Source: Ureibacillus thermophilus
Lineage (GTDB): Bacteria > Bacillota > Bacilli > Bacillales_A > Planococcaceae
Assembly (NCBI RefSeq): GCF_004331915.1
Contig: NZ_CP036528.1
Coordinates: forward strand, 1,130,567 to 1,194,566
Length of the DNA stretch: 64,000 nucleotides
Reading direction: 5' to 3'
Positions within the stretch are counted from its first letter, which is position 1, and each line of letters starts with the position of its first letter. The position numbers and the translations under genes were made by a program. The notes under the pieces were generated by a model. It did no database searches and was not told the DNA's origin. It was given only the letters and a program-made list of their open reading frames with translations. This document shows positions 1 to 64,000 of the stretch, in pieces.

Positions 1-308
1 GTGTCTTCTCGTAATGGGCAAGTTGCACATTCCTTTGGACGTGTGAATTTTAATGTATTGTACTTAGCGTCAAAGCTGTCATATTGGTAACGATGTTCAC
101 GCACACAGGTTGGACGAAAATGTTCATCGAATCCTATATATTCTCCTTCTCGGCGAACGTTGTAAGGAATCACGACTCGCATGGACTGTGATACGGCTTG
201 ACGGTAAATAGGTTCAACATCATAACCAGCATCAAATATAGCGATTGTAAATTGACCGTTTCCGAAGTGATGCGCAAAATCTAAAATAATCCGCAAAAAA
301 ATTGCACA
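1..308 (-). pseudogene. Transposase fragment (DDE type, IS1182-like)
   Basis: On the minus strand one frame is open from about 308 to the window edge. It reads ...FDAGYDVEPIYRQAVSQS..., then ...EYIGFDEHFRPTC..., then ...KECATCPLRED.... The DAGYD segment fits the second catalytic Asp of DDE transposases, and the paired cysteines of CATCPL are common in IS1182/IS4-type enzymes. There is no start codon: the frame meets a stop at 309-311, just where transposase-like sequence gives way to other DNA. The 5' part of the gene is therefore missing here and the 3' part lies outside the window. It lies directly beside a large tandem array. The family assignment is tentative; its state as a 5'-truncated gene is seen directly. 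Confidence 0.6.
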
Positions 309-362
309 TTATTTCAGAAAACGAACCAAAATAATTTGAAAAAGTCAGCCTGAAATAATGTG
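305..362. repeat. 13-bp perfect inverted repeat between the transposase remnant and array 1
   Basis: CACATTATTTCAG (305-317) is matched by CTGAAATAATGTG (350-362) with 32 bp between. It sits exactly where transposase sequence stops and the tandem array starts, so it may be an insertion-sequence end or a transcription-stop hairpin. It has no long T-run. Confidence 0.5.
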
Positions 363-366
363 AAAA

Positions 367-1730
367 TTTACACGTTTACTTCCATATTTCGTGCGGATAC
401 TGCCCCGATTCGTGCGTTTACTTCCTCATTTGGTGCGGATACTGCCACGATTCGTGCGTTTGCCTCCTCCATTCGTGCGGATACTGCATGGTTTCGTGCG
501 TTTACTTCTTCATTTCGTGCGGATACTGCATGGTTTCGTGCGTTTGCCTCCTCCATTCGTGCGGATACTGCCCCGATTCGTGCGTTTGCCTCCTCAATTG
601 GTGCGGATACTGCCCCATTTCGTGCGTTTGCCTCCTCAATTGGTGCGGATACTGCCCCGATTCGTGCGTTTGCCTCCTCATTTGGTGCGGATACTGCATT
701 GTTTTGTGCGTTTACTTCCTCATTTGGTGCGGATACTGCATTGTTTCGTGCGTTTACCTCCTCCATTCGTGCGGATACTGCATGGTTTCGTGCGTTTGCC
801 TCCTCAATTCGTGCGGATACTGCCTCGTTTCGTGCGTTTGCCTCCTCCATTCGTGCGGATACTGCCACGATTCGTGCGTTTGCCTCCTCATTTGGTGCGG
901 ATACTGCATGGTTTCGTGCGTTTACCTCCTCATTTGGTGCGGATACAGCATGGATTCGTGCGTTTGCCTCCTCCATTCGTGCGGATACTGCATTGTTTCG
1001 TGCGTTTACTTCTTCATTTCGTGCGGATACTGCCCCAATTCGTGCGTTTACTTCCTCATTTGGTGCGGATACTGCTTGGTTTCGTGCGTTTGCCTCCTCC
1101 ATTCGTGCGGATACTGCCCCGATTCGTGCGTTTGCCTCCTCAATTGGTGCGGATACTGCCCCGATTCGTGCGTTAGCCTCCTCAATTGGTGCGGATACTG
1201 CCCCGATTCGTGCGTTTGCCTCCTCATTTGGTGCGGATACTGCATTGTTTTGTGCGTTTACTTCCTCATTTGGTGCGGATACTGCATGGTTTCGTGCGTT
1301 AGCCTCCTTATTTAGTGAGGATACTGCTCGGTTTCGTGCGTTTACCTCCTCATTTCGTGCGGATACTAAATCAATTCGTGCGTTTACCTCCTCCATTCGT
1401 GCGGATACTGCCCCGATTCGTGCGTTTACTTCCTCATTTGGTGCGGATACTGCCGGTTTCGTGCGTTTGCTTCCTCCATTCGTGCGGATACTGCCCCGAT
1501 TCGTGCGTTAGCCTCCTCAATTGGTGCGGATACTGCCGGTTTCGTGCGTTTGCTTCCTCCATTCGTGCGGATACTGCTCCATTTCGTGCGTTTGTTTCCA
1601 CAATTCGTGCGGATACCTCCACCTTTCGTGCGTTTACCTCCTCAATTGGTGCGTATACGACCATATTTTGTGCGTATACCCTTCCCATTGGTGCGTATAC
1701 AAACACGATTCGTGCGTTTGCTTCTACCTT
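367..1730 (-). repeat. CGCACGAA array 1: about 32 copies of a 42-bp (2 x 21 bp) unit
   Basis: Two 21-bp half-units alternate. In the + strand they carry TTCGTGCGGATACTG and TTCGTGCGTTTGCCTCC; on the minus strand these are CAGTATCCGCACGAA and GGAGGCAAACGCACGAA. The 4-5 bases that follow the core on the minus strand vary (ATGAG, ACGAG, TCGGG, ACCAT and others). The unit is a multiple of three and holds few stop codons, so long spurious ORFs appear in up to five frames. Units one base short near 1453 and 1533 shift the frame, and one copy has the variant core TGCGTATAC (1650-1700). A leader frame on the minus strand beginning with GTG at 1811 (MPIVVEDVLIGKNPEGE...) runs into the array but loses the frame at 1434. 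Confidence 0.9.
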
Positions 1731-1837
1731 CACTTTTTCCTGCTCCCTCAAATAGTAGGTTTCCCCCTCAGGATTCTTCCCAATAAGTACGTCTTCCACC
1801 ACAATTGGCACAATCCCTAATTACTCCCTCATTTAAA

Positions 1838-1873
1838 TAAAAAAAGCCCCCTGTTCCAAACAGGGTAGCTCAT
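1838..1873 (-). terminator. Intrinsic terminator of ywqA
   Basis: Read on the minus strand, AGCTACCCTGTT pairs with AACAGGGGGCT around a short TGG loop and is followed by a run of seven T. It begins within 60 bp of the ywqA stop. Confidence 0.8.
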
Positions 1874-1889
1874 TATGATAAAGAAGTAC

Positions 1890-4649
1890 CTATCTCTTAG
1901 GCACGCTCGCAGGAACATTCAATAATTCCATCAACTGTTCCTCATCCAGCTCCGTCAACCAGTTGCTCGATTGAATCAATTCTTCCGATAAAGCTGATTT
2001 CATCTCAAGCATTTGGTCCACTTTTTCTTCAATCGTGCCAATGGTGATAAACTTATGCACTTGCACAAATTGCTTTTGCCCAATGCGATAGGCTCGGTCC
2101 GTTGCCTGATTTTCCACAGCCGGATTCCACCAGCGATCTGCATGGAGCACATGACTTGCGGCCGTCAAATTCAAACCGGTTCCGCCAGCCTTCAGCGATA
2201 ATAAGAACACCGGAAATTCCCCGGATTGAAAGGCTTCTACCAACTGGTCCCGCTGTTCTTTCCGCATGCTTCCTGTCAAAAATGGCACGTCCCAGCCATA
2301 AAGTTCAAAGAAGCAATGCTGCAATAATTGCCCCATCCCGATATACTGGGTGAAAATTAGACACTGCTCGCCGCCATCCACAATCTCCTTCGTAAGTTCC
2401 ACAATTCGTTTCAACTTCACTGAACGCGCGAGCATACTATCTGCATCCCCAAACGGTTCCTTCAAATACAGCGCTGGATGATTGCACAACTGCTTCAACT
2501 TGCTCAGCATCTGCAAAATCTTTCCTTTCCGCTCAAAAGGAGAGAGTTTCTCCAAATCCGCCAAACTGTCTTGGATGAATCCTTCATACAGCGCGGCTTG
2601 TTCCTCCGTCAACGGGCAAAACTCTTTCGTCTCCTGCTTATCCGGCAAATTCAGCATTAAATCCGGATCATTTTTCGTTCGTCGCAGCAAAAACGGCCGG
2701 ATTTTCGCCCGCAAAATCTCCTTATGCCGCTCCGAATCATCCCGTTCAATCGGTACAATAAACTCCTCTTGAAACTTCTTGAAACTTCCTAAATATCCCC
2801 GGTGGATGAAATCAAAAATCGCCCACAGCTCGGCCAATCGGTTTTCAATCGGCGTGCCTGTCAATGCAATATGATGGTCCCCTTGCAATCGGCGGATGGC
2901 CTTTGACTGCTGGGTGTGCATATTTTTAATATTTTGGGCTTCATCCAGCGTCACCACCGCCCAATCCACATCCTCTAAAAATTCCACATCCTGCGAAATC
3001 GTGCCATAAGTCGACAGCACCACTTGCGGCGCTTCCGCTTCTACGAACTGATGAAACGCTTCTCCCTTCAAACGCCCGGAAGCATAGTGGGTATGCACTT
3101 TCAAAGATGGGGCAAAGCGTTCAAGCTCCTTCTGCCAGTTCCCCAAAACGGAAGTCGGACAAACGATGAGCGACGGTTTCTTCTCTTGCCAAAACTCATA
3201 CACATACAGCAAATAACTGATGAGCTGCACCGTTTTCCCAAGCCCCATATCATCGGCTAAAATCGCGCCAAAGCCTTGGGAGCGCATAAACACAAGCCAC
3301 TCATAGCCTTGCTGCTGATAAGGACGCAATGTCGCTTTCAAAGATTCCGGCACTTTCACAGGAGGAAGCCCTTGCTTTTCTTGCAACTGATTTACATACG
3401 CCTGCAAAGAACGCTGCATTTCAAAGACAAAGAGCGGGTCGTCCCGTTCAGAATCCTCTTCATCCAACTCTGGTTCTAACAACTCTTCTGGAATCTCTCG
3501 GAACACGAATTCCTTTACCGTCCAATTTTCTTTTTCCGCCTTATCCATCAACGCCCGCACTTTCGCCATCCAATCGTTGTCCAAACGGAACCATTCATTA
3601 CCAATCCGCACAAATTCCCGCTTCTCTTCGACGATTTTACGAAACTCTTCGGGGCTGATGGTTTCTCCCCCAATGGACAGCTCCCAGCGGAAAGATAAAA
3701 TATCATCCAATCCTGCCATGGATTTGGTCGAACTGCTTTGCGCACTGACGCGGACCCGCATTTTTGATTTTTGCAATTCCTTAAGCCATGCAGGGAGAAT
3801 CACTTCAAACCCTAAAGCCGTCAACTTGGCAAAGCCATCCCGCAGAAGCGTTCGTACCTCCGCATCGCTCAACGGCAAATGCAAAAACGCCTCTCCATCG
3901 ACATAAAGCCCCAACAATTGCACCATTTGCTTTTGGATTTGGGCAATTTCCTCTGCATATTCCTTCCATTTTTCAGGAAGCGCCTCCTGAATAGGAAGGT
4001 TCCGCTTTCTTACGGCAGGCGTCCAATGTTTTGCAGAGGAAGGGGATAAAATCACGGTTTCCAAAAGCCATTCATCGTCAGACTCTTCCGGTTCATTCAA
4101 ACGGAGGGCAACTTTCAGCCGGCCAATGGAACGCTCGTTTTGAAGGGGCCAGCCTCCTTCTTTAAAAAATGGAATCAGAGAAGATACATCGGAAATTTGC
4201 AAACCATGCTTCTTCAATTTTTGTTCAAGGGCCTTTTCCAAAAGCTCCTGCTGAAAATCGTCCTCCACCTGCACAGCTAATGTTTCATCTTCAATTTCCA
4301 CTGCATCCCATAAGGAAGGGCTGTTCCACAAAGTTTGACCAGCTTTCAAACTCTCAAGAAGCTTCTGGTCTTCATCAGTCGCTCCTTCAAATTCAGCAAA
4401 AGGGTGTTTTCGCTTTGGCGATAACACTTCCAATAATTCCGCCGCAGTAACGATGAGTCCATCTCCATCTACGACTGCATGCAAGCCGAAAAAGTTGGGC
4501 TCATATTGGAAAAAGAAAATGGAAGCAAAGGTTTCAGCGGGAACCACTCTTCCATTGTTAAATGCCCGAACCGAATATAGCCCTTGCTGCAGCGGCTCAA
4601 AGACTAATTGATAAACTTGTGCAAAAGGATTCACGTGCAAATCTTTCAT
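1890..4649 (-). CDS. ywqA: SNF2/SWI2-family DEAD-like helicase (YwqA type)
   Basis: A 919-residue DNA-dependent ATPase of the bacterial SNF2 family. The first ~440 residues are the family-specific N-terminal region. The RecA-like core follows, with Walker A DDMGLGKT near residue 463, the DEAQ box (DEAQNIKN) near 568, LTGTPIENR, and the C-terminal helicase motifs ending in TDRAYRIGQ. An in-frame ATG 18 codons upstream lies inside the last 53-bp repeat; I chose 4649 because AAAGGAAC sits about 9 bp before it and family members begin close to here. Bacillus genomes pair this gene with a SWIM zinc-finger gene, as here (ywqB upstream, same strand), so a joint role in chromatin or DNA repair is inferred. 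It is preceded by nine tandem micro-ORFs that may control its translation, and followed by a clear terminator. Confidence 0.9.
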   Translation of the reverse strand: MKDLHVNPFAQVYQLVFEPLQQGLYSVRAFNNGRVVPAETFASIFFFQYEPNFFGLHAVVDGDGLIVTAAELLEVLSPKRKHPFAEFEGATDEDQKLLESLKAGQTLWNSPSLWDAVEIEDETLAVQVEDDFQQELLEKALEQKLKKHGLQISDVSSLIPFFKEGGWPLQNERSIGRLKVALRLNEPEESDDEWLLETVILSPSSAKHWTPAVRKRNLPIQEALPEKWKEYAEEIAQIQKQMVQLLGLYVDGEAFLHLPLSDAEVRTLLRDGFAKLTALGFEVILPAWLKELQKSKMRVRVSAQSSSTKSMAGLDDILSFRWELSIGGETISPEEFRKIVEEKREFVRIGNEWFRLDNDWMAKVRALMDKAEKENWTVKEFVFREIPEELLEPELDEEDSERDDPLFVFEMQRSLQAYVNQLQEKQGLPPVKVPESLKATLRPYQQQGYEWLVFMRSQGFGAILADDMGLGKTVQLISYLLYVYEFWQEKKPSLIVCPTSVLGNWQKELERFAPSLKVHTHYASGRLKGEAFHQFVEAEAPQVVLSTYGTISQDVEFLEDVDWAVVTLDEAQNIKNMHTQQSKAIRRLQGDHHIALTGTPIENRLAELWAIFDFIHRGYLGSFKKFQEEFIVPIERDDSERHKEILRAKIRPFLLRRTKNDPDLMLNLPDKQETKEFCPLTEEQAALYEGFIQDSLADLEKLSPFERKGKILQMLSKLKQLCNHPALYLKEPFGDADSMLARSVKLKRIVELTKEIVDGGEQCLIFTQYIGMGQLLQHCFFELYGWDVPFLTGSMRKEQRDQLVEAFQSGEFPVFLLSLKAGGTGLNLTAASHVLHADRWWNPAVENQATDRAYRIGQKQFVQVHKFITIGTIEEKVDQMLEMKSALSEELIQSSNWLTELDEEQLMELLNVPASVPKR

Positions 4650-4653
4650 TGAA

Positions 4654-5155
4654 CTAATGTTCCTTTCTTTGTTTCGAAAATTCCTTCCACCCAATAGCGC
4701 CATAAAACTTAATGGAACTATTCATTTGGAAAATACCTTCCACCCAATAGCGCCATAAAACTTAATGGAACTATTCATTTGGAAAATTCCTTCCACCCAA
4801 TAGCGCCATAAAACTTAATGGAACTATTCATTTCGAAAATTCCTTCCATCCAATAGCGCCATAAAACTTAATGGAACTATTCATTTGGAAAATTCCTTCC
4901 ACCCAATAGCACCATAAAACTTAATGGAACTATTCATTTGGAAAATACCTTCCACCCAATAGTGCTGTAAAACTTAATGGAACTATTCATTTGGAAAATA
5001 CCTTCCACCCAATAGCGCCATAAAACTTAATGGAACTATTCATTTCGAAAATACCTTCCACCCAATAGCGCCATAAAACTTAATGGAACTATTCATTTGG
5101 AAAATACCTTCCACCCAATAGCGCCGCAAAATCTGATGGAACTATCCATTTTCAG
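4654..5155 (-). repeat. Nine tandem 53-bp repeats encoding overlapping 18-codon micro-ORFs ahead of ywqA
   Basis: Copies start every 53 bp (+ strand CCTTCC at 4683, 4736, 4789 ... 5107). On the minus strand each copy holds ATG...TGA for about MNSSIKFYGAIGWKEFSK, with ATGs at 5149, 5096, 5043, 4990, 4937, 4884, 4831, 4778 and 4725. The TGA stop of each overlaps the ATG of the next as ATGA, and AAGGA or AAGGT lies about 9 bp before each internal start. The last copy runs a few codons further and stops (TAG, 4656-4654) four bases before the ywqA ATG. Variants are partly silent (GGC/GGT, GGG/GGA, TCC/TCG) and partly not (GAA/GTA; the outermost copy reads MDSSIRFCGAIG). No copy loses its start or stop. 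Confidence 0.85.
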
Positions 5156-5233
5156 CCAAAACAACGCCTACAAAATTTGGCAGCTATCTCTTTAGAATTT
5201 CTCCCTCAAAAATCAAATCAGCACTTATCAAAT

Positions 5234-6784
5234 TTACGGCAGCAATTTTCCTTTCTCTATTTCTTCCTGCAAAGCGCGCAGCCGTTTAAATTGATCCCGA
5301 ACTGCCGCAATATACGATTCCCAAAAACTCATTTTGCCCGCTTTTTTCGCAGCCGCTTTCATCTTTTTCCAAATGCGCACCGCCTGCTTATAGTTGTAGC
5401 GGGATTTACTTTTCACTTTCTCCATTGCATAAAAATGATAAAGGGGCAGGACGAGGTCAGGAGCTTCTTCCGCCACTTGCTTTAACCCGTTATATTCTAA
5501 ATGTTCAATGGAAGTAGGGTACATTTGATGAAGCGCCACCCATTCCTCATAGCGCCCATGCTCCAATAAATAATCCGAATATTGATGAATTCCATCTTTT
5601 CCAAAAGCCGAATACAACAAAAGCTCTTCCTCTTCGGACAAAGCGGTTTGTTCATAGAATGAATGAATTAATGAAACTGCATTAGCGCGGTAAAAATGAT
5701 TCACCTTTTGGATGAATTCCTTTAAATAGGGAAGAATCGCCCGCAATATCATCTCTGCTGCTTGCTCATTTTGCTTTCGGAAGGCAAACTTCACAAGGCC
5801 CAAATAAAGATACAAATGCTCAGGGCGAATCTGCTGGAGGTTTTCTTCCAAAGCAGCATCATTCTTCAAAATAATATAGAACAAATTCAAAATTTCCGGA
5901 TATTTTAACTCCTGTTCCTGCAAATACACCAGTTCTTCCAAGGCCCGTTTTTTCTCCGTCAACACTTCATCCCAAAAGAGCAAATATACGTTCAATTTTT
6001 GATTGATAAACCCGTCTTGAGCAAACAGCAATTCCCGAAGCAGATGCTGCATTTTGTCCAAAAACGGATCCATTGCAAAAAGGCGGGATATGCCAAGAAT
6101 GCTCTGGGTAATCTGTTGCATGGATTGAAAACGTTTATGAATAAAGTTTTCATATAAATGAGCATCCACATGATTTTGCATGAAAAACCGATGAGACAAT
6201 CGGGTTAAAACGGCAAGTTCCATAAACAACTTGTAAATCGGCTGCCATTCCCGTTCAAAAGGCATTTGTTTATTTAACTTTTCCAACGCATTGTCCGCAA
6301 TGTTGGAAAACAAAAAACTTGGAATTTCTACATCCTCATGAAAGTAGTATTGAAGCACTTCATCGGCCATTTTCAGCCAACTATCAGGAGTGCGGACGTT
6401 GGCGAGCGCCTCGAAATTAACGGTTTTCTTAGCCCTCCAGCTGCTCGCCCATTCTTGCACAGAATCGATATATTGATATAACGAAAGCAGCACGCTCACC
6501 TTATGACGGCACCAGCCATCCTGAGGGCATGAGCAGGAAATGGTGTCTCCTCGAAAATCCATGATCACTTCCGCTGTCCGCACATCCCTCACAGATGCGG
6601 TTAAAACGGAGAAAACTGAAACATATCGGTGGAAAACGACCGCCTGATTCCGAACAGCAAAAAGCGCCCGCCGAATAATTTCCTCATCTTCTGCTACCGA
6701 TGGATGAAGTTCCCGTGCAACGATCTGTAATTTTTCGCGAATTAAGGATTCTTGTTCTCGCGCAACATTCGCAACTGATAACAT
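5234..6784 (-). CDS. ywqB: SWIM zinc-finger domain protein (YwqB type)
   Basis: A 516-residue protein with a SWIM zinc-binding motif near residues 83-95 (CSCPQDGWCRHK, the C-x-C-xn-C-x-H pattern). The rest is a long, mostly helical region without a motif I recognise. SWIM domains bind DNA or proteins, and this family is the usual genomic partner of YwqA-type SNF2 helicases, so the two probably act together. Longer in-frame starts exist (6865, 6820), but AGGAGC lies 11 bp before the ATG at 6784, and a -10 TATAAT sits at 6824-6819, which rules out the more distal starts. It is the first gene of a probable two-gene minus-strand unit with ywqA, although the 53-bp repeat block lies between them. 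Confidence 0.85.
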   Translation of the reverse strand: MLSVANVAREQESLIREKLQIVARELHPSVAEDEEIIRRALFAVRNQAVVFHRYVSVFSVLTASVRDVRTAEVIMDFRGDTISCSCPQDGWCRHKVSVLLSLYQYIDSVQEWASSWRAKKTVNFEALANVRTPDSWLKMADEVLQYYFHEDVEIPSFLFSNIADNALEKLNKQMPFEREWQPIYKLFMELAVLTRLSHRFFMQNHVDAHLYENFIHKRFQSMQQITQSILGISRLFAMDPFLDKMQHLLRELLFAQDGFINQKLNVYLLFWDEVLTEKKRALEELVYLQEQELKYPEILNLFYIILKNDAALEENLQQIRPEHLYLYLGLVKFAFRKQNEQAAEMILRAILPYLKEFIQKVNHFYRANAVSLIHSFYEQTALSEEEELLLYSAFGKDGIHQYSDYLLEHGRYEEWVALHQMYPTSIEHLEYNGLKQVAEEAPDLVLPLYHFYAMEKVKSKSRYNYKQAVRIWKKMKAAAKKAGKMSFWESYIAAVRDQFKRLRALQEEIEKGKLLP

Positions 6785-6818
6785 GACAACATTCGCTCCT
6801 AAAAAAGTCTTATTTTTC

Positions 6819-6847
6819 ATTATACCGCGACTCTTTATATTTGATAA
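6819..6847 (-). promoter_or_regulatory. SigA-type promoter of ywqB
   Basis: On the minus strand TTATCA (6847-6842) is followed by 17 bp and TATAAT (6824-6819). The start codon lies about 35 bp downstream. Confidence 0.65.
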
Positions 6848-7229
6848 GAGTGAACCTTTGAACATCTAAGAAAGAGAATTTTAAAAAACAGAACAAAATA
6901 TTATGAATTTTTCGAAAAGATGTATAAAATGAAAGAAAATAGTATTAAAATTAGATGAAAGAAAAGGATGTTTCTTAAACGATTCCATTTTTTTACTTTT
7001 GTATAGAGGTTTTTCAAGACAGAAGAGGGCATATAAGGAAAGCCAAATTCGTATGATAGATTACAACCAAATAAAAATATCCGGTTCGTGAAAAATTATC
7101 TCTTTTAGGTATCAATGGCTGACTGTAAAGCATAAAATAAAAATTCCAATATGACGTCGTGAACGAATTTTTGATATTGGGAGAAGGGATATGATGGGGT
7201 CTGAAAAAAGCGAAATAGGAGGGATATCG
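6848..7229. other. Divergent intergenic region
   Basis: AT-rich spacer between ywqB and the IDEAL gene. The minus-strand frame that crosses it (7014-7238) has no ribosome binding site and no recognisable protein character. Apart from the ywqB promoter I see nothing I can support. Confidence 0.5.
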
Positions 7230-7691
7230 ATGATTCAAGTTCAGTATATGAAGCCGTTTTATTCAAAAGTTGCAGGTGATACACTGCGTCTCGTCTTTGC
7301 CTACCAATATTTTTCCATTATGAAAGACAATGAACTGTATCACTTTGTACCGATTGAAGGGAAAGAAATTATGGTCAACTTGAAAACAATGAAAATTGAA
7401 AATTTATCGGAAATTTTTGTCTTCCAACGGGGAAACCGTTTCCTTCGACTGCCGCTGTATCAGCTTCTCTTGATTTCGAATATTCATGAGCATTTAGCGC
7501 CGATTTTAGAGGAAGCATCCAACCGTTCGGAAATCATTAATCTCATTCCGCAAGAAGAAAATTCTGAAATTTCAGACCTTATCCGTTCATTGGAAGCGCA
7601 AAACTTAGACCGCCTCATCGATGAAGCCCTTTCCAGCCGTGATGAAGAACTGTTTTACAAATTGGCAGAAAAGAAGAAAAAAATGGAATAG
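7230..7691 (+). CDS. IDEAL-domain protein
   Basis: A 153-residue cytoplasmic protein. The C-terminal ~30 residues are an IDEAL motif (LDRLIDEALSSRDEELFYKLAEK), a short helical module found in Bacillaceae proteins such as YpiB. The N-terminal ~115 residues (MIQVQYMKPFYSKV...) form a separate domain with alternating hydrophobic segments that I do not recognise. An upstream ATG at 7191 is in frame, but AGGAGGG ends 6 bp before 7230, so 7230 is the start. Followed by a terminator. A second IDEAL gene lies at 21685. No specific function can be given. Confidence 0.8.
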   Translation: MIQVQYMKPFYSKVAGDTLRLVFAYQYFSIMKDNELYHFVPIEGKEIMVNLKTMKIENLSEIFVFQRGNRFLRLPLYQLLLISNIHEHLAPILEEASNRSEIINLIPQEENSEISDLIRSLEAQNLDRLIDEALSSRDEELFYKLAEKKKKME

Positions 7692-7723
7692 AGTGCCGGT
7701 ACTTTTGGTGCCAGGCACTTTTT
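7692..7723 (+). terminator. Intrinsic terminator after the IDEAL gene
   Basis: AGTGCC pairs with GGCACT and an inner GGTAC with GTGCC around a TTTTG loop, followed by five T. Its 3' edge meets the stop codon of the convergent small ORF. Confidence 0.8.
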
Positions 7724-7817
7724 AGGAAGTTAAAAAATAAATAATTCCCAAGGCAATCCCCGAACCAATCATCCCAAATACGACATCGCCAAAAGTCAAC
7801 TCCTTTACAGCTTTCAT
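7722..7817 (-). CDS. 31-residue single-span membrane peptide
   Basis: A short ORF encoding MKAVKELTFGDVVFGMIGSG followed by IALGIIYFLTS. AAGGAGG stands 7 bp before the ATG, one of the best Shine-Dalgarno sequences in the window. Residues 12-29 form one hydrophobic, glycine-rich helix, so it should sit in the membrane with a short charged N-terminus outside the bilayer. It converges on the IDEAL gene and shares its terminator region. The size, ribosome binding site and hydrophobic profile support a real gene; I recognise no family. Confidence 0.65.
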   Translation of the reverse strand: MKAVKELTFGDVVFGMIGSGIALGIIYFLTS

Positions 7818-7949
7818 GGCAATTCCTCCTTTTTAGAACCATCATTTCCTAAACTCTTGCTAAATAAACCATTCTATTCAATGTTGTTATTATATATTCA
7901 GATTTTTTCGGAAACATTCGCAGATATATAAATGTAAGAATAATAGATT

Positions 7950-7974
7950 TAGATTTTTCGAAAACTTCCGATAT
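7950..7974 (+). promoter_or_regulatory. Possible SigD-type promoter before the flagellin
   Basis: TCCGATAT (7967-7974) closely matches the SigD -10 element GCCGATAT. The -35 is poor: TAGA at 7950 is 13 bp away, where TAAA at about 15 bp is expected. It lies 80 bp before the flagellin start. Confidence 0.35.
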
Positions 7975-8054
7975 GAATTTTAAGGAATGAAATTTTCGTG
8001 CCCTTGAAAATAAAGAAAATCAATAGCTGTTCCCATCGGAAGGAGGGGTTGGGA

Positions 8055-8894
8055 TTGCTTGGGCAATGGTCGGCAACCGGCATGAGGATTTTAAAAAACC
8101 TGAATCAAAACTGGATGTTGGCGAATAAGGCGTTGCTCAGAATTTCTTCTGGCTACCGCATTAACAGCGCGGCAGATGATGCGGCGGGTCTTGCCATCTC
8201 TGAAAAAATGCGGGCCCAAATTCGCGGTCTTGAAATGGCGGGGAAAAACATTCAGGATGGCATTTCCCTCGTCCAAACAGCAGAAGGGGCGCTCAATGAA
8301 ACCCATGCCATCATCCAACGCATGCGGGAACTTGCCATTCAAGCGGCAAGCGATACGCTTACGGATGAGGATCGCCACTTGATCGATATGGAGTTCCAGC
8401 AGCTGAAGGAAGAAATCACAAGAATCTCTAAAGATACGGAATTCAACGCTCGCCCGCTATTGAACGGCGATTACGAAAACAATTCTTTAAGAATACAAGT
8501 AGGCGCCAATGCCGGACAATATATGGAAATCTATATTGGCAGGGCGAGCAGCGCAAGCCTTGGCATAGACGGGCTGGACATTTCAACGAGAGACAACGCG
8601 GATGCTGCAATTGGCGCATTGGATAAAGCCTTAAACCGAGTATCGACAGAACGTGCCCGCCTTGGCGCTTACCAAAACCGGATGGAACACGCCTATAACA
8701 ATGTGATGAACACGGCGGAAAACTTAACGGCTGCCGAATCCCGCATTCGAGATGCAGACATCGCAAAAGAAATGATGAACTACACAAAAGCAAGCATTCT
8801 CGCCATGGCTGCCCAACACGTCCTCGCCCTTCATCTTCAACAAGCCCAATCCATCCTAATGCTGTTGAATGCGGGGAAGAAGGAGAGATATTAG
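8055..8894 (+). CDS. Divergent flagellin (Hag family)
   Basis: About 279 residues with both conserved flagellin ends: SSGYRINSAADDAAGLAISE then KMRAQIRGLEMA near the N-terminus, and ENLTAAESRIRDADIAKEMM near the C-terminus. The hypervariable middle is very short, so this is a minimal flagellin. Two features are odd. The canonical opening (MRINHNIAALNT...) is missing: the sequence enters at ...GMRILKNLNQNWMLANKALL. The C-terminus carries a tail AGKKERY beyond the usual LLR end. Both terminal helices are needed for filament packing in known flagellins, so function is uncertain. I chose TTG at 8055 because AGGAGGGG ends 6 bp upstream; GTG 7998 and ATG 8082 are alternatives. No other flagellar gene is near. 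Confidence 0.8.
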   Translation: MLGQWSATGMRILKNLNQNWMLANKALLRISSGYRINSAADDAAGLAISEKMRAQIRGLEMAGKNIQDGISLVQTAEGALNETHAIIQRMRELAIQAASDTLTDEDRHLIDMEFQQLKEEITRISKDTEFNARPLLNGDYENNSLRIQVGANAGQYMEIYIGRASSASLGIDGLDISTRDNADAAIGALDKALNRVSTERARLGAYQNRMEHAYNNVMNTAENLTAAESRIRDADIAKEMMNYTKASILAMAAQHVLALHLQQAQSILMLLNAGKKERY

Positions 8895-8911
8895 GAGCAA
8901 AGTTAAGATGG

Positions 8912-8951
8912 GGCTGTTCAGAAAGTCGAACACTTTCTGAACAGCCTTACT
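8912..8951 (+). terminator. Long perfect hairpin after the flagellin
   Basis: GGCTGTTCAGAAAG (8912-8925) and CTTTCTGAACAGCC (8933-8946) pair over 14 bp around a 7-base loop. It lies 17 bp after the flagellin stop and is also one end of a dispersed repeat. Confidence 0.65.
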
Positions 8952-9060
8952 TCTTATAGTAATATTCTCTTAAAAACTTTGCTCCTGCGGTGGTCACAAA
9001 ACGCGCCTCCTCGTCGCAAAGGGGGCGTTTCAAAATGACTTTTCAGACGCCCCCTTTTTA
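8912..9060 (-). repeat. Dispersed intergenic element, copy A (inverted relative to 40553-40738)
   Basis: A ~150-bp element bounded by two strong hairpins (8912-8946 and 9018-9059, the second AAAGGGGGCGT/ACGCCCCCTTTTT). Its centre at 8984-9015 is an exact 32-bp reverse-complement match to 40631-40662, and the flanking stretch with CTTATAGTAATATTCTCTTA also matches. Copy B has an extra ~33 bp. No ORF is visible. Confidence 0.8.
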
Positions 9061-9074
9061 TTTTGATTAGAGGT

Positions 9075-9220
9075 GAGGCTTGTCATCTCCTGTTAACCAG
9101 CCTCTTACCCTTTTGAAAATACCGGGTTTTTCTTTTGAATCAGAGGGGAGGCTTGTTATCCCTTGTTAACCAGCCTCTTACACTTTTGAAAATACCGGGT
9201 TTTTCTTTTGAATCAGAAAT
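9075..9220 (+). repeat. Tandem duplication of a 73-bp unit
   Basis: Two copies begin at 9075 and 9148 (GAGGCTTGT...AACCAGCCTCTTAC...AATACCGGG). Each copy holds the small inverted repeat GAGGCT/AGCCTC. They differ at a few bases. No gene is visible. Confidence 0.8.
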
Positions 9221-9329
9221 GGCCATTCCTTCAAATTATTAATTTTTACCTAAAAAACCGCTCAAAAACAAAATTTCTGGAAAGCACTTCCATAAAACTG
9301 TTACATTTGCTAATTTATTTTCAGGAGGA

Positions 9330-9745
9330 AGAGAGGGTTATTTTACCCAGCGCACGAAATGCTGGGGTGAACGCACCAAAGAGAGGAGCAAACGCACTAA
9401 AGTGAGTAGTATCTGCACCAAATGAGATCACATCCGCACGAAATGAGGAGGCAACCGCACGAAACGAGGCAGTATCCGCACGAAAAGAGGAGGCAACCGC
9501 ACGAAACGAGGCACTATCCGCACCAAATGAGAAGGCAACCGCACGAAATGGGGATGCATCCGCACGAATCGTGGCAGTAAACGCACGAAACGAGGCAGTA
9601 TCCGCACGAAATGAGGAGGCAACCGCACGAATCGTGGCAGTATCCGCACGAAATGAGGAGGCAACCGCACGAAACGAGGCAGTATCCGCACGAAATGGAG
9701 TAATAAACGCACGAAATGGAGCAGTATCCGCACCAAATAAAAAAC
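9330..9745 (+). repeat. CGCACGAA array 2: about 10 copies of the 42-bp unit
   Basis: Same two alternating half-units as array 1, here with GCAGTATCCGCACGAA on the + strand. The first few copies (9348-9420) are degenerate (CGCACCAA, CGCACTAA). Together with the 73-bp duplication and element A it fills the gap between the flagellin and wecC, where I see no gene. The + strand frame entering from 9208 stops at 9405 inside the array. Confidence 0.9.
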
Positions 9746-9844
9746 CCTCTCCACCAATTAAAAGCAACGCCCAAACTAAATTTAGAAAATTCTGACACAC
9801 CGAAATAAAACCCTTCCCCAAAAACGTAGATAATGTGAAAATAA

Positions 9845-9873
9845 TTCACAGTTTCCCACGAAAGATGTATACT
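9845..9873 (+). promoter_or_regulatory. Probable SigA promoter of wecC
   Basis: TTCACA (9845-9850), 17 bp, TATACT (9868-9873). It would leave a leader of about 165 nt before wecC, in which I see no known riboswitch. Confidence 0.6.
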
Positions 9874-10043
9874 AAGACACGTATGATAAATTTCAACTGA
9901 ATCAACCAACGAATAAATCATCCCAAAACAATACACTCTAAAACAAAACGGGTAGTCGAGCATGGGGTGTCCACTATACTACAACCCCCACGATCTCATG
10001 ACTCATACTCGTTTCGGAACAGTGAAAGGAAGTAACGATTATC

Positions 10044-11315
10044 ATGACAAAAACAATGTGTGTGATCGGACTAGGTTATATTGGATTACCAACAGCGGTC
10101 ACTTTCGCAAACCATGGGGTAAAAGTACACGGAGTAGACATCAACCCTAATGCCGTTCGAAGCATTCAAGAGAAAAAATTGCATATTGAAGAACCAGGCT
10201 TGCAAGAACGTCTGAATAAAGCAGTGGATGAAGGGTATTTAACAGCTTCTACAACACCAAAAGAAGCGGATGTATTCATTATTTCTGTACCTTCACCAAT
10301 CAATCCGGACAAAACAGCCAATCTTGAATACGTTCGAGAAGCGACAAAATCCATCGTACCTTATTTAAGAAAAGGCAATCTCGTTATCTTAGAATCAACA
10401 GTACCGCCAAAAACAGTAGAACGGGTGATGATTCCGGAATTAATTCAATCAGGATTGGATATAGGAACAGAATTATTCGTAGCCCATTCACCTGAACGGG
10501 TGATTCCAGGCCGCATCTTTGAAGAATTGGTCAACAATGGCCGCATCATTGGCGGAATCAATAAAAAATCAGCAGAAATGACGAAAGAACTTTATCAACT
10601 TTTCGTGAAAGGTCCCATTCATTTAACAGATGCAACAACGGCAGAACTAGTGAAAGTCATGGAAAATACATACCGTGATGTCAACATTGCGTTCGCCAAC
10701 GAGTTAGCGAAACTTGCTGAAGACCTTGATGTAAATATTTGGGAAGCGATTCATTATGCAAACTTCCACCCTCGCGTAAATATCCACTTCCCAGGTCCAG
10801 GCGTTGGTGGACACTGCATTGCCGTGGACCCATGGTTTTTAGTGGAACTTGGCGGTGAAAAGGCACAAATGATCCACCTTGCCCGAACAATCAATGACGG
10901 CATGCCGCTGTTCACAGCACAAAAAACGCAAAAAATCTTAAATGAAAATAACATTGCGGGCGGCAAAGTAGCAGTGCTCGGCCTTGCTTTCAAAGGAAAC
11001 GTGGACGATATGCGCGAAAGCCCATCATTAGAAGTCATTCACGAACTTCAACAACTCGGGCTAGAAGTTGTTTCCTTCGACCCGCACATTAAAGAAAACA
11101 AACACCCGACGCAAACCCAAAACTTTGAAGAAGCTGTAAACGATGCGGATATGCTGCTTGTGTTGACAGACCATAAAGAATTTAAAGAATACAATCCACT
11201 TTCCATCACGCCGAAAAATAAAATCGTGCTGGATACGAAAAACTGCTTGGATCGCGAAAAATGGAAAGAAGCCGGATTCCAATTTTACTTGCTTGGAGAT
11301 GCAAAAAATAAATAA
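10044..11315 (+). CDS. wecC: UDP-N-acetyl-D-mannosamine dehydrogenase (UDP-sugar 6-dehydrogenase family)
   Basis: 423 residues, the usual length. It oxidises UDP-ManNAc to UDP-ManNAc-uronate with two NAD+. The N-terminal Rossmann fold shows GLGYIGLPTA (residues 9-18) and the catalytic motif GGHCIAVDPWFL begins near 254, with the active-site Cys inside it; the sequence GHCIAVDPWF is typical of the ManNAc rather than the glucose enzyme. AAAGGAAG precedes the ATG. A C-terminal UDP-binding domain follows from ~310. With tagA and the S-layer gene downstream it probably supplies a precursor for a secondary cell-wall polymer that holds the S-layer; that link is an inference from context. It stands alone between a promoter and a strong terminator. 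Confidence 0.9.
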   Translation: MTKTMCVIGLGYIGLPTAVTFANHGVKVHGVDINPNAVRSIQEKKLHIEEPGLQERLNKAVDEGYLTASTTPKEADVFIISVPSPINPDKTANLEYVREATKSIVPYLRKGNLVILESTVPPKTVERVMIPELIQSGLDIGTELFVAHSPERVIPGRIFEELVNNGRIIGGINKKSAEMTKELYQLFVKGPIHLTDATTAELVKVMENTYRDVNIAFANELAKLAEDLDVNIWEAIHYANFHPRVNIHFPGPGVGGHCIAVDPWFLVELGGEKAQMIHLARTINDGMPLFTAQKTQKILNENNIAGGKVAVLGLAFKGNVDDMRESPSLEVIHELQQLGLEVVSFDPHIKENKHPTQTQNFEEAVNDADMLLVLTDHKEFKEYNPLSITPKNKIVLDTKNCLDREKWKEAGFQFYLLGDAKNK

Positions 11316-11322
11316 GCATATA

Positions 11323-11367
11323 AAAAAAAGATGATAAAAACGGCATACTGTTTTTATCATCTTTTTT
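11323..11367 (+). terminator. Intrinsic terminator of wecC
   Basis: AAGATGATAAAAAC pairs with GTTTTTATCATCTT around an 8-base loop and ends in a T-run. The A-run before it makes it usable in both directions. Confidence 0.9.
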
Positions 11368-11400
11368 GTGTTAAATGAAGGAACGAACATACTATATGGG

Positions 11401-12755
11401 AAGTATCCGCACTAATTGAGGAAGCATCCGCCGAAACGAGTCAGTATCCGCACGAAATGAGGAGGCAACCGCACGAATCGTGGCAGTAAACGCACGAAAT
11501 GAGGAGGTAAATGCACGAAATGGAGCAGTATCCGCACTAATTGAGGAAGCATCCGCCCGAAACGAGGCAGTATCCGCACAAAATGAGGAGATAAACGCAC
11601 GAAATAGAGCAGTATCCGCCCAAAATGAGGAAGCAAACGCACGAATTGGAGCAGTATCCGCACAAAATGAGGAGGCAAACGCACGAATTGGAGCAGTATC
11701 CGCCCGAAATGAGGAGTCAACCGCACGAAATGGGGCAGTATCCGCCCGAAATGAGGAGTCAACCGCACAAAACGAGGCAGTATCCGCCCGAAATGAGGAG
11801 GTAAACGCCCGAATCGAGGCAGTATCCGCCCGAAATGAGGAGTCAACCGCACGAAATGGGGCAGTATCCGCCCGAAATGAGGAGTCAACCGCCCGAAACG
11901 AGGCAGTATCCGCACGAAATGGAGCAGTATCCGCACAAAAGGAGGAGGTAAACGCACGAAACGTGGCAGTATCCGCCCGAAATGAGGATGCATCCGCACA
12001 AAACAATGCAGTATCCGCACGAAATGAGGAGTTAAACGCACGAAATGAGGAGGCAACCGCACGAAAAGGATCAGTATCCGCCCGAAATGAGGAGTTAAAC
12101 GCACGAAATGAGGCAGTATCCGCCCGAAACGAGGCAGTATCCGCCCGAAATGGGGATGCAACCGCCCGAAACGAGGCAGTATCCGCCCCAAATGAGGAGG
12201 TAAACGCACGAAACTAGGCAGTATCCGCACGAAATGGAGTAGTAAACGCACGAAATGGAGCAGTATCCGCACAAAAGGAGAAGGCAACCGCCCGAAACGA
12301 GGCAGTATCCGCCCGAAATGAGGAGATAAACGCACAAAACAATGCAGTATCCGCCCGAAATGAGGAGATAAACGCACAAAACAATGCAGTATCCGCCCGA
12401 AATGAGGAGGTAAACGCACGAATCGAGGCAGTATCCGCCCGAAATGAGGAGTCAACCGCACGAAATGGGGCAGTATCCGCCCGAAATGAGGAGTCAACCG
12501 CCCGAAACGAGGCAGTATCCGCACGAAATGAGAAGGCAAACGCCCGAAATGAGGCAGTATCCGCACAAAAGGAGAAGGCAACCGCCCGAAACGAGGCAGT
12601 ATCCGCCCGAAATGAGGAGATAAACGCCCGAAACGAGGCAGTATCCGCCCGAAATGGGGATGCAACCGCCCGAAACGAGGCAGTATCCGCCCGAAATGGA
12701 GTAGTAACCGCCCGAAACGAGGCAGTACCCGCACGAAATAAAGAACCAAACGCAC
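11401..12755 (+). repeat. CGCACGAA array 3: about 32 copies of the 42-bp unit
   Basis: The largest + strand array. In one frame it reads (AVSARNE)(EVNARNE)n, in another QYPHEMR..., and on the minus strand SFRADTA, HFVRILP and LISCGYC. The heptad frame is broken by a missing base near 11435 and by an in-frame TAG at 12215, so a protein product is unlikely. Many half-units here carry CGCCCGAA instead of CGCACGAA. It fills the gap between wecC and the 66-bp repeats with no gene visible. Confidence 0.9.
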
Positions 12756-12843
12756 CAAAACAAAAAAACACTCACAATACAAATAATCCCCCTGCAAAAC
12801 GGGGAGCTTTTTGATAAGATTATGAAGGGGAACCGGCCGAAGA

Positions 12844-13306
12844 CATTTTCGTCCTTATAATAAAGTAACGCGCATGGGAAATCGCTCGTCAAAATGCCGC
12901 AAAGTAGCCATTTTGTCCTTATAATAAGCTAACTACTTTCCTTAGTTAGAAGTAAAACCACCTCCAAGTTTCATGGGGTTTCACTAACTAAAAACGTTGG
13001 ACACAAAATTATATCCTTCCCCTTCCATGTCCTACATGAATGGGGTTTCGCTAACTAAAAACGTTGGACACAAAATTATATCCTTCCGCTTCCATGTCCT
13101 ACATGAATGGGGGTTTCACTAACTAAAAACGTTGGACACAAAATCGCCAAGAAAATCGCACCACCCCCTTAGCGGCTGTCGCACATGCTTAGCTGCGGAT
13201 AAACAACCGAGCAAGCGTTTTTTAATTCCGCAGCACAAAAGCTGTCGCACATGCTTAGCTGCGGATAAACAAAATCGCCAAGAAAATCGCAACAACCCCG
13301 ATCAGA
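12844..13306 (+). repeat. Modular direct repeats with a 65-68-bp step
   Basis: Several sequence modules recur at nearly one spacing. CATTTT...GTCCTTATAATAA occurs at 12844 and 12909. CTAACTAAAAACGTTGGACA occurs at 12984, 13051 and 13119. GCTGTCGCACATGCTTAGCT occurs at 13175 and 13241. ATCGCCAAGAAAATCGCA occurs at 13143 and 13274. Neighbouring units share halves, as if assembled from interchangeable pieces. The frame at 13132-13341 that crosses it is made of these repeats and is not a gene. Confidence 0.8.
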
Positions 13307-13365
13307 AGAACTCAATAAACTCGAAAACTTTCCTATTATAATATACAAATAATAAAATTGGATGG

Positions 13366-14091
13366 ATGAACATGAAAGAAACAGTACTAGGCATAAAAGT
13401 AAACACTGAAAACTACGACGAACTCATTGAACAAATTTTTGAACGCATTAACACGAAACAAAAATCGCTCATTGTCGCAATCAACCCGGAAAAAATCATC
13501 AAAGCGAAAAAAGATCCGGCGCTGGCCAAACTTTTAAACGAAGCGGAATTTCAAATCCCAGATGGCATTGGAGTCATCCTTGCATCCAAAATCCAAAAAG
13601 GGCAAATCCGGTCGCGGGTGACGGGAGTAGACCTGATGATGCGCATTTGCGAAGAAGCGGCAAAACGACAAAAATCCATCTTCCTATACGGGGGAAAGCC
13701 GGGCATTGCCTTAACAGCCGCTGAAAAACTAAAACAGCTATACCCGGGCATTCAAATTGCCGGCGTGCAGCACGGCTACGAAAAAGACAACGAAAAAGTC
13801 GTTGAAAAAATCAACAACGCCAAACCGGACATTCTTTTCGTTGCCATGGGAAGCCCGAAACAAGAAAACTGGATCAACGCAAACCGCGATCGCCTTTACC
13901 CAACCATCTACCAAGGCGTGGGGGGAAGCTTTGACGTGCTTGCGGGGAACGTCAAACGGGCGCCGGTGGCTTTTCAAAAATTAGGGCTTGAATGGTTTTA
14001 CCGCCTATTAAAAGAACCGAAGCGCATCAAACGCCAAATCAAATTGCCGCTGTTCCTAATCGAAGTCGCCCGCAGCACAAAACGCAAGTAG
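13366..14091 (+). CDS. tagA: WecG/TagA/CpsF-family N-acetylmannosaminyltransferase
   Basis: 241 residues of glycosyltransferase family 26. The family moves ManNAc from UDP-ManNAc onto undecaprenyl-PP-GlcNAc, the second step of the linkage unit for wall teichoic acid or similar polymers, on the inner face of the membrane. Family signatures seen are NPEKI, PDGIGV, TGVDLM, FLYGG, VAMGSPKQE and GVGGSFDVLAG near residues 186-196, plus a basic C-terminus (LEWFYRLLKEPKRIKRQ) that docks on the membrane in known members. ATG 13366 and ATG 13372 are both possible, the Shine-Dalgarno being weak (GGATGG). TATAAT at 13337-13342 may be its -10, with no good -35. It fits with wecC upstream in ManNAc-based polymer synthesis. 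Confidence 0.88.
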   Translation: MNMKETVLGIKVNTENYDELIEQIFERINTKQKSLIVAINPEKIIKAKKDPALAKLLNEAEFQIPDGIGVILASKIQKGQIRSRVTGVDLMMRICEEAAKRQKSIFLYGGKPGIALTAAEKLKQLYPGIQIAGVQHGYEKDNEKVVEKINNAKPDILFVAMGSPKQENWINANRDRLYPTIYQGVGGSFDVLAGNVKRAPVAFQKLGLEWFYRLLKEPKRIKRQIKLPLFLIEVARSTKRK

Positions 14092-14158
14092 CAATACTTT
14101 CCTCCGTCGCTAGAATCTAGCCATACAAAAACATTTTGTAATCTTTGTAATAATTTTA

Positions 14159-14187
14159 TTGTTAATTTTTTGCGAAGGTGATACACT
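14159..14187 (+). promoter_or_regulatory. Promoter of an orphan short transcript
   Basis: TTGTTA (14159-14164), 17 bp, TACACT (14182-14187). A terminator follows about 80 bp later with no ORF between. Confidence 0.5.
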
Positions 14188-14193
14188 GTAAGA

Positions 14194-14308
14194 GAAGAAG
14201 TAAGATTTCCTCTATTTTATATAGAGAAAAATACTTTTCCCTGCAAGAAACATGGTTGGTAGCCCAAAAAGAAGACCTCAGCAACACAATTGCTGGGGTC
14301 TTCTTTTT
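14194..14308 (+). ncRNA. Candidate ~115-nt small RNA or orphaned leader
   Basis: Bounded by the promoter above and by a strong terminator (14267-14308: AAGAAGACCTCAGCAA paired with TTGCTGGGGTCTTCTT, then T-run). Inside is a second hairpin, CTCTAT/ATAGAG, and no credible ORF. A tnpB element lies just downstream, so this could be either a stand-alone sRNA or the attenuator of a gene displaced by that insertion. It resembles no family that I can name. Confidence 0.4.
14267..14308 (+). terminator. Strong intrinsic terminator
   Basis: About 15 paired bases (AGAAGACCTCAGCAA / TTGCTGGGGTCTTCT), a 5-base loop and five T. It ends the candidate small RNA and lies ~175 bp after tagA. Confidence 0.85.
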
Positions 14309-14377
14309 GCCCTCAACAAAAAACGATATAAAATTGTGAAAAAATTTCGAATTGCGTCATAAACCCTTATGCATGCC

Positions 14378-14600
14378 AATATACTATGTCGGAGTGAACT
14401 ACCCGCCACCTACGCTTCGCTTAGAGGTGGGGGCTTCTCGGGTAATCCCATCTCATGATGGGAAATAGACCGAGCTATCCCTCTCGTTCCAAGAGTTCTT
14501 TTTACTATACTAACCCTAACAGCCGCAATCCTTCATGTTTGATATTGATAGAAGCGTTCCAATCACGGTCTGCCACAAAACCACAATCACAGCGAAATGT
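14378..14600 (-). ncRNA. Probable omega-RNA (reRNA) of the TnpB element with its guide
   Basis: On the minus strand, after the tnpB stop, comes a structured right end: CCCATC/GATGGG (14461-14446), then ACCCG...CGGGT enclosing CCACCT/AGGTGG with the loop AAGCGAAGCG. The end GTTCAC (14399-14394) matches the usual right end of IS605-group TnpB elements. In characterised systems the omega-RNA covers the 3' end of tnpB and this right end, and the next ~16 nt outside the element act as guide; here that is TCCGACATAGTATATT (14393-14378). The 5' limit is approximate. Confidence 0.6.
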
Positions 14601-15626
14601 ACGCTCAGAAAGAGATAGAGACTCCTTTACTCGACCGCAACATGAACAAGTTTTGGATGATGGAAAGCATTTATCTATTTTGATAAGCTTTTTCCCTTGC
14701 TCTTCTAACTTGTATTGGAGAAATGTTGTAAACATCCCCCATGCGTTATCAGTAACACTTTTACCAAAATGTAGGGCTTGTGACATTCCCTTCATGTTGA
14801 GGTCTTCGACAACAACACAATCGTACTTGCTTGCAAGATGATGGGACAATTTGTGTAAAAAGTCTCTTCGTTGGTTTGCAACCTTTTCATGTAAGTTCGC
14901 TACTTTCAGTCGCTGTTTGTGCCAACGATTAGAACCTTTCTTCCTGCGTGACAAAATACGTTGTTCCTTCGCTAATTTTTTCAATGTTTGTCGATAGAAA
15001 CGAGGATAATTGGCTCTCTTACCCTCTTCACTATCGACATACAGACCATCCATAGCAAAATCTAATCCAACCACATGTTGAATGTTTACTGTAGTCGTTT
15101 CTTTCTCGTATTCTGTCAAAATCGAAATATCGTATTTGCCTGTCTTTGTTTTCGAAATAGTGCAAGATTTGATTTTGTAATCAGCAGGAATCTCTCTATG
15201 TTGCTTCATTTTAATCGGCTTTTTGAACTTTGGTAATTTGATATGACCATCTTCAATCTTAATATTTCCATTGACCATATTGGTTGTATAGGATTGCTTG
15301 TGTTTTTTACTTTTGAATTTAGGGAACTCTGCACGACCTTCAAAAAAGTTCTTATAAGCATTTTGTAAATGGATTTGTGCGTTGGCTAAAGCTAAAGAAT
15401 CCACTTCTTTTAGGAATGGGAATTCATCTTTGTACTTTGCCGGTGTCGGAAACTTTTGTTCTTTAAGCTTCTCTTTGTCGTCTTTGAACTTTTCATATAT
15501 TTCTTTACGTTCTGCCAACATCTTATTGTAGACAAAGCGAACACAACCAAACGTTTTTTCCAATAACTCTTTCTGTTCTTCATTTGGATATATGCGAAAC
15601 TTGAAGGCTTTGTTTTGCTTAGTCAT
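14505..15626 (-). CDS. tnpB: TnpB RNA-guided endonuclease (IS605 OrfB family)
   Basis: 373 residues. TnpB cuts DNA matching the omega-RNA guide next to a TAM and is the ancestor of Cas12. The fold can be followed: N-terminal KAFKFRIYPNEEQKELLE, then the RuvC parts with the catalytic Asp in VVGLDFAMDG (~185), Glu in VVVEDLNMKGMS (~275) and Asp in FVADRDWNASINI (~355). A four-Cys zinc ribbon CSCCG...CDCG lies between the last two. All three acidic residues and all four cysteines are present, so it looks active. AAGGTGA lies 9 bp before the ATG. No tnpA is adjacent. Confidence 0.9.
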   Translation of the reverse strand: MTKQNKAFKFRIYPNEEQKELLEKTFGCVRFVYNKMLAERKEIYEKFKDDKEKLKEQKFPTPAKYKDEFPFLKEVDSLALANAQIHLQNAYKNFFEGRAEFPKFKSKKHKQSYTTNMVNGNIKIEDGHIKLPKFKKPIKMKQHREIPADYKIKSCTISKTKTGKYDISILTEYEKETTTVNIQHVVGLDFAMDGLYVDSEEGKRANYPRFYRQTLKKLAKEQRILSRRKKGSNRWHKQRLKVANLHEKVANQRRDFLHKLSHHLASKYDCVVVEDLNMKGMSQALHFGKSVTDNAWGMFTTFLQYKLEEQGKKLIKIDKCFPSSKTCSCCGRVKESLSLSERTFRCDCGFVADRDWNASINIKHEGLRLLGLV

Positions 15627-15675
15627 ATCAAATCACCTTACTTTAACCACGAACACTAGTTCCCTTTTTTGTTTA

Positions 15676-15704
15676 TTGTACCATAAGTTTTGGCTATCGC
15701 CAAC
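15676..15704 (-). promoter_or_regulatory. tnpB promoter overlapping a palindrome
   Basis: On the minus strand TTGGCG (15704-15699), 17 bp, TACAAT (15681-15676). The -35 is half of the perfect palindrome TTGGCGATAGCCAA (15704-15691); a second palindrome with the same core, GGGCGATAGCCC, lies at 15744-15733. Confidence 0.6.
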
Positions 15705-16019
15705 CGACATTCATCTCCCACCTACTCATTGGGCTATCGCCCTTCACATTCCTTGAGGATGGGAGACTTCTGTCGGAAAAAGTTAAAAATCCATGGTCCT
15801 TCCAAAGAAAAACAACCTCCATACCAACCAACGATCTCCGCCAATTGAAGATCCTGCAACTTTTGCAAAATAGCAAAGTTGAACTTGGCGCTTCCGAGAA
15901 ATATTAATAAACCTAGAAAAATTAGCATAGATTTTCTGAATATGGTTGTTTTTTGGAATCGATTTATGTAATAATATAAGAGGACTTAGTTATCCGCTGT
16001 TTACGAATGTTTCAATCTT

Positions 16020-16044
16020 GTAACATCGTAACTTAAATGTTACG
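16020..16044. promoter_or_regulatory. Nested inverted repeats upstream of the S-layer promoter
   Basis: GTAACAT (16020-16026) is mirrored by ATGTTAC (16037-16043), and inside it CGTAAC (16027-16032) by GTTACG (16039-16044). It ends 9 bp before the -35, a good place for an activator or repressor. The regulator is unknown. Confidence 0.45.
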
Positions 16045-16053
16045 AAAAAACGA

Positions 16054-16082
16054 TTGACAAGCCATTCGTAGACTACTAAACT
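16054..16082 (+). promoter_or_regulatory. S-layer gene promoter
   Basis: A consensus TTGACA (16054-16059), 17 bp, TAAACT (16077-16082). It leaves a leader of about 80 nt with AGAGGAGG before the ATG. Confidence 0.7.
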
Positions 16083-16168
16083 TTTACTTGTAATAGTTTA
16101 GAATGCCATATTTGGTTAGGATAACTAATTTAACTATGATTTAGAAGTAAAGAGGAGGAAATCTATTT

Positions 16169-19100
16169 ATGGCTAACCAACCAAAGAAGTACAAAAAATT
16201 CGTAGCAACAGCTGCTACTGCTACATTGGTTGCTAGCGCAATCGTACCAGTTGCATCTGCTGCTAGCTTCTCTGATGTTGTAGTAGGTGGCTCACATTCT
16301 GAAGCAATCAACGCTTTGGCAGATCAAGGCATCATTAAAGGTTATGCAGACGGCACATTCAAACCAGGTGTGCAAATCAACCGCGGACAAACGGTTAAAT
16401 TATTAGGCCGCTGGTTAGAATCACAAGGTTATGAAATCCCAGCTGATTGGAATTCTGTACAACGCTTCAGCGATGTTCCAGTAAACGCTGCTGACCAAGA
16501 ATTAGTGAAATATGCTGCATTAGTTAAAGATGCTGGCGTATTCAACGGTTCTCAAGGCAAATTAAACGCTTCTCAACCAATGCAACGTCAACATATGGCA
16601 GTTGTATTAGTGCGTGCAATTAAAAACGTATTAGGCGAAGACCTTGTACAACAATACAAAGATGCTGGCTTCGTTTCTAGCATTGAAGACTTATACCAAG
16701 CATATGCAAACGAAAACCGCGAAGCAATCATCGCGTTAGAATATGCAGGTATTACAAAAGTTTCTGACGGCAACTTCCGTCCAACTCAAACAGTAACGCG
16801 CGGTCAATTCGCATCATTCTTATACCGCACAATCAACCTTGATACACTTAACGCAACAGTTGAATCAATTAAAGCAATTAACAACACAACTGTTGAAGTA
16901 GACTTCAAAGAAGCAATCGACAACGTGAACGCACTTAAATTCACAATCGATGGCTTACAAGTGAAAAACGCTGTTGTAAAACAAACTGACAAAACTGTAG
17001 TCGTATTAACAACAGCTCCACAAGAAGGCGGCAAAACTTACACAGTAAGCGAAAGCGGCAAAAAACTTGGTACATTCCAAGGTGTATCTGCTGTAATTCC
17101 TACTGGCATTTCAACAGTAGTTGCTTCTCAACAAGGTGTTATCGGTCAACAAGTAACTGTTTCGGCACAAGTAAAAGTTACTGAAGGCCAATCTAAAGCT
17201 GGAATCCCTGTAACATTTAACATTGTGAATAGTAATAGCAATGTTAACGATAAAATTGAAGTAGAAGCTTACACAGACGAAAACGGTGTAGCAACATACA
17301 CTTATACTCGTTACTACAGCGGAACAGATAACGTAGTTGCATATGCAACAGATAAGTCATCCGTAAACGATAAAGCAAAAGTTTATTGGGATAATGCTCT
17401 TCAATTAACAATTTCAGATGTTACTACAGATTCTACATTAGCAAATGGTAAAAATAAAGTTTACCAAATTGAATCAAAAAATAACAAAAACGGCTATGTA
17501 TTTGTTACTTTTGCAGAAAACTTAAATGTTGCACCTGATAAATTAGTGAAAACTGTAAATGCTCAAGGCGTTGCAACATATCTTCTTGACTCAAATGATA
17601 GAGTAACTGCAAATCGTGCAGACTATCCATACGAAGCAACTACTGGTGGAAAAGCAGTAATTGCAGTTAAACTTGATTCTAACGGTAAAGCTAATTTAGT
17701 TTTATCCGGAAAAAATGCTTCAGTTACACCTATCGTATTTGAAGGCGAATATGTTGGTAATAATATTACACCACAAGCTTATAAAGCTAAATACGATAAA
17801 ACTGCATTACAAGCAAAAGGGTCTACTGTAACATTTGAATTAAAACATGAACTTGGTTTAACAGTAGAAGCTATTGGAAATGCTAATGCTGCAACTTATA
17901 TTAACTCAACTGAAACTGGTGGACGTGACTATAAAGTTAAATATGTTGATAAAGAAGGTAAACCAGTTGCACAAGGTTCAAAAGTAAGAGTAGCAATTGA
18001 TACTGAAGGAGTTACTGGTACTTTCCGTTTATTAGATGCTGATGGTAATGAAGTTACAGCATATTTAACTGATGGTAAAGTTAAATATTATGAATTAACA
18101 ATTGGTAAAGATGGTGAAACTACATTTACAGTTACAAGTACACATGTAAATGATTATGTAACACCAGTTGTATTTGTAGATAATGGTAAAACAGCTCAAA
18201 AATTAGATGATCAAGATTTACAATCTAAATCTGAAACTACTTACTTTGTTGCTGATGTAACTTATAACGCAAAATTAAAAGTACTAGGTGCTGATGGCAA
18301 AGAAGCAAAACCTGTTTTGGCTAATAATAGTGACTATGTTGACTTTGTTTATGAATTAGTTGACCAAAACGGAAAACCTCGACGAGCTTCTAGTGCAACT
18401 GATGTTACATTTAATATTACTGCTGGAGCAGGAACAATTGTAACTGAAAATGGTGACGTTGCTCCTGGTAATAGTACATCAGTGACAAAAACTATTTCAG
18501 CATCATCAACAAAAGCAACAACAAGAGTTAAAGCAAAAGAAGCTTCTGTAGTTTCTGTTACAGCAACTGGTTCAACTGCTGGGGTTGTATTACCAACTAC
18601 TGAACCAACATCTGCAACTGCTACATTCTTAAGCACTCAAGAGTTAGTTAATGGAACTGTTTATACAGGTACTGTTAGAGCTGTAGATAAAGCTAATAAT
18701 AAAGTAACTTTATTAATTAATGGTAAAGAACATACTGTAAGTTATGAAAATGGAAATTACTACATTGGTGGAACAAATAAATCATTTGTAGATTTTGAAG
18801 AAGCATTGAGTTATGGAGATACTGTCAAATATGTACCAGGTACTACTCCGCACTTTGATATTACTGTCAATATAACTGATACTACTGCTCCTTCATTAAG
18901 TAGTGCAACTTATGCTTCAGCTCAACCAGCAAAAAGTAATAGTTATGCAACAGGAGATATTGAATTATCTGGCGGAGAAAAATTAACATTTACTGCTACT
19001 GAGTACAGTGAAGAACTTAATGGAACAAAAGTTGTGTTAGTAGATAATGTAGCTAGCTCTTCTACAACAGCTACTGTTGGCGTAGATGGTAATGGTAATA

Positions 19101-19543
19101 CAGTAATTACAGTTGAACTTGCTGATAATGGTACTAATATAACTGCAACTTTCCAAGATGTAATCGATGCAGTAAATACAGTAACAACAATAACAAAAGT
19201 TAGTGCTTCTACATCAGATTCAACTTCAACTGTAGCAGATGTTGGAAATACTACACTTAACGGTGGTTCAGTTGCTGCTCCAGCTCAACCAGCAACAATC
19301 ACTTTAGTATTTGACGAAGAAGTTGCTAATACTTCAGAAGTTGAGGCAAGTGTAACTGTTACTGGCAGTGCAACAGTACGTAGTCTTGATAACCCAACAT
19401 TCAGCTGGAGTTCTGATAAGAAAACATTAACAATTATATTAGGTCCTGCTCATACTGTTCAAAAAGGTGATACAGTAACAGTAACTAATGTTAAAGATGC
19501 AGCTGGCAATGTAAAAGCAACTGATTCTCAATCTTTAAATTAA
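16169..19543 (+). CDS. S-layer protein with three SLH domains
   Basis: 1124 residues. It has a Sec signal peptide (basic KKYKKF, hydrophobic stretch, cleavage near VASA-ASF at ~31) and three SLH domains: SFSDV...GIIKGYADGTFKPG (~32-90), FSDVP...GVFNGSQGKLNASQPMQR (~95-150) and ...GITKVSDGNFRPTQTVTRGQ (~165-220). SLH domains bind a pyruvylated secondary wall polymer. The remaining ~890 residues are Thr/Val/Asp/Gly-rich beta-sandwich repeats that form the lattice, ending in a Big-like segment near the C-terminus. Cys is absent and Lys, Thr and Val dominate, as in other S-layer proteins. The consensus promoter, good RBS and tandem terminators fit very high expression. wecC and tagA upstream may make the polymer it anchors to. 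Confidence 0.92.
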   Translation: MANQPKKYKKFVATAATATLVASAIVPVASAASFSDVVVGGSHSEAINALADQGIIKGYADGTFKPGVQINRGQTVKLLGRWLESQGYEIPADWNSVQRFSDVPVNAADQELVKYAALVKDAGVFNGSQGKLNASQPMQRQHMAVVLVRAIKNVLGEDLVQQYKDAGFVSSIEDLYQAYANENREAIIALEYAGITKVSDGNFRPTQTVTRGQFASFLYRTINLDTLNATVESIKAINNTTVEVDFKEAIDNVNALKFTIDGLQVKNAVVKQTDKTVVVLTTAPQEGGKTYTVSESGKKLGTFQGVSAVIPTGISTVVASQQGVIGQQVTVSAQVKVTEGQSKAGIPVTFNIVNSNSNVNDKIEVEAYTDENGVATYTYTRYYSGTDNVVAYATDKSSVNDKAKVYWDNALQLTISDVTTDSTLANGKNKVYQIESKNNKNGYVFVTFAENLNVAPDKLVKTVNAQGVATYLLDSNDRVTANRADYPYEATTGGKAVIAVKLDSNGKANLVLSGKNASVTPIVFEGEYVGNNITPQAYKAKYDKTALQAKGSTVTFELKHELGLTVEAIGNANAATYINSTETGGRDYKVKYVDKEGKPVAQGSKVRVAIDTEGVTGTFRLLDADGNEVTAYLTDGKVKYYELTIGKDGETTFTVTSTHVNDYVTPVVFVDNGKTAQKLDDQDLQSKSETTYFVADVTYNAKLKVLGADGKEAKPVLANNSDYVDFVYELVDQNGKPRRASSATDVTFNITAGAGTIVTENGDVAPGNSTSVTKTISASSTKATTRVKAKEASVVSVTATGSTAGVVLPTTEPTSATATFLSTQELVNGTVYTGTVRAVDKANNKVTLLINGKEHTVSYENGNYYIGGTNKSFVDFEEALSYGDTVKYVPGTTPHFDITVNITDTTAPSLSSATYASAQPAKSNSYATGDIELSGGEKLTFTATEYSEELNGTKVVLVDNVASSSTTATVGVDGNGNTVITVELADNGTNITATFQDVIDAVNTVTTITKVSASTSDSTSTVADVGNTTLNGGSVAAPAQPATITLVFDEEVANTSEVEASVTVTGSATVRSLDNPTFSWSSDKKTLTIILGPAHTVQKGDTVTVTNVKDAAGNVKATDSQSLN

Positions 19544-19602
19544 TATTATTATTTAAGTATACAAAAAACCCTGTGGAGCAAGAACTCTTGGATCTATAAT
19601 AT

Positions 19603-19687
19603 TTGGTGTTGGTGAGTAAAAACCAGCACCAATTTTTGGCTCTATAATATTTGGTGTTGGTGAGTATAAACCAGCACCAATTTTTTT
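19603..19687 (+). terminator. Two tandem terminators of the S-layer gene
   Basis: Two near-identical hairpins start 48 bp apart: 19603-19637 and 19651-19687. Each pairs TTGGTG-TGGT with ACCA-CACCAA; the first is followed by TTTTT and the second by TTTTTTT. The repeated block also includes CTATAATATTTGG. Confidence 0.85.
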
Positions 19688-19716
19688 GAACAAAAAAAAC
19701 ATACTAAGATTGTAAA

Positions 19717-19880
19717 CCCGAATTCAAACGACGCATTTCAACCAATCGCACCTCCCTGTAAGATAGAGTTATCGATTACAGAGGAGGTGTTTTGTAAGCC
19801 CGAATTCAAACGACGCATATCAATCGATCGTACCTCCCTGTAAGATAGAGTTATCGATTACAGAGGAGGTGTTTTTGTTT
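19717..19880 (+). repeat. Tandem duplication of an 82-bp unit with a hairpin
   Basis: Copies begin at 19717 and 19799 (CCCGAATTCAAACGACGCAT...). Each holds the long hairpin ACCTCCCTGTAA / TTACAGAGGAGGT. The descending arm of the second copy supplies the AGGAGGTG that precedes the frame at 19879. Confidence 0.85.
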
Positions 19881-20133
19881 GGCAGTTGAAAAAAATGAGA
19901 AGGTATCCGCACTAAAGGGGGAAGTATCCGCACTAAATAGGGAAGCAAACGCACAAATAGGAGCCGTATCCGCACTAAATGAGAAGGTATCCGCACTAAA
20001 GGGGGAAGTATCCGCACTAAATAGGGAAGCAAACGCACAAATAGGAGCCGTATCCGCACCAAAGGGGGAAGTATCCGAACTAAATGAGAAGGTATCCGCA
20101 CCAAAGGGGGAGGTAAACGAACTAAATGAGTAG
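19879..20133 (+). CDS. Possible 84-residue heptad-repeat peptide read from array 4
   Basis: A TTG start 7 bp after AGGAGGTG opens a frame MAVEKNEKVSALKGEVSALN and continues through array 4 to a TAG at 20131-20133. The 21-bp period gives 7-residue repeats with V and L at a and d positions (VSAL, VSAL), which is a plausible coiled coil. Against it, the ribosome binding site lies inside a hairpin, and sister arrays are not kept in frame. I rate it as a possible gene only. Confidence 0.25.
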   Translation: MAVEKNEKVSALKGEVSALNREANAQIGAVSALNEKVSALKGEVSALNREANAQIGAVSAPKGEVSELNEKVSAPKGEVNELNE

Positions 20134-20215
20134 GCAAACGCACCAAAGGAAGCCGTATTTGAACCAAATGAAGAGACACCCTACCAAATATAGCTGCATC
20201 CGCATCAAAATAAGG
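19893..20215 (+). repeat. CGCACGAA array 4: about 8 copies, with an 84-bp higher-order duplication
   Basis: Degenerate member of the array family (GTATCCGCACTAAA, GCAAACGCACAAAT). The block starting GAGAAGGTATCCGCAC at 19899 is repeated 84 bp later (two 42-bp units). The last copies lose the core (20140-20215). No gene follows until 20538; a hairpin stands at 20355. Confidence 0.85.
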
Positions 20216-20354
20216 AGTTAAATCCACTCAATAAAGAAGCAACCACACTTATCCATACTAAAAGAAGTTACTTCACCCTGCCCGAAATTTCTTTTTATCC
20301 ACAATTTGAAACCGTATTGAACCAAACGATTCTCATAATCTTTCAATAGAAAAA

Positions 20355-20396
20355 GGCTGTTTGAGAAATTGATAAAATTGCTCAAACAGCCATTTA
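20355..20396 (+). terminator. Hairpin with short T-run
   Basis: GGCTGTTTGAG (20355-20365) pairs with CTCAAACAGCC (20381-20391), then ATTTATT. No transcript is known to end here. Confidence 0.5.
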
Positions 20397-20537
20397 TTAA
20401 ATTTGACACCCTCTTTTATGTACTTCATTCCTGCCCTAGCAATTGTTTAACACATCATTGCATTTTTTATAAAAGATGTTTTATAATAAGAATAGAACAT
20501 TTGTTCCTATCTAAAGATTTCACTAGGAGGAATTTTT

Positions 20538-20921
20538 ATGGCGCACATTCCGATTGAAGCTGTGCCGTATTTAGAATCAGCCATTTATTTGCCAATGCTG
20601 CTCATTGTTCTAGAAAAAGACTATGAGCTTATTGAAAAAGGGCCATTTAAGCTAAAGCGGCCATATGTCCACTTAATTGAAGAGGCAAAAAAGTTAGCTG
20701 AAAATGATTTGCAAAATACGAAATCCTATTTAAGAAAACATTCCTTGAAAGTTGTCCAAGGAGAAAGAGATGAATTATTTACTGAATATCATTTTTATTA
20801 CCAGCAAATTTTTGAAGTTAGAAGATATTCCAACATCCGTTTGCGAAATCGTGTTGAAGAATTGTTGGATAGTTATTTAACAAGAGCGTTGAAAGCCCAT
20901 TCAGTTTTTCAGAAACCCTAA
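20538..20921 (+). CDS. Conserved hypothetical protein, YhjD-like
   Basis: 127 residues, no signal peptide or membrane span. It begins MAHIPIEAVPYLESAIYLPM and is rich in Leu, Glu, Arg and Tyr, so largely helical. The opening with YLPMLLIVLE and a later RLRNRVEELLDSYL recall the small YhjD family of Bacillus; I make that link from memory and it is weak. AGGAGGAA stands 6 bp before the ATG. Its 3' end overlaps the 3' end of comK on the other strand by 21 bp, so the two transcripts converge and may interfere with each other. Confidence 0.7.
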   Translation: MAHIPIEAVPYLESAIYLPMLLIVLEKDYELIEKGPFKLKRPYVHLIEEAKKLAENDLQNTKSYLRKHSLKVVQGERDELFTEYHFYYQQIFEVRRYSNIRLRNRVEELLDSYLTRALKAHSVFQKP

Positions 20922-21407
20922 TTCCCGATGAATGGCTTCACGCTGCTTTAAAGCATATTTTAGAAGCATTGTAGCGCATACGTATTGTGTGCAAAAAGCT
21001 GTGTAATGGATTGGCAATTTGAATTCAACGTCATTTTTTAAAATGATCATCGTGCTGTCTTCGCATTTTTGGATGTTTATAATCGCATGTTGTGCAATCC
21101 AAATATTTTTGGAAGAAGAGGGTGATAAGATTGGCAAAAAGACATATGGCTGATCATAAGATAAGACGATTGGAACTTTGTGTTTCCCTTTTCCCAAAAA
21201 CATTTTTGAAAAATCTGTTGCTGCTTTGTAAGAAGAGCCTAATTTTTTTAAAGTCTCATCCAAAAGTTTTAGAGGCTTTCTTTTAATGCAGAAAGTATCA
21301 AATTTGTCATAGACGCGTGAGTAAGCTTTTCCATCACACTCAATTGGTTCTATGACATATGTGTTTGGGGTAATGTAATACCAATCGAATTTCTTTAATT
21401 CATCCAT
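20901..21407 (-). CDS. comK: Competence transcription factor ComK
   Basis: 168 residues. It aligns along its length with Bacillus ComK: the ECDGKAYSRVYDKFDTF region, KPLKLLDETLKKLGSSYKAA (family: KPL...GSSY), HKVPIVLSYDQPYVFLPILSPSS with IWIAQHAIINIQK, and FKLPIHYTAFCTQ (family ELPISYNSF). ComK binds AT-rich K-boxes in the minor groove and switches on DNA-uptake genes and its own gene. This one is about 25 residues shorter than B. subtilis ComK at the C-terminus. I chose ATG 21407, 8 bp after AAAGGG, over a GTG three codons upstream. A promoter and a K-box with the classic 18-bp spacing stand upstream, so autoregulation is expected. Confidence 0.88.
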   Translation of the reverse strand: MDELKKFDWYYITPNTYVIEPIECDGKAYSRVYDKFDTFCIKRKPLKLLDETLKKLGSSYKAATDFSKMFLGKGKHKVPIVLSYDQPYVFLPILSPSSSKNIWIAQHAIINIQKCEDSTMIILKNDVEFKLPIHYTAFCTQYVCATMLLKYALKQREAIHRELGFLKN

Positions 21408-21454
21408 AATTTTCACCCTTTCTTAAAAATTGGAAATTTAGTAGTCTTAATATC

Positions 21455-21483
21455 ATAATAATAAGAATAAAATAGAAAATCAA
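21455..21483 (-). promoter_or_regulatory. comK promoter
   Basis: On the minus strand TTGATT (21483-21478), 17 bp, TATTAT (21460-21455). Transcription would start near 21448, about 40 nt before the ATG. Confidence 0.6.
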
Positions 21484-21513
21484 TACAAAATTTAGAAAAT
21501 ATTGAATTAACTG

Positions 21514-21557
21514 AAAAAAGGATTTTGAGCTCATTTTTTTGTTCAAAATCAAATTTT
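21514..21557. promoter_or_regulatory. ComK K-box (two AT-boxes, 18-bp spacing)
   Basis: AAAA-AAGGA-TTTT (21514-21526) and AAAA-TCAAA-TTTT (21545-21557) both fit AAAA-N5-TTTT exactly and are separated by 18 bp, one of the three known ComK spacings (8, 18, 31). The centre lies about 87 bp before the predicted comK start site. Confidence 0.75.
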
Positions 21558-21629
21558 CAGCTCTCTTAAAACTAAATAAAGTAAAAAAATCTAAAATTAT
21601 ACTGCAAGAGTTTTATTTTTCTAAAAATA

Positions 21630-21658
21630 TTGAAAATTCACCGCCGATTTTTTATAAT
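21630..21658 (+). promoter_or_regulatory. Promoter of the small IDEAL gene
   Basis: TTGAAA (21630-21635), 17 bp, TATAAT (21653-21658). Confidence 0.8.
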
Positions 21659-21684
21659 AGAAAAAAGGAATCGGGGTGATATCG

Positions 21685-21924
21685 ATGGATAAAAACAATT
21701 ATTACGCAAACTTCTCTAGTGCGGCAGGTTCCAATCCAACAGTGAACGATTCTGAAAAATTGTTGAATGAAATTTACGTAGATTTATTCTTGAACCGATT
21801 ACAAAGAATTTACCGGATTGAACAATTAAAGGATTTCATCGATCAGGCGTTGGATGAAAGAAATGAAGAAGCTTTTTATAAATATGCGAAAGAATTAAAT
21901 GAATTGCAGGAGTCATTGAACTGA
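21685..21924 (+). CDS. Small IDEAL-domain protein
   Basis: 79 residues. The C-terminal half is an IDEAL motif (LKDFIDQALDERNEEAFYKY), preceded by a polar N-terminus (MDKNNYYANFSSAAGSNPTV) that looks flexible. The module occurs in several short Bacillaceae proteins, often as a helical docking segment. Start 21685 is chosen over GTG 21676, with GGGGTGAT about 5 bp upstream. It has its own near-consensus promoter and terminator. It is divergent from comK; whether they are linked in function is unknown. Confidence 0.75.
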   Translation: MDKNNYYANFSSAAGSNPTVNDSEKLLNEIYVDLFLNRLQRIYRIEQLKDFIDQALDERNEEAFYKYAKELNELQESLN

Positions 21925-21945
21925 GCACCAATATCCATTGAGAAA

Positions 21946-21990
21946 AACCGCCTTTTGCACAGGTTTTATTGTGGAAAAAGGCGGTATTTT
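21946..21990 (+). terminator. Terminator of the small IDEAL gene
   Basis: ACCGCCTTTT pairs with AAAAGGCGGT, followed by ATTTT. Confidence 0.75.
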
Positions 21991-22003
21991 CATGTCTGGT
22001 TTC

Positions 22004-22017
22004 AGAATATACGTTCG
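22004..22017. promoter_or_regulatory. LexA (DinR) box upstream of uvrB
   Basis: AGAATATACGTTCG matches the Bacillota SOS consensus CGAAC-N4-GTTCG at 8 of 10 defined bases, with one half perfect. It ends 8 bp before the -35 of the uvrB promoter. Confidence 0.6.
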
Positions 22018-22025
22018 CAAAATGA

Positions 22026-22054
22026 ATGATATTTACTATTGGATATGTTAAAAT
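22026..22054 (+). promoter_or_regulatory. uvrB promoter
   Basis: ATGATA (22026-22031), 17 bp, TAAAAT (22049-22054); the -35 is weak, as expected for an SOS-controlled gene. Confidence 0.5.
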
Positions 22055-22087
22055 ATTTTTACGATATATTGGGAAAGGACGAGGAAT

Positions 22088-24070
22088 ATGGCTGATACTT
22101 TTGAATTGCATGCTCCGTATAAACCAAGCGGCGATCAGCCCAAAGCGATTGCACAACTTGTTCAAGGTATACGAGAAGGCAAAAAGCATCAAACATTGCT
22201 TGGAGCGACAGGAACAGGAAAAACATTCACCATTTCCAACGTCATTAAAGAAGTAAATAAACCGACGTTGGTCATTGCTCATAACAAGACGCTTGCTGGT
22301 CAATTATACAGCGAATTTAAACAGTTTTTTCCAAATAATGCGGTGGAATATTTTGTAAGCTATTACGATTATTATCAACCGGAAGCGTATGTGCCGCAAT
22401 CGGATACATACATCGAAAAGGATGCCAGCATCAACGACGAAATCGATAAATTGCGCCACTCCGCCACAAGCGCCTTGTTTGAAAGAAGAGATGTCATCAT
22501 TGTGGCATCTGTTTCCTGCATTTATGGTTTAGGGGATCCGGATGAATACCGCGAAATGGTGGTGTCTATCCGAAAAGGTATGGAAATTGAGCGAAATCAG
22601 TTGCTTCGCCGATTAGTGGACATCCAATATGAAAGAAATGATGTGAACTTCCAGCGGGGAACGTTCCGAGTGCGCGGCGATGTGGTAGAAATTTTCCCTG
22701 CTTCCCGGGATGAACATTGCATACGCGTTGAATTTTTCGGTGATGAAGTGGACCGCATTCGGGAAGTAGATGCATTGACTGGAGAAATCATTGGTGATCG
22801 AAATCATGTGGCTATTTATCCAGCTTCCCACTTCGTTACAAGAGAAGACAAAATGAAAAAAGCCATTGAAAATATCGAGAAAGAACTGGAAGAGCAGCTT
22901 GAAAAATTTCGGGCAGAAGGAAAGCTTTTGGAAGCGCAGCGGTTGGAACAGCGCACAAAGTACGACTTGGAAATGATGAGGGAAATGGGCTATTGCTCTG
23001 GCATCGAAAACTATTCCCGCCATTTGACATTGCGTGAGCCAGGGGCAACGCCTTATACATTACTTGACTATTTCCCAGATGATTTTTTAATGGTCATTGA
23101 TGAAAGCCACGTTACATTGCCGCAAATTCGGGGCATGTATAACGGCGACCAAGCTCGAAAACAAGTGCTTGTGGACTATGGTTTCCGCTTGCCTTCAGCA
23201 CTTGATAACCGGCCATTGAAATTTGAAGAGTTTGAACAGCATATTCATCAAGCCATCTATGTATCTGCTACACCGGGTCCATACGAGAAAGAACATTGTC
23301 CGGAAATGATTGAACAAATTATCCGCCCAACAGGACTTCTTGATCCAACAGTGGATGTGCGCCCAATTGAAGGACAAATTGATGATTTGGTGGATGCAAT
23401 TCAAAAACGGACGAAGAAAAATGAACGGGTGCTTGTCACAACATTGACGAAAAAAATGGCGGAAGATCTAACGGATTATTTGAAAGAAATGGGTATTAAA
23501 GTCGCCTATCTTCACTCGGAAATTAAAACCCTTGAACGGATTGAAATCATCCGAGAATTGAGAAAGGGAACGTATGATGTGCTTGTCGGCATTAACTTGC
23601 TGCGGGAAGGACTGGATATTCCAGAAGTATCGCTCATTGCTATTTTAGATGCGGATAAAGAAGGATTTTTGCGTTCGGAAACTTCCTTAATCCAAACGAT
23701 TGGACGTGCGGCCCGAAATGCGAATGGACACGTCATTATGTATGCCGACACTATCACGGAATCCATGAGAAAAGCGATTGAAGAAACGAAGCGCCGCCGC
23801 TCGATTCAAGAAGCATATAATAAAGAACATGGCATCGTGCCAAAAACAATACGAAAAGAAATTCCAGAATTAATTCGTGCAACTCATGCAGCAGAAGAGG
23901 AAGAAAAATATATCACAAAAGTAACAAAAGGCAAGAAGTTAACAAAATCTGAGTTAGAAAAATTAATTGAGTCGCTTGAAAAAGAAATGAAAGAAGCCGC
24001 CAAATCCCTCGATTTCGAAAGGGCGGCAGAGTTGAGGGATACAATATTTGAATTGAAAGCAGAGATGTGA
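22088..24070 (+). CDS. uvrB: UvrABC excinuclease subunit B
   Basis: 660 residues, the normal length. UvrB takes damaged DNA from UvrA, checks the lesion by strand separation and recruits UvrC. Walker A is GATGTGKTF (~38-46). The damage-probing beta-hairpin carries [12 protein letters not shown] (~93-104). The helicase-like motifs include [17 protein letters not shown], and [16 protein letters not shown] with QTIGRAARN lies in the C-terminal core. A UVR domain that binds UvrC closes the protein ([20 protein letters not shown]). GGAAAGGAC precedes the ATG. First gene of a uvrB-uvrA operon behind a LexA-like box. Confidence 0.97.
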
Positions 24071-24110
24071 AGGGATGATCCCGTGAATCCAAAATAGAAA
24101 GGTGACGACT

Positions 24111-26978
24111 GTGGAAAATAAACAAATCGTCGTGCGTGGTGCACGTTCCAATAATTTAAAGAATATTGATGTGACCATTCCCCGGGACAAGCTCGTCGTG
24201 TTGACGGGGCTTTCCGGTTCCGGGAAATCTTCTTTGGCCTTTGATACGATTTATGCGGAAGGGCAGCGGCGATATGTGGAATCTTTATCCAGCTATGCCC
24301 GCCAGTTTTTAGGGCAAATGGACAAGCCGGATGTGGATTCCATTGAAGGGTTGTCTCCTGCGATTTCCATTGACCAAAAAACGACAAGCCGCAACCCACG
24401 TTCTACTGTAGGAACAGTAACGGAAATTTACGACTATTTGCGTTTGCTGTTTGCCCGCATCGGGAAGCCGGTCTGCCCAACCCATGGAATTGAAATTACA
24501 TCCCAAACCATTGAGCAAATGGTGGACCGCATTATGGAATATCCAGAGCGGACAAAAGTGCAGCTTTTAGCTCCCGTGATTTCCGGTAAGAAAGGTACCC
24601 ATGTAAAGCTTTTGGAAGATTTGAAAAAACAAGGTTTTGTGCGCGTTCGCATCGATGGGGAACTGCGTGATTTGGATGACAATATTGAACTGGATAAAAA
24701 TAAAAAGCACAATATCGAAGTGGTGGTAGACCGCATTATCATCAAGGAAGGCATTGAAGCACGGTTAAGCGATTCCCTTGAAACAGCGCTGAAACTGGCT
24801 GATGGACGAGCCATAGTTGATGTGATGGAGCATGAAGAATTGTTATTTAGCGAGCATCATGCTTGTCCAATTTGCGGCTTTTCCATTGGAGAACTGGAGC
24901 CGCGCATGTTCTCCTTCAACAGTCCGTTCGGGGCTTGTCCGGAGTGCGACGGCCTCGGATCCAAATTAAAAGTGGACATCGATTTAGTGATTCCTGATTG
25001 GCACAAAACTCTTGAAGAGCATGCCCTTGCCCCTTGGGAACCGACAAGCTCCCAATATTATCCACAGCTGTTGAAAGCGGTGTGCAACCATTACAATATT
25101 CCAATGGATGTGCCCGTTTCCCAATTATCGAAGGACCAATTAGACATTATTTTATATGGTTCGAAAGGAGAAAAAATTCATTTCTATTATGAAAATGAAT
25201 TTGGCAGCGTCCATAATAAAGATATTGTCTTTGAAGGCGTCGTCCACAATATAGAACGCCGCTATCGGGATTCCACATCCGATTGGGTGCGGGAAACGAT
25301 GGAGAAATTCATGACGGAGCAGAAATGTTCAACTTGTAAAGGGCAGCGGTTAAAACCTGAGAGTCTTGCAGTGAAGATTGATGGGAAAAATATTGCGGAA
25401 GTGACAGATTTATCCGTTGAGGAGTTATATAAATACTTTTTAAATCTTCAGTTATCAGAAAAGGACATGCAAATTGCTCGTCTAATTTTGAAAGAAATTA
25501 AAGAACGCCTTGAGTTTTTATTAAATGTCGGTTTGGAATATTTAACTTTGAGCCGAACAGCTGGAACATTATCTGGAGGAGAGGCTCAGCGCATTCGATT
25601 GGCCACCCAAATCGGCTCAAGGCTTACAGGGGTACTATATGTGCTGGATGAGCCTTCTATTGGTTTGCATCAGCGGGATAATGATAAGTTAATTCATACT
25701 TTGAAAAAAATGAGAGACATCGGCAATACATTGCTTGTTGTGGAACATGATGAAGATACGATGCTGGCGGCGGATTATTTAATCGACGTTGGTCCAGGAG
25801 CCGGTTCCCGCGGTGGAGAAATTGTGGCGGCAGGAACACCGGAAGAAGTGATGAAAAATGAAAAATCCATCACGGGGCAGTATTTGAGCGGCAAGAAATT
25901 CATTCCACTTCCACGGGAGCGACGAAACCCAGATGGTCGCAAAATTACCATAAAAGGCGCCGCAGAAAACAACTTGAAAAACATTAAAGTGGATATCCCA
26001 TTAGGTATGTTTGTAGCGGTGACGGGGGTATCCGGGTCTGGAAAATCCACATTGGTCAATGAAATTTTATATAAAAAACTTGCCCATGAATTAAATGGAG
26101 CGCGAACGAAACCGGGAAAACATAAGGAAATTACAGGCCTCGAACATTTAGATAAAGTGATTGATATTGACCAATCGCCTATCGGACGCACGCCCCGCTC
26201 CAATCCAGCAACTTATACAGGGGTGTTTGATGACATTCGAGAAGTCTTTGCCCAAACGAACGAGGCGAAAGTGCGCGGCTATAAGAAAGGACGCTTCAGC
26301 TTCAACATTAAAGGCGGCCGTTGTGAAGCTTGCTCTGGTGATGGAATCATCAAAATTGAAATGCACTTTTTACCGGATGTGTACGTTCCATGTGAAGTCT
26401 GCCACGGAAAACGCTACAACCGCGAAACATTGGAAGTAAAATATAAAGGCAAAAACATTGCAGAAGTTTTGGATATGACCATTGAAGAGGCAACAGAGTT
26501 TTTCGAAAACATTCCAAAAATCCACCGAAAACTGCAAACTCTTGTGGACGTAGGGCTTGGCTATATGAAATTAGGGCAGCCTGCTACTACTTTATCCGGC
26601 GGGGAAGCGCAGCGAGTGAAGCTGGCTTCTGAGTTGCATCGCCGCTCAACAGGAAAATCCTTCTATATTTTGGACGAGCCAACGACAGGTCTCCATGTGG
26701 ATGACATTGCAAGACTGCTTTCGGTGTTGCAACGCCTTGTGGATAATGGAGATACCGTATTGGTCATTGAGCATAATTTAGATGTGATTAAGACCGTAGA
26801 TTATATTATCGATTTAGGCCCAGAAGGCGGAGACAAGGGAGGAACCGTCGTGGCAACCGGAACTCCTGAAGAGGTGGCCGAAAATGAAAATTCTTATACT
26901 GGCCGCTATTTGAAGCCGATTTTAGAGCGCGACCGCGAACGGATGGAAAAACTGTTGGCTCAAGCAGCAGATAAGTAA
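24111..26978 (+). CDS. uvrA: UvrABC excinuclease subunit A
   Basis: 955 residues. UvrA is the dimeric ABC-type ATPase that first finds bulky DNA lesions and loads UvrB. It has two nucleotide-binding domains, with Walker [10 protein letters not shown] near 32 and GVSGSGKST near 640, and ABC signatures [12 protein letters not shown] and [12 protein letters not shown]. Zinc sites are CPICG...CPEC (~253-283) and CEACSG...CEVCHG (~738-764). GTG 24111 is chosen over GTG 24102 because the Shine-Dalgarno AAAGG ends at 24102. It lies 40 bp after uvrB and is followed by a terminator. Confidence 0.97.
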
Positions 26979-26985
26979 GAAAAAT

Positions 26986-27014
26986 AGCAGCACGAATGAC
27001 AGTGCTGCTTTTTT
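26986..27014 (+). terminator. uvrBA terminator
   Basis: AGCAGCAC pairs with GTGCTGCT around an 8-base loop, then a T-run. Confidence 0.85.
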
Positions 27015-27031
27015 ATTTTTTTTGGGCAATC

Positions 27032-27135
27032 TTGGCGAGAGAAAATTTCCTTTGGCGATTATTTATCCAAAATTGGCAATTATATATCAAGGTTAGGCAA
27101 ATATCCATTCAGATTTGGCGATTATCACTTTTCGA
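27032..27135 (+). repeat. TTGGCGATTAT motif repeated at 21-bp steps
   Basis: TTGGCG/A or TAGGCA begins at 27032, 27052, 27073, 27094 and 27115; the last four are exactly 21 bp apart. The first eleven bases of each step are best kept (TTGGCGATTAT, TTGGCAATTAT, TAGGCAAATAT, TTGGCGATTAT). It is unlike the CGCACGAA family in sequence but shares its step. It lies between uvrA and the ECF gene, where no ORF is visible. Confidence 0.6.
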
Positions 27136-27206
27136 AAAAATAAATTTTTAGCCATCACTTCAATAGAACAAAAAATTTCAAACTGACATGCTTTATTTTT
27201 ATAAAA

Positions 27207-27228
27207 TTGACACTTTTATAGATGTCAA
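27207..27228. promoter_or_regulatory. Possible operator TTGACA-N10-TGTCAA
   Basis: A perfect 6-bp inverted repeat (27207-27212 and 27223-27228) 52 bp before the ECF gene. The left arm can also serve as a -35 element. The regulator is unknown. Confidence 0.4.
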
Positions 27229-27279
27229 GCTTCTGATAATGTTATGATAAATTTCATTACATTAAAGGGGAGACGGAAT

Positions 27280-27825
27280 ATGCAACATACACTTTCAAAG
27301 CAAAGAGCCAAAACTGTAGACTTAGTGGTTTCAGCAATGTTAATCGCACTCGTTTTTCTTTCCACCATGTTTTTAAATATAAAATTGCCTATTGCTTCAA
27401 ATGGCGGTTTAGTTCATTTAGGAACGGCCATGCTATTTATTGTTTCGATTTTGTTTGGTCCAAAGAAAGGGGCTATTGCAGGAGCAGTGGGCATGGGGCT
27501 ATTTGATATTGTTGGCGGGTGGCTTGTTTGGGCACCAATTACTATTATATCTAGAATTTTACAAGGATATATTGTAGGGAAAATAGCTTGGTCCAAAGGA
27601 AGCCGTGGAGAAAGTCTAGCGAAAAATATTTTTGGTATGATTGTATCCATTCCAGTGATGATTGGTGTTTATTATCTTGGGGAAGCAATCATGTTCTCAA
27701 GCTTCATCATTCCGTTAGCTTCCATACCTGGCGACCTTGTTCAAAATGTCATTGGGATGATTGTTGCTATCCCTGTGTGTCTCGTATTGAAAAAAATCCC
27801 TTACATCGCTTCATTTGCAAAATAA
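27280..27825 (+). CDS. ECF transporter S component (vitamin-binding membrane subunit)
   Basis: 181 residues with about six membrane helices. The pattern DLVVSAMLIALVFLSTMFL, then LVHLGTAMLFIVSILFGPKKG, then AIAGAVGMGLFDIVGG matches S components of energy-coupling-factor importers, which bind one vitamin or cofactor and share the EcfA/A'/T module encoded elsewhere. The AxxxA-type contacts in helix 1 (SAMLIA) are as expected. An upstream start at 27244 is in frame, but AAAGGGGAG before 27280 fits. I cannot name the substrate; no TPP, FMN or cobalamin riboswitch is visible upstream, only an inverted repeat. Confidence 0.8.
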   Translation: MQHTLSKQRAKTVDLVVSAMLIALVFLSTMFLNIKLPIASNGGLVHLGTAMLFIVSILFGPKKGAIAGAVGMGLFDIVGGWLVWAPITIISRILQGYIVGKIAWSKGSRGESLAKNIFGMIVSIPVMIGVYYLGEAIMFSSFIIPLASIPGDLVQNVIGMIVAIPVCLVLKKIPYIASFAK

Positions 27826-27989
27826 AAATCACTTTCCGGAAATGGTCGAAAGCTAGCCTTTCCGGATATTTTTTTATGAAATAGTCAAAAGTTGTTCATA
27901 ATAAAGCGATGCAAATTTGATAAATCAGGAAACTTTTTGGGTAATTCTAACGTATATGAAGGTATAGAACATTGAGGGAGGCAGGAAAT

Positions 27990-29204
27990 ATGGATAATGA
28001 ACGCAAACGAATTATTAAATTAGTCGAAGAAGGTGCCATCTCTGCAGAAGAAGCCTTAACATTACTTGAAGCATTGAATAAAAAGCAAAATTCAACTACG
28101 ACTGAATTCCACTCCAATGCTGTTCCGTCGCCGCCAACGAATGAACAATCATCTCAACAAGAACAACAATCCAGTTCGAAAAAAACAACAGGCTTTGAAG
28201 ATATTTTTGGGAAAAACTTCAACAGCAAAGAATTCAACAAAAAAATGGATGAATTGATGAATGAAGTAAAAGAAGATCTGACGGAATTTTCAAGAAGCAT
28301 GATGGGCGTCATCGGGTCAGCTTTCAAAAAATTGAAAGAGTTTGATTTGGATTTTTCTCTCAGCAATGTAAAAGTCGAATTTGAAAAACACTATTCTTTC
28401 AACGGCGATGAAGTGAGAAGCATTCAAATTGAAATTCCAAATGGGAAAGTGGAAGCGGTGCGCTCTGACACCAATGAATTAAAAGTCGTAGCAAAAGTCA
28501 AAACAATTGCTATTGAAAATGATGAAGATAAAACGATTGCTGAATTTGAACGGGAATTTGTACGATTGAAGGATGGTAAATTAGAATTAAAATGCCCTTC
28601 TAAATTGACGCAAGTGAATGTGCAGTTATCCATTCCTGATAAGCAATATGATCTTGTCTTAATGAAGCTCCTAAACGGCGGCGTATCCATCGATGGATTG
28701 AATGCCAAACTTGTCAAACTTCGCACCTACAATGGTCCAATTAAATATGCAGTTGGCCAATTTGAAAATGCCGATGTGGAATCTGGCAATGGTCCAATTG
28801 AAATTGTGCATGTAAAAGGGGAAGATTTAGAAGTTCAAACGGTGAACGGCCGCATTTACGTTGATGGTGAACTAAGAGAAGTGGAAGCAGAATCCGCAAA
28901 TGGAGCAGTGATTGTCACAACAAGTGATCAAAAGGCCCGCAAAGTGAAAGCTCAAACGGTTGCAGGAGCGGTTGAACTTTATGTGCCAAAAAATGTATCA
29001 ATCAACGGTACTGCATCCACAAATGTTGGAAAAATTGATTTAGGATTGCAAGATGTGATGACTCGTAATGTGGAAGATCAATTCTTCGCTAAAACAGTGC
29101 ATTTCGATAAATTTGTCGATAATGCGCCAGTCTTAAAATTAACCGGCGAATCCCGCACAGGCAGCATTATCATTCGATATACAACTTTGGGCGAGGAATC
29201 CTGA
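27990..29204 (+). CDS. yvlB: DUF4097 family protein (YvlB-like)
   Basis: 404 residues. The N-terminus is a short SHOCT-like helix pair (KRIIKLVEEGAISAEEALTL). A Ser/Gln-rich linker (~45-70) follows. The C-terminal ~230 residues form a repetitive beta-solenoid of DUF4097, seen in the rungs NGPIKYAVGQFENADVESGN, NGPIEIVHV, NGRIYVDGEL and NGAVIVTTSD. In B. subtilis yvlB belongs to a cell-envelope-stress operon (yvlABCD); here yvlA, C and D are absent and the gene is single. ATG 27990 (GGGAGG 9 bp upstream) is chosen over TTG 27972. The molecular function is unknown. Confidence 0.8.
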   Translation: MDNERKRIIKLVEEGAISAEEALTLLEALNKKQNSTTTEFHSNAVPSPPTNEQSSQQEQQSSSKKTTGFEDIFGKNFNSKEFNKKMDELMNEVKEDLTEFSRSMMGVIGSAFKKLKEFDLDFSLSNVKVEFEKHYSFNGDEVRSIQIEIPNGKVEAVRSDTNELKVVAKVKTIAIENDEDKTIAEFEREFVRLKDGKLELKCPSKLTQVNVQLSIPDKQYDLVLMKLLNGGVSIDGLNAKLVKLRTYNGPIKYAVGQFENADVESGNGPIEIVHVKGEDLEVQTVNGRIYVDGELREVEAESANGAVIVTTSDQKARKVKAQTVAGAVELYVPKNVSINGTASTNVGKIDLGLQDVMTRNVEDQFFAKTVHFDKFVDNAPVLKLTGESRTGSIIIRYTTLGEES

Positions 29205-29230
29205 TATTTTCAGGGTTCCTGGCCTTTTTT
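29195..29230 (+). terminator. yvlB terminator
   Basis: GGAATCCTGA pairs with TTCAGGGTTCC, with CC and six T after it; the ascending arm overlaps the stop codon. Confidence 0.75.
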
Positions 29231-29234
29231 ATTC

Positions 29235-29755
29235 ATTAGCCCCAATTTTAGCCCCTCTTCTAGCTAGAAACGTAAAACGCAATGTTTCCCCAAACCAATT
29301 AACGTAATTCAAATTTGCGCTGGGTCCATTGAGGTTTAAATCTACCATTCAACACGATATTAAACTCGACTAAGAGGCTCCTCATGAAATGAATTACTTG
29401 CTTAACAAGTTATAAATTTTGCTTGCATATTAATAAAGAAAAGTAAACGGCACAATTTTTCCATAGAGTTTTGTCGCTTTTTTGCGCGAAATTATAAACA
29501 AAAAAACGACAAAAATATTTCATTTTCTAGCAGGATTTTACATATTTATCACTAATATAAAAATAGAACACGAAAGATTAGAATCTCTGTTCAAAAGAAA
29601 GAATTGCCAAAATTTTGTTTTTGGAATAATAAATAATTTACATTGTTGTAAAATTTAAGTGGGGCAATGAAAAGAAAATGTAAAATTACTAACGGTATAA
29701 AGTGCTATAATATTAATTGTTGAATTGACTATAGATAGAACTAAGGTGATTTATT
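29235..29755 (+). other. Non-coding stretch upstream of ftsE
   Basis: 520 bp of AT-rich DNA with no credible ORF on either strand. Near its end, TGCTATAAT (29703-29711) is an extended -10 that probably drives ftsE. TTGTCG/CGACAA (about 29471 and 29504) could form a hairpin. I see no known riboswitch. Confidence 0.5.
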
Positions 29756-30442
29756 TTGATACAAATGAAAGAGGTTTACAAAAAATACCCAAACGGTGTA
29801 GTGGCTGTAAACGGTATTTCTGTCGATATAAAGCAAGGTGAGTTTGTTTATGTCGTTGGACCCTCTGGAGCAGGGAAATCGACATTTATCAAATTGATGT
29901 ATCGGGATGAGGTACCTACTTCAGGTGAAGTCATTATCAATGGAATCAATACTTCTAAATTAAAGAGGAAGGAAATACCTCATTTCAGAAGGACGTTAGG
30001 AGTTGTATTCCAAGATTTTAAGCTGCTTCCAAAGTTAACCGTATTTGAAAACGTTGCTTTTGCGATGGAAGTAATTGAAGAACATCCAAAAGTGATTCGT
30101 AAACGGGTGTTGGAAGTCTTAGAGTTAGTGGGATTAAAACACAAAATTCGCATGTTCCCAAATGAGTTGTCTGGGGGAGAACAGCAGCGGGTTTCGATTG
30201 CACGTTCCATTGTGAATATGCCGAAAGTGGTTATTGCGGACGAGCCAACAGGAAATTTGGACCCGGAAACTTCTTGGGAGATTATGAAAATCTTTGAAGA
30301 AATTAATGCAATGGGTACCACGGTTGTTATGGCAACTCATAACCGGGAAATTGTCAATCGAATCCGAAAACGGGTAATCACCATTGAAGGCGGCATGATT
30401 GTAAGGGATGTTTTTGGAGGTGACTATGGCTATGAAATATAG
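29756..30442 (+). CDS. ftsE: Cell-division ABC ATPase FtsE
   Basis: 228 residues. FtsE is the ATPase of the FtsEX complex, which does not transport but moves periplasmic or wall-side hydrolases into their active state. Walker A GPSGAGKST (~36-44), Q-loop VFQDFKLL, signature LSGGEQQR (~138) and Walker B VVIADEPTGNLDPE are all intact. The TTG start gives MIQMKEVYKKYPNG, the standard FtsE opening, with AAGGTGAT upstream. It overlaps ftsX by 17 bp, so the two are co-translated. Confidence 0.95.
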   Translation: MIQMKEVYKKYPNGVVAVNGISVDIKQGEFVYVVGPSGAGKSTFIKLMYRDEVPTSGEVIINGINTSKLKRKEIPHFRRTLGVVFQDFKLLPKLTVFENVAFAMEVIEEHPKVIRKRVLEVLELVGLKHKIRMFPNELSGGEQQRVSIARSIVNMPKVVIADEPTGNLDPETSWEIMKIFEEINAMGTTVVMATHNREIVNRIRKRVITIEGGMIVRDVFGGDYGYEI

Positions 30443-31331
30443 AACCCTCCAACGTCATTTTCGTGAAAGTTTAAAAAGTTTAACCCGAAACGCTTGGATG
30501 TCTTTTGCCTCTGTCAGTGCCGTGACGGTGACCCTCATATTAGTCGGCATTTTCGCACTGCTGATGATGAATTTAAATCACATTGCGGAAAATATCGAAA
30601 ACGATGTAGAAATTCGCGTCTTAATCGATATTATTAATGATCCGGAAGAAATGAAAGTCGCTGAAGAAAAGCTGATGAAGCAGGTTAAAAGCTTGCCGGA
30701 TGTAGCTGAAGTTAAATATTCTTCAAAAGAAGAAGAATTAAAGATTTTAATTGAAAACTATGGCGAGGATTTCAGCTTGTATGAACAAAGCAATCCTTTG
30801 AGAAATGTGTTGTATGTGAAGGCAAAAGACCCTGAGCAGACTGCGGCTTTGGCAAAGAAAATCGAGAAATTTGACAATACCTATGATGTCATTTATGGGG
30901 AAGAGAAAGTTGAAAATCTCTTTAATTTCTTAAATACGGGCCGCAATATTGGGCTGGTTTTAATTTTAGGTCTTTTATTTACAGCGATTTTCTTAATTTA
31001 CAATACTATCCGCATCACCATTACTGCGCGCAAAGATGAAATTGAAATTATGAAACTCGTAGGAGCTACTAGCTCCTTTATTCGCATTCCTTTTTTATTT
31101 GAAGGTTTGTGGCTTGGGTTATTGGGGTCCATCATTCCAATGATTCTCGTTTCCGTCGTTTACTACAACGTGTACAACAAGTTGACGCCTAAAATTCAAG
31201 GAAAAATGCTGCAAATTTTAGAAGTAACCCCTCTAATCTATGAGGTGAATCTCATCATTTTAGCCCTTGGAATTTTCATTGGCGTTTGGGGCAGTTTCAT
31301 GTCTGTACGTAAATTCCTTAGAGTCTATTAG
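30426..31331 (+). CDS. ftsX: Cell-division membrane protein FtsX
   Basis: 301 residues. Four membrane helices: one after the N-terminus (WMSFASVSAVTVTLILVGIF), then a ~100-residue extracellular domain (ENDVEIRVLIDIIND...), and three near the end (NIGLVLILGLLFTAIFLI; FLFEGLWLGLLGSIIPMILV; LIILALGIFIGVWGSFMS). The extracellular loop contacts the hydrolase it activates. GGAGGTGA before ATG 30426 decides the start. The next gene, an M23 hydrolase with coiled coil, is the likely partner. Confidence 0.95.
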   Translation: MAMKYRTLQRHFRESLKSLTRNAWMSFASVSAVTVTLILVGIFALLMMNLNHIAENIENDVEIRVLIDIINDPEEMKVAEEKLMKQVKSLPDVAEVKYSSKEEELKILIENYGEDFSLYEQSNPLRNVLYVKAKDPEQTAALAKKIEKFDNTYDVIYGEEKVENLFNFLNTGRNIGLVLILGLLFTAIFLIYNTIRITITARKDEIEIMKLVGATSSFIRIPFLFEGLWLGLLGSIIPMILVSVVYYNVYNKLTPKIQGKMLQILEVTPLIYEVNLIILALGIFIGVWGSFMSVRKFLRVY

Positions 31332-31351
31332 AAACAAGGAGGAACCATTTG

Positions 31352-32581
31352 ATGGGGAACTTTTTTAAGAACCACTTCAAATTGTTTTCGGCCATCGTCG
31401 CTGTACTGTTATTTATCCAAATACCAGTCACATATGCGGCGAGCTTGTCCGAATTAAAAAGTAAACAACAACAAGTGGAACAACAGAAAAAAGCAATAAA
31501 TAGCCAAATCAATCAGAAAACGAATGCTATTAAAACGAATGAATCTAAACAACAGCAATTGTTGGCTCAAATTGATCAGCTCGTAAACCAAATTTCAAAA
31601 ACAAACCAAGAAATCAAGCAGGTCGAAAAAGAAATTGCACAAACTAATGAAGAAATTACAGCTTTAGAAGAAAAAATTGCCGCATTGCAAAAGAAAATTG
31701 ATGAGCGGAACGCATTGTTGGAAGAACGTGCGCGGGCACTTCAAGCGAATGGTTCTGTTTCGTTTTTAGATGTGTTGCTTGGTGCCAACAGTTTTGTTGA
31801 CTTCATTGACCGTTTCTCTGCAGTCAATACATTAATTGAAGCGGATCGTCAAATCATTCGCGAACAAAAAGAAGACCAGCGAGTATTAGAAGAGCAGAAA
31901 GTTGAATTGGAAAATACGAAACAAAAACTAGTAGAAAAACAAAACAAACTGAAAGAATTAAAAGCGAATTTAGACGCACAGAAGCAAGAGAAAAATCGAT
32001 TAATTGATGAACTGGAAAAAGAACAAGAAAAACTTTTAAGCGAGAAAAAATTATTAGAAAAACAATACTCTGAGTATCTTGAAATCAGCAAAGATTTGCA
32101 AGAACAAATTGCTGAGCTTCAAAGACAACAATTGAGCAAAGCGCAATCTGCTGGAAATTTACCAGTTTCCAATAGCGGATTTATGAAACCAACAAACGGT
32201 GTGTTAACGAGCGGCTATGGTTGGCGCAATCTCGGATATGGCCCTGAGTTTCACTATGGAATCGATTTAGCCAATAGTGTCGGAACGCCGATTGTAGCGT
32301 CTGCTGATGGTGTGGTTACATATGCTTCTTCATTAAGCACATATGGGAATGTGATTATGATTACGCATAATCTAAACGGTCAAATTTATACAACTGTATA
32401 CGCCCATTTAAGTGCCTTTAATGTTGGGGTGGGCGATGTGGTTAAACAAGGCCAGCAAATTGGCGAAATGGGTATGACTGGACGGGTAACAGGTCCACAC
32501 TTGCACTTTGAAGTACATATTGGTACATGGCAAGGACAAACTGCTGGTGTGCAAAACCCATTGCGTTATATTTCTTTATAA
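31352..32581 (+). CDS. Secreted murein hydrolase, coiled coil plus M23 peptidase (EnvC-like)
   Basis: 409 residues: a signal peptide ending near TYAA (~32), a long Gln/Lys/Glu coiled coil (~35-240) with an internal hinge (NGSVSFLDVLLGANSFVDFI, ~135-155), and an M23 (LytM) domain at ~285-405. Zinc ligands are present: HYGIDLA (His and Asp) and the HLHFEVH motif, with YAH (KxH-type His) between, so the domain looks active. The design resembles EnvC and the coiled-coil region of CwlO. It follows ftsX by 20 bp with AAGGAGGAAC before the ATG, so it is probably the FtsEX-controlled enzyme. Confidence 0.88.
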   Translation: MGNFFKNHFKLFSAIVAVLLFIQIPVTYAASLSELKSKQQQVEQQKKAINSQINQKTNAIKTNESKQQQLLAQIDQLVNQISKTNQEIKQVEKEIAQTNEEITALEEKIAALQKKIDERNALLEERARALQANGSVSFLDVLLGANSFVDFIDRFSAVNTLIEADRQIIREQKEDQRVLEEQKVELENTKQKLVEKQNKLKELKANLDAQKQEKNRLIDELEKEQEKLLSEKKLLEKQYSEYLEISKDLQEQIAELQRQQLSKAQSAGNLPVSNSGFMKPTNGVLTSGYGWRNLGYGPEFHYGIDLANSVGTPIVASADGVVTYASSLSTYGNVIMITHNLNGQIYTTVYAHLSAFNVGVGDVVKQGQQIGEMGMTGRVTGPHLHFEVHIGTWQGQTAGVQNPLRYISL

Positions 32582-32591
32582 TTCTGGAATG

Positions 32592-32630
32592 AGCTGTTTA
32601 GAAAGGATTGCTTTCTAAGCAGCTTTTTAA
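32592..32630 (+). terminator. Terminator of the ftsEX operon
   Basis: AGCTGTTTAGAAAG pairs with CTTTCTAAGCAGCT around GATTG, then TTTTT. Confidence 0.85.
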
Positions 32631-32732
32631 TATGTGAAAAAATTTTTTCATACTTGCCACGGAATATCAAAATTTATTTTTTGGATTTTATGTTATTCTA
32701 TGAAATAGAAGGTTTTAAAGTGGAGGGGTTAA

Positions 32733-33320
32733 ATGAGCAGCAATACAAAAAAGGTGATGGGCGCGATTCTGGTCATTGCGTTAGTCGCAATTGCAGCAGG
32801 TTTGTTTATTCATGATCGATTGGAAGAAAATAAAAAAAATACCCTTGATGATGATATTTCAGGTTATGAAGTTGATGAAAATAGCCCTCAAAGTGTTGGA
32901 TTAGGAGAGATAGCACCGGATTTTACGTTAAATACTTTAGATGGAAAAACTGTGACCCTTTCTGATTTAAGAGGAAAGAAAGTGATTTTGAATTTCTGGG
33001 CAACTTGGTGTCCGCCTTGCAAAGATGAAATGCCTCACTTCCAAGAATATTATGAGGAGTATGCAGAGGAAGATCATGTGGAAATCCTTGCGGTGAATTA
33101 CACCATTAAAGATAAAATCGCCAGCGTTGAAAACTTTGTAAAAAGCTATGATTTAACGTTTCCGGTTTTATTGATGGAAGAAGAAGGAATTAATGAAACG
33201 TATAAAGTTTATACGATTCCATCCACATTTTTCATCAATACTAAGGGAAAAATTGAAAAACAAATTTTAGGGCCTTTAGATTTAGAAACATTACGGGATT
33301 ATGTAACAGAATTAGAGTAA
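32733..33320 (+). CDS. TlpA/ResA-like membrane-anchored thiol-disulfide oxidoreductase
   Basis: 195 residues. One N-terminal membrane anchor (~8-25, VMGAILVIALVAIAAGLFI) is followed by a thioredoxin fold with the redox pair in FWATWCPPCKDEMP (~88-101) and a cis-Pro loop TIPSTFF. Such proteins reduce or isomerise disulfides outside the membrane, for example during cytochrome c maturation (ResA) or spore formation (StoA); which applies cannot be told here. GTGGAGGGG precedes the ATG. It stands 150 bp after the ftsEX block and 70 bp before ctpB. Confidence 0.85.
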   Translation: MSSNTKKVMGAILVIALVAIAAGLFIHDRLEENKKNTLDDDISGYEVDENSPQSVGLGEIAPDFTLNTLDGKTVTLSDLRGKKVILNFWATWCPPCKDEMPHFQEYYEEYAEEDHVEILAVNYTIKDKIASVENFVKSYDLTFPVLLMEEEGINETYKVYTIPSTFFINTKGKIEKQILGPLDLETLRDYVTELE

Positions 33321-33390
33321 AAAAATCGCTCTTTTGCATGTGTTATTGCTCCTCTTTTCAACATACATTGAACGAAGAGGAGGATAGTGA

Positions 33391-34830
33391 GTGCGAAAGA
33401 GACGATTTTTTTTCATTTTAGCCATCATTTGCTTATTCCTTGCTTTCATTGTGTATTGGAAAAGCGCGATGAAACCGGAATCGGAAGTGAAAGGAAGCGA
33501 TATCCCAGTTATTGACCAAACATTTCATTTGATTAAAGAAAAATCCGTTTATGATACAAAAGATGAGGAATTGATTGAAGGCGCATTAAGAGGAATGACG
33601 GAAGCGATTAAAGATCCATATAGCACCTACTATACAGAAAAAGAAGCGGCCATTCATCGTCAATCATTGGCAGGACAAAGGGTAGGGATTGGTATTGAAA
33701 TAACGGAAAAGGATGGACGATTTATTGTTGTCTCCCCAGTGAAGTCTTCTCCGGCAGAAAAAGCAGGAATCCGTCCATATGATGAAATTGTGGAAGTGGA
33801 TGGCGTCCGTTTAGAAGGCAAAACTCTTGGAGAATTGCTGCAATTAATCCAAGGAAACCCTGGTGAAAAAGTGACGCTGGTCATTTATCGGCCAAGCACA
33901 GACAGGCATATTAAAATCACTGTGGAACGGGCAGAAATTGATAATCAGACCGTTACAGGGAAAGTGATTCCGTTAGATGACTTGAAAATAGGCTATGTTT
34001 CCATTTCGATGTTTGGAGAGGAAACGTTGGAAGAATGGATTGAATCAACAAAACGGCTTTTATCGGAAAATGTAGATGGGATGATTATTGATTTAAGGGA
34101 CAATCCTGGCGGGTATTTACATAGCGTCGCCGGTGTAGTAAGCAGCATTGGAAAAGAAGGAACGGTGTTTGCCTATATGCAAAATGCGCAAGGGATGATG
34201 GAAGCAATAAAAACGACAAAGCTGGATGTGGATGAAGAGTACGCAAAACAAATGAAAAAGATGCCGTTAGTAGTTCTTCAAAATGAGGGAAGTGCATCGG
34301 CAAGCGAAGTGATGGTAGGCGCAATGAAAAGTTGGAAACGCGCCATTGTGGTGGGAAGCAAGAGTTTTGGAAAAGGAACAGTGCAAGAAACGTACGATTT
34401 GAAAAATGGCGGAGAATTGAAATTATCTACGAATAAATGGCTCACGCCAGATCGGGAATGGATTCACGGAATAGGAATTGAATCGGATATTGAAGTAGAA
34501 CAACATCCATTGTTCGCGATGGAAATTGTGCCGCTGCGGGGAGAGTTTGCAGAAGGAGACTATAGCGAAGAAATAGCTTATGTTCAGAAGGTGTTAAACG
34601 GTTTAGGATACAATTTGGAAAGAACGGATGGATTTTATGATGAAGAAACGGCAGAAGCAGTCGCCTCCTATCGAGAAAAATTTAAGTTGAAGAGGGGAAG
34701 ACATATGGATGATGAATTCTTCGCAAGCATTCGCGAAAAAGTAGTTTTATTTAAAGAAGATATGGAACAGGATGTACAGCTGAAAATGGGATTAAATGTT
34801 ATCATGCATAAAATTAAAGGGGACATTTAA
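33391..34830 (+). CDS. ctpB: Carboxy-terminal processing protease CtpB/CtpA (S41)
   Basis: 479 residues, anchored by one N-terminal helix (~5-22). The S41 order is visible: a PDZ domain (~95-180, VGIGIEITEKDGRFIVVSPV, AGIRPYDEIVEVDG), the core with IIDLRDNPGGYL, and the catalytic Ser in EGSASASE (~308) with Lys in SKSFGKGTVQ (~335). A C-terminal peptidoglycan-binding domain follows (~390-450, VQKVLNGLGYNLERTDGFYD). In B. subtilis CtpB lies beside ftsEX and minJ and cleaves SpoIVFA during sporulation. GAGGAGG stands 7 bp before the GTG start. Confidence 0.9.
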   Translation: MRKRRFFFILAIICLFLAFIVYWKSAMKPESEVKGSDIPVIDQTFHLIKEKSVYDTKDEELIEGALRGMTEAIKDPYSTYYTEKEAAIHRQSLAGQRVGIGIEITEKDGRFIVVSPVKSSPAEKAGIRPYDEIVEVDGVRLEGKTLGELLQLIQGNPGEKVTLVIYRPSTDRHIKITVERAEIDNQTVTGKVIPLDDLKIGYVSISMFGEETLEEWIESTKRLLSENVDGMIIDLRDNPGGYLHSVAGVVSSIGKEGTVFAYMQNAQGMMEAIKTTKLDVDEEYAKQMKKMPLVVLQNEGSASASEVMVGAMKSWKRAIVVGSKSFGKGTVQETYDLKNGGELKLSTNKWLTPDREWIHGIGIESDIEVEQHPLFAMEIVPLRGEFAEGDYSEEIAYVQKVLNGLGYNLERTDGFYDEETAEAVASYREKFKLKRGRHMDDEFFASIREKVVLFKEDMEQDVQLKMGLNVIMHKIKGDI

Positions 34831-34858
34831 AGAATTAAAGTAAAAAAGGCGGATGAGG

Positions 34859-34899
34859 AAGAGGATATTATGTTCAATTTGGGCATATATCCTCTTTTT
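34859..34899 (+). terminator. ctpB terminator
   Basis: GAGGATAT (34861) pairs with ATATCCTC (34887-34894), then TTTTT. Confidence 0.65.
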
Positions 34900-34961
34900 A
34901 TATTAGTTGAATAAGCCAAAGAGAAACTTCTTCAGCAATAGGGGATAATCGGGATTTGAGT

Positions 34962-35138
34962 CTATTGTTTTTGCGAATTTTGTTCTTTATTTAAATAAAA
35001 AACACCTACGAATACAATTAAGAAGCCGATAACTTTTATAGCTATAGTTTTAAAAGTTTTATTGAATACTGTTGTACTCATAAGCGTCCATCCTAAAGGA
35101 ATGAATAAAATTCCTATGGTTGAATTTATTATTTTCAT
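34962..35138 (-). CDS. 58-residue two-span membrane protein
   Basis: MKIINSTIGILFIPLGWTLM starts the protein. Residues 5-20 and 34-49 (IKVIGFLIVFVGVFYL) are hydrophobic, with a short polar loop holding Asn, Lys and Thr between them, and a hydrophilic tail KEQNSQKQ. GAGGTGA lies 7 bp before the ATG. It converges on ctpB and its 5' end faces array 5. I recognise no family; the RBS and clean hydrophobic pattern support a gene. Confidence 0.6.
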   Translation of the reverse strand: MKIINSTIGILFIPLGWTLMSTTVFNKTFKTIAIKVIGFLIVFVGVFYLNKEQNSQKQ

Positions 35139-35239
35139 CAATTATTCACCTCAAATATAAACTCTATTAATGCATGTTCGGCAATTAGTGTTTATTTCCT
35201 TGTTAGTTCTAATCTAAAAAGTTCGTTTGGTGTATTTCT

Positions 35240-36232
35240 ATTGAGTGTGTTTGCTTCTTCAATTCGTGCGTTTACTACTCCCTTTGGTGTGGATACTGCT
35301 CCATTTCGTGCGTTTGCTTCCTCCATTCGTGCGGATACTGCCTCGTTTCGTGCGGTTACTACTCCATTTCGTGCGGATACTGCCACGTTTCGTGCGATTG
35401 CTCCTCTCTTTTGTGCGGTTGCTTCCTCCATTCGTGCGGATACTGCATTGTTTTGTGCGTTTACCTCCTCCATTCGTGCGGATACTGCCTCGTTTCGTGC
35501 GTTTGCTTCCTCAATTCGTGCGGATACTGCCTCGTTTCGTGCGTTTGCTTCCTCAATTCGTGCGGATACTGCCTCGTTTCGTGCGTTTACTTTCTCATTT
35601 GGTGCGGATACTGCCTCGTTTCGTGCGGTTGCCTCCTCATTTGGTGCGGATACTGCATTGTTTTGTGCGTTTACCTCCTCCATTTCGTGCGGATACTGCT
35701 CCATTTCGTGCGTTTACTTTCTAATTTGGTGCGGATACAAACACGTTTCGTGCGTTTACCTCCTCATTTCGTGCGGATACTGCTCCATTTCGTGCGTTTA
35801 CTTTCTCATTTGGTGCGGATACAAACACGTTTCGTGCGGTTGCCTCCTCATTTCGTGCGGATACTGCCACGTTTCGTGCGGTTACTACTCCATTTCGTGC
35901 GGATACTGCCTCGTTTCGTGCGTTTACTACTCCATTTCGTGCGGATACTGCCCCGTTTCGTGCGATTGCTCCTCTCTTTTGTGCGGTTGCTTCCTCATTT
36001 CGTGCGGATACTGCCTCATTTCGTGCGGTTGCTTCCTCATTTCGTGCGGATACTGCATTGTTTTGTGCGTTTACCTCCTCAATTCGTGCGGATACTGCCT
36101 CGTTTCGTGCGTTTATTCCTCCATTTCGTGCGGATACTACCCCGTTTCGTGCATTTGCTTCCTCATTTCGTGCGGATACTGCTCCGTTTCGTGCGTTTGC
36201 TTCCTTATTTCGTGCGGATACTGCCGCATTTA
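35240..36232 (-). repeat. CGCACGAA array 5: about 24 copies of the 42-bp unit
   Basis: Same family as array 1 and in the same orientation, with TTTCGTGCGGATACTG alternating with TTTCGTGCGTTTAC or TTTCGTGCGGTTGC on the + strand. One extra base near 35684 and an in-frame stop near 35730 break the heptad frame on the minus strand. It separates ctpB from minJ, which are close neighbours in related genomes. Confidence 0.9.
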
Positions 36233-36300
36233 TTTGTCATAATGGATTCTTTTATTGCATACATATGATAAAATAGGAAATTTTTTTAAATTCAAAGAGG

Positions 36301-36479
36301 TGTTTTGATGAACACATAAAATGTCCTTCCCAGATACATATTTTGCAAATGCTACAATCGAGAAGTTAGAAAATCCAAACCATGTCATCATTTCTTTGGG
36401 TAATCATGAGAATACCTTTGATTTGGATATTTCTGTTGCTATCAAATGGAGTGAATTTTGCCGTAAAGTCGACGGATGA
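36301..36479 (+). pseudogene. Short hypothetical ORF with a probable frame break at its start
   Basis: AGAGGTG is followed at good spacing by ATG AAC ACA TAA, a three-codon ORF (36308-36319). One base further, in another frame, ATG at 36321 opens 52 codons: MSFPDTYFANATIEKLENPN and on to a TGA at 36479. A one-base deletion in ACATAAAATG would join them, so this may be a decayed or phase-shifted small gene. I recognise no family. Confidence 0.35.
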
Positions 36480-36602
36480 ATCATTTTTTTGATAAAATTT
36501 TTGGGAATCATTTCTGTTAATAAATTCCTAGTTTCCCTCTACGCAAATTTTTATTACTTTGCTAAAATGTACAATAGTTAGTAGGAAACGGCGGTGGGAT
36601 GA

Positions 36603-37772
36603 GTGATAGAAGAGATTTTATTAGAATTCTTAAAAGCTATAGCTAGAATGTTTATGAACCCTCTATTGTATATGGCAATTATCATGGCAATTTTTCTTGG
36701 ATATGTGCGTGTCAAAAGGGAAAGAAAGTTTTTCAAAACCCGGATTTTGTGGGGATGGACGGAATTGGTTGGGCTCATTAAAGAAGGGATTTGGTTTGCA
36801 CTGATTATTTCTGTGCTCAGCCTGCTTGTTGGATTAACTCAATCTATAGAGTTGCTATTTTTCGTTGCAGCTTTTAGCATCTTTGGCTTGATTCTATATA
36901 ATTTCCATCTTCTTTCCCCAATGGTCCTTATTGGGTTGAGTCTCGCATCTTTAATGGTGATGAATGAAGAGCATTGGTCATTTGAGATATTTGGATGGAA
37001 AATTCAAGGACTGGATGTGTTCGAAGGTGCGGCTGTTACATGCGCACTCATGGCTGGGATATTGCTAATTGCAGAAAGCCGTTTAATTAAAAAATATGGT
37101 GTGAATTACGCTTCGCCAATGATTGAGAAGTCTAAAAGGGGATTACATGGTGTTGCGTTTTTTACAAAGAAATTATGGCTGTTGCCCATTTTTTTCGTCG
37201 TTCCGGGACAAGCTATTGATGCGTATTTTCCTTGGTGGCCGCAATTTTCGCTAAATCATCAACAATTTGCGTTAGTTTTATTTCCATTTCTTATTGGATT
37301 TCAGCAAATAACGAGACGTTCTTTGCCGTTGGATGTGTATCCTAAGTTGTCAAGAGCGGTTTGGATTTTAGGAGGACTCGTTCTTATTGGGGGGCTGGTC
37401 GGTTATTTTTATCCAATTGCAGCGGTTGTAGCAGTATTTGCTGGAGCCATCATTCGCTTATTTATATCGTATATTTTTAAAGTGCGGGAACGACGTGATG
37501 TATATGCGGTTTCTGCTCGTCCAAATGGTGTGATGATTGCAGCGGTTTTACCAGAATCACCAGCGGAAAAAATGGGGCTGCAAGCGGGAGAAATTATCCG
37601 TAAAGTGAATGGCCGTGAAGTGCATAATGAATTGGAGTTGTATGAAGCACTTCAAATCAACGCCGCTTATTGCAAATTAGAAGTGTTGAATCATAAAAAT
37701 GAAGTGCGGCTAACCCAGCATGAAGTGTATAGTAAAGACCATTACCGCATTGGATTGTTAATTATTGAGTAG
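36603..37772 (+). CDS. minJ: Cell-division topology protein MinJ
   Basis: 389 residues. Several membrane helices (about seven) fill residues ~10-300, and a PDZ domain lies at the C-terminus (~305-385, VMIAAVLPESPAEKMGLQAG then EIIRKVNGREVHNELELYEA). MinJ links DivIVA at the poles to MinD and so places the division inhibitor. The match rests on the architecture and on the position after ctpB, as in B. subtilis (minJ near ctpB and ftsEX). A GTG start at 36603 follows GGTGGGATGA closely. A terminator follows. Confidence 0.85.
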   Translation: MIEEILLEFLKAIARMFMNPLLYMAIIMAIFLGYVRVKRERKFFKTRILWGWTELVGLIKEGIWFALIISVLSLLVGLTQSIELLFFVAAFSIFGLILYNFHLLSPMVLIGLSLASLMVMNEEHWSFEIFGWKIQGLDVFEGAAVTCALMAGILLIAESRLIKKYGVNYASPMIEKSKRGLHGVAFFTKKLWLLPIFFVVPGQAIDAYFPWWPQFSLNHQQFALVLFPFLIGFQQITRRSLPLDVYPKLSRAVWILGGLVLIGGLVGYFYPIAAVVAVFAGAIIRLFISYIFKVRERRDVYAVSARPNGVMIAAVLPESPAEKMGLQAGEIIRKVNGREVHNELELYEALQINAAYCKLEVLNHKNEVRLTQHEVYSKDHYRIGLLIIE

Positions 37773-37823
37773 AGATATGAAGGGTGCCTTTTTATAAAGT
37801 GAACATTCTTATTTAAGTAGTAC

Positions 37824-37862
37824 GGCTTAATTCTCGGAAAGGGATTAGGCCATTTTTTTATT
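37824..37862 (+). terminator. minJ terminator
   Basis: GGCTTAAT pairs with ATTAGGCC (one G-T pair) and is followed by ATTTTTTT. Confidence 0.6.
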
Positions 37863-37886
37863 TTTAGAGGGAGTGGGGAGAAATAA

Positions 37887-37975
37887 GGATGAGGCAGTAT
37901 CCGAACAAAAAAGGGAGGTAAACGCACGAAATGAGGCAAAATACACACCAATAAGGAAGAAGAGACATTAAATGA
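37887..37975 (+). repeat. CGCACGAA array 6: short degenerate remnant
   Basis: About two 42-bp units: GAGGCAGTATCCGAACAA, GGAGGTAAACGCACGAAAT, then decayed copies (GGCAAAATACACACCAAT). It lies between the convergent minJ and azlD genes. The minus-strand frame 37742-38068 through it is not a gene. Confidence 0.65.
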
Positions 37976-38068
37976 AGCCGTATCTTCCTCTCCCAATCGA
38001 ATCCCATCCAAACCGCGCCAAATAAAAAGAGCGAATTTCCACCATTCGCCCTTACTATTTATCCACAA

Positions 38069-38392
38069 TCAAAAGAAATTTCTTAAAACCGCTACCGTTA
38101 ATACCCCTGCAACCACTGTTTTTGATAAACTTTTCGTCCATAGGGCAATGAAAAGAGTAGGCACGAAAGCAATCGTACTTTCCCAATGCAGCGTGACAAA
38201 TTTTCCTTCCGTATTGAAAAGCGATTGAAAGACCAACGCACTCAAAATGCAAACAGGAATAAACTGAAGCCACCGCAGCACTACTTTCGGCAACTCAATA
38301 TTTCGCACTAAAATAAAGGGAATGACCCGGGGAAGCCACGTAACAAATGCGCACCCTAAAATTAATAAAAACATCATGAAAGTTGTCGTCAT
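38069..38392 (-). CDS. azlD: Branched-chain amino acid export subunit AzlD
   Basis: 107 residues with three to four membrane helices. AzlD is the small partner of AzlC in export of branched-chain amino acids and of 4-azaleucine. Family features: TWLPRVIPFIL near the N-terminus and VLTVAVLRNFF at the end. Its ATG overlaps the azlC stop by 4 bp (ATGA), so the two are translationally coupled. Confidence 0.88.
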   Translation of the reverse strand: MTTTFMMFLLILGCAFVTWLPRVIPFILVRNIELPKVVLRWLQFIPVCILSALVFQSLFNTEGKFVTLHWESTIAFVPTLFIALWTKSLSKTVVAGVLTVAVLRNFF

Positions 38393-39123
38393 TTTTCAGT
38401 AATCACCCCAATAGTCGCCACAATAATCGTCGTTATAAGCACCGCTAAGTGGCTAGGCATGAAATAAGAAAGAATATATAAAATTCCAAAGACACAACCA
38501 ATTAATTTTATATAATGCATGAGCTTATTCTTGCTTGCATTGGCTAAATTAAGTACAAGCAGAGCAATAAACATTGCAACTAACGCATAGTCAAGCCCCC
38601 AACGTTCCGGATTTGGAATCCAGTTTCCAACGAGTCCCCCAACAACACAAGATGCAATCCATGTCAAATAGGCGGTTAAATTTAAGCCATCCATCCACCG
38701 GCCGCCCAGCTGTTTTTCTTTTCCGGCTTTTGTAACGGCAACGCCAAAAGTTTCATCCGTCAAAAGCGACCCAAATCCGACATTGCGCAATGCTGAATAG
38801 CGGGTAAAATACGGGGCCACTGTAAGGGACATAAGAAAATGCCTCAAGTTCACAATAAATGTTGTAATGATGATGACGGACATTGGCGCCCCTGCTACAT
38901 ACAAGCCGGCAAAAATGAATTGGGCACTTCCCGCGTACACAAGAGCCGACAGCAAAAAAATTTCCAGAATGGATAGATTCGAAGCGATTCCTACCACACC
39001 AAAGGCAAAGCCAATACTGATGTATCCCAGCAAAGTTGGAATGCAATCTTTCATTCCTTGTATAAAAGAATCTTCTGTCGCTGTTTTTGGAATATCCTTC
39101 ACTTCTTTGATTTCCGTTGTCAT
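38389..39123 (-). CDS. azlC: Branched-chain amino acid exporter AzlC
   Basis: 244 residues, about six membrane helices. AzlC-family signatures include GYISIGFAFGVVG, SALVYAGSAQFIFAGLYVAG, LRHFLMSLTVAPYF and LLTDETFGV. ATG 39123 is chosen, 5-6 bp after GGGGGG, over an upstream ATG (39138) that overlaps it. It is the first gene of azlCD and divergent from an XRE-cupin regulator that is its likely controller. Confidence 0.9.
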   Translation of the reverse strand: MTTEIKEVKDIPKTATEDSFIQGMKDCIPTLLGYISIGFAFGVVGIASNLSILEIFLLSALVYAGSAQFIFAGLYVAGAPMSVIIITTFIVNLRHFLMSLTVAPYFTRYSALRNVGFGSLLTDETFGVAVTKAGKEKQLGGRWMDGLNLTAYLTWIASCVVGGLVGNWIPNPERWGLDYALVAMFIALLVLNLANASKNKLMHYIKLIGCVFGILYILSYFMPSHLAVLITTIIVATIGVITEK

Positions 39124-39302
39124 ACCATTCCCCCCCATCCCTTTGATATTGAAACTTTATGAACGTTCTTTCGTTATACTTCAATGACTAATAATTGTGT
39201 ACTATAATGATGAAAAATTAGTTTAATTATTACCAATTAATGCTAATTATAGTTATAATAAAATCGTCAGAATATTCTTCTTTTGTTTAATATAGTATAC
39301 AT

Positions 39303-39322
39303 TTGTCTTTTAAAATAGACAA
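39303..39322. promoter_or_regulatory. Possible operator TTGTCT-N8-AGACAA
   Basis: A perfect 6-bp inverted repeat 15 bp before the regulator gene in the azlC/regulator intergenic region. It could be the binding site for autoregulation. Confidence 0.4.
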
Positions 39323-39337
39323 TAGGGTGGAACAAAA

Positions 39338-39889
39338 ATGGAACGAATGAATCGCAATATTGGTATGCAATTAAAAAAAATTCGGAAAGAGCGCAGTTTA
39401 AGTTTGGATGATGTGGCAAAAGCTACGGATGTAAGTAAGGCGCAGCTTGCCCAAATTGAAAAAGGGGAAGCGAATCCAACCGTTTCTACGCTATGGAAAA
39501 TTGCAGCAGGATTAAAAATCTCCTTTTCTTCTCTTTTACAGCCGCCAAAAACCCTTTTCCAAAAATATAGCGTAGACCCTTCGACTTACGTTTCTGAAGA
39601 AGACGGAAAATATCGCGTGTACTCTATCATTCCTTATGAGCCTGAACGAGGATGGGAATTTTATAAAATCGAAATGGAACCTGGAGTCATTCATAAGAGC
39701 GAACCCCATACAGAAGGAGTAGAGGAAACCGTAACAGTAATTAAAGGAGAAGCGGTTGTTCAATGCGGTGAATTGAAAGATCATTTAGTGGAAGGCGAGA
39801 CCCTTGTTTTCTCTGCCACTGAACCACATCAGTATGAAAATCCAACTGATGAAGTAACCATTTTACATTTAATTATTCAGTATCGATAG
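39338..39889 (+). CDS. XRE-family regulator with C-terminal cupin domain
   Basis: 183 residues. A helix-turn-helix of the XRE type (IGMQLKKIRKERSLSLDDVA, KAQLAQIEKGEANPTVSTLWKI, ~8-62) is joined to a cupin sensor (~105-180, EPHTEGVEETVTVIKGEAVV, EPHQYENPTDE). Such HTH-cupin proteins often sense an amino acid or similar ligand and control the adjacent transporter. Divergent from azlCD, so a role in controlling amino acid export is likely. AGGGTGG lies before the ATG. Confidence 0.85.
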   Translation: MERMNRNIGMQLKKIRKERSLSLDDVAKATDVSKAQLAQIEKGEANPTVSTLWKIAAGLKISFSSLLQPPKTLFQKYSVDPSTYVSEEDGKYRVYSIIPYEPERGWEFYKIEMEPGVIHKSEPHTEGVEETVTVIKGEAVVQCGELKDHLVEGETLVFSATEPHQYENPTDEVTILHLIIQYR

Positions 39890-39900
39890 AGGTGGAACTT

Positions 39901-40548
39901 GTGAGCGAGTGGTTTACCGCTGAAAATATAGAAGCTTTAGAAGCGCAGTACAGAACCTTTGGACCGTTGATTGGGATCCTTTTCCCATTTTTAGAAGCAT
40001 TTTTGCCGTTTCTACCTCTAGTAGTATTTGTTGTAGCAAATGCAAATTCCCATGGCTTATGGTTCGGGTTTTTATTTTCCTGGATAGGAACCGTATTAGG
40101 CTCTTATTCTGTCTTTCTGTTTGTCCGGAAATTTGGAAAAAGACCGAGAGTGCAAAAATTTATCAAATATGAGAAAATGCAAAAACTCATCCGCTGGGTG
40201 GATATGAAGGGGATAGCTCCGTTATTTATTCTGCTGTGTTTTCCATTCACTCCATCAGTGCTCGTCAATATTGTCGCAGGGCTATCCAACATAAAGAAAA
40301 AAGTGTATTTAGTTGTGTTGATGTCGGGAAAATTCGTCATGATTTTAACGATTAGCTTGCTGGGATACGATATTAGTGAGTTGATCCGAAGCCCGATTCG
40401 ATTAATTTTTGCCGCTGTTGCCATCTTTTTGTTGTGGATGATTGGAAAACTGATTGAGAAATATTTAAATAATCGGGTAGAAAGGGAATTAAGAGAGGTA
40501 TCTAAGTTAAGAAAACAAAAAAGGTTGAAAACAACTCATAAAAAATAA
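39901..40548 (+). CDS. TVP38/TMEM64 (VTT-domain) membrane protein
   Basis: 215 residues with about five membrane helices. The VTT core is recognisable: GPLIGILFPFLEAFLPFLPL, ANSHGLWFGFLFSWIGTVLG and FPFTPSVLVNIVAGLSNI. The family (also called SNARE-associated, DedA-related) works in lipid or small-molecule movement, and the precise role of bacterial members is open. GTG 39901 is chosen because AGAGGTGG stands 5 bp before it; GTG 39892 overlaps that site. It follows the XRE gene closely and may share its mRNA. Confidence 0.8.
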   Translation: MSEWFTAENIEALEAQYRTFGPLIGILFPFLEAFLPFLPLVVFVVANANSHGLWFGFLFSWIGTVLGSYSVFLFVRKFGKRPRVQKFIKYEKMQKLIRWVDMKGIAPLFILLCFPFTPSVLVNIVAGLSNIKKKVYLVVLMSGKFVMILTISLLGYDISELIRSPIRLIFAAVAIFLLWMIGKLIEKYLNNRVERELREVSKLRKQKRLKTTHKK

Positions 40549-40552
40549 TTCT

Positions 40553-40738
40553 GCAAAGGGGGCATCTGAAAAGTCATTCCAAGACGCCCTCTTTGCGGCT
40601 TTAGCTAGAGTTTTGCCGCAGATAAATTGCGACGAGGAGGCGCGTTTTGTGACCACCGCAGGGAAAGTGTTTAAGAGAATATTCCTATAAGAAGTAAGGT
40701 TGTTTCCGAAAGTGTTCGACTTTCTGGACAGCCTTTTT
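40553..40738 (+). repeat. Dispersed intergenic element, copy B
   Basis: Partner of 8912-9060, in the opposite orientation. It starts with the hairpin GCAAAGGGGGCATCT / AGACGCCCTCTTTGC, has an extra stem GCGGC/GCCGC (40596-40620) absent from copy A, then the exact 32-bp shared core (40631-40662), and ends in an imperfect form of the second hairpin followed by T-run. Copy B is more decayed in its hairpins than copy A. Confidence 0.8.
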
Positions 40739-40814
40739 TATGTCTTCTGCGAAAAATAGATAAAAAAATATACTATAATGAAAATACGATTTTTCATTAA
40801 GAAGGAGGAGCAGT

Positions 40815-43800
40815 ATGTCATTACGAATTATCAGCGGACGGGCAGGGACAGGGAAGACCACCTTTATCCATAAGGAAATTGTGGAGGAAGTTAAGGCTAA
40901 TCCTTTTGGTTCACCTATTTTTTTAATTGTTCCCGACCAAATGTCCTTTTCAACGGAATATCAGTTAACGAATCATTATGGCATACAAGGATTAATCCGC
41001 GCGCAAGTGATGACGTTTAAACGATTGTCATGGCATATTTTGCAGGAAACTGGCGGCATTGCGAAAGATAAAGTAGATAAAATTGGATACCGGATGCTCT
41101 TAAGACGCTTGCTGGAAGAAAATAAAGATCAATTTTCTTTATTTCGCCAAGCTGCTGATAAGCGCGGATTTACAGAAGAAATTGAAAAGATGATTCGGGA
41201 ATTTAATCAATTTAATATTGACAGCCAAACGTTGGAAGAAGCCATCAAAACATTTGAACAATCTGATGCTCCCCAAACGTTGATTGCCAAATCAAAAGAC
41301 TTAAACATTATCCTCCAAAAGCTGGAAGAAATTTTAGGGGATCGTTATATAGAAGGAGACGGGCTTTATCCGTTTTTAATTCAGCAAATGAAAAACTCTG
41401 AAAAACTAAAAGATACCCATGTTTATATTGATGGATTTACATTTTTTACGGTACGGGAATTTGAAATTGTGAAACAGTTATTAACTTTAACAAAACGAGT
41501 AACCGTTGTTCTTCCTTTTGAAAATGAAAATGATAAAGACAATGAACAAGCGGTGTTTTATCGTGCTTCGTTGATGTACGACAAATTACGACAAGAAGCG
41601 GTAAAATTAGGAATCGAAGTGGAACCTCGGATACATATGCAAACCACATATCGCTATCAAAATTTTGATTTGCAGCATATTGAACAGGAGTTTCATCAAC
41701 CGGTTCCTAAAAAGTTGAGAGCGGAAGGATTTGTTCAAATTATTGAAGGAGCCAATCGCCGCGCGGAAGTTCATGGCATTGCCCGGGAAATAAAAAGATT
41801 GGTGCAAGAAGAAGGCGTCCGCTATCGAGATATAGGAATCATGTATCGTCAAGCAGACGTATATGATCCGCTTATTTCGACGATTTTCGCGCAATATGAC
41901 ATTCCGGTATTTACCAATGAGAAGAAACCAATGCTTCATCATCCATTAATTGAATTCAGCCGTTCCATTTTAGAAGTGATTACTTCTAATTGGAAGTATG
42001 AACCGATTTTCCGCAGCGTCAAAACAGATTTATTTTTCCCATTGAATTCAGATGTGAAAGAAATGCGGGAGAAAGCGGATGTATTTGAAAACTTCGTCAT
42101 CGCCCAAGGAATTTATGGGAATCGATGGATGCAGGATGAACGATGGATTTATAAAAAGTATCGCGGATTTGAGTTTGTGACAACGAAGCAAACGGATGAA
42201 GAACTTAAGGTGCAAGCAATTATCGATGAAATGAAAGAATATGTTCGGAAGCCTCTATTAAAATTCGAAAGAGAATTAAAGAAAGCGCGCAATGGAAAAG
42301 AAATTGCCTTCGCATTATTTTCGTGCATGGATGAATTGCAAGTGTTTGAAAAGCTGCAAGCCTTAAAAGAGAAAGAGATGGAAAAAGGACGGCTGGAAGA
42401 GGCGATGGAGCATGACCAGGCTTGGAACGAGTGGGTGAATGTTCTTGAGCAATTTGTTGTGATGTTTGGGGATCAGTCTTTACCCCTTGAGGATGCGGCA
42501 AAAATTTTAGATGAAGGGTACGATGCCCTTGCATTCTCTAAAATTCCGCCTGCCATTGATGAAGTGACGGTATCCCAATTGGAATTTTCCCGCTTTGACA
42601 ATATGAAAGTGGTGTTCGTCATCGGCGTAAATGATGGCGTATATCCAATGCGGATTGACTATGAAGGGCTTATAAATGATATGGACAGGGAATGGTTTTC
42701 AAACATTGACATTGAATTGCTACCAACTTCGAAACACCGGTTAATGGAGGAAAACTTCTACATTTACCGTGCCTTTTCTTCCCCGACCCATCGATTATAT
42801 GTAACCTATTCCGCCAGCGATGAGGAAAGCAAGGCGTTATTGCCATCGTTGTATGTTCAGCGATTGCACAATTTATTCGAAGTCAATGGTGAAAGCACTT
42901 TGCCTCATCATCGAATCTTTATTGACCCAATTGAAGAATGGGAGAAGTCGAAAATTTTATCTTACTTAAGACATCCAAGAACATCCCTTGCTTACTTAAT
43001 GACCCAATTAAAACAGGCGGATGGCTTGAAATTGGATTCAGAATGGAAAGCGCTGAAAGCTTTTTATGAACAAAGCGGGGAATGGAAACCGGTACTTGAG
43101 CTTGTGATGAAGCCGCTTAAAGAAAAAAAACATTCTGAACCATTAAAACAGGCATTAACGGAAGAACTGTATGGGGACGAAATGACTTCCAGCGTGTCGC
43201 GGATTGAAAAATATTTCAGCTGTCCATTTGCCCATTTTGCAACCTATGGACTTCATTTGCAGGAGCGGCCGGAGTTTCGCTTAGAAACCTTTGAAATGGG
43301 AGATTTGTTCCATGAAGCGTTAAAATGGATTTCCATGGAAACGAACCGATTAAATTTGCCGTGGAATAAATTGACGAGGGAACAATGTGCGCACCTTGCC
43401 CGGGAAGCGGTGGAGCGCATTGTGCCGGCTTTTTCCCATCAAATTTTATTAAGCAGTTCCCGCTACCGCTATATACAGCGTAAACTGATGCGCATTATTG
43501 AGAGAACGATGATCGCCCTTTCCCAACATGCGAAAAGCTCCTTCTTTAAACCGATTGCGGTGGAGGCAGCTTTTGGTCCGAAAGAACAATTGCCGCCTCT
43601 CGAAATTCCTTTAAAAGGCGGCCGGAGAATGAAACTTAGAGGTCGCATTGACCGGATTGACCATGCAAAGGTGGGCGAAAAATCGTATTTGCGCGTTATT
43701 GACTATAAATCTTCTGGCAGAGATTTAGATTTGAATGAAGTATATTATGGCATTTCATTGCAATTATTGACCTATTTGGATGTGGCGGTGGAAAATTCGT

Positions 43801-44324
43801 TCATCTTATTGAAAGAATCCGCCTTGCCAGCGGGTGTTCTTTACGTTCATGTTCAAAATCCTCTATTAAAAGTGGAGAAAGAATTGAATGATTTAGAGTT
43901 TGAGGAAGAACGGCTGAAAATGTTCAAAATGAAAGGGTTGCTTGCAGAAGATCAAGAGGCTGTCATTGCCATGGATGAACGCTTAGAAGAAGATGGCAAG
44001 TCAATTATTATTCCTGCATCCTTTACGAAGAAGCAGGAGTTTGCCAAAACGTCAAAAGTTGTACCGCCGGATGCAATGCAAGATTTGCGCAAATTCGTCC
44101 GCAGAAAACATCAAGAAGCTGGGGAATCCATTTTAAGTGGAGATACATCTATTCGACCATTTAAATTAAAAGATAAAACAGCTTGCGATTATTGCCAGTT
44201 TAAGTCGGTTTGCCAATTTGATCCTGCAGAGGATGCGTACTTGCGTCTTGAGGTAGATAAAATGCCAAACGTGATTGAAAAAATTCGAAGGGAGTTGAAG
44301 GAAGATGAATCCGATTCCTATTAA
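40815..44324 (+). CDS. addB: ATP-dependent helicase/nuclease subunit B (AddB)
   Basis: 1169 residues. AddAB processes double-strand breaks until it meets Chi; AddB recognises Chi and cuts one strand. A Walker A-like GRAGTGKTTF stands at ~8-17. The C-terminal nuclease domain has DRIDH and RVIDYKSSG (~955-975). The four iron-sulfur cysteines are present: CPFAHF (~801) and CDYCQFKSVC near the end (C-x2-C-x5-C). AAGGAGGAG precedes the ATG, and the gene overlaps addA by 20 bp. Confidence 0.95.
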   Translation: MSLRIISGRAGTGKTTFIHKEIVEEVKANPFGSPIFLIVPDQMSFSTEYQLTNHYGIQGLIRAQVMTFKRLSWHILQETGGIAKDKVDKIGYRMLLRRLLEENKDQFSLFRQAADKRGFTEEIEKMIREFNQFNIDSQTLEEAIKTFEQSDAPQTLIAKSKDLNIILQKLEEILGDRYIEGDGLYPFLIQQMKNSEKLKDTHVYIDGFTFFTVREFEIVKQLLTLTKRVTVVLPFENENDKDNEQAVFYRASLMYDKLRQEAVKLGIEVEPRIHMQTTYRYQNFDLQHIEQEFHQPVPKKLRAEGFVQIIEGANRRAEVHGIAREIKRLVQEEGVRYRDIGIMYRQADVYDPLISTIFAQYDIPVFTNEKKPMLHHPLIEFSRSILEVITSNWKYEPIFRSVKTDLFFPLNSDVKEMREKADVFENFVIAQGIYGNRWMQDERWIYKKYRGFEFVTTKQTDEELKVQAIIDEMKEYVRKPLLKFERELKKARNGKEIAFALFSCMDELQVFEKLQALKEKEMEKGRLEEAMEHDQAWNEWVNVLEQFVVMFGDQSLPLEDAAKILDEGYDALAFSKIPPAIDEVTVSQLEFSRFDNMKVVFVIGVNDGVYPMRIDYEGLINDMDREWFSNIDIELLPTSKHRLMEENFYIYRAFSSPTHRLYVTYSASDEESKALLPSLYVQRLHNLFEVNGESTLPHHRIFIDPIEEWEKSKILSYLRHPRTSLAYLMTQLKQADGLKLDSEWKALKAFYEQSGEWKPVLELVMKPLKEKKHSEPLKQALTEELYGDEMTSSVSRIEKYFSCPFAHFATYGLHLQERPEFRLETFEMGDLFHEALKWISMETNRLNLPWNKLTREQCAHLAREAVERIVPAFSHQILLSSSRYRYIQRKLMRIIERTMIALSQHAKSSFFKPIAVEAAFGPKEQLPPLEIPLKGGRRMKLRGRIDRIDHAKVGEKSYLRVIDYKSSGRDLDLNEVYYGISLQLLTYLDVAVENSFILLKESALPAGVLYVHVQNPLLKVEKELNDLEFEEERLKMFKMKGLLAEDQEAVIAMDERLEEDGKSIIIPASFTKKQEFAKTSKVVPPDAMQDLRKFVRRKHQEAGESILSGDTSIRPFKLKDKTACDYCQFKSVCQFDPAEDAYLRLEVDKMPNVIEKIRRELKEDESDSY

Positions 44325-47300
44325 ACCAAAAGATGCCACATGGACAGACGAGCAATGGAAAGCGATTTGGGCAACAGGGCAGGATATTCTTGTTTCTGCG
44401 GCGGCTGGGTCAGGAAAAACGGCGGTGCTTATCAACCGGATGATCGAAAAGGTCATTGCGAAAGAAAATCCGATTAATGTGGACGAGCTGCTTGTGGTGA
44501 CCTTTACAAACGCTGCTGCGGCAGAAATGCGCCATCGACTTGCAAAGGCACTGGAAAAGGAAATCGCAAAAGACCCGCACAATGCCCACTTGCGAAAGCA
44601 GCTGAGCCTTGTCAACAAAGCCCAAATTTCCACATTGCACTCCTTTTGCTTATCTATCGTTCGGCAATATGCCTATTTGATTGATATTGACCCGGGATTC
44701 CGCATTGCCAGTGAAGGGGAAGTTTCGCTTTTGCGGGATGATGTGTTAAAAGACGTCATGGAAGAAGCGTACAGCGCCGAAGATGAAGCAGAAGCCGCTC
44801 GCATTTACCGGTTAGTGGACAGCTTCACCTCCGACCGGGATGACCAGGAAATTGAAAAGTTGATAGAGCAATTATATGACAATGCGCGTGTTCATCCGGC
44901 ACCGGAAAAATGGCTTCATTCCCTTGTGGAGCAATATCAGCTTTCTGAGGACGTAACGGTGGATGATTTACCTTTCATCAATTATGTGAAAAATTCCATT
45001 GCATTTCAGTTGGAAGAAGCTCGGTCGCACCTTTTAGCGGTGAGAAAGTATGCTTTAATGCCAGATGGGCCGCATGCCTACGGAGAAACAGTGGAATTGG
45101 ATTTGGCCCTTATTCAAGAGGCATTGCGGCGCATCCGTTCTTCTTGGCAAGAAGCTTATGAATTTTTTGCTGTGTTAAAATGGGAAACCCTTGCGCGGAT
45201 GCCGAAAGATTCCTGCGATGAAGAATTGAAAAAGAAAGCGCAAGAGAAACGGAATAAAGCAAAAGAAATTGTAAAAAAAATTCAAGAAACGTATTTTGTG
45301 CGGAAACCAGAGCGCCTGATTCAAGAAATCCGTCTGATGGCTCCAACGATTGAAACATTGGTGGAACTTACGCTGAAATTTGGCGAAAAGTTTAAACGGG
45401 CGAAATTGGAAAAAGGCATTTTAGATTTTTCAGACCTTGAACATTATGCCCTCGACATTTTAACGGTGGAAGAAAACGGAGAAATGAAACCCTCCCCTGT
45501 TGCTTTAGAATTCCAAGGGCGGTTTAAAGAAGTGCTTGTGGATGAATACCAAGATACGAATATGTTGCAAGAGACAATTTTACAGCTTGTAAAAAGCGGC
45601 GATGAAAGCAACGGGAATCTATTTATGGTAGGGGATGTGAAGCAGTCAATTTACCGCTTCCGTCTAGCGGAACCAATGCTCTTTTTGCATAAGTATTTAA
45701 CTTTTGAAGAAGAGCCGAAAACAAGTGGGCTAAAAATTGATTTAAACGCCAATTTCCGCAGCAGGAAAGAAGTCCTTTATGGAACGAACTATATTTTCGA
45801 ACAAGTGATGGGCGAAAAAGTAGGAGAAATTTCTTATGATGAGAAAGCCGCATTAAAACCGAGTGCGCCGTACAATGAATTAGATATGCCGGTGGAGTTG
45901 GCCATTATACATGAGGAACAGCCGGATGCTTCATCGGAAAATGAAGAAGATGAAGATTTCGATCAAATCATGGAAGAAGAAATGAAAAAATCTCAACAAG
46001 AAGCCCGCTTTATTATTCAACGCATCAAGGAGCTAATGGAATCGGGGGCGACTGTCTATGATACGAAACAAAAAGATCAAAAAAAGCGCATCCGTCCATT
46101 AAAGTACAGCGATATTGTCATCCTTATGCGATCTATGACATGGTCCGGCGATATTATTGAAGAATTTAAAAAGGCCAATATTCCGTTATATGCGGAAAGT
46201 TCCAAAGGCTATTTTGAAGCGTTGGAAGTCATGATCATGATGAATTTATTAAAAGTCATCGACAATCCATATCAAGACATTCCTTTGGCATCCGTTTTAC
46301 GGGCTCCCTTTGTGGGACTGAAGGAAAATGAATTGGCACTCATTCGTTTAACCGACAAAAATGCGCCTTTTTATGAAGCGGTGAAAAAATTTGTGGAAAA
46401 CGAGCAATCAGGGCTTGAAGCTGAAACGCAGGCAAAGCTTGAGAAGTTTTTGCAGCAGCTTGACGTATGGAGGGATTTGGCTCGCCGCGGCAGCCTTTCT
46501 GATTTAATTTGGAAAATTTATTTAGACACCCATTATTATGAAATGGTTGGAGCCATGTCAAACGGCAAACAGCGGCAAGCCAATTTGCGTGCGCTCCATG
46601 ACCGGGCATTAACCTTTGAAAAATCTTCCTATCGTGGATTATTCCGATTTTTGCGTTTCATTGATCGAATGAAAGCGCGTGGGGAAGATTTAGGCGTCGC
46701 CAAGTCCATTGGGGAGAAGGATGATGTGGTGCGTTTAGTGACGATTCACTCCTCCAAAGGGCTTGAGTATCCAGTGGTGTTTGTGGCGGGACTAGGCAAT
46801 CGTTTTAATTTAAGAGATTTTAATGAACCTTATTTATTTGACCAAAATTTTGGCCTTGCTGTAAAAGCCATCGATCCGGATAACCGAATCATGTACACTT
46901 CTTTGCCGTTTTTTGCCATCAAAGAAAAGAAAAAATTGGAATTAATTGCAGAGGAAATGCGGATTTTATATGTGGCGATGACTCGGGCGAAAGAACGGCT
47001 GATTCTCGTCGGTTCTGTGAAAGATTGGGAAAAAGCGATGCAAGCTTGGTGTGAAATGCAAAGTTTGCCTCCGGATGAAATGCTACCAGATTATGTGAGA
47101 GCACGGGCGAGAAGCTATCTTGATTGGATTGGTCCGGCCATCGCAAGACATAAAGTTTTTAAAGAATATAGTCATGGGGATTATGTACCGTTAGAACATC
47201 CATCCACATGGAAAATAATGGTTATTTCTAATGGGACATTCATGAAAAAATCCATTGATGAGGAAGAAACAGCAAACGAAGAAATGATGGAAGATGTGGA

Positions 47301-48033
47301 TGAAACATTGCTGGAAGAATTGAATCGCCGCTTTACTTACGTCTATCCATTTGAACGGGCGACGAAGAAAAAATCAAAAACAAGCGTATCCGAAATGAAG
47401 CGAGTTGAAAATTTGCAGCATGAGGAAGAAGCGGAATATATAAGGATGATCATTAAAAATCGCAATAAATCCCTCGTTAAACGTCCGGCATTTATGCAGG
47501 AAAAACAAATTTCTGCAGCAGAAATCGGAACGGCGATGCATACTGTGATGCAGCATGTGCCGCAAAAAGGATTTGAAAATACAGAAGAAGCGCAGCATTT
47601 TCTTGATGAGCTTGTCGAAAAGCAATTAATCACAGAAGAAGAACGGAAAGCCATCGAACTCGAAAAACTGCTTCATTTCTTTCAAACACCGATTGGAAAA
47701 CGATTTAGCAGTGCGAAACAATTGAATCGAGAACTGCCTTTTACCTTAAGTGTGAAGGATGCAGACGGCGATTCCCAAATCATTCAAGGGATTGTCGATT
47801 GCTTGATGCAAGATGAAGAAGGAAAATGGGTGCTTCTTGATTACAAAACAGATAAAATCTTGCCTTCTTTTGCGGAAGAAAAGGCATTGATTCAGGAAAT
47901 GACTAAGCGCTACGGGGTGCAAATCCGCCTATATACAGAAGCGGTGGAGAAGATTTTGCAAATTCAAGTAGATGAAAAAGTTCTTTACTTGTTCGATGCA
48001 GGGAAAGCGGTGCCGTTACAGTCGTTAGGTTGA
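44305..48033 (+). CDS. addA: ATP-dependent helicase/nuclease subunit A (AddA)
   Basis: 1242 residues, a UvrD-type 3'-5' helicase fused to a RecB-type nuclease. Walker A AAAGSGKTAVLINRM (~33-47), Walker B with VLVDEYQDTN (~412-421), GDVKQSIYRFR, and later TIHSSKGLEYPVVF and AMTRAKERL. The C-terminal nuclease shows IVDCLMQ and VLLDYKTDKI (~1168-1190). AAGGAAG is set directly before the ATG inside addB, so translation is coupled. Confidence 0.96.
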   Translation: MNPIPIKPKDATWTDEQWKAIWATGQDILVSAAAGSGKTAVLINRMIEKVIAKENPINVDELLVVTFTNAAAAEMRHRLAKALEKEIAKDPHNAHLRKQLSLVNKAQISTLHSFCLSIVRQYAYLIDIDPGFRIASEGEVSLLRDDVLKDVMEEAYSAEDEAEAARIYRLVDSFTSDRDDQEIEKLIEQLYDNARVHPAPEKWLHSLVEQYQLSEDVTVDDLPFINYVKNSIAFQLEEARSHLLAVRKYALMPDGPHAYGETVELDLALIQEALRRIRSSWQEAYEFFAVLKWETLARMPKDSCDEELKKKAQEKRNKAKEIVKKIQETYFVRKPERLIQEIRLMAPTIETLVELTLKFGEKFKRAKLEKGILDFSDLEHYALDILTVEENGEMKPSPVALEFQGRFKEVLVDEYQDTNMLQETILQLVKSGDESNGNLFMVGDVKQSIYRFRLAEPMLFLHKYLTFEEEPKTSGLKIDLNANFRSRKEVLYGTNYIFEQVMGEKVGEISYDEKAALKPSAPYNELDMPVELAIIHEEQPDASSENEEDEDFDQIMEEEMKKSQQEARFIIQRIKELMESGATVYDTKQKDQKKRIRPLKYSDIVILMRSMTWSGDIIEEFKKANIPLYAESSKGYFEALEVMIMMNLLKVIDNPYQDIPLASVLRAPFVGLKENELALIRLTDKNAPFYEAVKKFVENEQSGLEAETQAKLEKFLQQLDVWRDLARRGSLSDLIWKIYLDTHYYEMVGAMSNGKQRQANLRALHDRALTFEKSSYRGLFRFLRFIDRMKARGEDLGVAKSIGEKDDVVRLVTIHSSKGLEYPVVFVAGLGNRFNLRDFNEPYLFDQNFGLAVKAIDPDNRIMYTSLPFFAIKEKKKLELIAEEMRILYVAMTRAKERLILVGSVKDWEKAMQAWCEMQSLPPDEMLPDYVRARARSYLDWIGPAIARHKVFKEYSHGDYVPLEHPSTWKIMVISNGTFMKKSIDEEETANEEMMEDVDETLLEELNRRFTYVYPFERATKKKSKTSVSEMKRVENLQHEEEAEYIRMIIKNRNKSLVKRPAFMQEKQISAAEIGTAMHTVMQHVPQKGFENTEEAQHFLDELVEKQLITEEERKAIELEKLLHFFQTPIGKRFSSAKQLNRELPFTLSVKDADGDSQIIQGIVDCLMQDEEGKWVLLDYKTDKILPSFAEEKALIQEMTKRYGVQIRLYTEAVEKILQIQVDEKVLYLFDAGKAVPLQSLG

Positions 48034-48108
48034 AACAAAATTTGGCGGTTTTTCTTGTAAGTACATTGGGAAAATGATAGTTTTATGGTATTTAGGAGGT
48101 CGAATGAA

Positions 48109-49287
48109 ATGTTTCAACCAACGACTTTGAATGAAAGAATCCAAACGCTCGATATCATCCGGGGCGTGAGTTTGCTCGGCATTTTGCTTGTCAATATATT
48201 TGCCTTTTCCCTGCCCCTTCCTCATGTGCAGGATTTAAACAGTTGGTTTACGGATATTCATGACCAGTTGAATTATCAAAAGCTTGATATATATGTACAA
48301 GGCAGCTTTTATCCTTTGTTTTCAATGCTTTTTGGATATGGGTTGGCCATGCAGTACATGAAGGCACAGCAGCGAACAGGGGCGAAGTTTTATTCTTTCG
48401 CCGCAAAACGCCTTCTTATCCTCATGATGATCGGACTTATGCATGCTTTTCTTCTTTGGTGGGGCGACATCATTACACTGTACGCAGTTTTCGGATTATT
48501 TGTAATTTTATTGTTGCGGTTCTCAAGCGGCTTGCTTCTCTCCGTTGCATTGATTTTAAATGGATTTTTCCATGTCTTAATCATCTTGCTTTATGCAATG
48601 TCAGGGATTGCAACAAGTGAATATGAAACTTTTGTTGATATCAGTGCAATCGAAAATGCCATCACCGCTTACGGCGTTGGAACATGGACAGATGCATTTC
48701 TTCAACGTTTGCAAGATTTATCGGTGCAGATGTCTCCTGCCATGTGGGTGAGTGCAGTGTTTACAATCTTTCCTTATATGTTGGTTGGAGCGGCAGCGGC
48801 AAAGTGGCGTTTAGTAGAACGGGCGAAGGAATTAAAAGGGTTGTGGATTTTCCTTGCCGTATTTTGCATTGCCGTAGGGCTTTTCCTTAAAAGCTTCCCA
48901 TTCCATGCAACTCGGACTTATTTATGGGAGTATATTCGTGTATATGTGGGAGGGCCGATGCTTGCTGTCGGATATGCATCCCTTATTGCCGTCCTCTGCC
49001 TCATCCCCTTTGTACCGAAATTATTAAGTCCAATTGCGAAAGCCGGCCGCATGTCTTTAACCCTATATATCATGCAGTCCATCATTTGTACGCTTTTATT
49101 TTACCATTATGGTTTTGGCCTTTACGGAAAAGTGGATGTAGTGATGGGGATTGTGATAGCCATCAGCATTTATATAGTTCAGGCCGCTTTTGCGGAAATA
49201 TGGTTTATAAAGTTCCGCCAAGGTCCGCTGGAGTATATTGTCAAGCGGCTGGCTTATGGAAAAACATTAAAGAAAGTTGAGCCATAA
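48109..49287 (+). CDS. DUF418 (YeiB-family) membrane protein
   Basis: 392 residues with eight to ten membrane helices. The opening ERIQTLDIIRGVSLLGILLV, the SFYPLFSMLFGYGL segment and the C-terminal DUF418 region (AGRMSLTLYIMQSIICTLLF) place it in the YeiB/DUF418 group, whose members are thought to act in transport or acyl transfer; no substrate is known. GGAGG lies 13 bp before ATG 48109; the earlier ATG at 48085 lies before that site. It stands 75 bp after addA and may be a separate unit. Confidence 0.82.
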   Translation: MFQPTTLNERIQTLDIIRGVSLLGILLVNIFAFSLPLPHVQDLNSWFTDIHDQLNYQKLDIYVQGSFYPLFSMLFGYGLAMQYMKAQQRTGAKFYSFAAKRLLILMMIGLMHAFLLWWGDIITLYAVFGLFVILLLRFSSGLLLSVALILNGFFHVLIILLYAMSGIATSEYETFVDISAIENAITAYGVGTWTDAFLQRLQDLSVQMSPAMWVSAVFTIFPYMLVGAAAAKWRLVERAKELKGLWIFLAVFCIAVGLFLKSFPFHATRTYLWEYIRVYVGGPMLAVGYASLIAVLCLIPFVPKLLSPIAKAGRMSLTLYIMQSIICTLLFYHYGFGLYGKVDVVMGIVIAISIYIVQAAFAEIWFIKFRQGPLEYIVKRLAYGKTLKKVEP

Positions 49288-49358
49288 CTCTTTTTTTCAT
49301 GTAATATTGTATTAATACTAGAATTACAATTTGTGAAAATGAAAAGGGGCTATTACTA

Positions 49359-50261
49359 ATGAAAATTTTATCCTTCAAATTCAATCATCAAGTAAAATTC
49401 GGTCCAAAGGTAAAAAAAGAGGAAGCTGTTTGGGATGTGTTGGCGATTCAATCAGCTTTTCAAGTGTTCCCATCTTTCCCGCAAACGATTATTGAAGGAA
49501 TTGCATTAGGGTATGATTTTGTTGAAAAGATTCGAAGATTAGTAGAAGTAGCGGAAAAATCCGATCAAGCGGAAAATTTCAAATTATCCTTTCATGAAGT
49601 AGAGTGGCTGGCACCAATTCCGAGAACGCCGAAAAATATTATTTGTGTAGCGAAAAACTATGATGAACATGCAAAGGAAATGGGAGGAGAAGCTGCGCCA
49701 TCCGAATTAGTCATTTTCACAAAATCTCCGACGACAATTGCTGCTGCCAATCAAGTGCTGCCAATCCATGCAGACAAAACCAACTCCCTTGACTATGAAG
49801 GAGAACTAGCGGTTGTCATCGGGAAAACGGGAAAAAACATTCCTGTAAATTTAGCCTATGATTATATTTTCGGCTACACGATTGCCAATGATATTACAGC
49901 CCGCGATGTCCAAGATCGGCATCAGCAATATTTCTTAGGGAAAAGTTTAGATGCGACTTGCCCAATGGGACCTTATATCGTAACAAAAGACGAAATTCCA
50001 AATCCACAAAATTTAACCATTGTAACGAAAGTGAATGGGGAAGTTCGCCAAAACGGAAATACAGAAGATATGATGTTCCCGATTGACCGGTTGATTTCCA
50101 TCATCTCTCATCATGTAACGTTGGAGCCTGGTGATGTGATTCTTACAGGTACGCCTAAAGGAGTTGGAAAAGGCATGAATCCTCCACAATTTTTAAAATC
50201 TGGCGATGAAGTGCGAATTTCCATTGAAGACATCGGCACATTAACAAACCGTTTTGAATAA
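49359..50261 (+). CDS. yisK: Fumarylacetoacetate hydrolase-family protein (YisK-like)
   Basis: 300 residues. The FAH fold with metal ligands is seen in DYEGELAVVIGK (~145) and ITARDVQDRHQQYFLGKSLD; the end TGTPKGVGKGMNPP is family-typical. B. subtilis YisK is an oxaloacetate decarboxylase that also associates with the elongation protein Mbl; that role is carried over from homology. AAAAGGGGC precedes the ATG. yisL follows, as in B. subtilis, which supports the name. Confidence 0.85.
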   Translation: MKILSFKFNHQVKFGPKVKKEEAVWDVLAIQSAFQVFPSFPQTIIEGIALGYDFVEKIRRLVEVAEKSDQAENFKLSFHEVEWLAPIPRTPKNIICVAKNYDEHAKEMGGEAAPSELVIFTKSPTTIAAANQVLPIHADKTNSLDYEGELAVVIGKTGKNIPVNLAYDYIFGYTIANDITARDVQDRHQQYFLGKSLDATCPMGPYIVTKDEIPNPQNLTIVTKVNGEVRQNGNTEDMMFPIDRLISIISHHVTLEPGDVILTGTPKGVGKGMNPPQFLKSGDEVRISIEDIGTLTNRFE

Positions 50262-50289
50262 AAATCAATAAACATGACTGATTAAGTGG

Positions 50290-50339
50290 ACCCGCAAAAG
50301 ATTTCCAAAAATGCGAAATACTTGCGGGTTCTTTTTTTT
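50290..50339 (+). terminator. yisK terminator
   Basis: ACCCGCAA pairs with TTGCGGGT, followed by CTTTTTTTT. Confidence 0.85.
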
Positions 50340-50439
50340 ATATATTAAAATGAATTTTAAGTGATAAAAGCTACTATTATTGAATAAAAATCGATCCCAT
50401 GGTAGCATGAACATTGAATATGAAGTGAGGTGGGAAATT

Positions 50440-50802
50440 ATGGATTTTTTAACTAGTTCGACACATTTGCACATTACGGTTTGGTTGATTGGAATCATCT
50501 TATTTTTGATTGGAGCCATGAAGCCAAATAAAGGGTTACATATGGCATTGCGCTTATTTTATATCCTAATCATCATCACTGGCGGCGCTTTATTTATCGA
50601 AGCGATGGATTACGGACAAGGCATGAACTACGGTATTAAATTTTTATTGGGCCTTTTAGTTATTGGCATGATGGAAATGGTGTTAGTTAACCAATCCAAA
50701 GGAAAATCTACTACTGTTTTTTGGATTTTATTTGCCATTTTCCTATTTTTAACGCTGTTCTACGGATTCAAATTGCCAATGGGCATGAACTTCTTGGCGT
50801 AA
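50440..50802 (+). CDS. yisL: YisL family (DUF1516) membrane protein
   Basis: 120 residues with four membrane helices (LHITVWLIGIILFLIGAM, ALRLFYILIIITGGALFI, GIKFLLGLLVIGMMEMVLV, VFWILFAIFLFLTLF). Length, helix layout and the position after yisK match B. subtilis YisL, whose function is unknown. GAGGTGG stands 6-7 bp before ATG 50440; the longer frame from 50380 has no ribosome site. Confidence 0.8.
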   Translation: MDFLTSSTHLHITVWLIGIILFLIGAMKPNKGLHMALRLFYILIIITGGALFIEAMDYGQGMNYGIKFLLGLLVIGMMEMVLVNQSKGKSTTVFWILFAIFLFLTLFYGFKLPMGMNFLA

Positions 50803-50811
50803 TGCAAGGAT

Positions 50812-50846
50812 CGCAAAGTACACGGTTTTGTACTTTGCGTTTTTTA
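50812..50846 (+). terminator. yisL terminator
   Basis: CGCAAAGTAC pairs with GTACTTTGCG, then TTTTTT. Confidence 0.85.
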
Positions 50847-50928
50847 TTGCATGATGGGAATAGAAATTTTTTCTGATTTCCTCTACAATGGTTTCAACTG
50901 AGAAGATGGAAAGGAAATGGGTCATGAT

Positions 50929-51075
50929 ATGGCAGTTTTTATGCTTGTCTTTGTTGGGGGATTAATGGTGCTTTTTCTTGTTTTTGCATTTTTACAAAAA
51001 CCGATTCATCATTTGAAAGAGAATGAGTGGATGGATTTGGAAGAAAAGCAGGATGGGAAGGAAAAATGGTTGTAA
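50929..51075 (+). CDS. 48-residue single-span membrane protein
   Basis: MAVFMLVFVGGLMVLFLVFA is one hydrophobic helix at the N-terminus, followed by a charged cytoplasmic tail (FLQKPIHHLKENEWMDLEEK and more). AAAGGAAATGGG lies upstream at slightly long spacing (about 10-12 bp). It sits between the yisL terminator and the GH13-like gene. I recognise no family. Confidence 0.55.
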   Translation: MAVFMLVFVGGLMVLFLVFAFLQKPIHHLKENEWMDLEEKQDGKEKWL

Positions 51076-51082
51076 AAGAGGG

Positions 51083-51142
51083 TTGTCACAATATTGTCAA
51101 AAATATTGGCGGATTTGACAAAAGTTTATTGATTTATTGATA
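51083..51142 (+). promoter_or_regulatory. Phased TTGTCA/TTGACA motifs before the GH13-like gene
   Basis: TTGTCA at 51083 and 51094, TTGACA at 51115 and TTGATA at 51137 are spaced 11, 21 and 22 bp. TTGTCAA (51094) and TTGACAA (51115) also form an inverted repeat. TTGACA could be a -35, but no good -10 lies 17 bp away. The layout suggests several binding sites on one face of the helix. Confidence 0.4.
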
Positions 51143-51200
51143 GATGCGCCCACATTTTTGGTAAAATGTCGTTGATTGGTTCTAAAGGAGAGGGATTAAT

Positions 51201-52667
51201 TTGAAGCTCAAAAAATGGATTCAAACAACAGCAATGGCTACATTATTATTTGCAAGCGTCATGACGCCTGTAGCAAGCGCTGAAGAATCGCGTTCAATTG
51301 CTGATGAAAGTATATACGATTTATTAGTGGACCGTTATTTTAATGGGACAAATAAAAACGATGACAGTTCCAAAACCAATCCGAAAGATTTGTCCCAATT
51401 TGCCGGTGGGGATTTCCAAGGAATAAAGGATAGATTTTCACAAATTCAAGATATGGGATTTACGATTTTATCCCTTGGCTCAATTTTTGCCACAGAAACT
51501 TATGATGGCTCTTCTGTAACAAGCTATCAAACAATTGAGCCAAACTTTGGAACGGAAGAAGAGTTTAAGGAATTAGTCGAATATGTAAAGGATCACGGCA
51601 TGTCCGTGATGGTGGACTTTCCATTAACGAATGTCAGCGAAAATCACGAATGGGCAAAGGATGCATCTAAAGCTTCTTGGATTTTAAAAAGAGAAAATGG
51701 AAAAGTTCAATGGAATTTAAACAATAAAGATGTGCAACAAGCTTTAATCGATGCGGTCGTTGATTTTGTATCTGCCTATGACTTGGATGGCGTTCGTTTA
51801 ACTAATATTGGTGGGGCGGATACGGAATTTTTAAATGACGTGATTGCCGCCATTAAATCCATTGATGATTCCATTTATGTCATTTCCAATAGCGAGAGCG
51901 ATGCAAATTTTGATGCCAAATATTATGATGAAGTGAGCGACATTTTCCGCTATGCTTTCAAAAACGTGGATGAAGATACAGCGAATTTAATGAAATATTT
52001 TGATGCTTTTGCAAAGGGCGAAACAGATGTCCCTACACAAATTATGATTGACCATCTCAATACAGACCGATTTTTATATACAGCGGAAATTTATCCGCCA
52101 ACCCGTTTGAAAATGGTGCTGGGGGCGTCTTTATTGCTTCCTGGTGTTCCGGTGATGTCATATGCAACGGAAATTGCGGTAAACGGCCAAAAAGGTCCGG
52201 AAGCCCATCAACTTTATAATTTTAAAACGGATACAGAATTGAAAGATTATATAGGAAATATTTTAACATTAAGAAACGAATCGGAAACTCTTCGCAACGG
52301 CGAGTTTAAAATGATTCAAAACGAAGATGGATTAATTGTATTCCAACGCAAATCCGATAAAGAAAATTGGATTATTATTGCCAACAATACAAGCAAACGT
52401 CAAAAAATTGAAATTCCGAAAGAACTAGTGGGAGAAAACAAAGAGATTCGCGGAACGCTGGAAGGTGAAATTTTCCGCGAAGGCGATGACGGCGTCTTCC
52501 GAATTATTCAAGACCGGGAAACTGTTGAAATGTATCAAGTCATAGATGAACAAGGCATCAACATTTCCTATATGATTGCATTGGCACTAGTGTATATTAT
52601 TTTCATTGCCTTTGTTATAGCTTTAATTAAACGCGGAAAACGCAAACACAAAAATCAATCTCAATAA
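51201..52667 (+). CDS. Membrane-anchored GH13 (alpha-amylase)-like protein lacking catalytic residues
   Basis: 488 residues: signal peptide (cleavage near VASA-EES, ~27), a GH13 TIM-barrel (~35-390), a small beta domain (~395-455), one membrane helix (~467-485) and a basic tail. The barrel keeps the fold signature IYDLLVDRYFNG and DLDGVRL, but all GH13 active-site positions are changed. The nucleophile Asp of GxRxD is Thr201 (DGVRLTNIGG). The Glu of the GE motif is replaced in VISNSES (227-233). The transition-state Asp of DNHD is Asn287 (DHLNTDRF). So it is probably a carbohydrate-binding pseudoenzyme outside the cell. AAAGGAGAGGG before a TTG sets the start. A peptide ABC operon follows. 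Confidence 0.85.
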   Translation: MKLKKWIQTTAMATLLFASVMTPVASAEESRSIADESIYDLLVDRYFNGTNKNDDSSKTNPKDLSQFAGGDFQGIKDRFSQIQDMGFTILSLGSIFATETYDGSSVTSYQTIEPNFGTEEEFKELVEYVKDHGMSVMVDFPLTNVSENHEWAKDASKASWILKRENGKVQWNLNNKDVQQALIDAVVDFVSAYDLDGVRLTNIGGADTEFLNDVIAAIKSIDDSIYVISNSESDANFDAKYYDEVSDIFRYAFKNVDEDTANLMKYFDAFAKGETDVPTQIMIDHLNTDRFLYTAEIYPPTRLKMVLGASLLLPGVPVMSYATEIAVNGQKGPEAHQLYNFKTDTELKDYIGNILTLRNESETLRNGEFKMIQNEDGLIVFQRKSDKENWIIIANNTSKRQKIEIPKELVGENKEIRGTLEGEIFREGDDGVFRIIQDRETVEMYQVIDEQGINISYMIALALVYIIFIAFVIALIKRGKRKHKNQSQ

Positions 52668-52675
52668 TGGTAATG

Positions 52676-52712
52676 CAGCGAAACCGAATAATTAGGGTTT
52701 CGCTGTTTTTTT
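52676..52712 (+). terminator. Terminator of the GH13-like gene
   Basis: CAGCGAAACC pairs with GGTTTCGCTG, followed by seven T. Confidence 0.88.
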
Positions 52713-52806
52713 ATTTTTCCATTTTGAATGTAAGATAGTTAATGTTTTTTATCATCCATTCATACACTTCATTAAAATCAACTGCAAGGAAAGGAGACTC
52801 TCCCAA

Positions 52807-53805
52807 ATGGATTTGTTGACTGTTCGAAATTTGCATGTCGGATTCCGTATCAACGATGAGTTTTATGATGCAGTAGATGGAGTTTCCTTTACATTAAAAA
52901 ACAATGAAATACTTGCCATTGTCGGGGAGTCAGGTTGCGGGAAAAGCACCCTTGCAACTTCTATCATCGGACTTCATCATGAGAGAAATGTGCGGGTAAC
53001 GGGAGAAATCCTTTTCAAGGAGCGCAATCTTCTGGAATGTACCGAAGAGGAAATGAACGAGATTCGCGGTGCTGAAATCGCGATGATTTTCCAAGATCCT
53101 TTATCCGCCTTAAATCCTTTGATGCGGATCGGGGAACAAATTGAAGAAGCGTTGATCTATCACACTGACTTCACAAAAGAGGAGCGGGAAGAGAGAGTTT
53201 TACAGTTGCTAAAACAGGTCGGCATCTCAAGAGCTGAACAGGTGGCAAGGCAATTTCCTCATCAGTTGTCAGGGGGAATGAGGCAGCGGGTGATAATTGC
53301 CATGGCCATCTCATGCAAACCGAAAATCATTATTGCCGATGAACCGACGACTGCTTTAGATGTAACGATACAGGCGCAAATTTTAGATTTGATGAAAGAA
53401 CTGCAAGCTGAAACAGGTGCAGGCATTATATTAATCACCCATGATTTAGGGGTCGTGGCAGAAATGGCCGACCGGGTATTGGTCATGTATGCAGGTGAAA
53501 TCATTGAAGAAGCCCCAGTAAAAAAATTATTGAGCCAGCCAAAACATCCTTATACACGTTTATTATTCCACTCGATGCCACAACTTCACTCCACAAACGA
53601 ACACCTCCATGTTATTGAAGGAATGGTTCCATCGCTGATTCATTTGCCGAGAACTGGATGCAGATTTGCCCACCGCATTCCATGGATTCCAAACGAAGCT
53701 CATGAAGAACATCCAACATTTCATCAAATTTCAAAGGACCATTTTGTCAAATGCACGTGCTGGAAATTTTTCCGGTTTCGGGAGGAAAAGGGGGAAGCAA
53801 GTTGA
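52807..53805 (+). CDS. oppD: Oligopeptide ABC transporter ATPase (OppD/DppD type)
   Basis: 332 residues. Walker A GESGCGKST (~38-46), Q-loop MIFQDPLSALNP, signature QLSGGMRQR (~153) and Walker B IIIADEPTTALD. The oligopeptide-type C-terminal extension follows (HPYTRLLFHSMPQL, then a Cys-containing stretch GCRFAHRIP ... FVKCTCW), which in homologues holds a Cys cluster. GGAAAGGAGA precedes the ATG. Its TGA overlaps the TTG of oppF. First of five genes; gene order D-F-B-C-A is complete here. Confidence 0.9.
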   Translation: MDLLTVRNLHVGFRINDEFYDAVDGVSFTLKNNEILAIVGESGCGKSTLATSIIGLHHERNVRVTGEILFKERNLLECTEEEMNEIRGAEIAMIFQDPLSALNPLMRIGEQIEEALIYHTDFTKEEREERVLQLLKQVGISRAEQVARQFPHQLSGGMRQRVIIAMAISCKPKIIIADEPTTALDVTIQAQILDLMKELQAETGAGIILITHDLGVVAEMADRVLVMYAGEIIEEAPVKKLLSQPKHPYTRLLFHSMPQLHSTNEHLHVIEGMVPSLIHLPRTGCRFAHRIPWIPNEAHEEHPTFHQISKDHFVKCTCWKFFRFREEKGEAS

Positions 53806-54746
53806 GCTTCATGCAAGTCGTTGATTTAAAAGTGCATTATCCGATTCGCGGGGGATTTTTTAATTCCATCATTGATTGGGTGTATGCAATAGACGGCATT
53901 GATATGGAATTAGAAAAAGGAAAAACATACGGGCTGGTGGGGGAGTCGGGCTGCGGAAAATCGACAACAGGAAAAGCAATCATTGGCCTTGAGAAAATCA
54001 CATCGGGAAAAATTTTTTTTGAAGGGGAAGATGTGACAAAGGAGAGGAAATCCCGCACCTCCCATTTTCACCGGGAAGTGCAAATGATTTTCCAAGATTC
54101 CCATTCGAGCTTAAACCCGAGAAAGCAGATTCGTGATATTTTGGCAGAACCGATTCGGAATTTTTTAAATTTAACGCCGCATGAAGAACGGAAAAAGATT
54201 GATGAACTCCTTGAAATCGTCGGATTGCCGAGCGAATCGAAAGAGAAATACCCCCACGAATTTTCAGGAGGGCAAAAACAGCGGATTAATATTGCAAGAG
54301 CCCTTGCCACCAATCCAAAGCTAATCATTGCCGATGAGCCGGTTTCCGCCCTTGATTTGTCCGTACAGGCGCAAGTGCTTAACTTCATGAAGGATGTACA
54401 AAAGAAATTTGGATTAACGTATTTATTCATTTCCCACGATTTAGGCGTTGTAAAGCATATGTGCGACTATATTTACATCATGTATAAAGGAAGATTTGTA
54501 GAGTGCGGTACGAAGAAAGATATTTACGAAAATCCGAAACATCTTTATACGAAGCGACTTCTTGCATCCATTCCATCGCTAATACCGGTTGGGAGAGAAA
54601 AGCGAAAGCAGGCAAGGCAAGAGTTTGAAAAAGTATATGAACAGCATATTCATAAAGCCTTTGATGAAAATGGACGAGTGTTTGATTTAATTCCGATTTC
54701 CAACACCCATTATGTTTCGGCGGCGAGCGCAAAGGAGGTCGTGTAA
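53802..54746 (+). CDS. oppF: Oligopeptide ABC transporter ATPase (OppF/DppF type)
   Basis: 314 residues, second ATPase of the heterodimer. Walker A GESGCGKST (~44-52), MIFQDSHSSLNPRKQ, signature FSGGQKQR (~153) and Walker B LIIADEPVSALD. The C-terminus has the family motif PKHLYTKRLLASIPSL. I chose TTG 53802, which forms a TTGA overlap with the oppD stop and has AAGGGGGAAG upstream; ATG 53811 is the alternative. Confidence 0.88.
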   Translation: MSFMQVVDLKVHYPIRGGFFNSIIDWVYAIDGIDMELEKGKTYGLVGESGCGKSTTGKAIIGLEKITSGKIFFEGEDVTKERKSRTSHFHREVQMIFQDSHSSLNPRKQIRDILAEPIRNFLNLTPHEERKKIDELLEIVGLPSESKEKYPHEFSGGQKQRINIARALATNPKLIIADEPVSALDLSVQAQVLNFMKDVQKKFGLTYLFISHDLGVVKHMCDYIYIMYKGRFVECGTKKDIYENPKHLYTKRLLASIPSLIPVGREKRKQARQEFEKVYEQHIHKAFDENGRVFDLIPISNTHYVSAASAKEVV

Positions 54747-55709
54747 ATGTGGAAAACGATTGTGCGGCGTTTGCTCCTGATGATTCCTCAGTTAATGGCC
54801 CTAAGCATCATCGTGTTTGTGATGGCGAAGATGATGCCGGGGGACCCGTTTACAGGCATGATTACGCCGGAAACAGACCCTGAGCGGATAGAAGAGTTAA
54901 AAGAAGAGTTGGGATTAAATGATCCGCTGCCAGTGCAGTATGTCCAATGGGTGAAAAATGCGCTGAAAGGGGATTTTGGCATGAGCTATACCTTTCAGCG
55001 GGATGTGGCTTCCTTGATTGGGGAGCGGGCGATGAACACTTTTTGGCTGTCTTTTGTCAGCGTTATTTTGTTGTATTTGATTGCCATACCATTAGGGATT
55101 TTGGCGGGGCGATACCAACAATCGAGGTTGGATAAATTCATTGTGTTTTATAGCTTCATCACCTATGCCATTCCAACCTTTGTGCTTTCCTTATTGTTTT
55201 TATATATTTTCGGCTATACATTGCAATGGTTTCCAACAGGAGGCAGCGTTGATGTGGAAGTTGAACCAGGAACTATCCAATACATATGGAACCGATTTTA
55301 CCACATCCTCCTTCCAGCCATTACCTATGCCATTTTAGGTACGACCGGAGTCATCCAATATTTGCGTTCGGAAATCATTGATGCGAAAACGATGGATTAT
55401 GTAAGAACCGCCAAAAGTAAAGGCGTTCCGATGAGAAAAATTTATACGAAGCACATTTTTCGAAACTCCTTTATTCCGATTGCGGCTTTTTTAGGATTTA
55501 CCATTACCGGTCTTCTTGGCGGGTCGATTTTTATTGAAACGATTTTCGGCTATCCCGGAATGGGACAATTGTTTGTTCAATCCATTGCCTCAAGGGATTA
55601 CAGCGTGATTTGTGCTTTAGTCATGTTATATGGGTTTTTGACGTTGCTTGGAAGCCTTCTTTCAGACATTATTTTAAGCATTGTGGATCCTCGCATTCGC
55701 ATTGAATAG
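54747..55709 (+). CDS. oppB: Oligopeptide ABC transporter permease (OppB/DppB type)
   Basis: 320 residues, six membrane helices. The N-terminal segment MWKTIVRRLLLMIPQLMALS and the 'PGDPF' stretch are typical of this permease, and the EAA loop that docks on the ATPase is YVRTAKSKGVPMRKIYTKHI (~219-238). AAAGGAGG stands before the ATG, which directly abuts the oppF stop. Confidence 0.9.
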   Translation: MWKTIVRRLLLMIPQLMALSIIVFVMAKMMPGDPFTGMITPETDPERIEELKEELGLNDPLPVQYVQWVKNALKGDFGMSYTFQRDVASLIGERAMNTFWLSFVSVILLYLIAIPLGILAGRYQQSRLDKFIVFYSFITYAIPTFVLSLLFLYIFGYTLQWFPTGGSVDVEVEPGTIQYIWNRFYHILLPAITYAILGTTGVIQYLRSEIIDAKTMDYVRTAKSKGVPMRKIYTKHIFRNSFIPIAAFLGFTITGLLGGSIFIETIFGYPGMGQLFVQSIASRDYSVICALVMLYGFLTLLGSLLSDIILSIVDPRIRIE

Positions 55710-55730
55710 AGAAGAGAGGATGGTGGAACA

Positions 55731-56612
55731 ATGAGACGTAAGAAGAAAAGATACCGCAAAAAAGGCCGCAATGTGGTGTTCCGCGAATTTCAAAAGGATA
55801 AAATCGCCATGGTTTCCCTCATATTATTAGTAATTTTTATTTTCTTTGTTTTTATCGCTTCTCTTTTCATCGACCAAGAAGCATTGATGCGCATTAATTT
55901 ATATGACCGCTATAGTCCGCCGGGGGAAAAGTATATACTTGGCGCAGACCAGGGGGGCAAAGATATTTTAGGACAATTAATTATCGGCGCGAGAAACTCC
56001 ATTCTCATCGCTCTTGCCATTACCCTTTTGACCAGCTTGATTGGCATTGTGGTAGGGCTCATTTGCGGCTATTTCGGTGGATGGGTTGATCATATCATCA
56101 TGAGAATCATTGATTTTTTCGTTACAATCCCATCGCTATTGTTCATTATTGTTTTTGTAACCCTTGTGCCGAAATATACAGTCACTTCTTTCATATTGAC
56201 TATGAGCCTCTTTTTATGGACAGGAACGGCGCGTCTTGTTCGGTCCAAGGCTTTGTCTGAAAGCAAAAGGGATTATGTGAGCGCATCGAAAACTCTTGGT
56301 ACAAGCGATTTTGTCATCATTCGGCGGGAAGTTGCGCCGAATTTAAGTTCCTTATTAATTGTCGAAATGACGTTGAATTTTGCAGGCAATGTCGGAATTG
56401 AAACGGGCTTGTCTTACTTAGGATTTGGACTGCCGCCAACGACTTCTTCATTGGGAACTTTGGTAAGTTACGCAAACAATCCAGCTGTATTGCAGCAGTA
56501 TTGGTGGGTATGGCTTCCGGCATCTTTATTGATTTTATTTATGATGTTGGCCATCAATTATATCGGCCAAGCATTAAGAAGATCTGTAGATGTGAAGCAG
56601 CGGTTAGGTTAA
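55731..56612 (+). CDS. oppC: Oligopeptide ABC transporter permease (OppC/DppC type)
   Basis: 293 residues. A basic N-terminus (MRRKKKRYRKKGRNV) precedes the first helix (~25-45), then an extracellular loop with LGADQGGKDILGQLIIGARN (family: LGTDxxGRDxxSRxxxG), and further helices. The EAA loop is YVSASKTLGTSDFVIIRREV. GAGAGGATGG precedes the ATG. The partner of OppB in the pore. Confidence 0.9.
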   Translation: MRRKKKRYRKKGRNVVFREFQKDKIAMVSLILLVIFIFFVFIASLFIDQEALMRINLYDRYSPPGEKYILGADQGGKDILGQLIIGARNSILIALAITLLTSLIGIVVGLICGYFGGWVDHIIMRIIDFFVTIPSLLFIIVFVTLVPKYTVTSFILTMSLFLWTGTARLVRSKALSESKRDYVSASKTLGTSDFVIIRREVAPNLSSLLIVEMTLNFAGNVGIETGLSYLGFGLPPTTSSLGTLVSYANNPAVLQQYWWVWLPASLLILFMMLAINYIGQALRRSVDVKQRLG

Positions 56613-56643
56613 TGAAATATCGACAGCATCAAGGGAGGACATC

Positions 56644-58374
56644 ATGAGACGAATACTTTTACTTTGCTTTGCAATCGTATTGATGACAGCACTGACTGGT
56701 TCAAATGTTTATTCCAAAAATGTGATGCTGCCAACATCTGTCACAAACGAAGGAACACCCATCAAAGGAGGCATTTTAAAAGTAGGAATTGTAAAAGACG
56801 AGCCTTTCCAGGGGGTGTTTTTGGCGGAACTTTATGAAAACCGATACGACGCGGCAATTATGAGTTATGCTTCTAATTCCATTTTTGAAATGGATGGGGA
56901 TTTTTTAATTAATGATGAAGGCATTGCATCAATGGATGTGGACCAAAAGGAGAATAAGGTGACCATTACCATCCGGAAAGGTGTGCGATGGTCCGATGGA
57001 GAGCCGCTGAAAATAGAAGATTTAATTTTGCCTTATGAAATCATTGCCCATCCGGATTATACGGGCGTCCGCTACGATACGGAATTTAGAAATATCATCG
57101 GGGTGGAAGAATATCATGAAGGAAAAGCCGATACCATCTCCGGCATCCGAAAAATCGATGACCACACTTTGGAAATCCGATTCAAAAAGTTGTCGCCTGC
57201 GATATTTTCCGGCGGTGATGGATTATGGACTTATGCGGCGCCAAGTCATCAGCTGAAAGGCATTCCTGTTAAGAAGTTGATAGAATCTGACGCCGTGCGA
57301 AAAAATCCTGTGACATTGGGGCCTTTTAAATTCCATAAAATTGTTCCCGGCGAATCGGTGCAGTTTGTGAAAAATCCATACTATTGGAAAGGCGAACCGA
57401 AGTTGGACGGCGTATTTGTGGAAGTCGTTCCATCCAGCTCTGTGTCTGTTGCCATTGGCTCAGGAAAGTATGATATCGTTACAGGATTCAGTGCAACGAA
57501 ATGGCCGGAAATCCAAAAGTATGACAATATTGATATTTTAGGACGTCCTGAATTATATTACTCTTATTTAGGATTCAAGCTGGGAAAATGGGATCCGAAA
57601 ACTCGGGAAGTAGTGACGGATTTAAATTCGACGCCAGTGGGAGACCAAGCTTTAAGGCAGGCGATGGGGTACGCATTAGATGTGGAAGCGGTATGCGAAG
57701 TGCTCTTTTTCAATTTCCGGCAAAGAGCCAATTCTTTAATTCCACCAGCCTTTAAAACTTATCACGATGCAAGTGTTAAAGGATATACTTATGATCCGGA
57801 AAAAGCAAAGAAAATTTTAGATAAGGCCGGCTATATTGACATTGATGGAGATGGATTTAGGGAAGATCCAAAGGGAAATAAACTGGAAATTAAATTTGCT
57901 ACAATGGCTGGCGATACGATACAAGATGAAATTGCCGCCTATTATTTGCAAAACTGGCGCGATGTGGGGTTAAATGTCACGCTGACGAACGGAAGACCGA
58001 TTGAAGTTAATGCTTTTTATGACAAGGTGGAGGCAGATGATCCGGATATTCATGTTTTTATGGCTGCATGGGGAACAGGAACAAACCCTTCGCCTTCAGG
58101 GCTGTATGGAAAATCGGATGCCTTTAACTTTAGCCGTTATACTTCGAAGTTTTTAGAGGAAACGATTCAAAAAATTGATTCTCCGGAAGCCTTTGACCAA
58201 TCCTACCGAGCGGAGCAGTTCCGCATTTGGCAGCAATACATGGCGGAAAAAGCGCCGGTGATTCCTCTTCAATTCAGCTATGAAATCGTTCCGGTAAATA
58301 AACGGGTGAAATATTACAGCATCGATTATGAAAATCCGGTCGAATTGCATGAAATTGAGTTGTTGGAAAAATAG
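56644..58374 (+). CDS. oppA: Oligopeptide-binding protein (OppA/DppA family) with a Ser in place of the lipobox Cys
   Basis: 576 residues, extracellular substrate-binding protein of family 5. The mature part shows VTITIRKGVRWSDGEPLKIE (family: LRxGVKFHDGxP) and, further on, DLNSTPVGDQALRQAMGYAL. The signal segment MRRILLLCFAIVLMTALTGS would be a lipoprotein signal ending in LTGC in most Gram-positive relatives, but here position 20 is Ser (TCA). Without the Cys it cannot be lipidated; cleavage by signal peptidase I near NVYS-K is possible. AAGGGAGG precedes the ATG. Last gene of the operon; a terminator lies ~145 bp on. Confidence 0.88.
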   Translation: MRRILLLCFAIVLMTALTGSNVYSKNVMLPTSVTNEGTPIKGGILKVGIVKDEPFQGVFLAELYENRYDAAIMSYASNSIFEMDGDFLINDEGIASMDVDQKENKVTITIRKGVRWSDGEPLKIEDLILPYEIIAHPDYTGVRYDTEFRNIIGVEEYHEGKADTISGIRKIDDHTLEIRFKKLSPAIFSGGDGLWTYAAPSHQLKGIPVKKLIESDAVRKNPVTLGPFKFHKIVPGESVQFVKNPYYWKGEPKLDGVFVEVVPSSSVSVAIGSGKYDIVTGFSATKWPEIQKYDNIDILGRPELYYSYLGFKLGKWDPKTREVVTDLNSTPVGDQALRQAMGYALDVEAVCEVLFFNFRQRANSLIPPAFKTYHDASVKGYTYDPEKAKKILDKAGYIDIDGDGFREDPKGNKLEIKFATMAGDTIQDEIAAYYLQNWRDVGLNVTLTNGRPIEVNAFYDKVEADDPDIHVFMAAWGTGTNPSPSGLYGKSDAFNFSRYTSKFLEETIQKIDSPEAFDQSYRAEQFRIWQQYMAEKAPVIPLQFSYEIVPVNKRVKYYSIDYENPVELHEIELLEK

Positions 58375-58380
58375 GTGATA

Positions 58381-58464
58381 TGTTCATAAAAACTGTCGAT
58401 ATTGTCACAAAACTAGGTAATATGTTCACAAAAAATGTCAATATTGACATAAATACCGAGAAAA
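58381..58464 (+). repeat. Four 21-bp units with core TGTTCAYAAAA / TTGWCAYAAA
   Basis: Units begin at 58381, 58402, 58423 and 58444, exactly 21 bp apart. They open TGTTCATAAAAA, TTGTCACAAAAC, TGTTCACAAAAA and TTGACATAAATA; odd and even units resemble each other, giving a 42-bp higher period. The block lies right after the oppA stop and before its terminator. The core recalls the TTGTCACAA motif at 51083, on the other side of the operon. Confidence 0.6.
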
Positions 58465-58516
58465 AAGTGTTGATTTCCTGTAAATTAAAAAATTTTAAAG
58501 AGGTTGGGACAAATCT

Positions 58517-58558
58517 AAAAAAACATCATTTTCTCTTTGGAGAAAATGATGTTTTTTT
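58517..58558 (+). terminator. opp operon terminator
   Basis: AAACATCATTTTCT pairs with AGAAAATGATGTTT around a CTTTGG loop, followed by T-run; the A-run allows use from both sides (yitS converges). Confidence 0.88.
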
Positions 58559-58627
58559 GATATGTTATCAAAACTTTTTCAACTGGCCCTTTAATTTTTT
58601 GTTTATGTCCCAGCCCCTTTTAAATTT

Positions 58628-59485
58628 TTATTCTTTATAATCTTGATCCGTAAAGAAAATGGCTAATGTGCCTGGGCCGGAATGGGAGCCTATAACGGCG
58701 CCTACCATCGTTACATCAAAACCTTTTGGATGAAGTTTAGCTTCAATTAACTTTTTCAATTCTTCTACCGTTTCTAAGTCATCCCCATGGGAGATGCCGA
58801 CAATTTTATTTGAAAAATCTCCGCCTCGTTCAGCCATCATTTCGACCATTCGGGCAAGAGCTTTCTTTCTTCCTCTTACTTTTTCAAGAGGAATGAGTTT
58901 TCCATCTTCCACGTGCAAAATTGGTTTAATGCTCATCAGTCCGCCGAAAAATGCGCTGGATTTGGAAATTCGTCCGCCTCTTGCTAAATAATCAAGATTT
59001 TCAACAGTGAAAATATGCTGCATATGGTTTGCATAGTTTTCCACTTTTTCTGCAAGTTCATCAAAAGGCACGCCAGCATCTCTTAATTCCACAGCTTTTT
59101 TTACCACTAGCCCTTGTCCAAGGGATGCGCATTTTGTATCAATAATGTTTAATTTAAAATCAGGATATTTTTCCCGCAGCTGCTCGGCAATCATGACCGC
59201 TGTGTTATAAGTGCCTGAAAGTTGGGAAGAAAAGCTGATATAAATCCCTTCTTCGCCTTCTTTTGCGTATTTTTCAAATGTATTGTAAAAATCTTCTGGC
59301 GATACTTGGGATGTTTTAGGTGCTGCTCCTTTTCTCATTTCATCATAAAATTCTTTTAAATCGACGCCAATGATGTCTGGATATTCCTGATTATTTAGAT
59401 GGACTCTTAAAGGGAATAAAACCACATCATGCTCATCAAAAAATTTTTTTGGCAAATCGCTACCGCTATCTGTAAATAGTATCAT
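58628..59485 (-). CDS. yitS: DegV-family fatty-acid-binding protein (YitS-like)
   Basis: 285 residues. The DegV fold binds a long-chain fatty acid; in Firmicutes one class (FakB) presents the fatty acid to the kinase FakA. Motifs seen: ILFTDSGSDLP at the N-terminus, KTSQVSPEDF, ISFSSQLSGTYNTA, and RISKSSAFFGGLMSIKPIL. The position next to yitU, yitV and yitW matches B. subtilis yitS. GGAAAGGAGAG stands before the ATG. It converges on the opp operon. Confidence 0.85.
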   Translation of the reverse strand: MILFTDSGSDLPKKFFDEHDVVLFPLRVHLNNQEYPDIIGVDLKEFYDEMRKGAAPKTSQVSPEDFYNTFEKYAKEGEEGIYISFSSQLSGTYNTAVMIAEQLREKYPDFKLNIIDTKCASLGQGLVVKKAVELRDAGVPFDELAEKVENYANHMQHIFTVENLDYLARGGRISKSSAFFGGLMSIKPILHVEDGKLIPLEKVRGRKKALARMVEMMAERGGDFSNKIVGISHGDDLETVEELKKLIEAKLHPKGFDVTMVGAVIGSHSGPGTLAIFFTDQDYKE

Positions 59486-59561
59486 TTTGCTCTCCTTTCC
59501 ATCTTACCCTTCACAAAATTTGGTAAGAAGGGTGTGTCTTGATGATGGAATCAAATCCTCA

Positions 59562-60371
59562 TTATGTTAATTTTAATCGTTCTATTAAGAAATTGGCAAT
59601 GCCGTCTTCATTATTTGTTCCGGTTACTTCATTGGCGATGCTTTTTAATTCTTGGATGCCATTGCCCATCGCGACCCCAATGCCTGCATAATCAATCATT
59701 TCTAAATCGTTGTCTTCATCTCCAAAGGCGATGATGCGCTCCCTTGGAATTCCCAAGTATTTCGCAATTAGTGAAACGCCGATAGCTTTGTTCAATCCTT
59801 TTCTCACCACTTCAATAATGTTGAAAGGTGCACCCCAGCGCCGATGTTCAATGAGTTCCGCATGTACTTCCTGCAAATGCTGACGAATCAAGGGCACGTT
59901 CGTTTCAGCGGCATGAATCAATAAGCTCGTCGGATTTTCATTTAAGTTTCCACGCAAATTCCCGATAGTTACTTTTGGGTTTCCCATTTTAAATATATCC
60001 ATCATTCGTTGGTCTTCCACATGAATATACACATCATCAATCACTTCTGCAATTAAGTTTTTGTATTGATATTTATCAACAGAGTCAATAACATTGTGCA
60101 CCACTTTCATATCAATGGGGGTGTGAATGACTTGCCAAGAAGGATTTTTCGGGTGATGTATATAAGCTCCGTTGAAGTTTACAATCGGAGTCGTTAAATC
60201 TAATTCCTGATAATAAAGATTGCTTGCCCGGAATGGTCTTCCAGTGGCAATCATCACATGATGACCGGCTTCTTTCGCTTTCATCAATGTTTGTTTTGTT
60301 TTTGGAGAGATGGTCTGATTATCTGTCAGTAAAGTACCATCCAAGTCCAATACAATTAAATGTTGTTTCAT
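59562..60371 (-). CDS. yitU: HAD-superfamily (Cof type) sugar-phosphatase (YitU-like)
   Basis: 269 residues of HAD subfamily IIB. The nucleophile motif is LDLDGTLLT (~5-13), motif II IATGRP (~43), Lys in motif III and the metal-binding AFGDEDNDLEMI (~208-219). Members dephosphorylate sugar phosphates or, in the case of B. subtilis YitU, the FMN precursor ARPP. ATG 60371 (AAAGGGG upstream) is chosen over an in-frame start 18 codons earlier, which would overlap the divergent promoter region. Confidence 0.87.
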   Translation of the reverse strand: MKQHLIVLDLDGTLLTDNQTISPKTKQTLMKAKEAGHHVMIATGRPFRASNLYYQELDLTTPIVNFNGAYIHHPKNPSWQVIHTPIDMKVVHNVIDSVDKYQYKNLIAEVIDDVYIHVEDQRMMDIFKMGNPKVTIGNLRGNLNENPTSLLIHAAETNVPLIRQHLQEVHAELIEHRRWGAPFNIIEVVRKGLNKAIGVSLIAKYLGIPRERIIAFGDEDNDLEMIDYAGIGVAMGNGIQELKSIANEVTGTNNEDGIANFLIERLKLT

Positions 60372-60478
60372 CGAAAGTCCCCTTTCTGTTTTTACGATTT
60401 TATCGCGGCCTTTTGAATTCGTCAAAATTTATCATTTTTGGTAACATTACTAAAGATAGGTTTGAAGGAGTGAGGTTA

Positions 60479-61237
60479 ATGATAGTAGATGATGAACGTT
60501 GGCAAGATATTCCCTTAATTCATGTTTATACGGAAGAAATGAATGAGCGTTCACCTGTACTTATATTTTTACACGGATTTTCCAGTGCAAAGGAGCACAA
60601 TTTGCATTATGCCTATCAATTAGCGAAAAAAGGCGTTCGTGTCATTTTGCCGGATGCAAAGCTTCACGGCGATCGAGCCGATCATTGTTCCGAAGAGAAA
60701 TTGAATTTGAAATTTTGGGATATTGTTGTGAATTCTATACATGAGCTTGGCAAGTTATACGATGAAATCCAGCTGCGTTTTCAGCCAGAGAAAATAGGTG
60801 TTGCCGGAACAAGCATGGGCGGAATTACTACTTGCGGCTGTTTGAAGAAATATGATTGGATTGATGCGGCTGGCGTTTGCATGGGGGCGCCTGGATACAG
60901 TGCCTTCGCGGAGTATCAAATTCAACAATTTGAACAAGCGGGTATTCCACTTCCTTTATCCGATGAGCAAATCGAACAAATACATAATGTTCTTTTTGAA
61001 TATGATATAACAAAAACGCCAGAACGATTAAACAATCGACCTGTAATTTTTTGGCATGGAAAAAAAGATACAACCGTTCCAATGGACAATGCATTACATT
61101 TTTACGAAACAACACGTCCATACTATGTACATCCGGAACGTTTGCAATTTATGATCGATGAAACACAAGGGCATAAGGTGAATCGGGCTGGTATGCTTGC
61201 GGTGACGGATTTCCTTGCAAGGCATTTAAAAGACTAA
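60479..61237 (+). CDS. yitV: Alpha/beta hydrolase (YitV-like)
   Basis: 252 residues. The alpha/beta-hydrolase fold shows the oxyanion stretch LIFLHGFSSAKE (~32-43), the nucleophile elbow GTSMGG (~114-119), an Asp in FWHGKKDTTVP and His in QGHKVN. Probably an esterase; the substrate is unknown. GAAGGAG stands 8 bp before ATG 60479. Divergent from yitU and before yitW, as in B. subtilis. Confidence 0.85.
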   Translation: MIVDDERWQDIPLIHVYTEEMNERSPVLIFLHGFSSAKEHNLHYAYQLAKKGVRVILPDAKLHGDRADHCSEEKLNLKFWDIVVNSIHELGKLYDEIQLRFQPEKIGVAGTSMGGITTCGCLKKYDWIDAAGVCMGAPGYSAFAEYQIQQFEQAGIPLPLSDEQIEQIHNVLFEYDITKTPERLNNRPVIFWHGKKDTTVPMDNALHFYETTRPYYVHPERLQFMIDETQGHKVNRAGMLAVTDFLARHLKD

Positions 61238-61312
61238 ATTTTTGTAATTTTATTTATTGTGTAGTATCATGGTTGAGAATAGTTATCGTTTTCGAAATGG
61301 AAGGAGCGATGA

Positions 61313-61630
61313 ATGATGGCAATGGATGCTGATTTGAAGGAAAATATTCTTGGTGCTTTAGAAAACGTGATTGACCCTGAATTGGGGATAGATATAGTGA
61401 ATTTAGGTTTAGTTTATGATGTGGACATGGATGAAGAAGGGGTTTGCAAAATTACAATGACCTTGACTTCCCTTGGTTGTCCACTTGGTCCGGTTATCGT
61501 GGATCAAATTAAAACAGTGCTAAGTGAATTGCCAGAAATCAAAGATGTGGATGTCAATATTGTATGGAATCCACCTTGGAATAAAGATATGATGTCCCGT
61601 TATGCAAAAATGGCATTAGGAATTCGCTAA
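61313..61630 (+). CDS. yitW: MIP18/DUF59 iron-sulfur assembly protein (YitW-like, SufT)
   Basis: 105 residues. A single DUF59 domain: VIDPELGIDIVNLGLVYDVD near the N-terminus and TLTSLGCPLGPVIVDQI with the conserved Cys (~63). The family helps load Fe-S clusters on target proteins. GGAAGGAG precedes the ATG. A terminator follows ~90 bp later. Confidence 0.9.
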   Translation: MMAMDADLKENILGALENVIDPELGIDIVNLGLVYDVDMDEEGVCKITMTLTSLGCPLGPVIVDQIKTVLSELPEIKDVDVNIVWNPPWNKDMMSRYAKMALGIR

Positions 61631-61720
61631 TGTAATGATTAAAATATGGATGGACTCATATAATTGGGATAAAATAATTAGTCCAAATTAGGCATTTCCG
61701 ATACTCCCTCATTTTAATGG

Positions 61721-61764
61721 AGCGAATTGGTAAAACAAAAGAGTTTTGCCGATTCGCTTTTTTT
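61721..61764 (+). terminator. yitW terminator
   Basis: AGCGAAT-GGTAAAAC pairs with GTTTTGCC-ATTCGCT, followed by TTTTTT. Confidence 0.85.
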
Positions 61765-61850
61765 GTGCTGTTACAAAATGGCCATTAGAATTTTTCATAT
61801 TTTTAACATTCTCTTTCATCTTTTTTCACAACTTCTTTGTATAGTAGAAA

Positions 61851-61879
61851 CCGTAGAGCTGATACTAGTAAAACTACGG
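61851..61879. promoter_or_regulatory. Inverted repeat CCGTAG-N17-CTACGG before nosL
   Basis: A 6-bp perfect dyad ending next to the AAGGAGA ribosome site of nosL. TATAGT (61841-61846) lies just upstream. It may be an operator for a metal or NO-responsive regulator or an RNA hairpin that affects translation; neither can be decided here. Confidence 0.4.
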
Positions 61880-61893
61880 AAGGAGAAAAATGA

Positions 61894-62544
61894 ATGAAGA
61901 AATTTTTGACACTCGTCATGCTGCTAGCCATGTTCACATTAGCTGCTTGTGGACAATCGGACCAATCTTCCAATAATGAAGAATCAAAAAATACAACTCA
62001 AGAAGAAACAAGCACTGAACAACAAAATAAAAAAGACACAACAACAGCAGAAGTATCCAAACCTGATCCACGATTACAAGAGCCAACCGAACATACAGTT
62101 TGCGAAATGTGCAATATGAAAGTTTATGAAGCGACTGATGAATTAGGAAAATTTACTGGCCAAGCCATTAAAGAAGATGGTTCCATCGCTTTCTATGATG
62201 ATATTGGCTGTTTATTGAATGCTGAACTTGCCCACAATGAAAAAAATCAAAAATATGTGCGTGATTATAATACATTGGAATGGGTGCTTGTAGATGATGC
62301 AACAATCGTTAAAACCGATTTAAAATCACCTATGAACTGGGGCTATGTATTCTTTAAAAACAAAGAAGATGCAGAAAAATTTATTGCTGAAAATAGCAGC
62401 TACAAAATTGTGGAACTAGATGTTGTGAAACAGGAAGCAAAAGAAAGACGTGAAGCGAAGTTGAAAAAACAGGCAGAACAGCAGCAGCAACAACAAAATG
62501 GAAATATGGATAGTATGTCCCATGAAGGACACAGCCATTCATAA
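61894..62544 (+). CDS. nosL: NosL-like copper lipoprotein
   Basis: 216 residues. A lipoprotein signal MKKFLTLVMLLAMFTLAACG (Cys19), a polar Glu/Thr/Asn linker (~22-60), then the NosL domain with CEMCNMKVYE (~71-80), whose Cys/Met residues bind Cu(I) in homologues. The tail carries a Gln run and a His-rich end (SHEGHSHS), which probably adds metal binding. NosL delivers copper to nitrous-oxide reductase NosZ. nosD follows; nosZ is not in the window. AAGGAG stands 9 bp before the ATG. Confidence 0.85.
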   Translation: MKKFLTLVMLLAMFTLAACGQSDQSSNNEESKNTTQEETSTEQQNKKDTTTAEVSKPDPRLQEPTEHTVCEMCNMKVYEATDELGKFTGQAIKEDGSIAFYDDIGCLLNAELAHNEKNQKYVRDYNTLEWVLVDDATIVKTDLKSPMNWGYVFFKNKEDAEKFIAENSSYKIVELDVVKQEAKERREAKLKKQAEQQQQQQNGNMDSMSHEGHSHS

Positions 62545-62558
62545 AATATACAAGGTTA

Positions 62559-62585
62559 GGCCGTCTAAAGCGATTTTAGACGGCC
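62559..62585 (+). promoter_or_regulatory. Hairpin between nosL and nosD without T-run
   Basis: GGCCGTCTAAA pairs with TTTAGACGGCC over 11 bp around a 5-base loop. It is not followed by T, so it is more likely an mRNA-stability or processing element than a terminator. Confidence 0.55.
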
Positions 62586-62604
62586 CAATCCCATTTGAAA
62601 GTAG

Positions 62605-63897
62605 ATGATCAAAATGCGTACTATGATTAGCTGCCTGTCTTTTCTTCTTTTCTGTTTGGCATATGTACATGAAGCGGAGGCAAAGGCCGATTTGCAATCC
62701 ATCCTTGAGCATCAGGAAGAGGGAGCGACAATTTATATTCCGGCTGGTATATATGAAGGAAATTTTACTATCAGCAAGGAAGCAACCATTATAGGAGATG
62801 GAAAAGTGGTCTTAAAACCTAAAAATCCAAAAGAACCTGTTCTCACGATTGCGGAAGCTAAACATGTCTACCTTCAAAATGTACAAATAAATGCACCGGG
62901 AACAGGAATGATGATTAAAGATTCTCATCATGTTCAGCTTTCCAATCTTTCAATGAGTTCCGTTGAGAGCGGTGTGGAAATCTATCAATCCCAACATATC
63001 AGCATTGAAGAGATTTCGGTAACCGGAAATGATCGGCATTTTGCCAATAAAGGAAACGGCATTGCCGTCTTTAACAGTTCTGACATTTTCGTTAAAAACA
63101 ATAAAATTGATAAAGTGCAAGATGGTATTTACATTGAAAATGTTCAAAGGATTACAGTTGTTGGAAATGAGGTAGAAAACAGCCGATATGGAACCCATTT
63201 TATGTACAGCAAAGATGCGGAAGCCTATGGAAACCAATTCCGAAAAAATGTAACGGGCTTTATGGTCATGATGACGGAAAATGTGGACTTTTCCAACAAC
63301 GCAATTTCTTACCAAAATGGATTTAATGGGACGGGCATTACTTTATATGAAGTAAAAAATATTCATATTCAAAACCATGCCGTTTCAGGAAATCGGGTTG
63401 CAATCTCTATTCAAAAGTCTACAGGAGCGAATATTACCAACAATCGGTTTCAAATGAATCAAACGGCGATTGAAGCGGTTCAGTCAGATACGAATCTAGT
63501 AATGAAAAACGTCTTTGTTGGAAATTTAGTGAATGTCCGTTCCGATGTGAAGGGCATTCAGTTAAAGGAAAATTATTTTGATGATTATTCAGGAATTGAT
63601 CTTAACGATGACGGCATTGGAGACGAATCCTATGCAGCATTGCAAAGCTTTGGCCAGTGGATGGTTAGAAAGCCGGTTTATCAATATTATGTGGAATCAC
63701 CAAGCGTCGTCTTATTAAATCAAATCGACCAACAAACGAATAAAACGGCTAAGCAATTACTGGTCGATGAAACGCCGGCAACCAACTTTGAAAAAGACCA
63801 TGCAGTTCATTTTCAATTGCATTGGCCGCAGCTCGTCGTTGGTTGGATATTAATGATTGGCTGCATCATGATTTGGAGAAGGAGTGTCATTGTATGA
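62605..63897 (+). CDS. nosD: NosD-like parallel beta-helix copper-maturation protein
   Basis: 430 residues: a signal peptide (to about EAEA, 25), a right-handed beta-helix built from PbH1 repeats (~40-330; rungs such as NVQINAPGTG, NKIDKVQDGIYIEN, NNRFQMNQTAIEA), a C-terminal extension with DDYSGIDLNDDGIGDESY (typical of NosD), and one membrane helix near the end (~407-425). NosD works with the NosFY ABC transporter in sulfur and copper supply to NosZ. The Shine-Dalgarno is weak, so expression may depend on coupling to nosL. Its TGA overlaps the next ATG. Confidence 0.88.
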   Translation: MIKMRTMISCLSFLLFCLAYVHEAEAKADLQSILEHQEEGATIYIPAGIYEGNFTISKEATIIGDGKVVLKPKNPKEPVLTIAEAKHVYLQNVQINAPGTGMMIKDSHHVQLSNLSMSSVESGVEIYQSQHISIEEISVTGNDRHFANKGNGIAVFNSSDIFVKNNKIDKVQDGIYIENVQRITVVGNEVENSRYGTHFMYSKDAEAYGNQFRKNVTGFMVMMTENVDFSNNAISYQNGFNGTGITLYEVKNIHIQNHAVSGNRVAISIQKSTGANITNNRFQMNQTAIEAVQSDTNLVMKNVFVGNLVNVRSDVKGIQLKENYFDDYSGIDLNDDGIGDESYAALQSFGQWMVRKPVYQYYVESPSVVLLNQIDQQTNKTAKQLLVDETPATNFEKDHAVHFQLHWPQLVVGWILMIGCIMIWRRSVIV

Positions 63898-64000
63898 AAT
63901 GGAAAATAATTGCGTTCACTATATTCATGTGTTTTTTACTCGTTGGTTGCACCGAACAAGCTTATGAACCGAAAGAAATGAATAAAGAGACGGATATTTG
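63894..64000 (+). CDS. Lipoprotein, N-terminal part only (runs off the window)
   Basis: At least 35 residues: MKWKIIAFTIFMCFLLVGCT with a lipobox LVGC (Cys19) and then a charged stretch (EQAYEPKEMNKETDI). The ATG overlaps the nosD stop (ATGA), so it belongs to the same operon. Likely another Nos maturation lipoprotein, but too little is visible to decide. Confidence 0.7.
   Translation, partial: MKWKIIAFTIFMCFLLVGCTEQAYEPKEMNKETDI

Follow-up and report, generated by a model that had tools for sequence, protein, structure and literature searches.

The window, as we call the whole stretch of 64,000 nucleotides of the Ureibacillus thermophilus chromosome that was analysed, carries six tandem arrays of one repeat family, dispersed among genes for a helicase, cell surface and flagellar proteins, enzymes and a PDZ-domain protein that may, to judge from its neighbourhood, be MinJ-like (Table 1). 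The positions given for these arrays in the first-pass annotation were reproduced by TRF for five of the six, without the 89-bp array 6, and by a motif-chain scorer for all six, with no further array detected in the window (spans 387-1719, 9348-9737, 11405-12759, 19905-20209, 35262-36219 and 37899-37952). The scorer was derived from the arrays of several species, and its lowest array score was 35, compared to 18 for the best of five first-order Markov controls scored on both strands. The six arrays total 4,540 bp or 7.1% of the window, as had been estimated (about 4.5 kb, about 7%). The two alternating 21-bp half-units described at first reading could be followed unit by unit as GTATC and GYAAM. 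Equally, array 3 does favor CGCCCGAA, with 28 occurrences versus 21 of CGCACGAA. The step, initially considered constant, is nearly always 21 bp, with exceptions in array 1 (two units of 20 bp), array 3 (one of 20 bp) and array 5 (one of 22 bp). The placement of all arrays between genes holds insofar as none of the 39 arrays of the genome lies inside a long ORF, but in a crude ORF-based gene call two arrays overlap a neighbor by 13–14 bp and array 6 falls within one ORF of 108 amino acids, which we take to be spurious.

Table 1. Arrays of the repeat family in the window, the two genes used as anchors for the cross-species comparison, and two arrays from Bacteroidota (positions within the fetched loci L011 and L013).
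Feature	Position (strand)	Repeat content	Neighboring genes or use
Array 1	367..1730 (-)	61-64 units (two of 20 bp, the others of 21 bp)	downstream of SNF2 helicase gene 1890-4703
Array 2	9330..9745 (+)	17-19 units	flagellin gene 7998-8894; nucleotide-sugar dehydrogenase gene 10044-11315
Array 3	11401..12755 (+)	64-65 units, CGCCCGAA-rich	dehydrogenase gene; WecG/TagA-type glycosyltransferase gene 13366-14091
Array 4	19893..20215 (+)	12-15 worn units	after S-layer-homology protein gene 16169-19543
Array 5	35240..36232 (-)	46 units	S41 C-terminal-processing peptidase gene 33391-34830; PDZ-domain protein gene 36603-37772
Array 6	37887..37975 (+)	remnant, 2-3 units	after PDZ-domain protein gene
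Nucleotide-sugar dehydrogenase gene	10044..11315 (+)		first anchor
PDZ-domain protein gene	36603..37772 (+)		second anchor
Chitinophagaceae MAG array	L011:4410-4730	14 units, ATCCGCACGAAG	
Flavobacteria MAG array	L013:1060-1340	12 units, alternating AAACGCACGAAG / AACCGCACGAGG	

Array edges appeared more worn than array centers by eye. Other tandem repeats outside long ORFs were seen in the window at 4672-5151, 9055-9217, 12973-13144, 19588-19685 and 19710-19875, with periods of 53, 73, 67, 48 and 82 bp, respectively; several of them directly adjoin arrays 2, 3 and 4, and two of the periods, 53 and 73 bp, approximate five and seven turns of the helix. A piece resembling an IS1182-family transposase (window 3-296; E 1e-8, 34.5 bits versus a family cut-off of 270), which is open at the window edge, adjoins array 1. 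Urease had no match in the genome.

The family extends far beyond the window. Array 1 had 42 BLAST matches in its own genome, and the surrounding stretches were then parsed for arrays with a 21-bp position matrix. The resulting whole-genome count, which the first-pass annotation had suggested as a check, comprises 39 arrays distributed over 24 stretches (the window among them), with 657 units and 14,336 bp or 0.48% of the 3.02-Mb chromosome, while mononucleotide shuffles of 8 of the 24 stretches yielded no arrays with the same matrix. Clustering along the chromosome is modest (variance/mean 1.93, p 0.002; 38 merged loci in 100-kb bins, 10,000 random placements), and 12 of the 38 loci lie within 150 kb of the contig ends. 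An origin effect was rejected as explanation for this cluster because the GC skew switches elsewhere, between 0.27 and 0.51 Mb and between 1.83 and 2.19 Mb; near-zero skew was found in two fetched stretches at 0.58 and 0.68 Mb. Neither a concentration of arrays at the skew switches (by eye) nor a bias for one replication strand was detected: 18 of 39 arrays are on the leading strand if the origin is placed at the contig end, and 19 of 39 in a hand recount with the GC-skew switches. The gaps that contain arrays are convergent in 13, tandem in 20 and divergent in 6 of 39 cases according to the crude ORF-based genes, compared to 33, 90 and 41 of the 164 gaps of more than 100 bp that these stretches contain in total, those with arrays among them.

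Within this genome, the columns of the unit differ strongly in their constancy. Units at a lag of 42 bp (570 pairs from all in-phase slots of the genome-wide arrays) mismatched in 0–4% of the pairs in columns C1, G2, C3, C5, A7, A8 and A19, in 15%, 11% and 17% in columns 14, 17 and 20, and in 24–38% in the remaining columns, among which the spacer columns 9–13, 15 and 16 had 25–38%. The 8-bp core claimed at first reading is thus nearly constant at positions 1, 2, 3, 5, 7 and 8, to which the A three bases upstream can be added, but not at positions 4 and 6, with 13% and 31% mismatch. Calling bias is small in this comparison because the in-phase slots left uncalled by the matrix (17 of 674) were included, and the column pattern was the same before adding them. 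On the question whether the core is conserved above its flanks, on which the proposal of a site array had been made to depend beforehand, the core was found to be kept and the spacers to be varied, both here and across genomes.

Relatives carrying the family were sought among 261 genomes of the taxonomic family by searches that scored 12–20 candidates per genome and missed some dialects, so that all counts are lower bounds: an exact-pattern search with two mismatches found 16 genomes (with single matches in several), profile R1 found 15, and the broader profile R2 found 32 from 8 of 19 genera; among the 25 genomes of the own genus, R1 found 11 and R2 found 12. One genome without an R2 match (G022) nevertheless contains an array of 22 units. 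A sample of the class contained four R2-positive genomes among 398, all four within the same taxonomic family. The unit in the fetched arrays of relatives mostly has 20–21 bp, with dimers of 40, 41 or 42 bp and different spacers, and the cores, among others CGGACGAA, CGCCCGAA, TGCACAAA, GTGATCAAAA and CGCCCAAG, are close to A-W-V-Y-G-N-N-C-N-A-R; the core A-W-V-Y-G-N-N-C-N-A-A combined with a step of 20–21 bp recurs across 16 genomes. Thirteen of the 25 genomes of the genus lack an R2 match, and since several arrays of other motifs with a 20–21-bp step occur in some of these, the step may be more widespread than the core.

Arrays of other motifs with periods of 20–21 or 101–103 bp, such as TCGCAAATA and ATATTTACGC, were observed at L175, L184, L186, L188, L191 and L193 (L numbers denote fetched loci). 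Related species additionally contain 52-bp tandem arrays, corresponding to about five helical turns and by eye in some cases with inverted-repeat content, at L088, L091, L166, L193 and L076. Arrays with the dialect ATCCGAGCAAG in the relative G021 (L083:947-1291 and L134:3732-4044) directly adjoin an array of the CGCACYAA type.

The cross-species set comprised 17 genomes with 107 array segments and 1,872 units, or 106 and 1,851 without one G013 array that was counted doubly through the overlap of loci L084 and L139; some arrays are split into segments. In a comparison between 16 of these genomes (G015 was left out), mismatch was 0.71–0.75 in spacer columns 10–17 and 0.62 in column 18, where 0.73 is expected from composition. 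The best-kept core columns G2, C5 and A7 had 0.13, 0.06 and 0.13, followed by A8 with 0.28, A-3 with 0.33 and Y1 with 0.48, and columns 3, 4 and 6 with 0.64–0.71; the scorer and the profiles select core-bearing arrays, so these core values are optimistic, while the spacer values and the in-phase slots are little affected. When steps from 12 to 35 bp were admitted at one penalty, 1,450 of 1,508 were 20 or 21 bp and 1,487 were 19–22 bp. Periods detected by TRF in the fetched loci, most of which had been fetched for the presence of these arrays, centered on 20–21, 41–42 and 84 bp. The core was contained in the consensus of 186 of the 223 TRF arrays with a period of 19–22 or 40–43 bp, and the 37 arrays without it included some two-copy repeats and some arrays of other motifs with the same step.

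Several arrays recur at the same address in relatives. Eight of the ten arrays fetched from G021 share with an array of the U. thermophilus genome (G000) the adjoining gene, the side on which they lie and the orientation, but have different spacers. For this comparison, the proteins flanking the G000 arrays were located in the ten G021 loci and gene order was checked by hand; the same gene was found on both sides in L077, L079 and L081 and on one side in L078, L080, L082, L083 and L134; in the case of L082 and L083, a further gene is located in the far-side gap. The two non-matching arrays were two genes away from a G000 array (L068) or without a matching flank (L135). L068/L070, L074 and the G009 locus L072 were not retained as shared addresses, since one or two genes separate them from the G000 array. 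No G000 array adjoins the array near 1085923 in G009. The G021 counterpart of array 1 (L134) also lies downstream of the helicase ortholog; it is oriented alike but has different spacers. Array 6 corresponds to an aligned G021 gap with approximately four ATCYGAGCAAG-type units in 21-bp steps on the same strand, which were recognized by eye and are missed by the scorer. At the gene at 1086747, a clear same-strand array in the gap was present only in G000 and G021 among 25 genomes; the G009 array is one gene away, and an array on the other strand was present in G007 and weakly in G017.

The most widely shared address is that in front of the nucleotide-sugar dehydrogenase gene, where 12 of 18 genomes with orthologs of at least 75% identity, this one included, have an array within about 1 kb. 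All 12 arrays are on the strand of the gene and none was found on the other strand there, although those in G002 and G024 are weak; a stricter regular expression found chains of four or more units in 11 of the 18 genomes, with G002 at the shuffle maximum. No array precedes the gene in G009, G014, G005, G016, G001 and G023, in which the full 1.5 kb upstream were read. A flagellin gene lies within 1.5 kb of the dehydrogenase locus only in G000 and G009 of the 18 genomes.

Other arrays seem not to be shared with relatives. Array 5 was present in one of 24 genomes and absent from the 1.5 kb before the orthologous PDZ-domain gene in all 23 others, where TRF likewise detected no array with a period of 19–22 or 40–43 bp. 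None of the 15 other genomes with a sufficiently long locus had a counterpart of array 3 on the same strand, the loci of G009 and G003 among the 17 ending less than 200 bp from the dehydrogenase gene and being uninformative; G015 has an array on the other strand. Array 5 thus seems to be private to this genome, and array 3 probably is as well. Since these two lack (same-strand) counterparts in relatives, individual arrays are dispensable. Comparison of the gaps holding arrays 5 and 3 with the corresponding empty sites of relatives revealed neither a target duplication nor a clean junction. Exact copies of a unit more than 5 kb away were found for 278 of 746 units in 25 of 41 array segments of G000, whereas separate fetched loci had no exact units in common in G021 (0 of 411 units), G020 (0 of 90), G017 (0 of 99) and G003 (0 of 75); 42 of 92 shared units in G013 represent one array present in two overlapping loci. 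This difference probably reflects recent exchange of units between loci, or the founding of arrays, in the G000 lineage. Copy number at one locus common to G015 and G021 was 9 units (L070) versus 72 units (L068). The comparative picture suggests that units spread and turn over and that arrays come and go.

We interpret the arrays as a non-coding, rapidly turning over satellite family, the core of which would be held by sequence-specific protein contact every second helical turn, and assign this reading a probability of roughly 60%. One constrained turn and one free turn in every two, in arrays that are individually dispensable, is what would be expected of protein sites on one face of the helix. 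The suggestion of the first-pass annotation that the family is an array of binding sites for one protein is strengthened by the kept core, the free spacer and the two-turn step of the relatives, but it has to accommodate a core that is less constant than supposed and the signs of turnover and spread. The unit of 20–21 bp would then consist of the 11-bp core A-W-V-Y-G-N-N-C-N-A-A, corresponding to one helical turn, and a free spacer forming the next. A putative host-encoded, sequence-specific DNA-binding protein would contact the core once per two turns, so that its protomers may be aligned on one helix face, and binding would preserve the core, either because selection acts on the array or because amplification is limited to bound units. 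Slippage and recombination would turn over the spacers, move units between loci and found new arrays, a route of spread that we infer. Any cellular role may lie in nucleoid organization, segregation or local regulation. For the nucleoid, partition or condensation factor given as examples in the first-pass annotation, the modest clustering and the even strand distribution speak neither for nor against. Sequence alone cannot separate a protein serving the cell from a motif serving the amplification of the array itself.

The latter is the essence of the most serious alternative, a self-propagating minisatellite without host function, in which the core is recognized by the replication or recombination machinery as a stall, nick or hotspot motif and units that keep the core are amplified and transferred to further loci. 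The exact units common to distant loci, the private arrays and the large length difference at the locus shared by G015 and G021 are all in line with such an element. However, arrays whose neighboring gene and orientation recur across species persist for longer than would be expected of purely selfish elements, and recent spread between loci is not general, as the four relatives without exact sharing show. We regard this explanation as unlikely on balance, yet as one to be reckoned with. A clearly improbable alternative is that the shape of intrinsically curved or flexible DNA, rather than a protein contact, is maintained, with A-runs bending the helix every two turns. Most units contain C-N-A-A-A/T at intervals of 20–21 bp, and runs of A4–A5 occur in the units of G017 and G008, but G2 and C5 are among the strictest bases, which curvature does not explain, and the A-run in the present genome mostly comprises three bases.

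A function at the transcript level, as 3' UTR, small RNA or termination array, could be suggested by the gene upstream of the array, which is on the strand of the array in 25 of 39 cases (crude genes), and by the Bacteroidota arrays discussed below, which follow homologous genes. Against it speak the lack of a fold significantly better than shuffles in all 8 segments analyzed (z -0.99 to 2.62), the lack of an Rfam match in window 1-40000 and the 8 of 39 arrays that lie antisense between two co-directed genes, versus 12 in sense orientation, so that we consider such a role very unlikely.

Coding heptad repeats, or pseudogenes derived from them, were rejected and retain hardly any probability. 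The frame GCA CGA AAT GAG would encode heptads of the ARNEAVS type, but the column pattern fits no reading frame: the free columns 4 and 6 are never both third positions, and columns 7 and 19 are fixed although they are third positions of the open heptad frame. Furthermore, units of 20 and 22 bp shift the frame, the 41-bp dimers of G017, G020 and G024 exclude continuous translation in these genomes, and the arrays have no common start. The small number of stops in several frames of both strands results from the composition of the unit itself. In array 4 alone (window 19860-20150), a good ribosome site and a TTG start were recognized by eye, followed by approximately 84 codons of coiled-coil-like heptads and a stop. 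A minisatellite decaying neutrally without any constraint, to which the seemingly more worn array edges might point, can practically be dismissed, as one set of columns is conserved across many arrays of this genome and recurs in other species.

Known classes of repeats resemble the family in some features and differ from it in others. Array 1 had no plasmid or phage match, and two viral contigs contained one unit pair each. Plasmid replication iterons, too, repeat a conserved motif directly at a distance close to two helical turns, but they are accompanied by an adjacent rep gene, and no Rep domain was found among the scanned proteins flanking the arrays of the window. Bacterial VNTRs and minisatellites are similarly non-coding tandem repeats that vary in copy number between relatives, as in the case of 9 versus 72 units, whereas the core and step of the present family are common to dozens of loci and across species with a free spacer. 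CRISPR arrays have a long invariant repeat and unique spacers of equal length, in contrast to the 8–11-bp core and the spacers recurring within and between arrays observed here. REP/BIME and bcr elements likewise form dispersed intergenic families within one genome but are described as palindromic or stem-loop elements, while the 8 folded segments gave no significant structure. Alpha satellite with its CENP-B box combines higher-order dimers, fast monomer turnover, one short kept box and species-specific variants; the present arrays differ from such eukaryotic protein-box satellites in being bacterial, dispersed in intergenic gaps and built from a unit of two helical turns.

The parC sites of type II partition systems (e.g. 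pSK41 and R1), which are bound by an RHH protein, resemble our arrays as direct tandem repeats that span about two helical turns: the repeat length is 20 bp in pSK41, and steps of 20 or 21 bp predominate in our set (1,450 of 1,508). Each repeat of parC binds one ParR dimer and the DNA is wrapped on a protein super-helix (PMC5016525). A parC site is a single locus upstream of its own par operon, compared to 39 chromosomal arrays of up to 65 units here, and no par gene or ParR-type domain was found among the scanned flank proteins of the six arrays in the window. The parS sites of chromosomal ParB/Spo0J are palindromic and dispersed around the origin (PMC5016525), in contrast to a core that is not palindromic and to arrays that are not concentrated at the skew switches by eye.

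Similar arrays may exist outside the Bacillota. An exact scan of a named genome collection returned five loci, of which three had only two in-phase units and the other two are the Bacteroidota arrays listed in Table 1. Both of these lie just downstream of genes that are homologous to each other with 50% identity, and the adjoining gene has no Pfam or NCBIfam family above cut-off and no relative in plasmids or viral contigs. As L011 and L013 were found via the exact core, their likeness may be due to ascertainment or to chance among many 21-bp arrays.

To our knowledge, satellite DNA that retains a protein box is not known from bacterial chromosomes, and a literature search on Planococcaceae, Bacillales, Flavobacterium and minisatellite or satellite topics, with most subscription papers outside its reach, found no prior description of this repeat family among the papers listed. 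As a tentative conjecture, which we ourselves consider doubtful, the family could be a bacterial counterpart of centromeric or heterochromatic satellites, with a dedicated, rapidly co-evolving and filament-forming binder on the arrays, species-specific dialects, persistence of the step and of many addresses and, if the Bacteroidota arrays belong to it, an occurrence beyond this taxonomic family. If a binder exists, it would establish a chromosome-wide scaffold that evolves like the centromere satellites of eukaryotes, and the arrays would provide a simple system to study how satellites retain a motif and an address during turnover and how they move between loci. Even if the family is selfish, it would represent a clean bacterial case of motif-dependent amplification.
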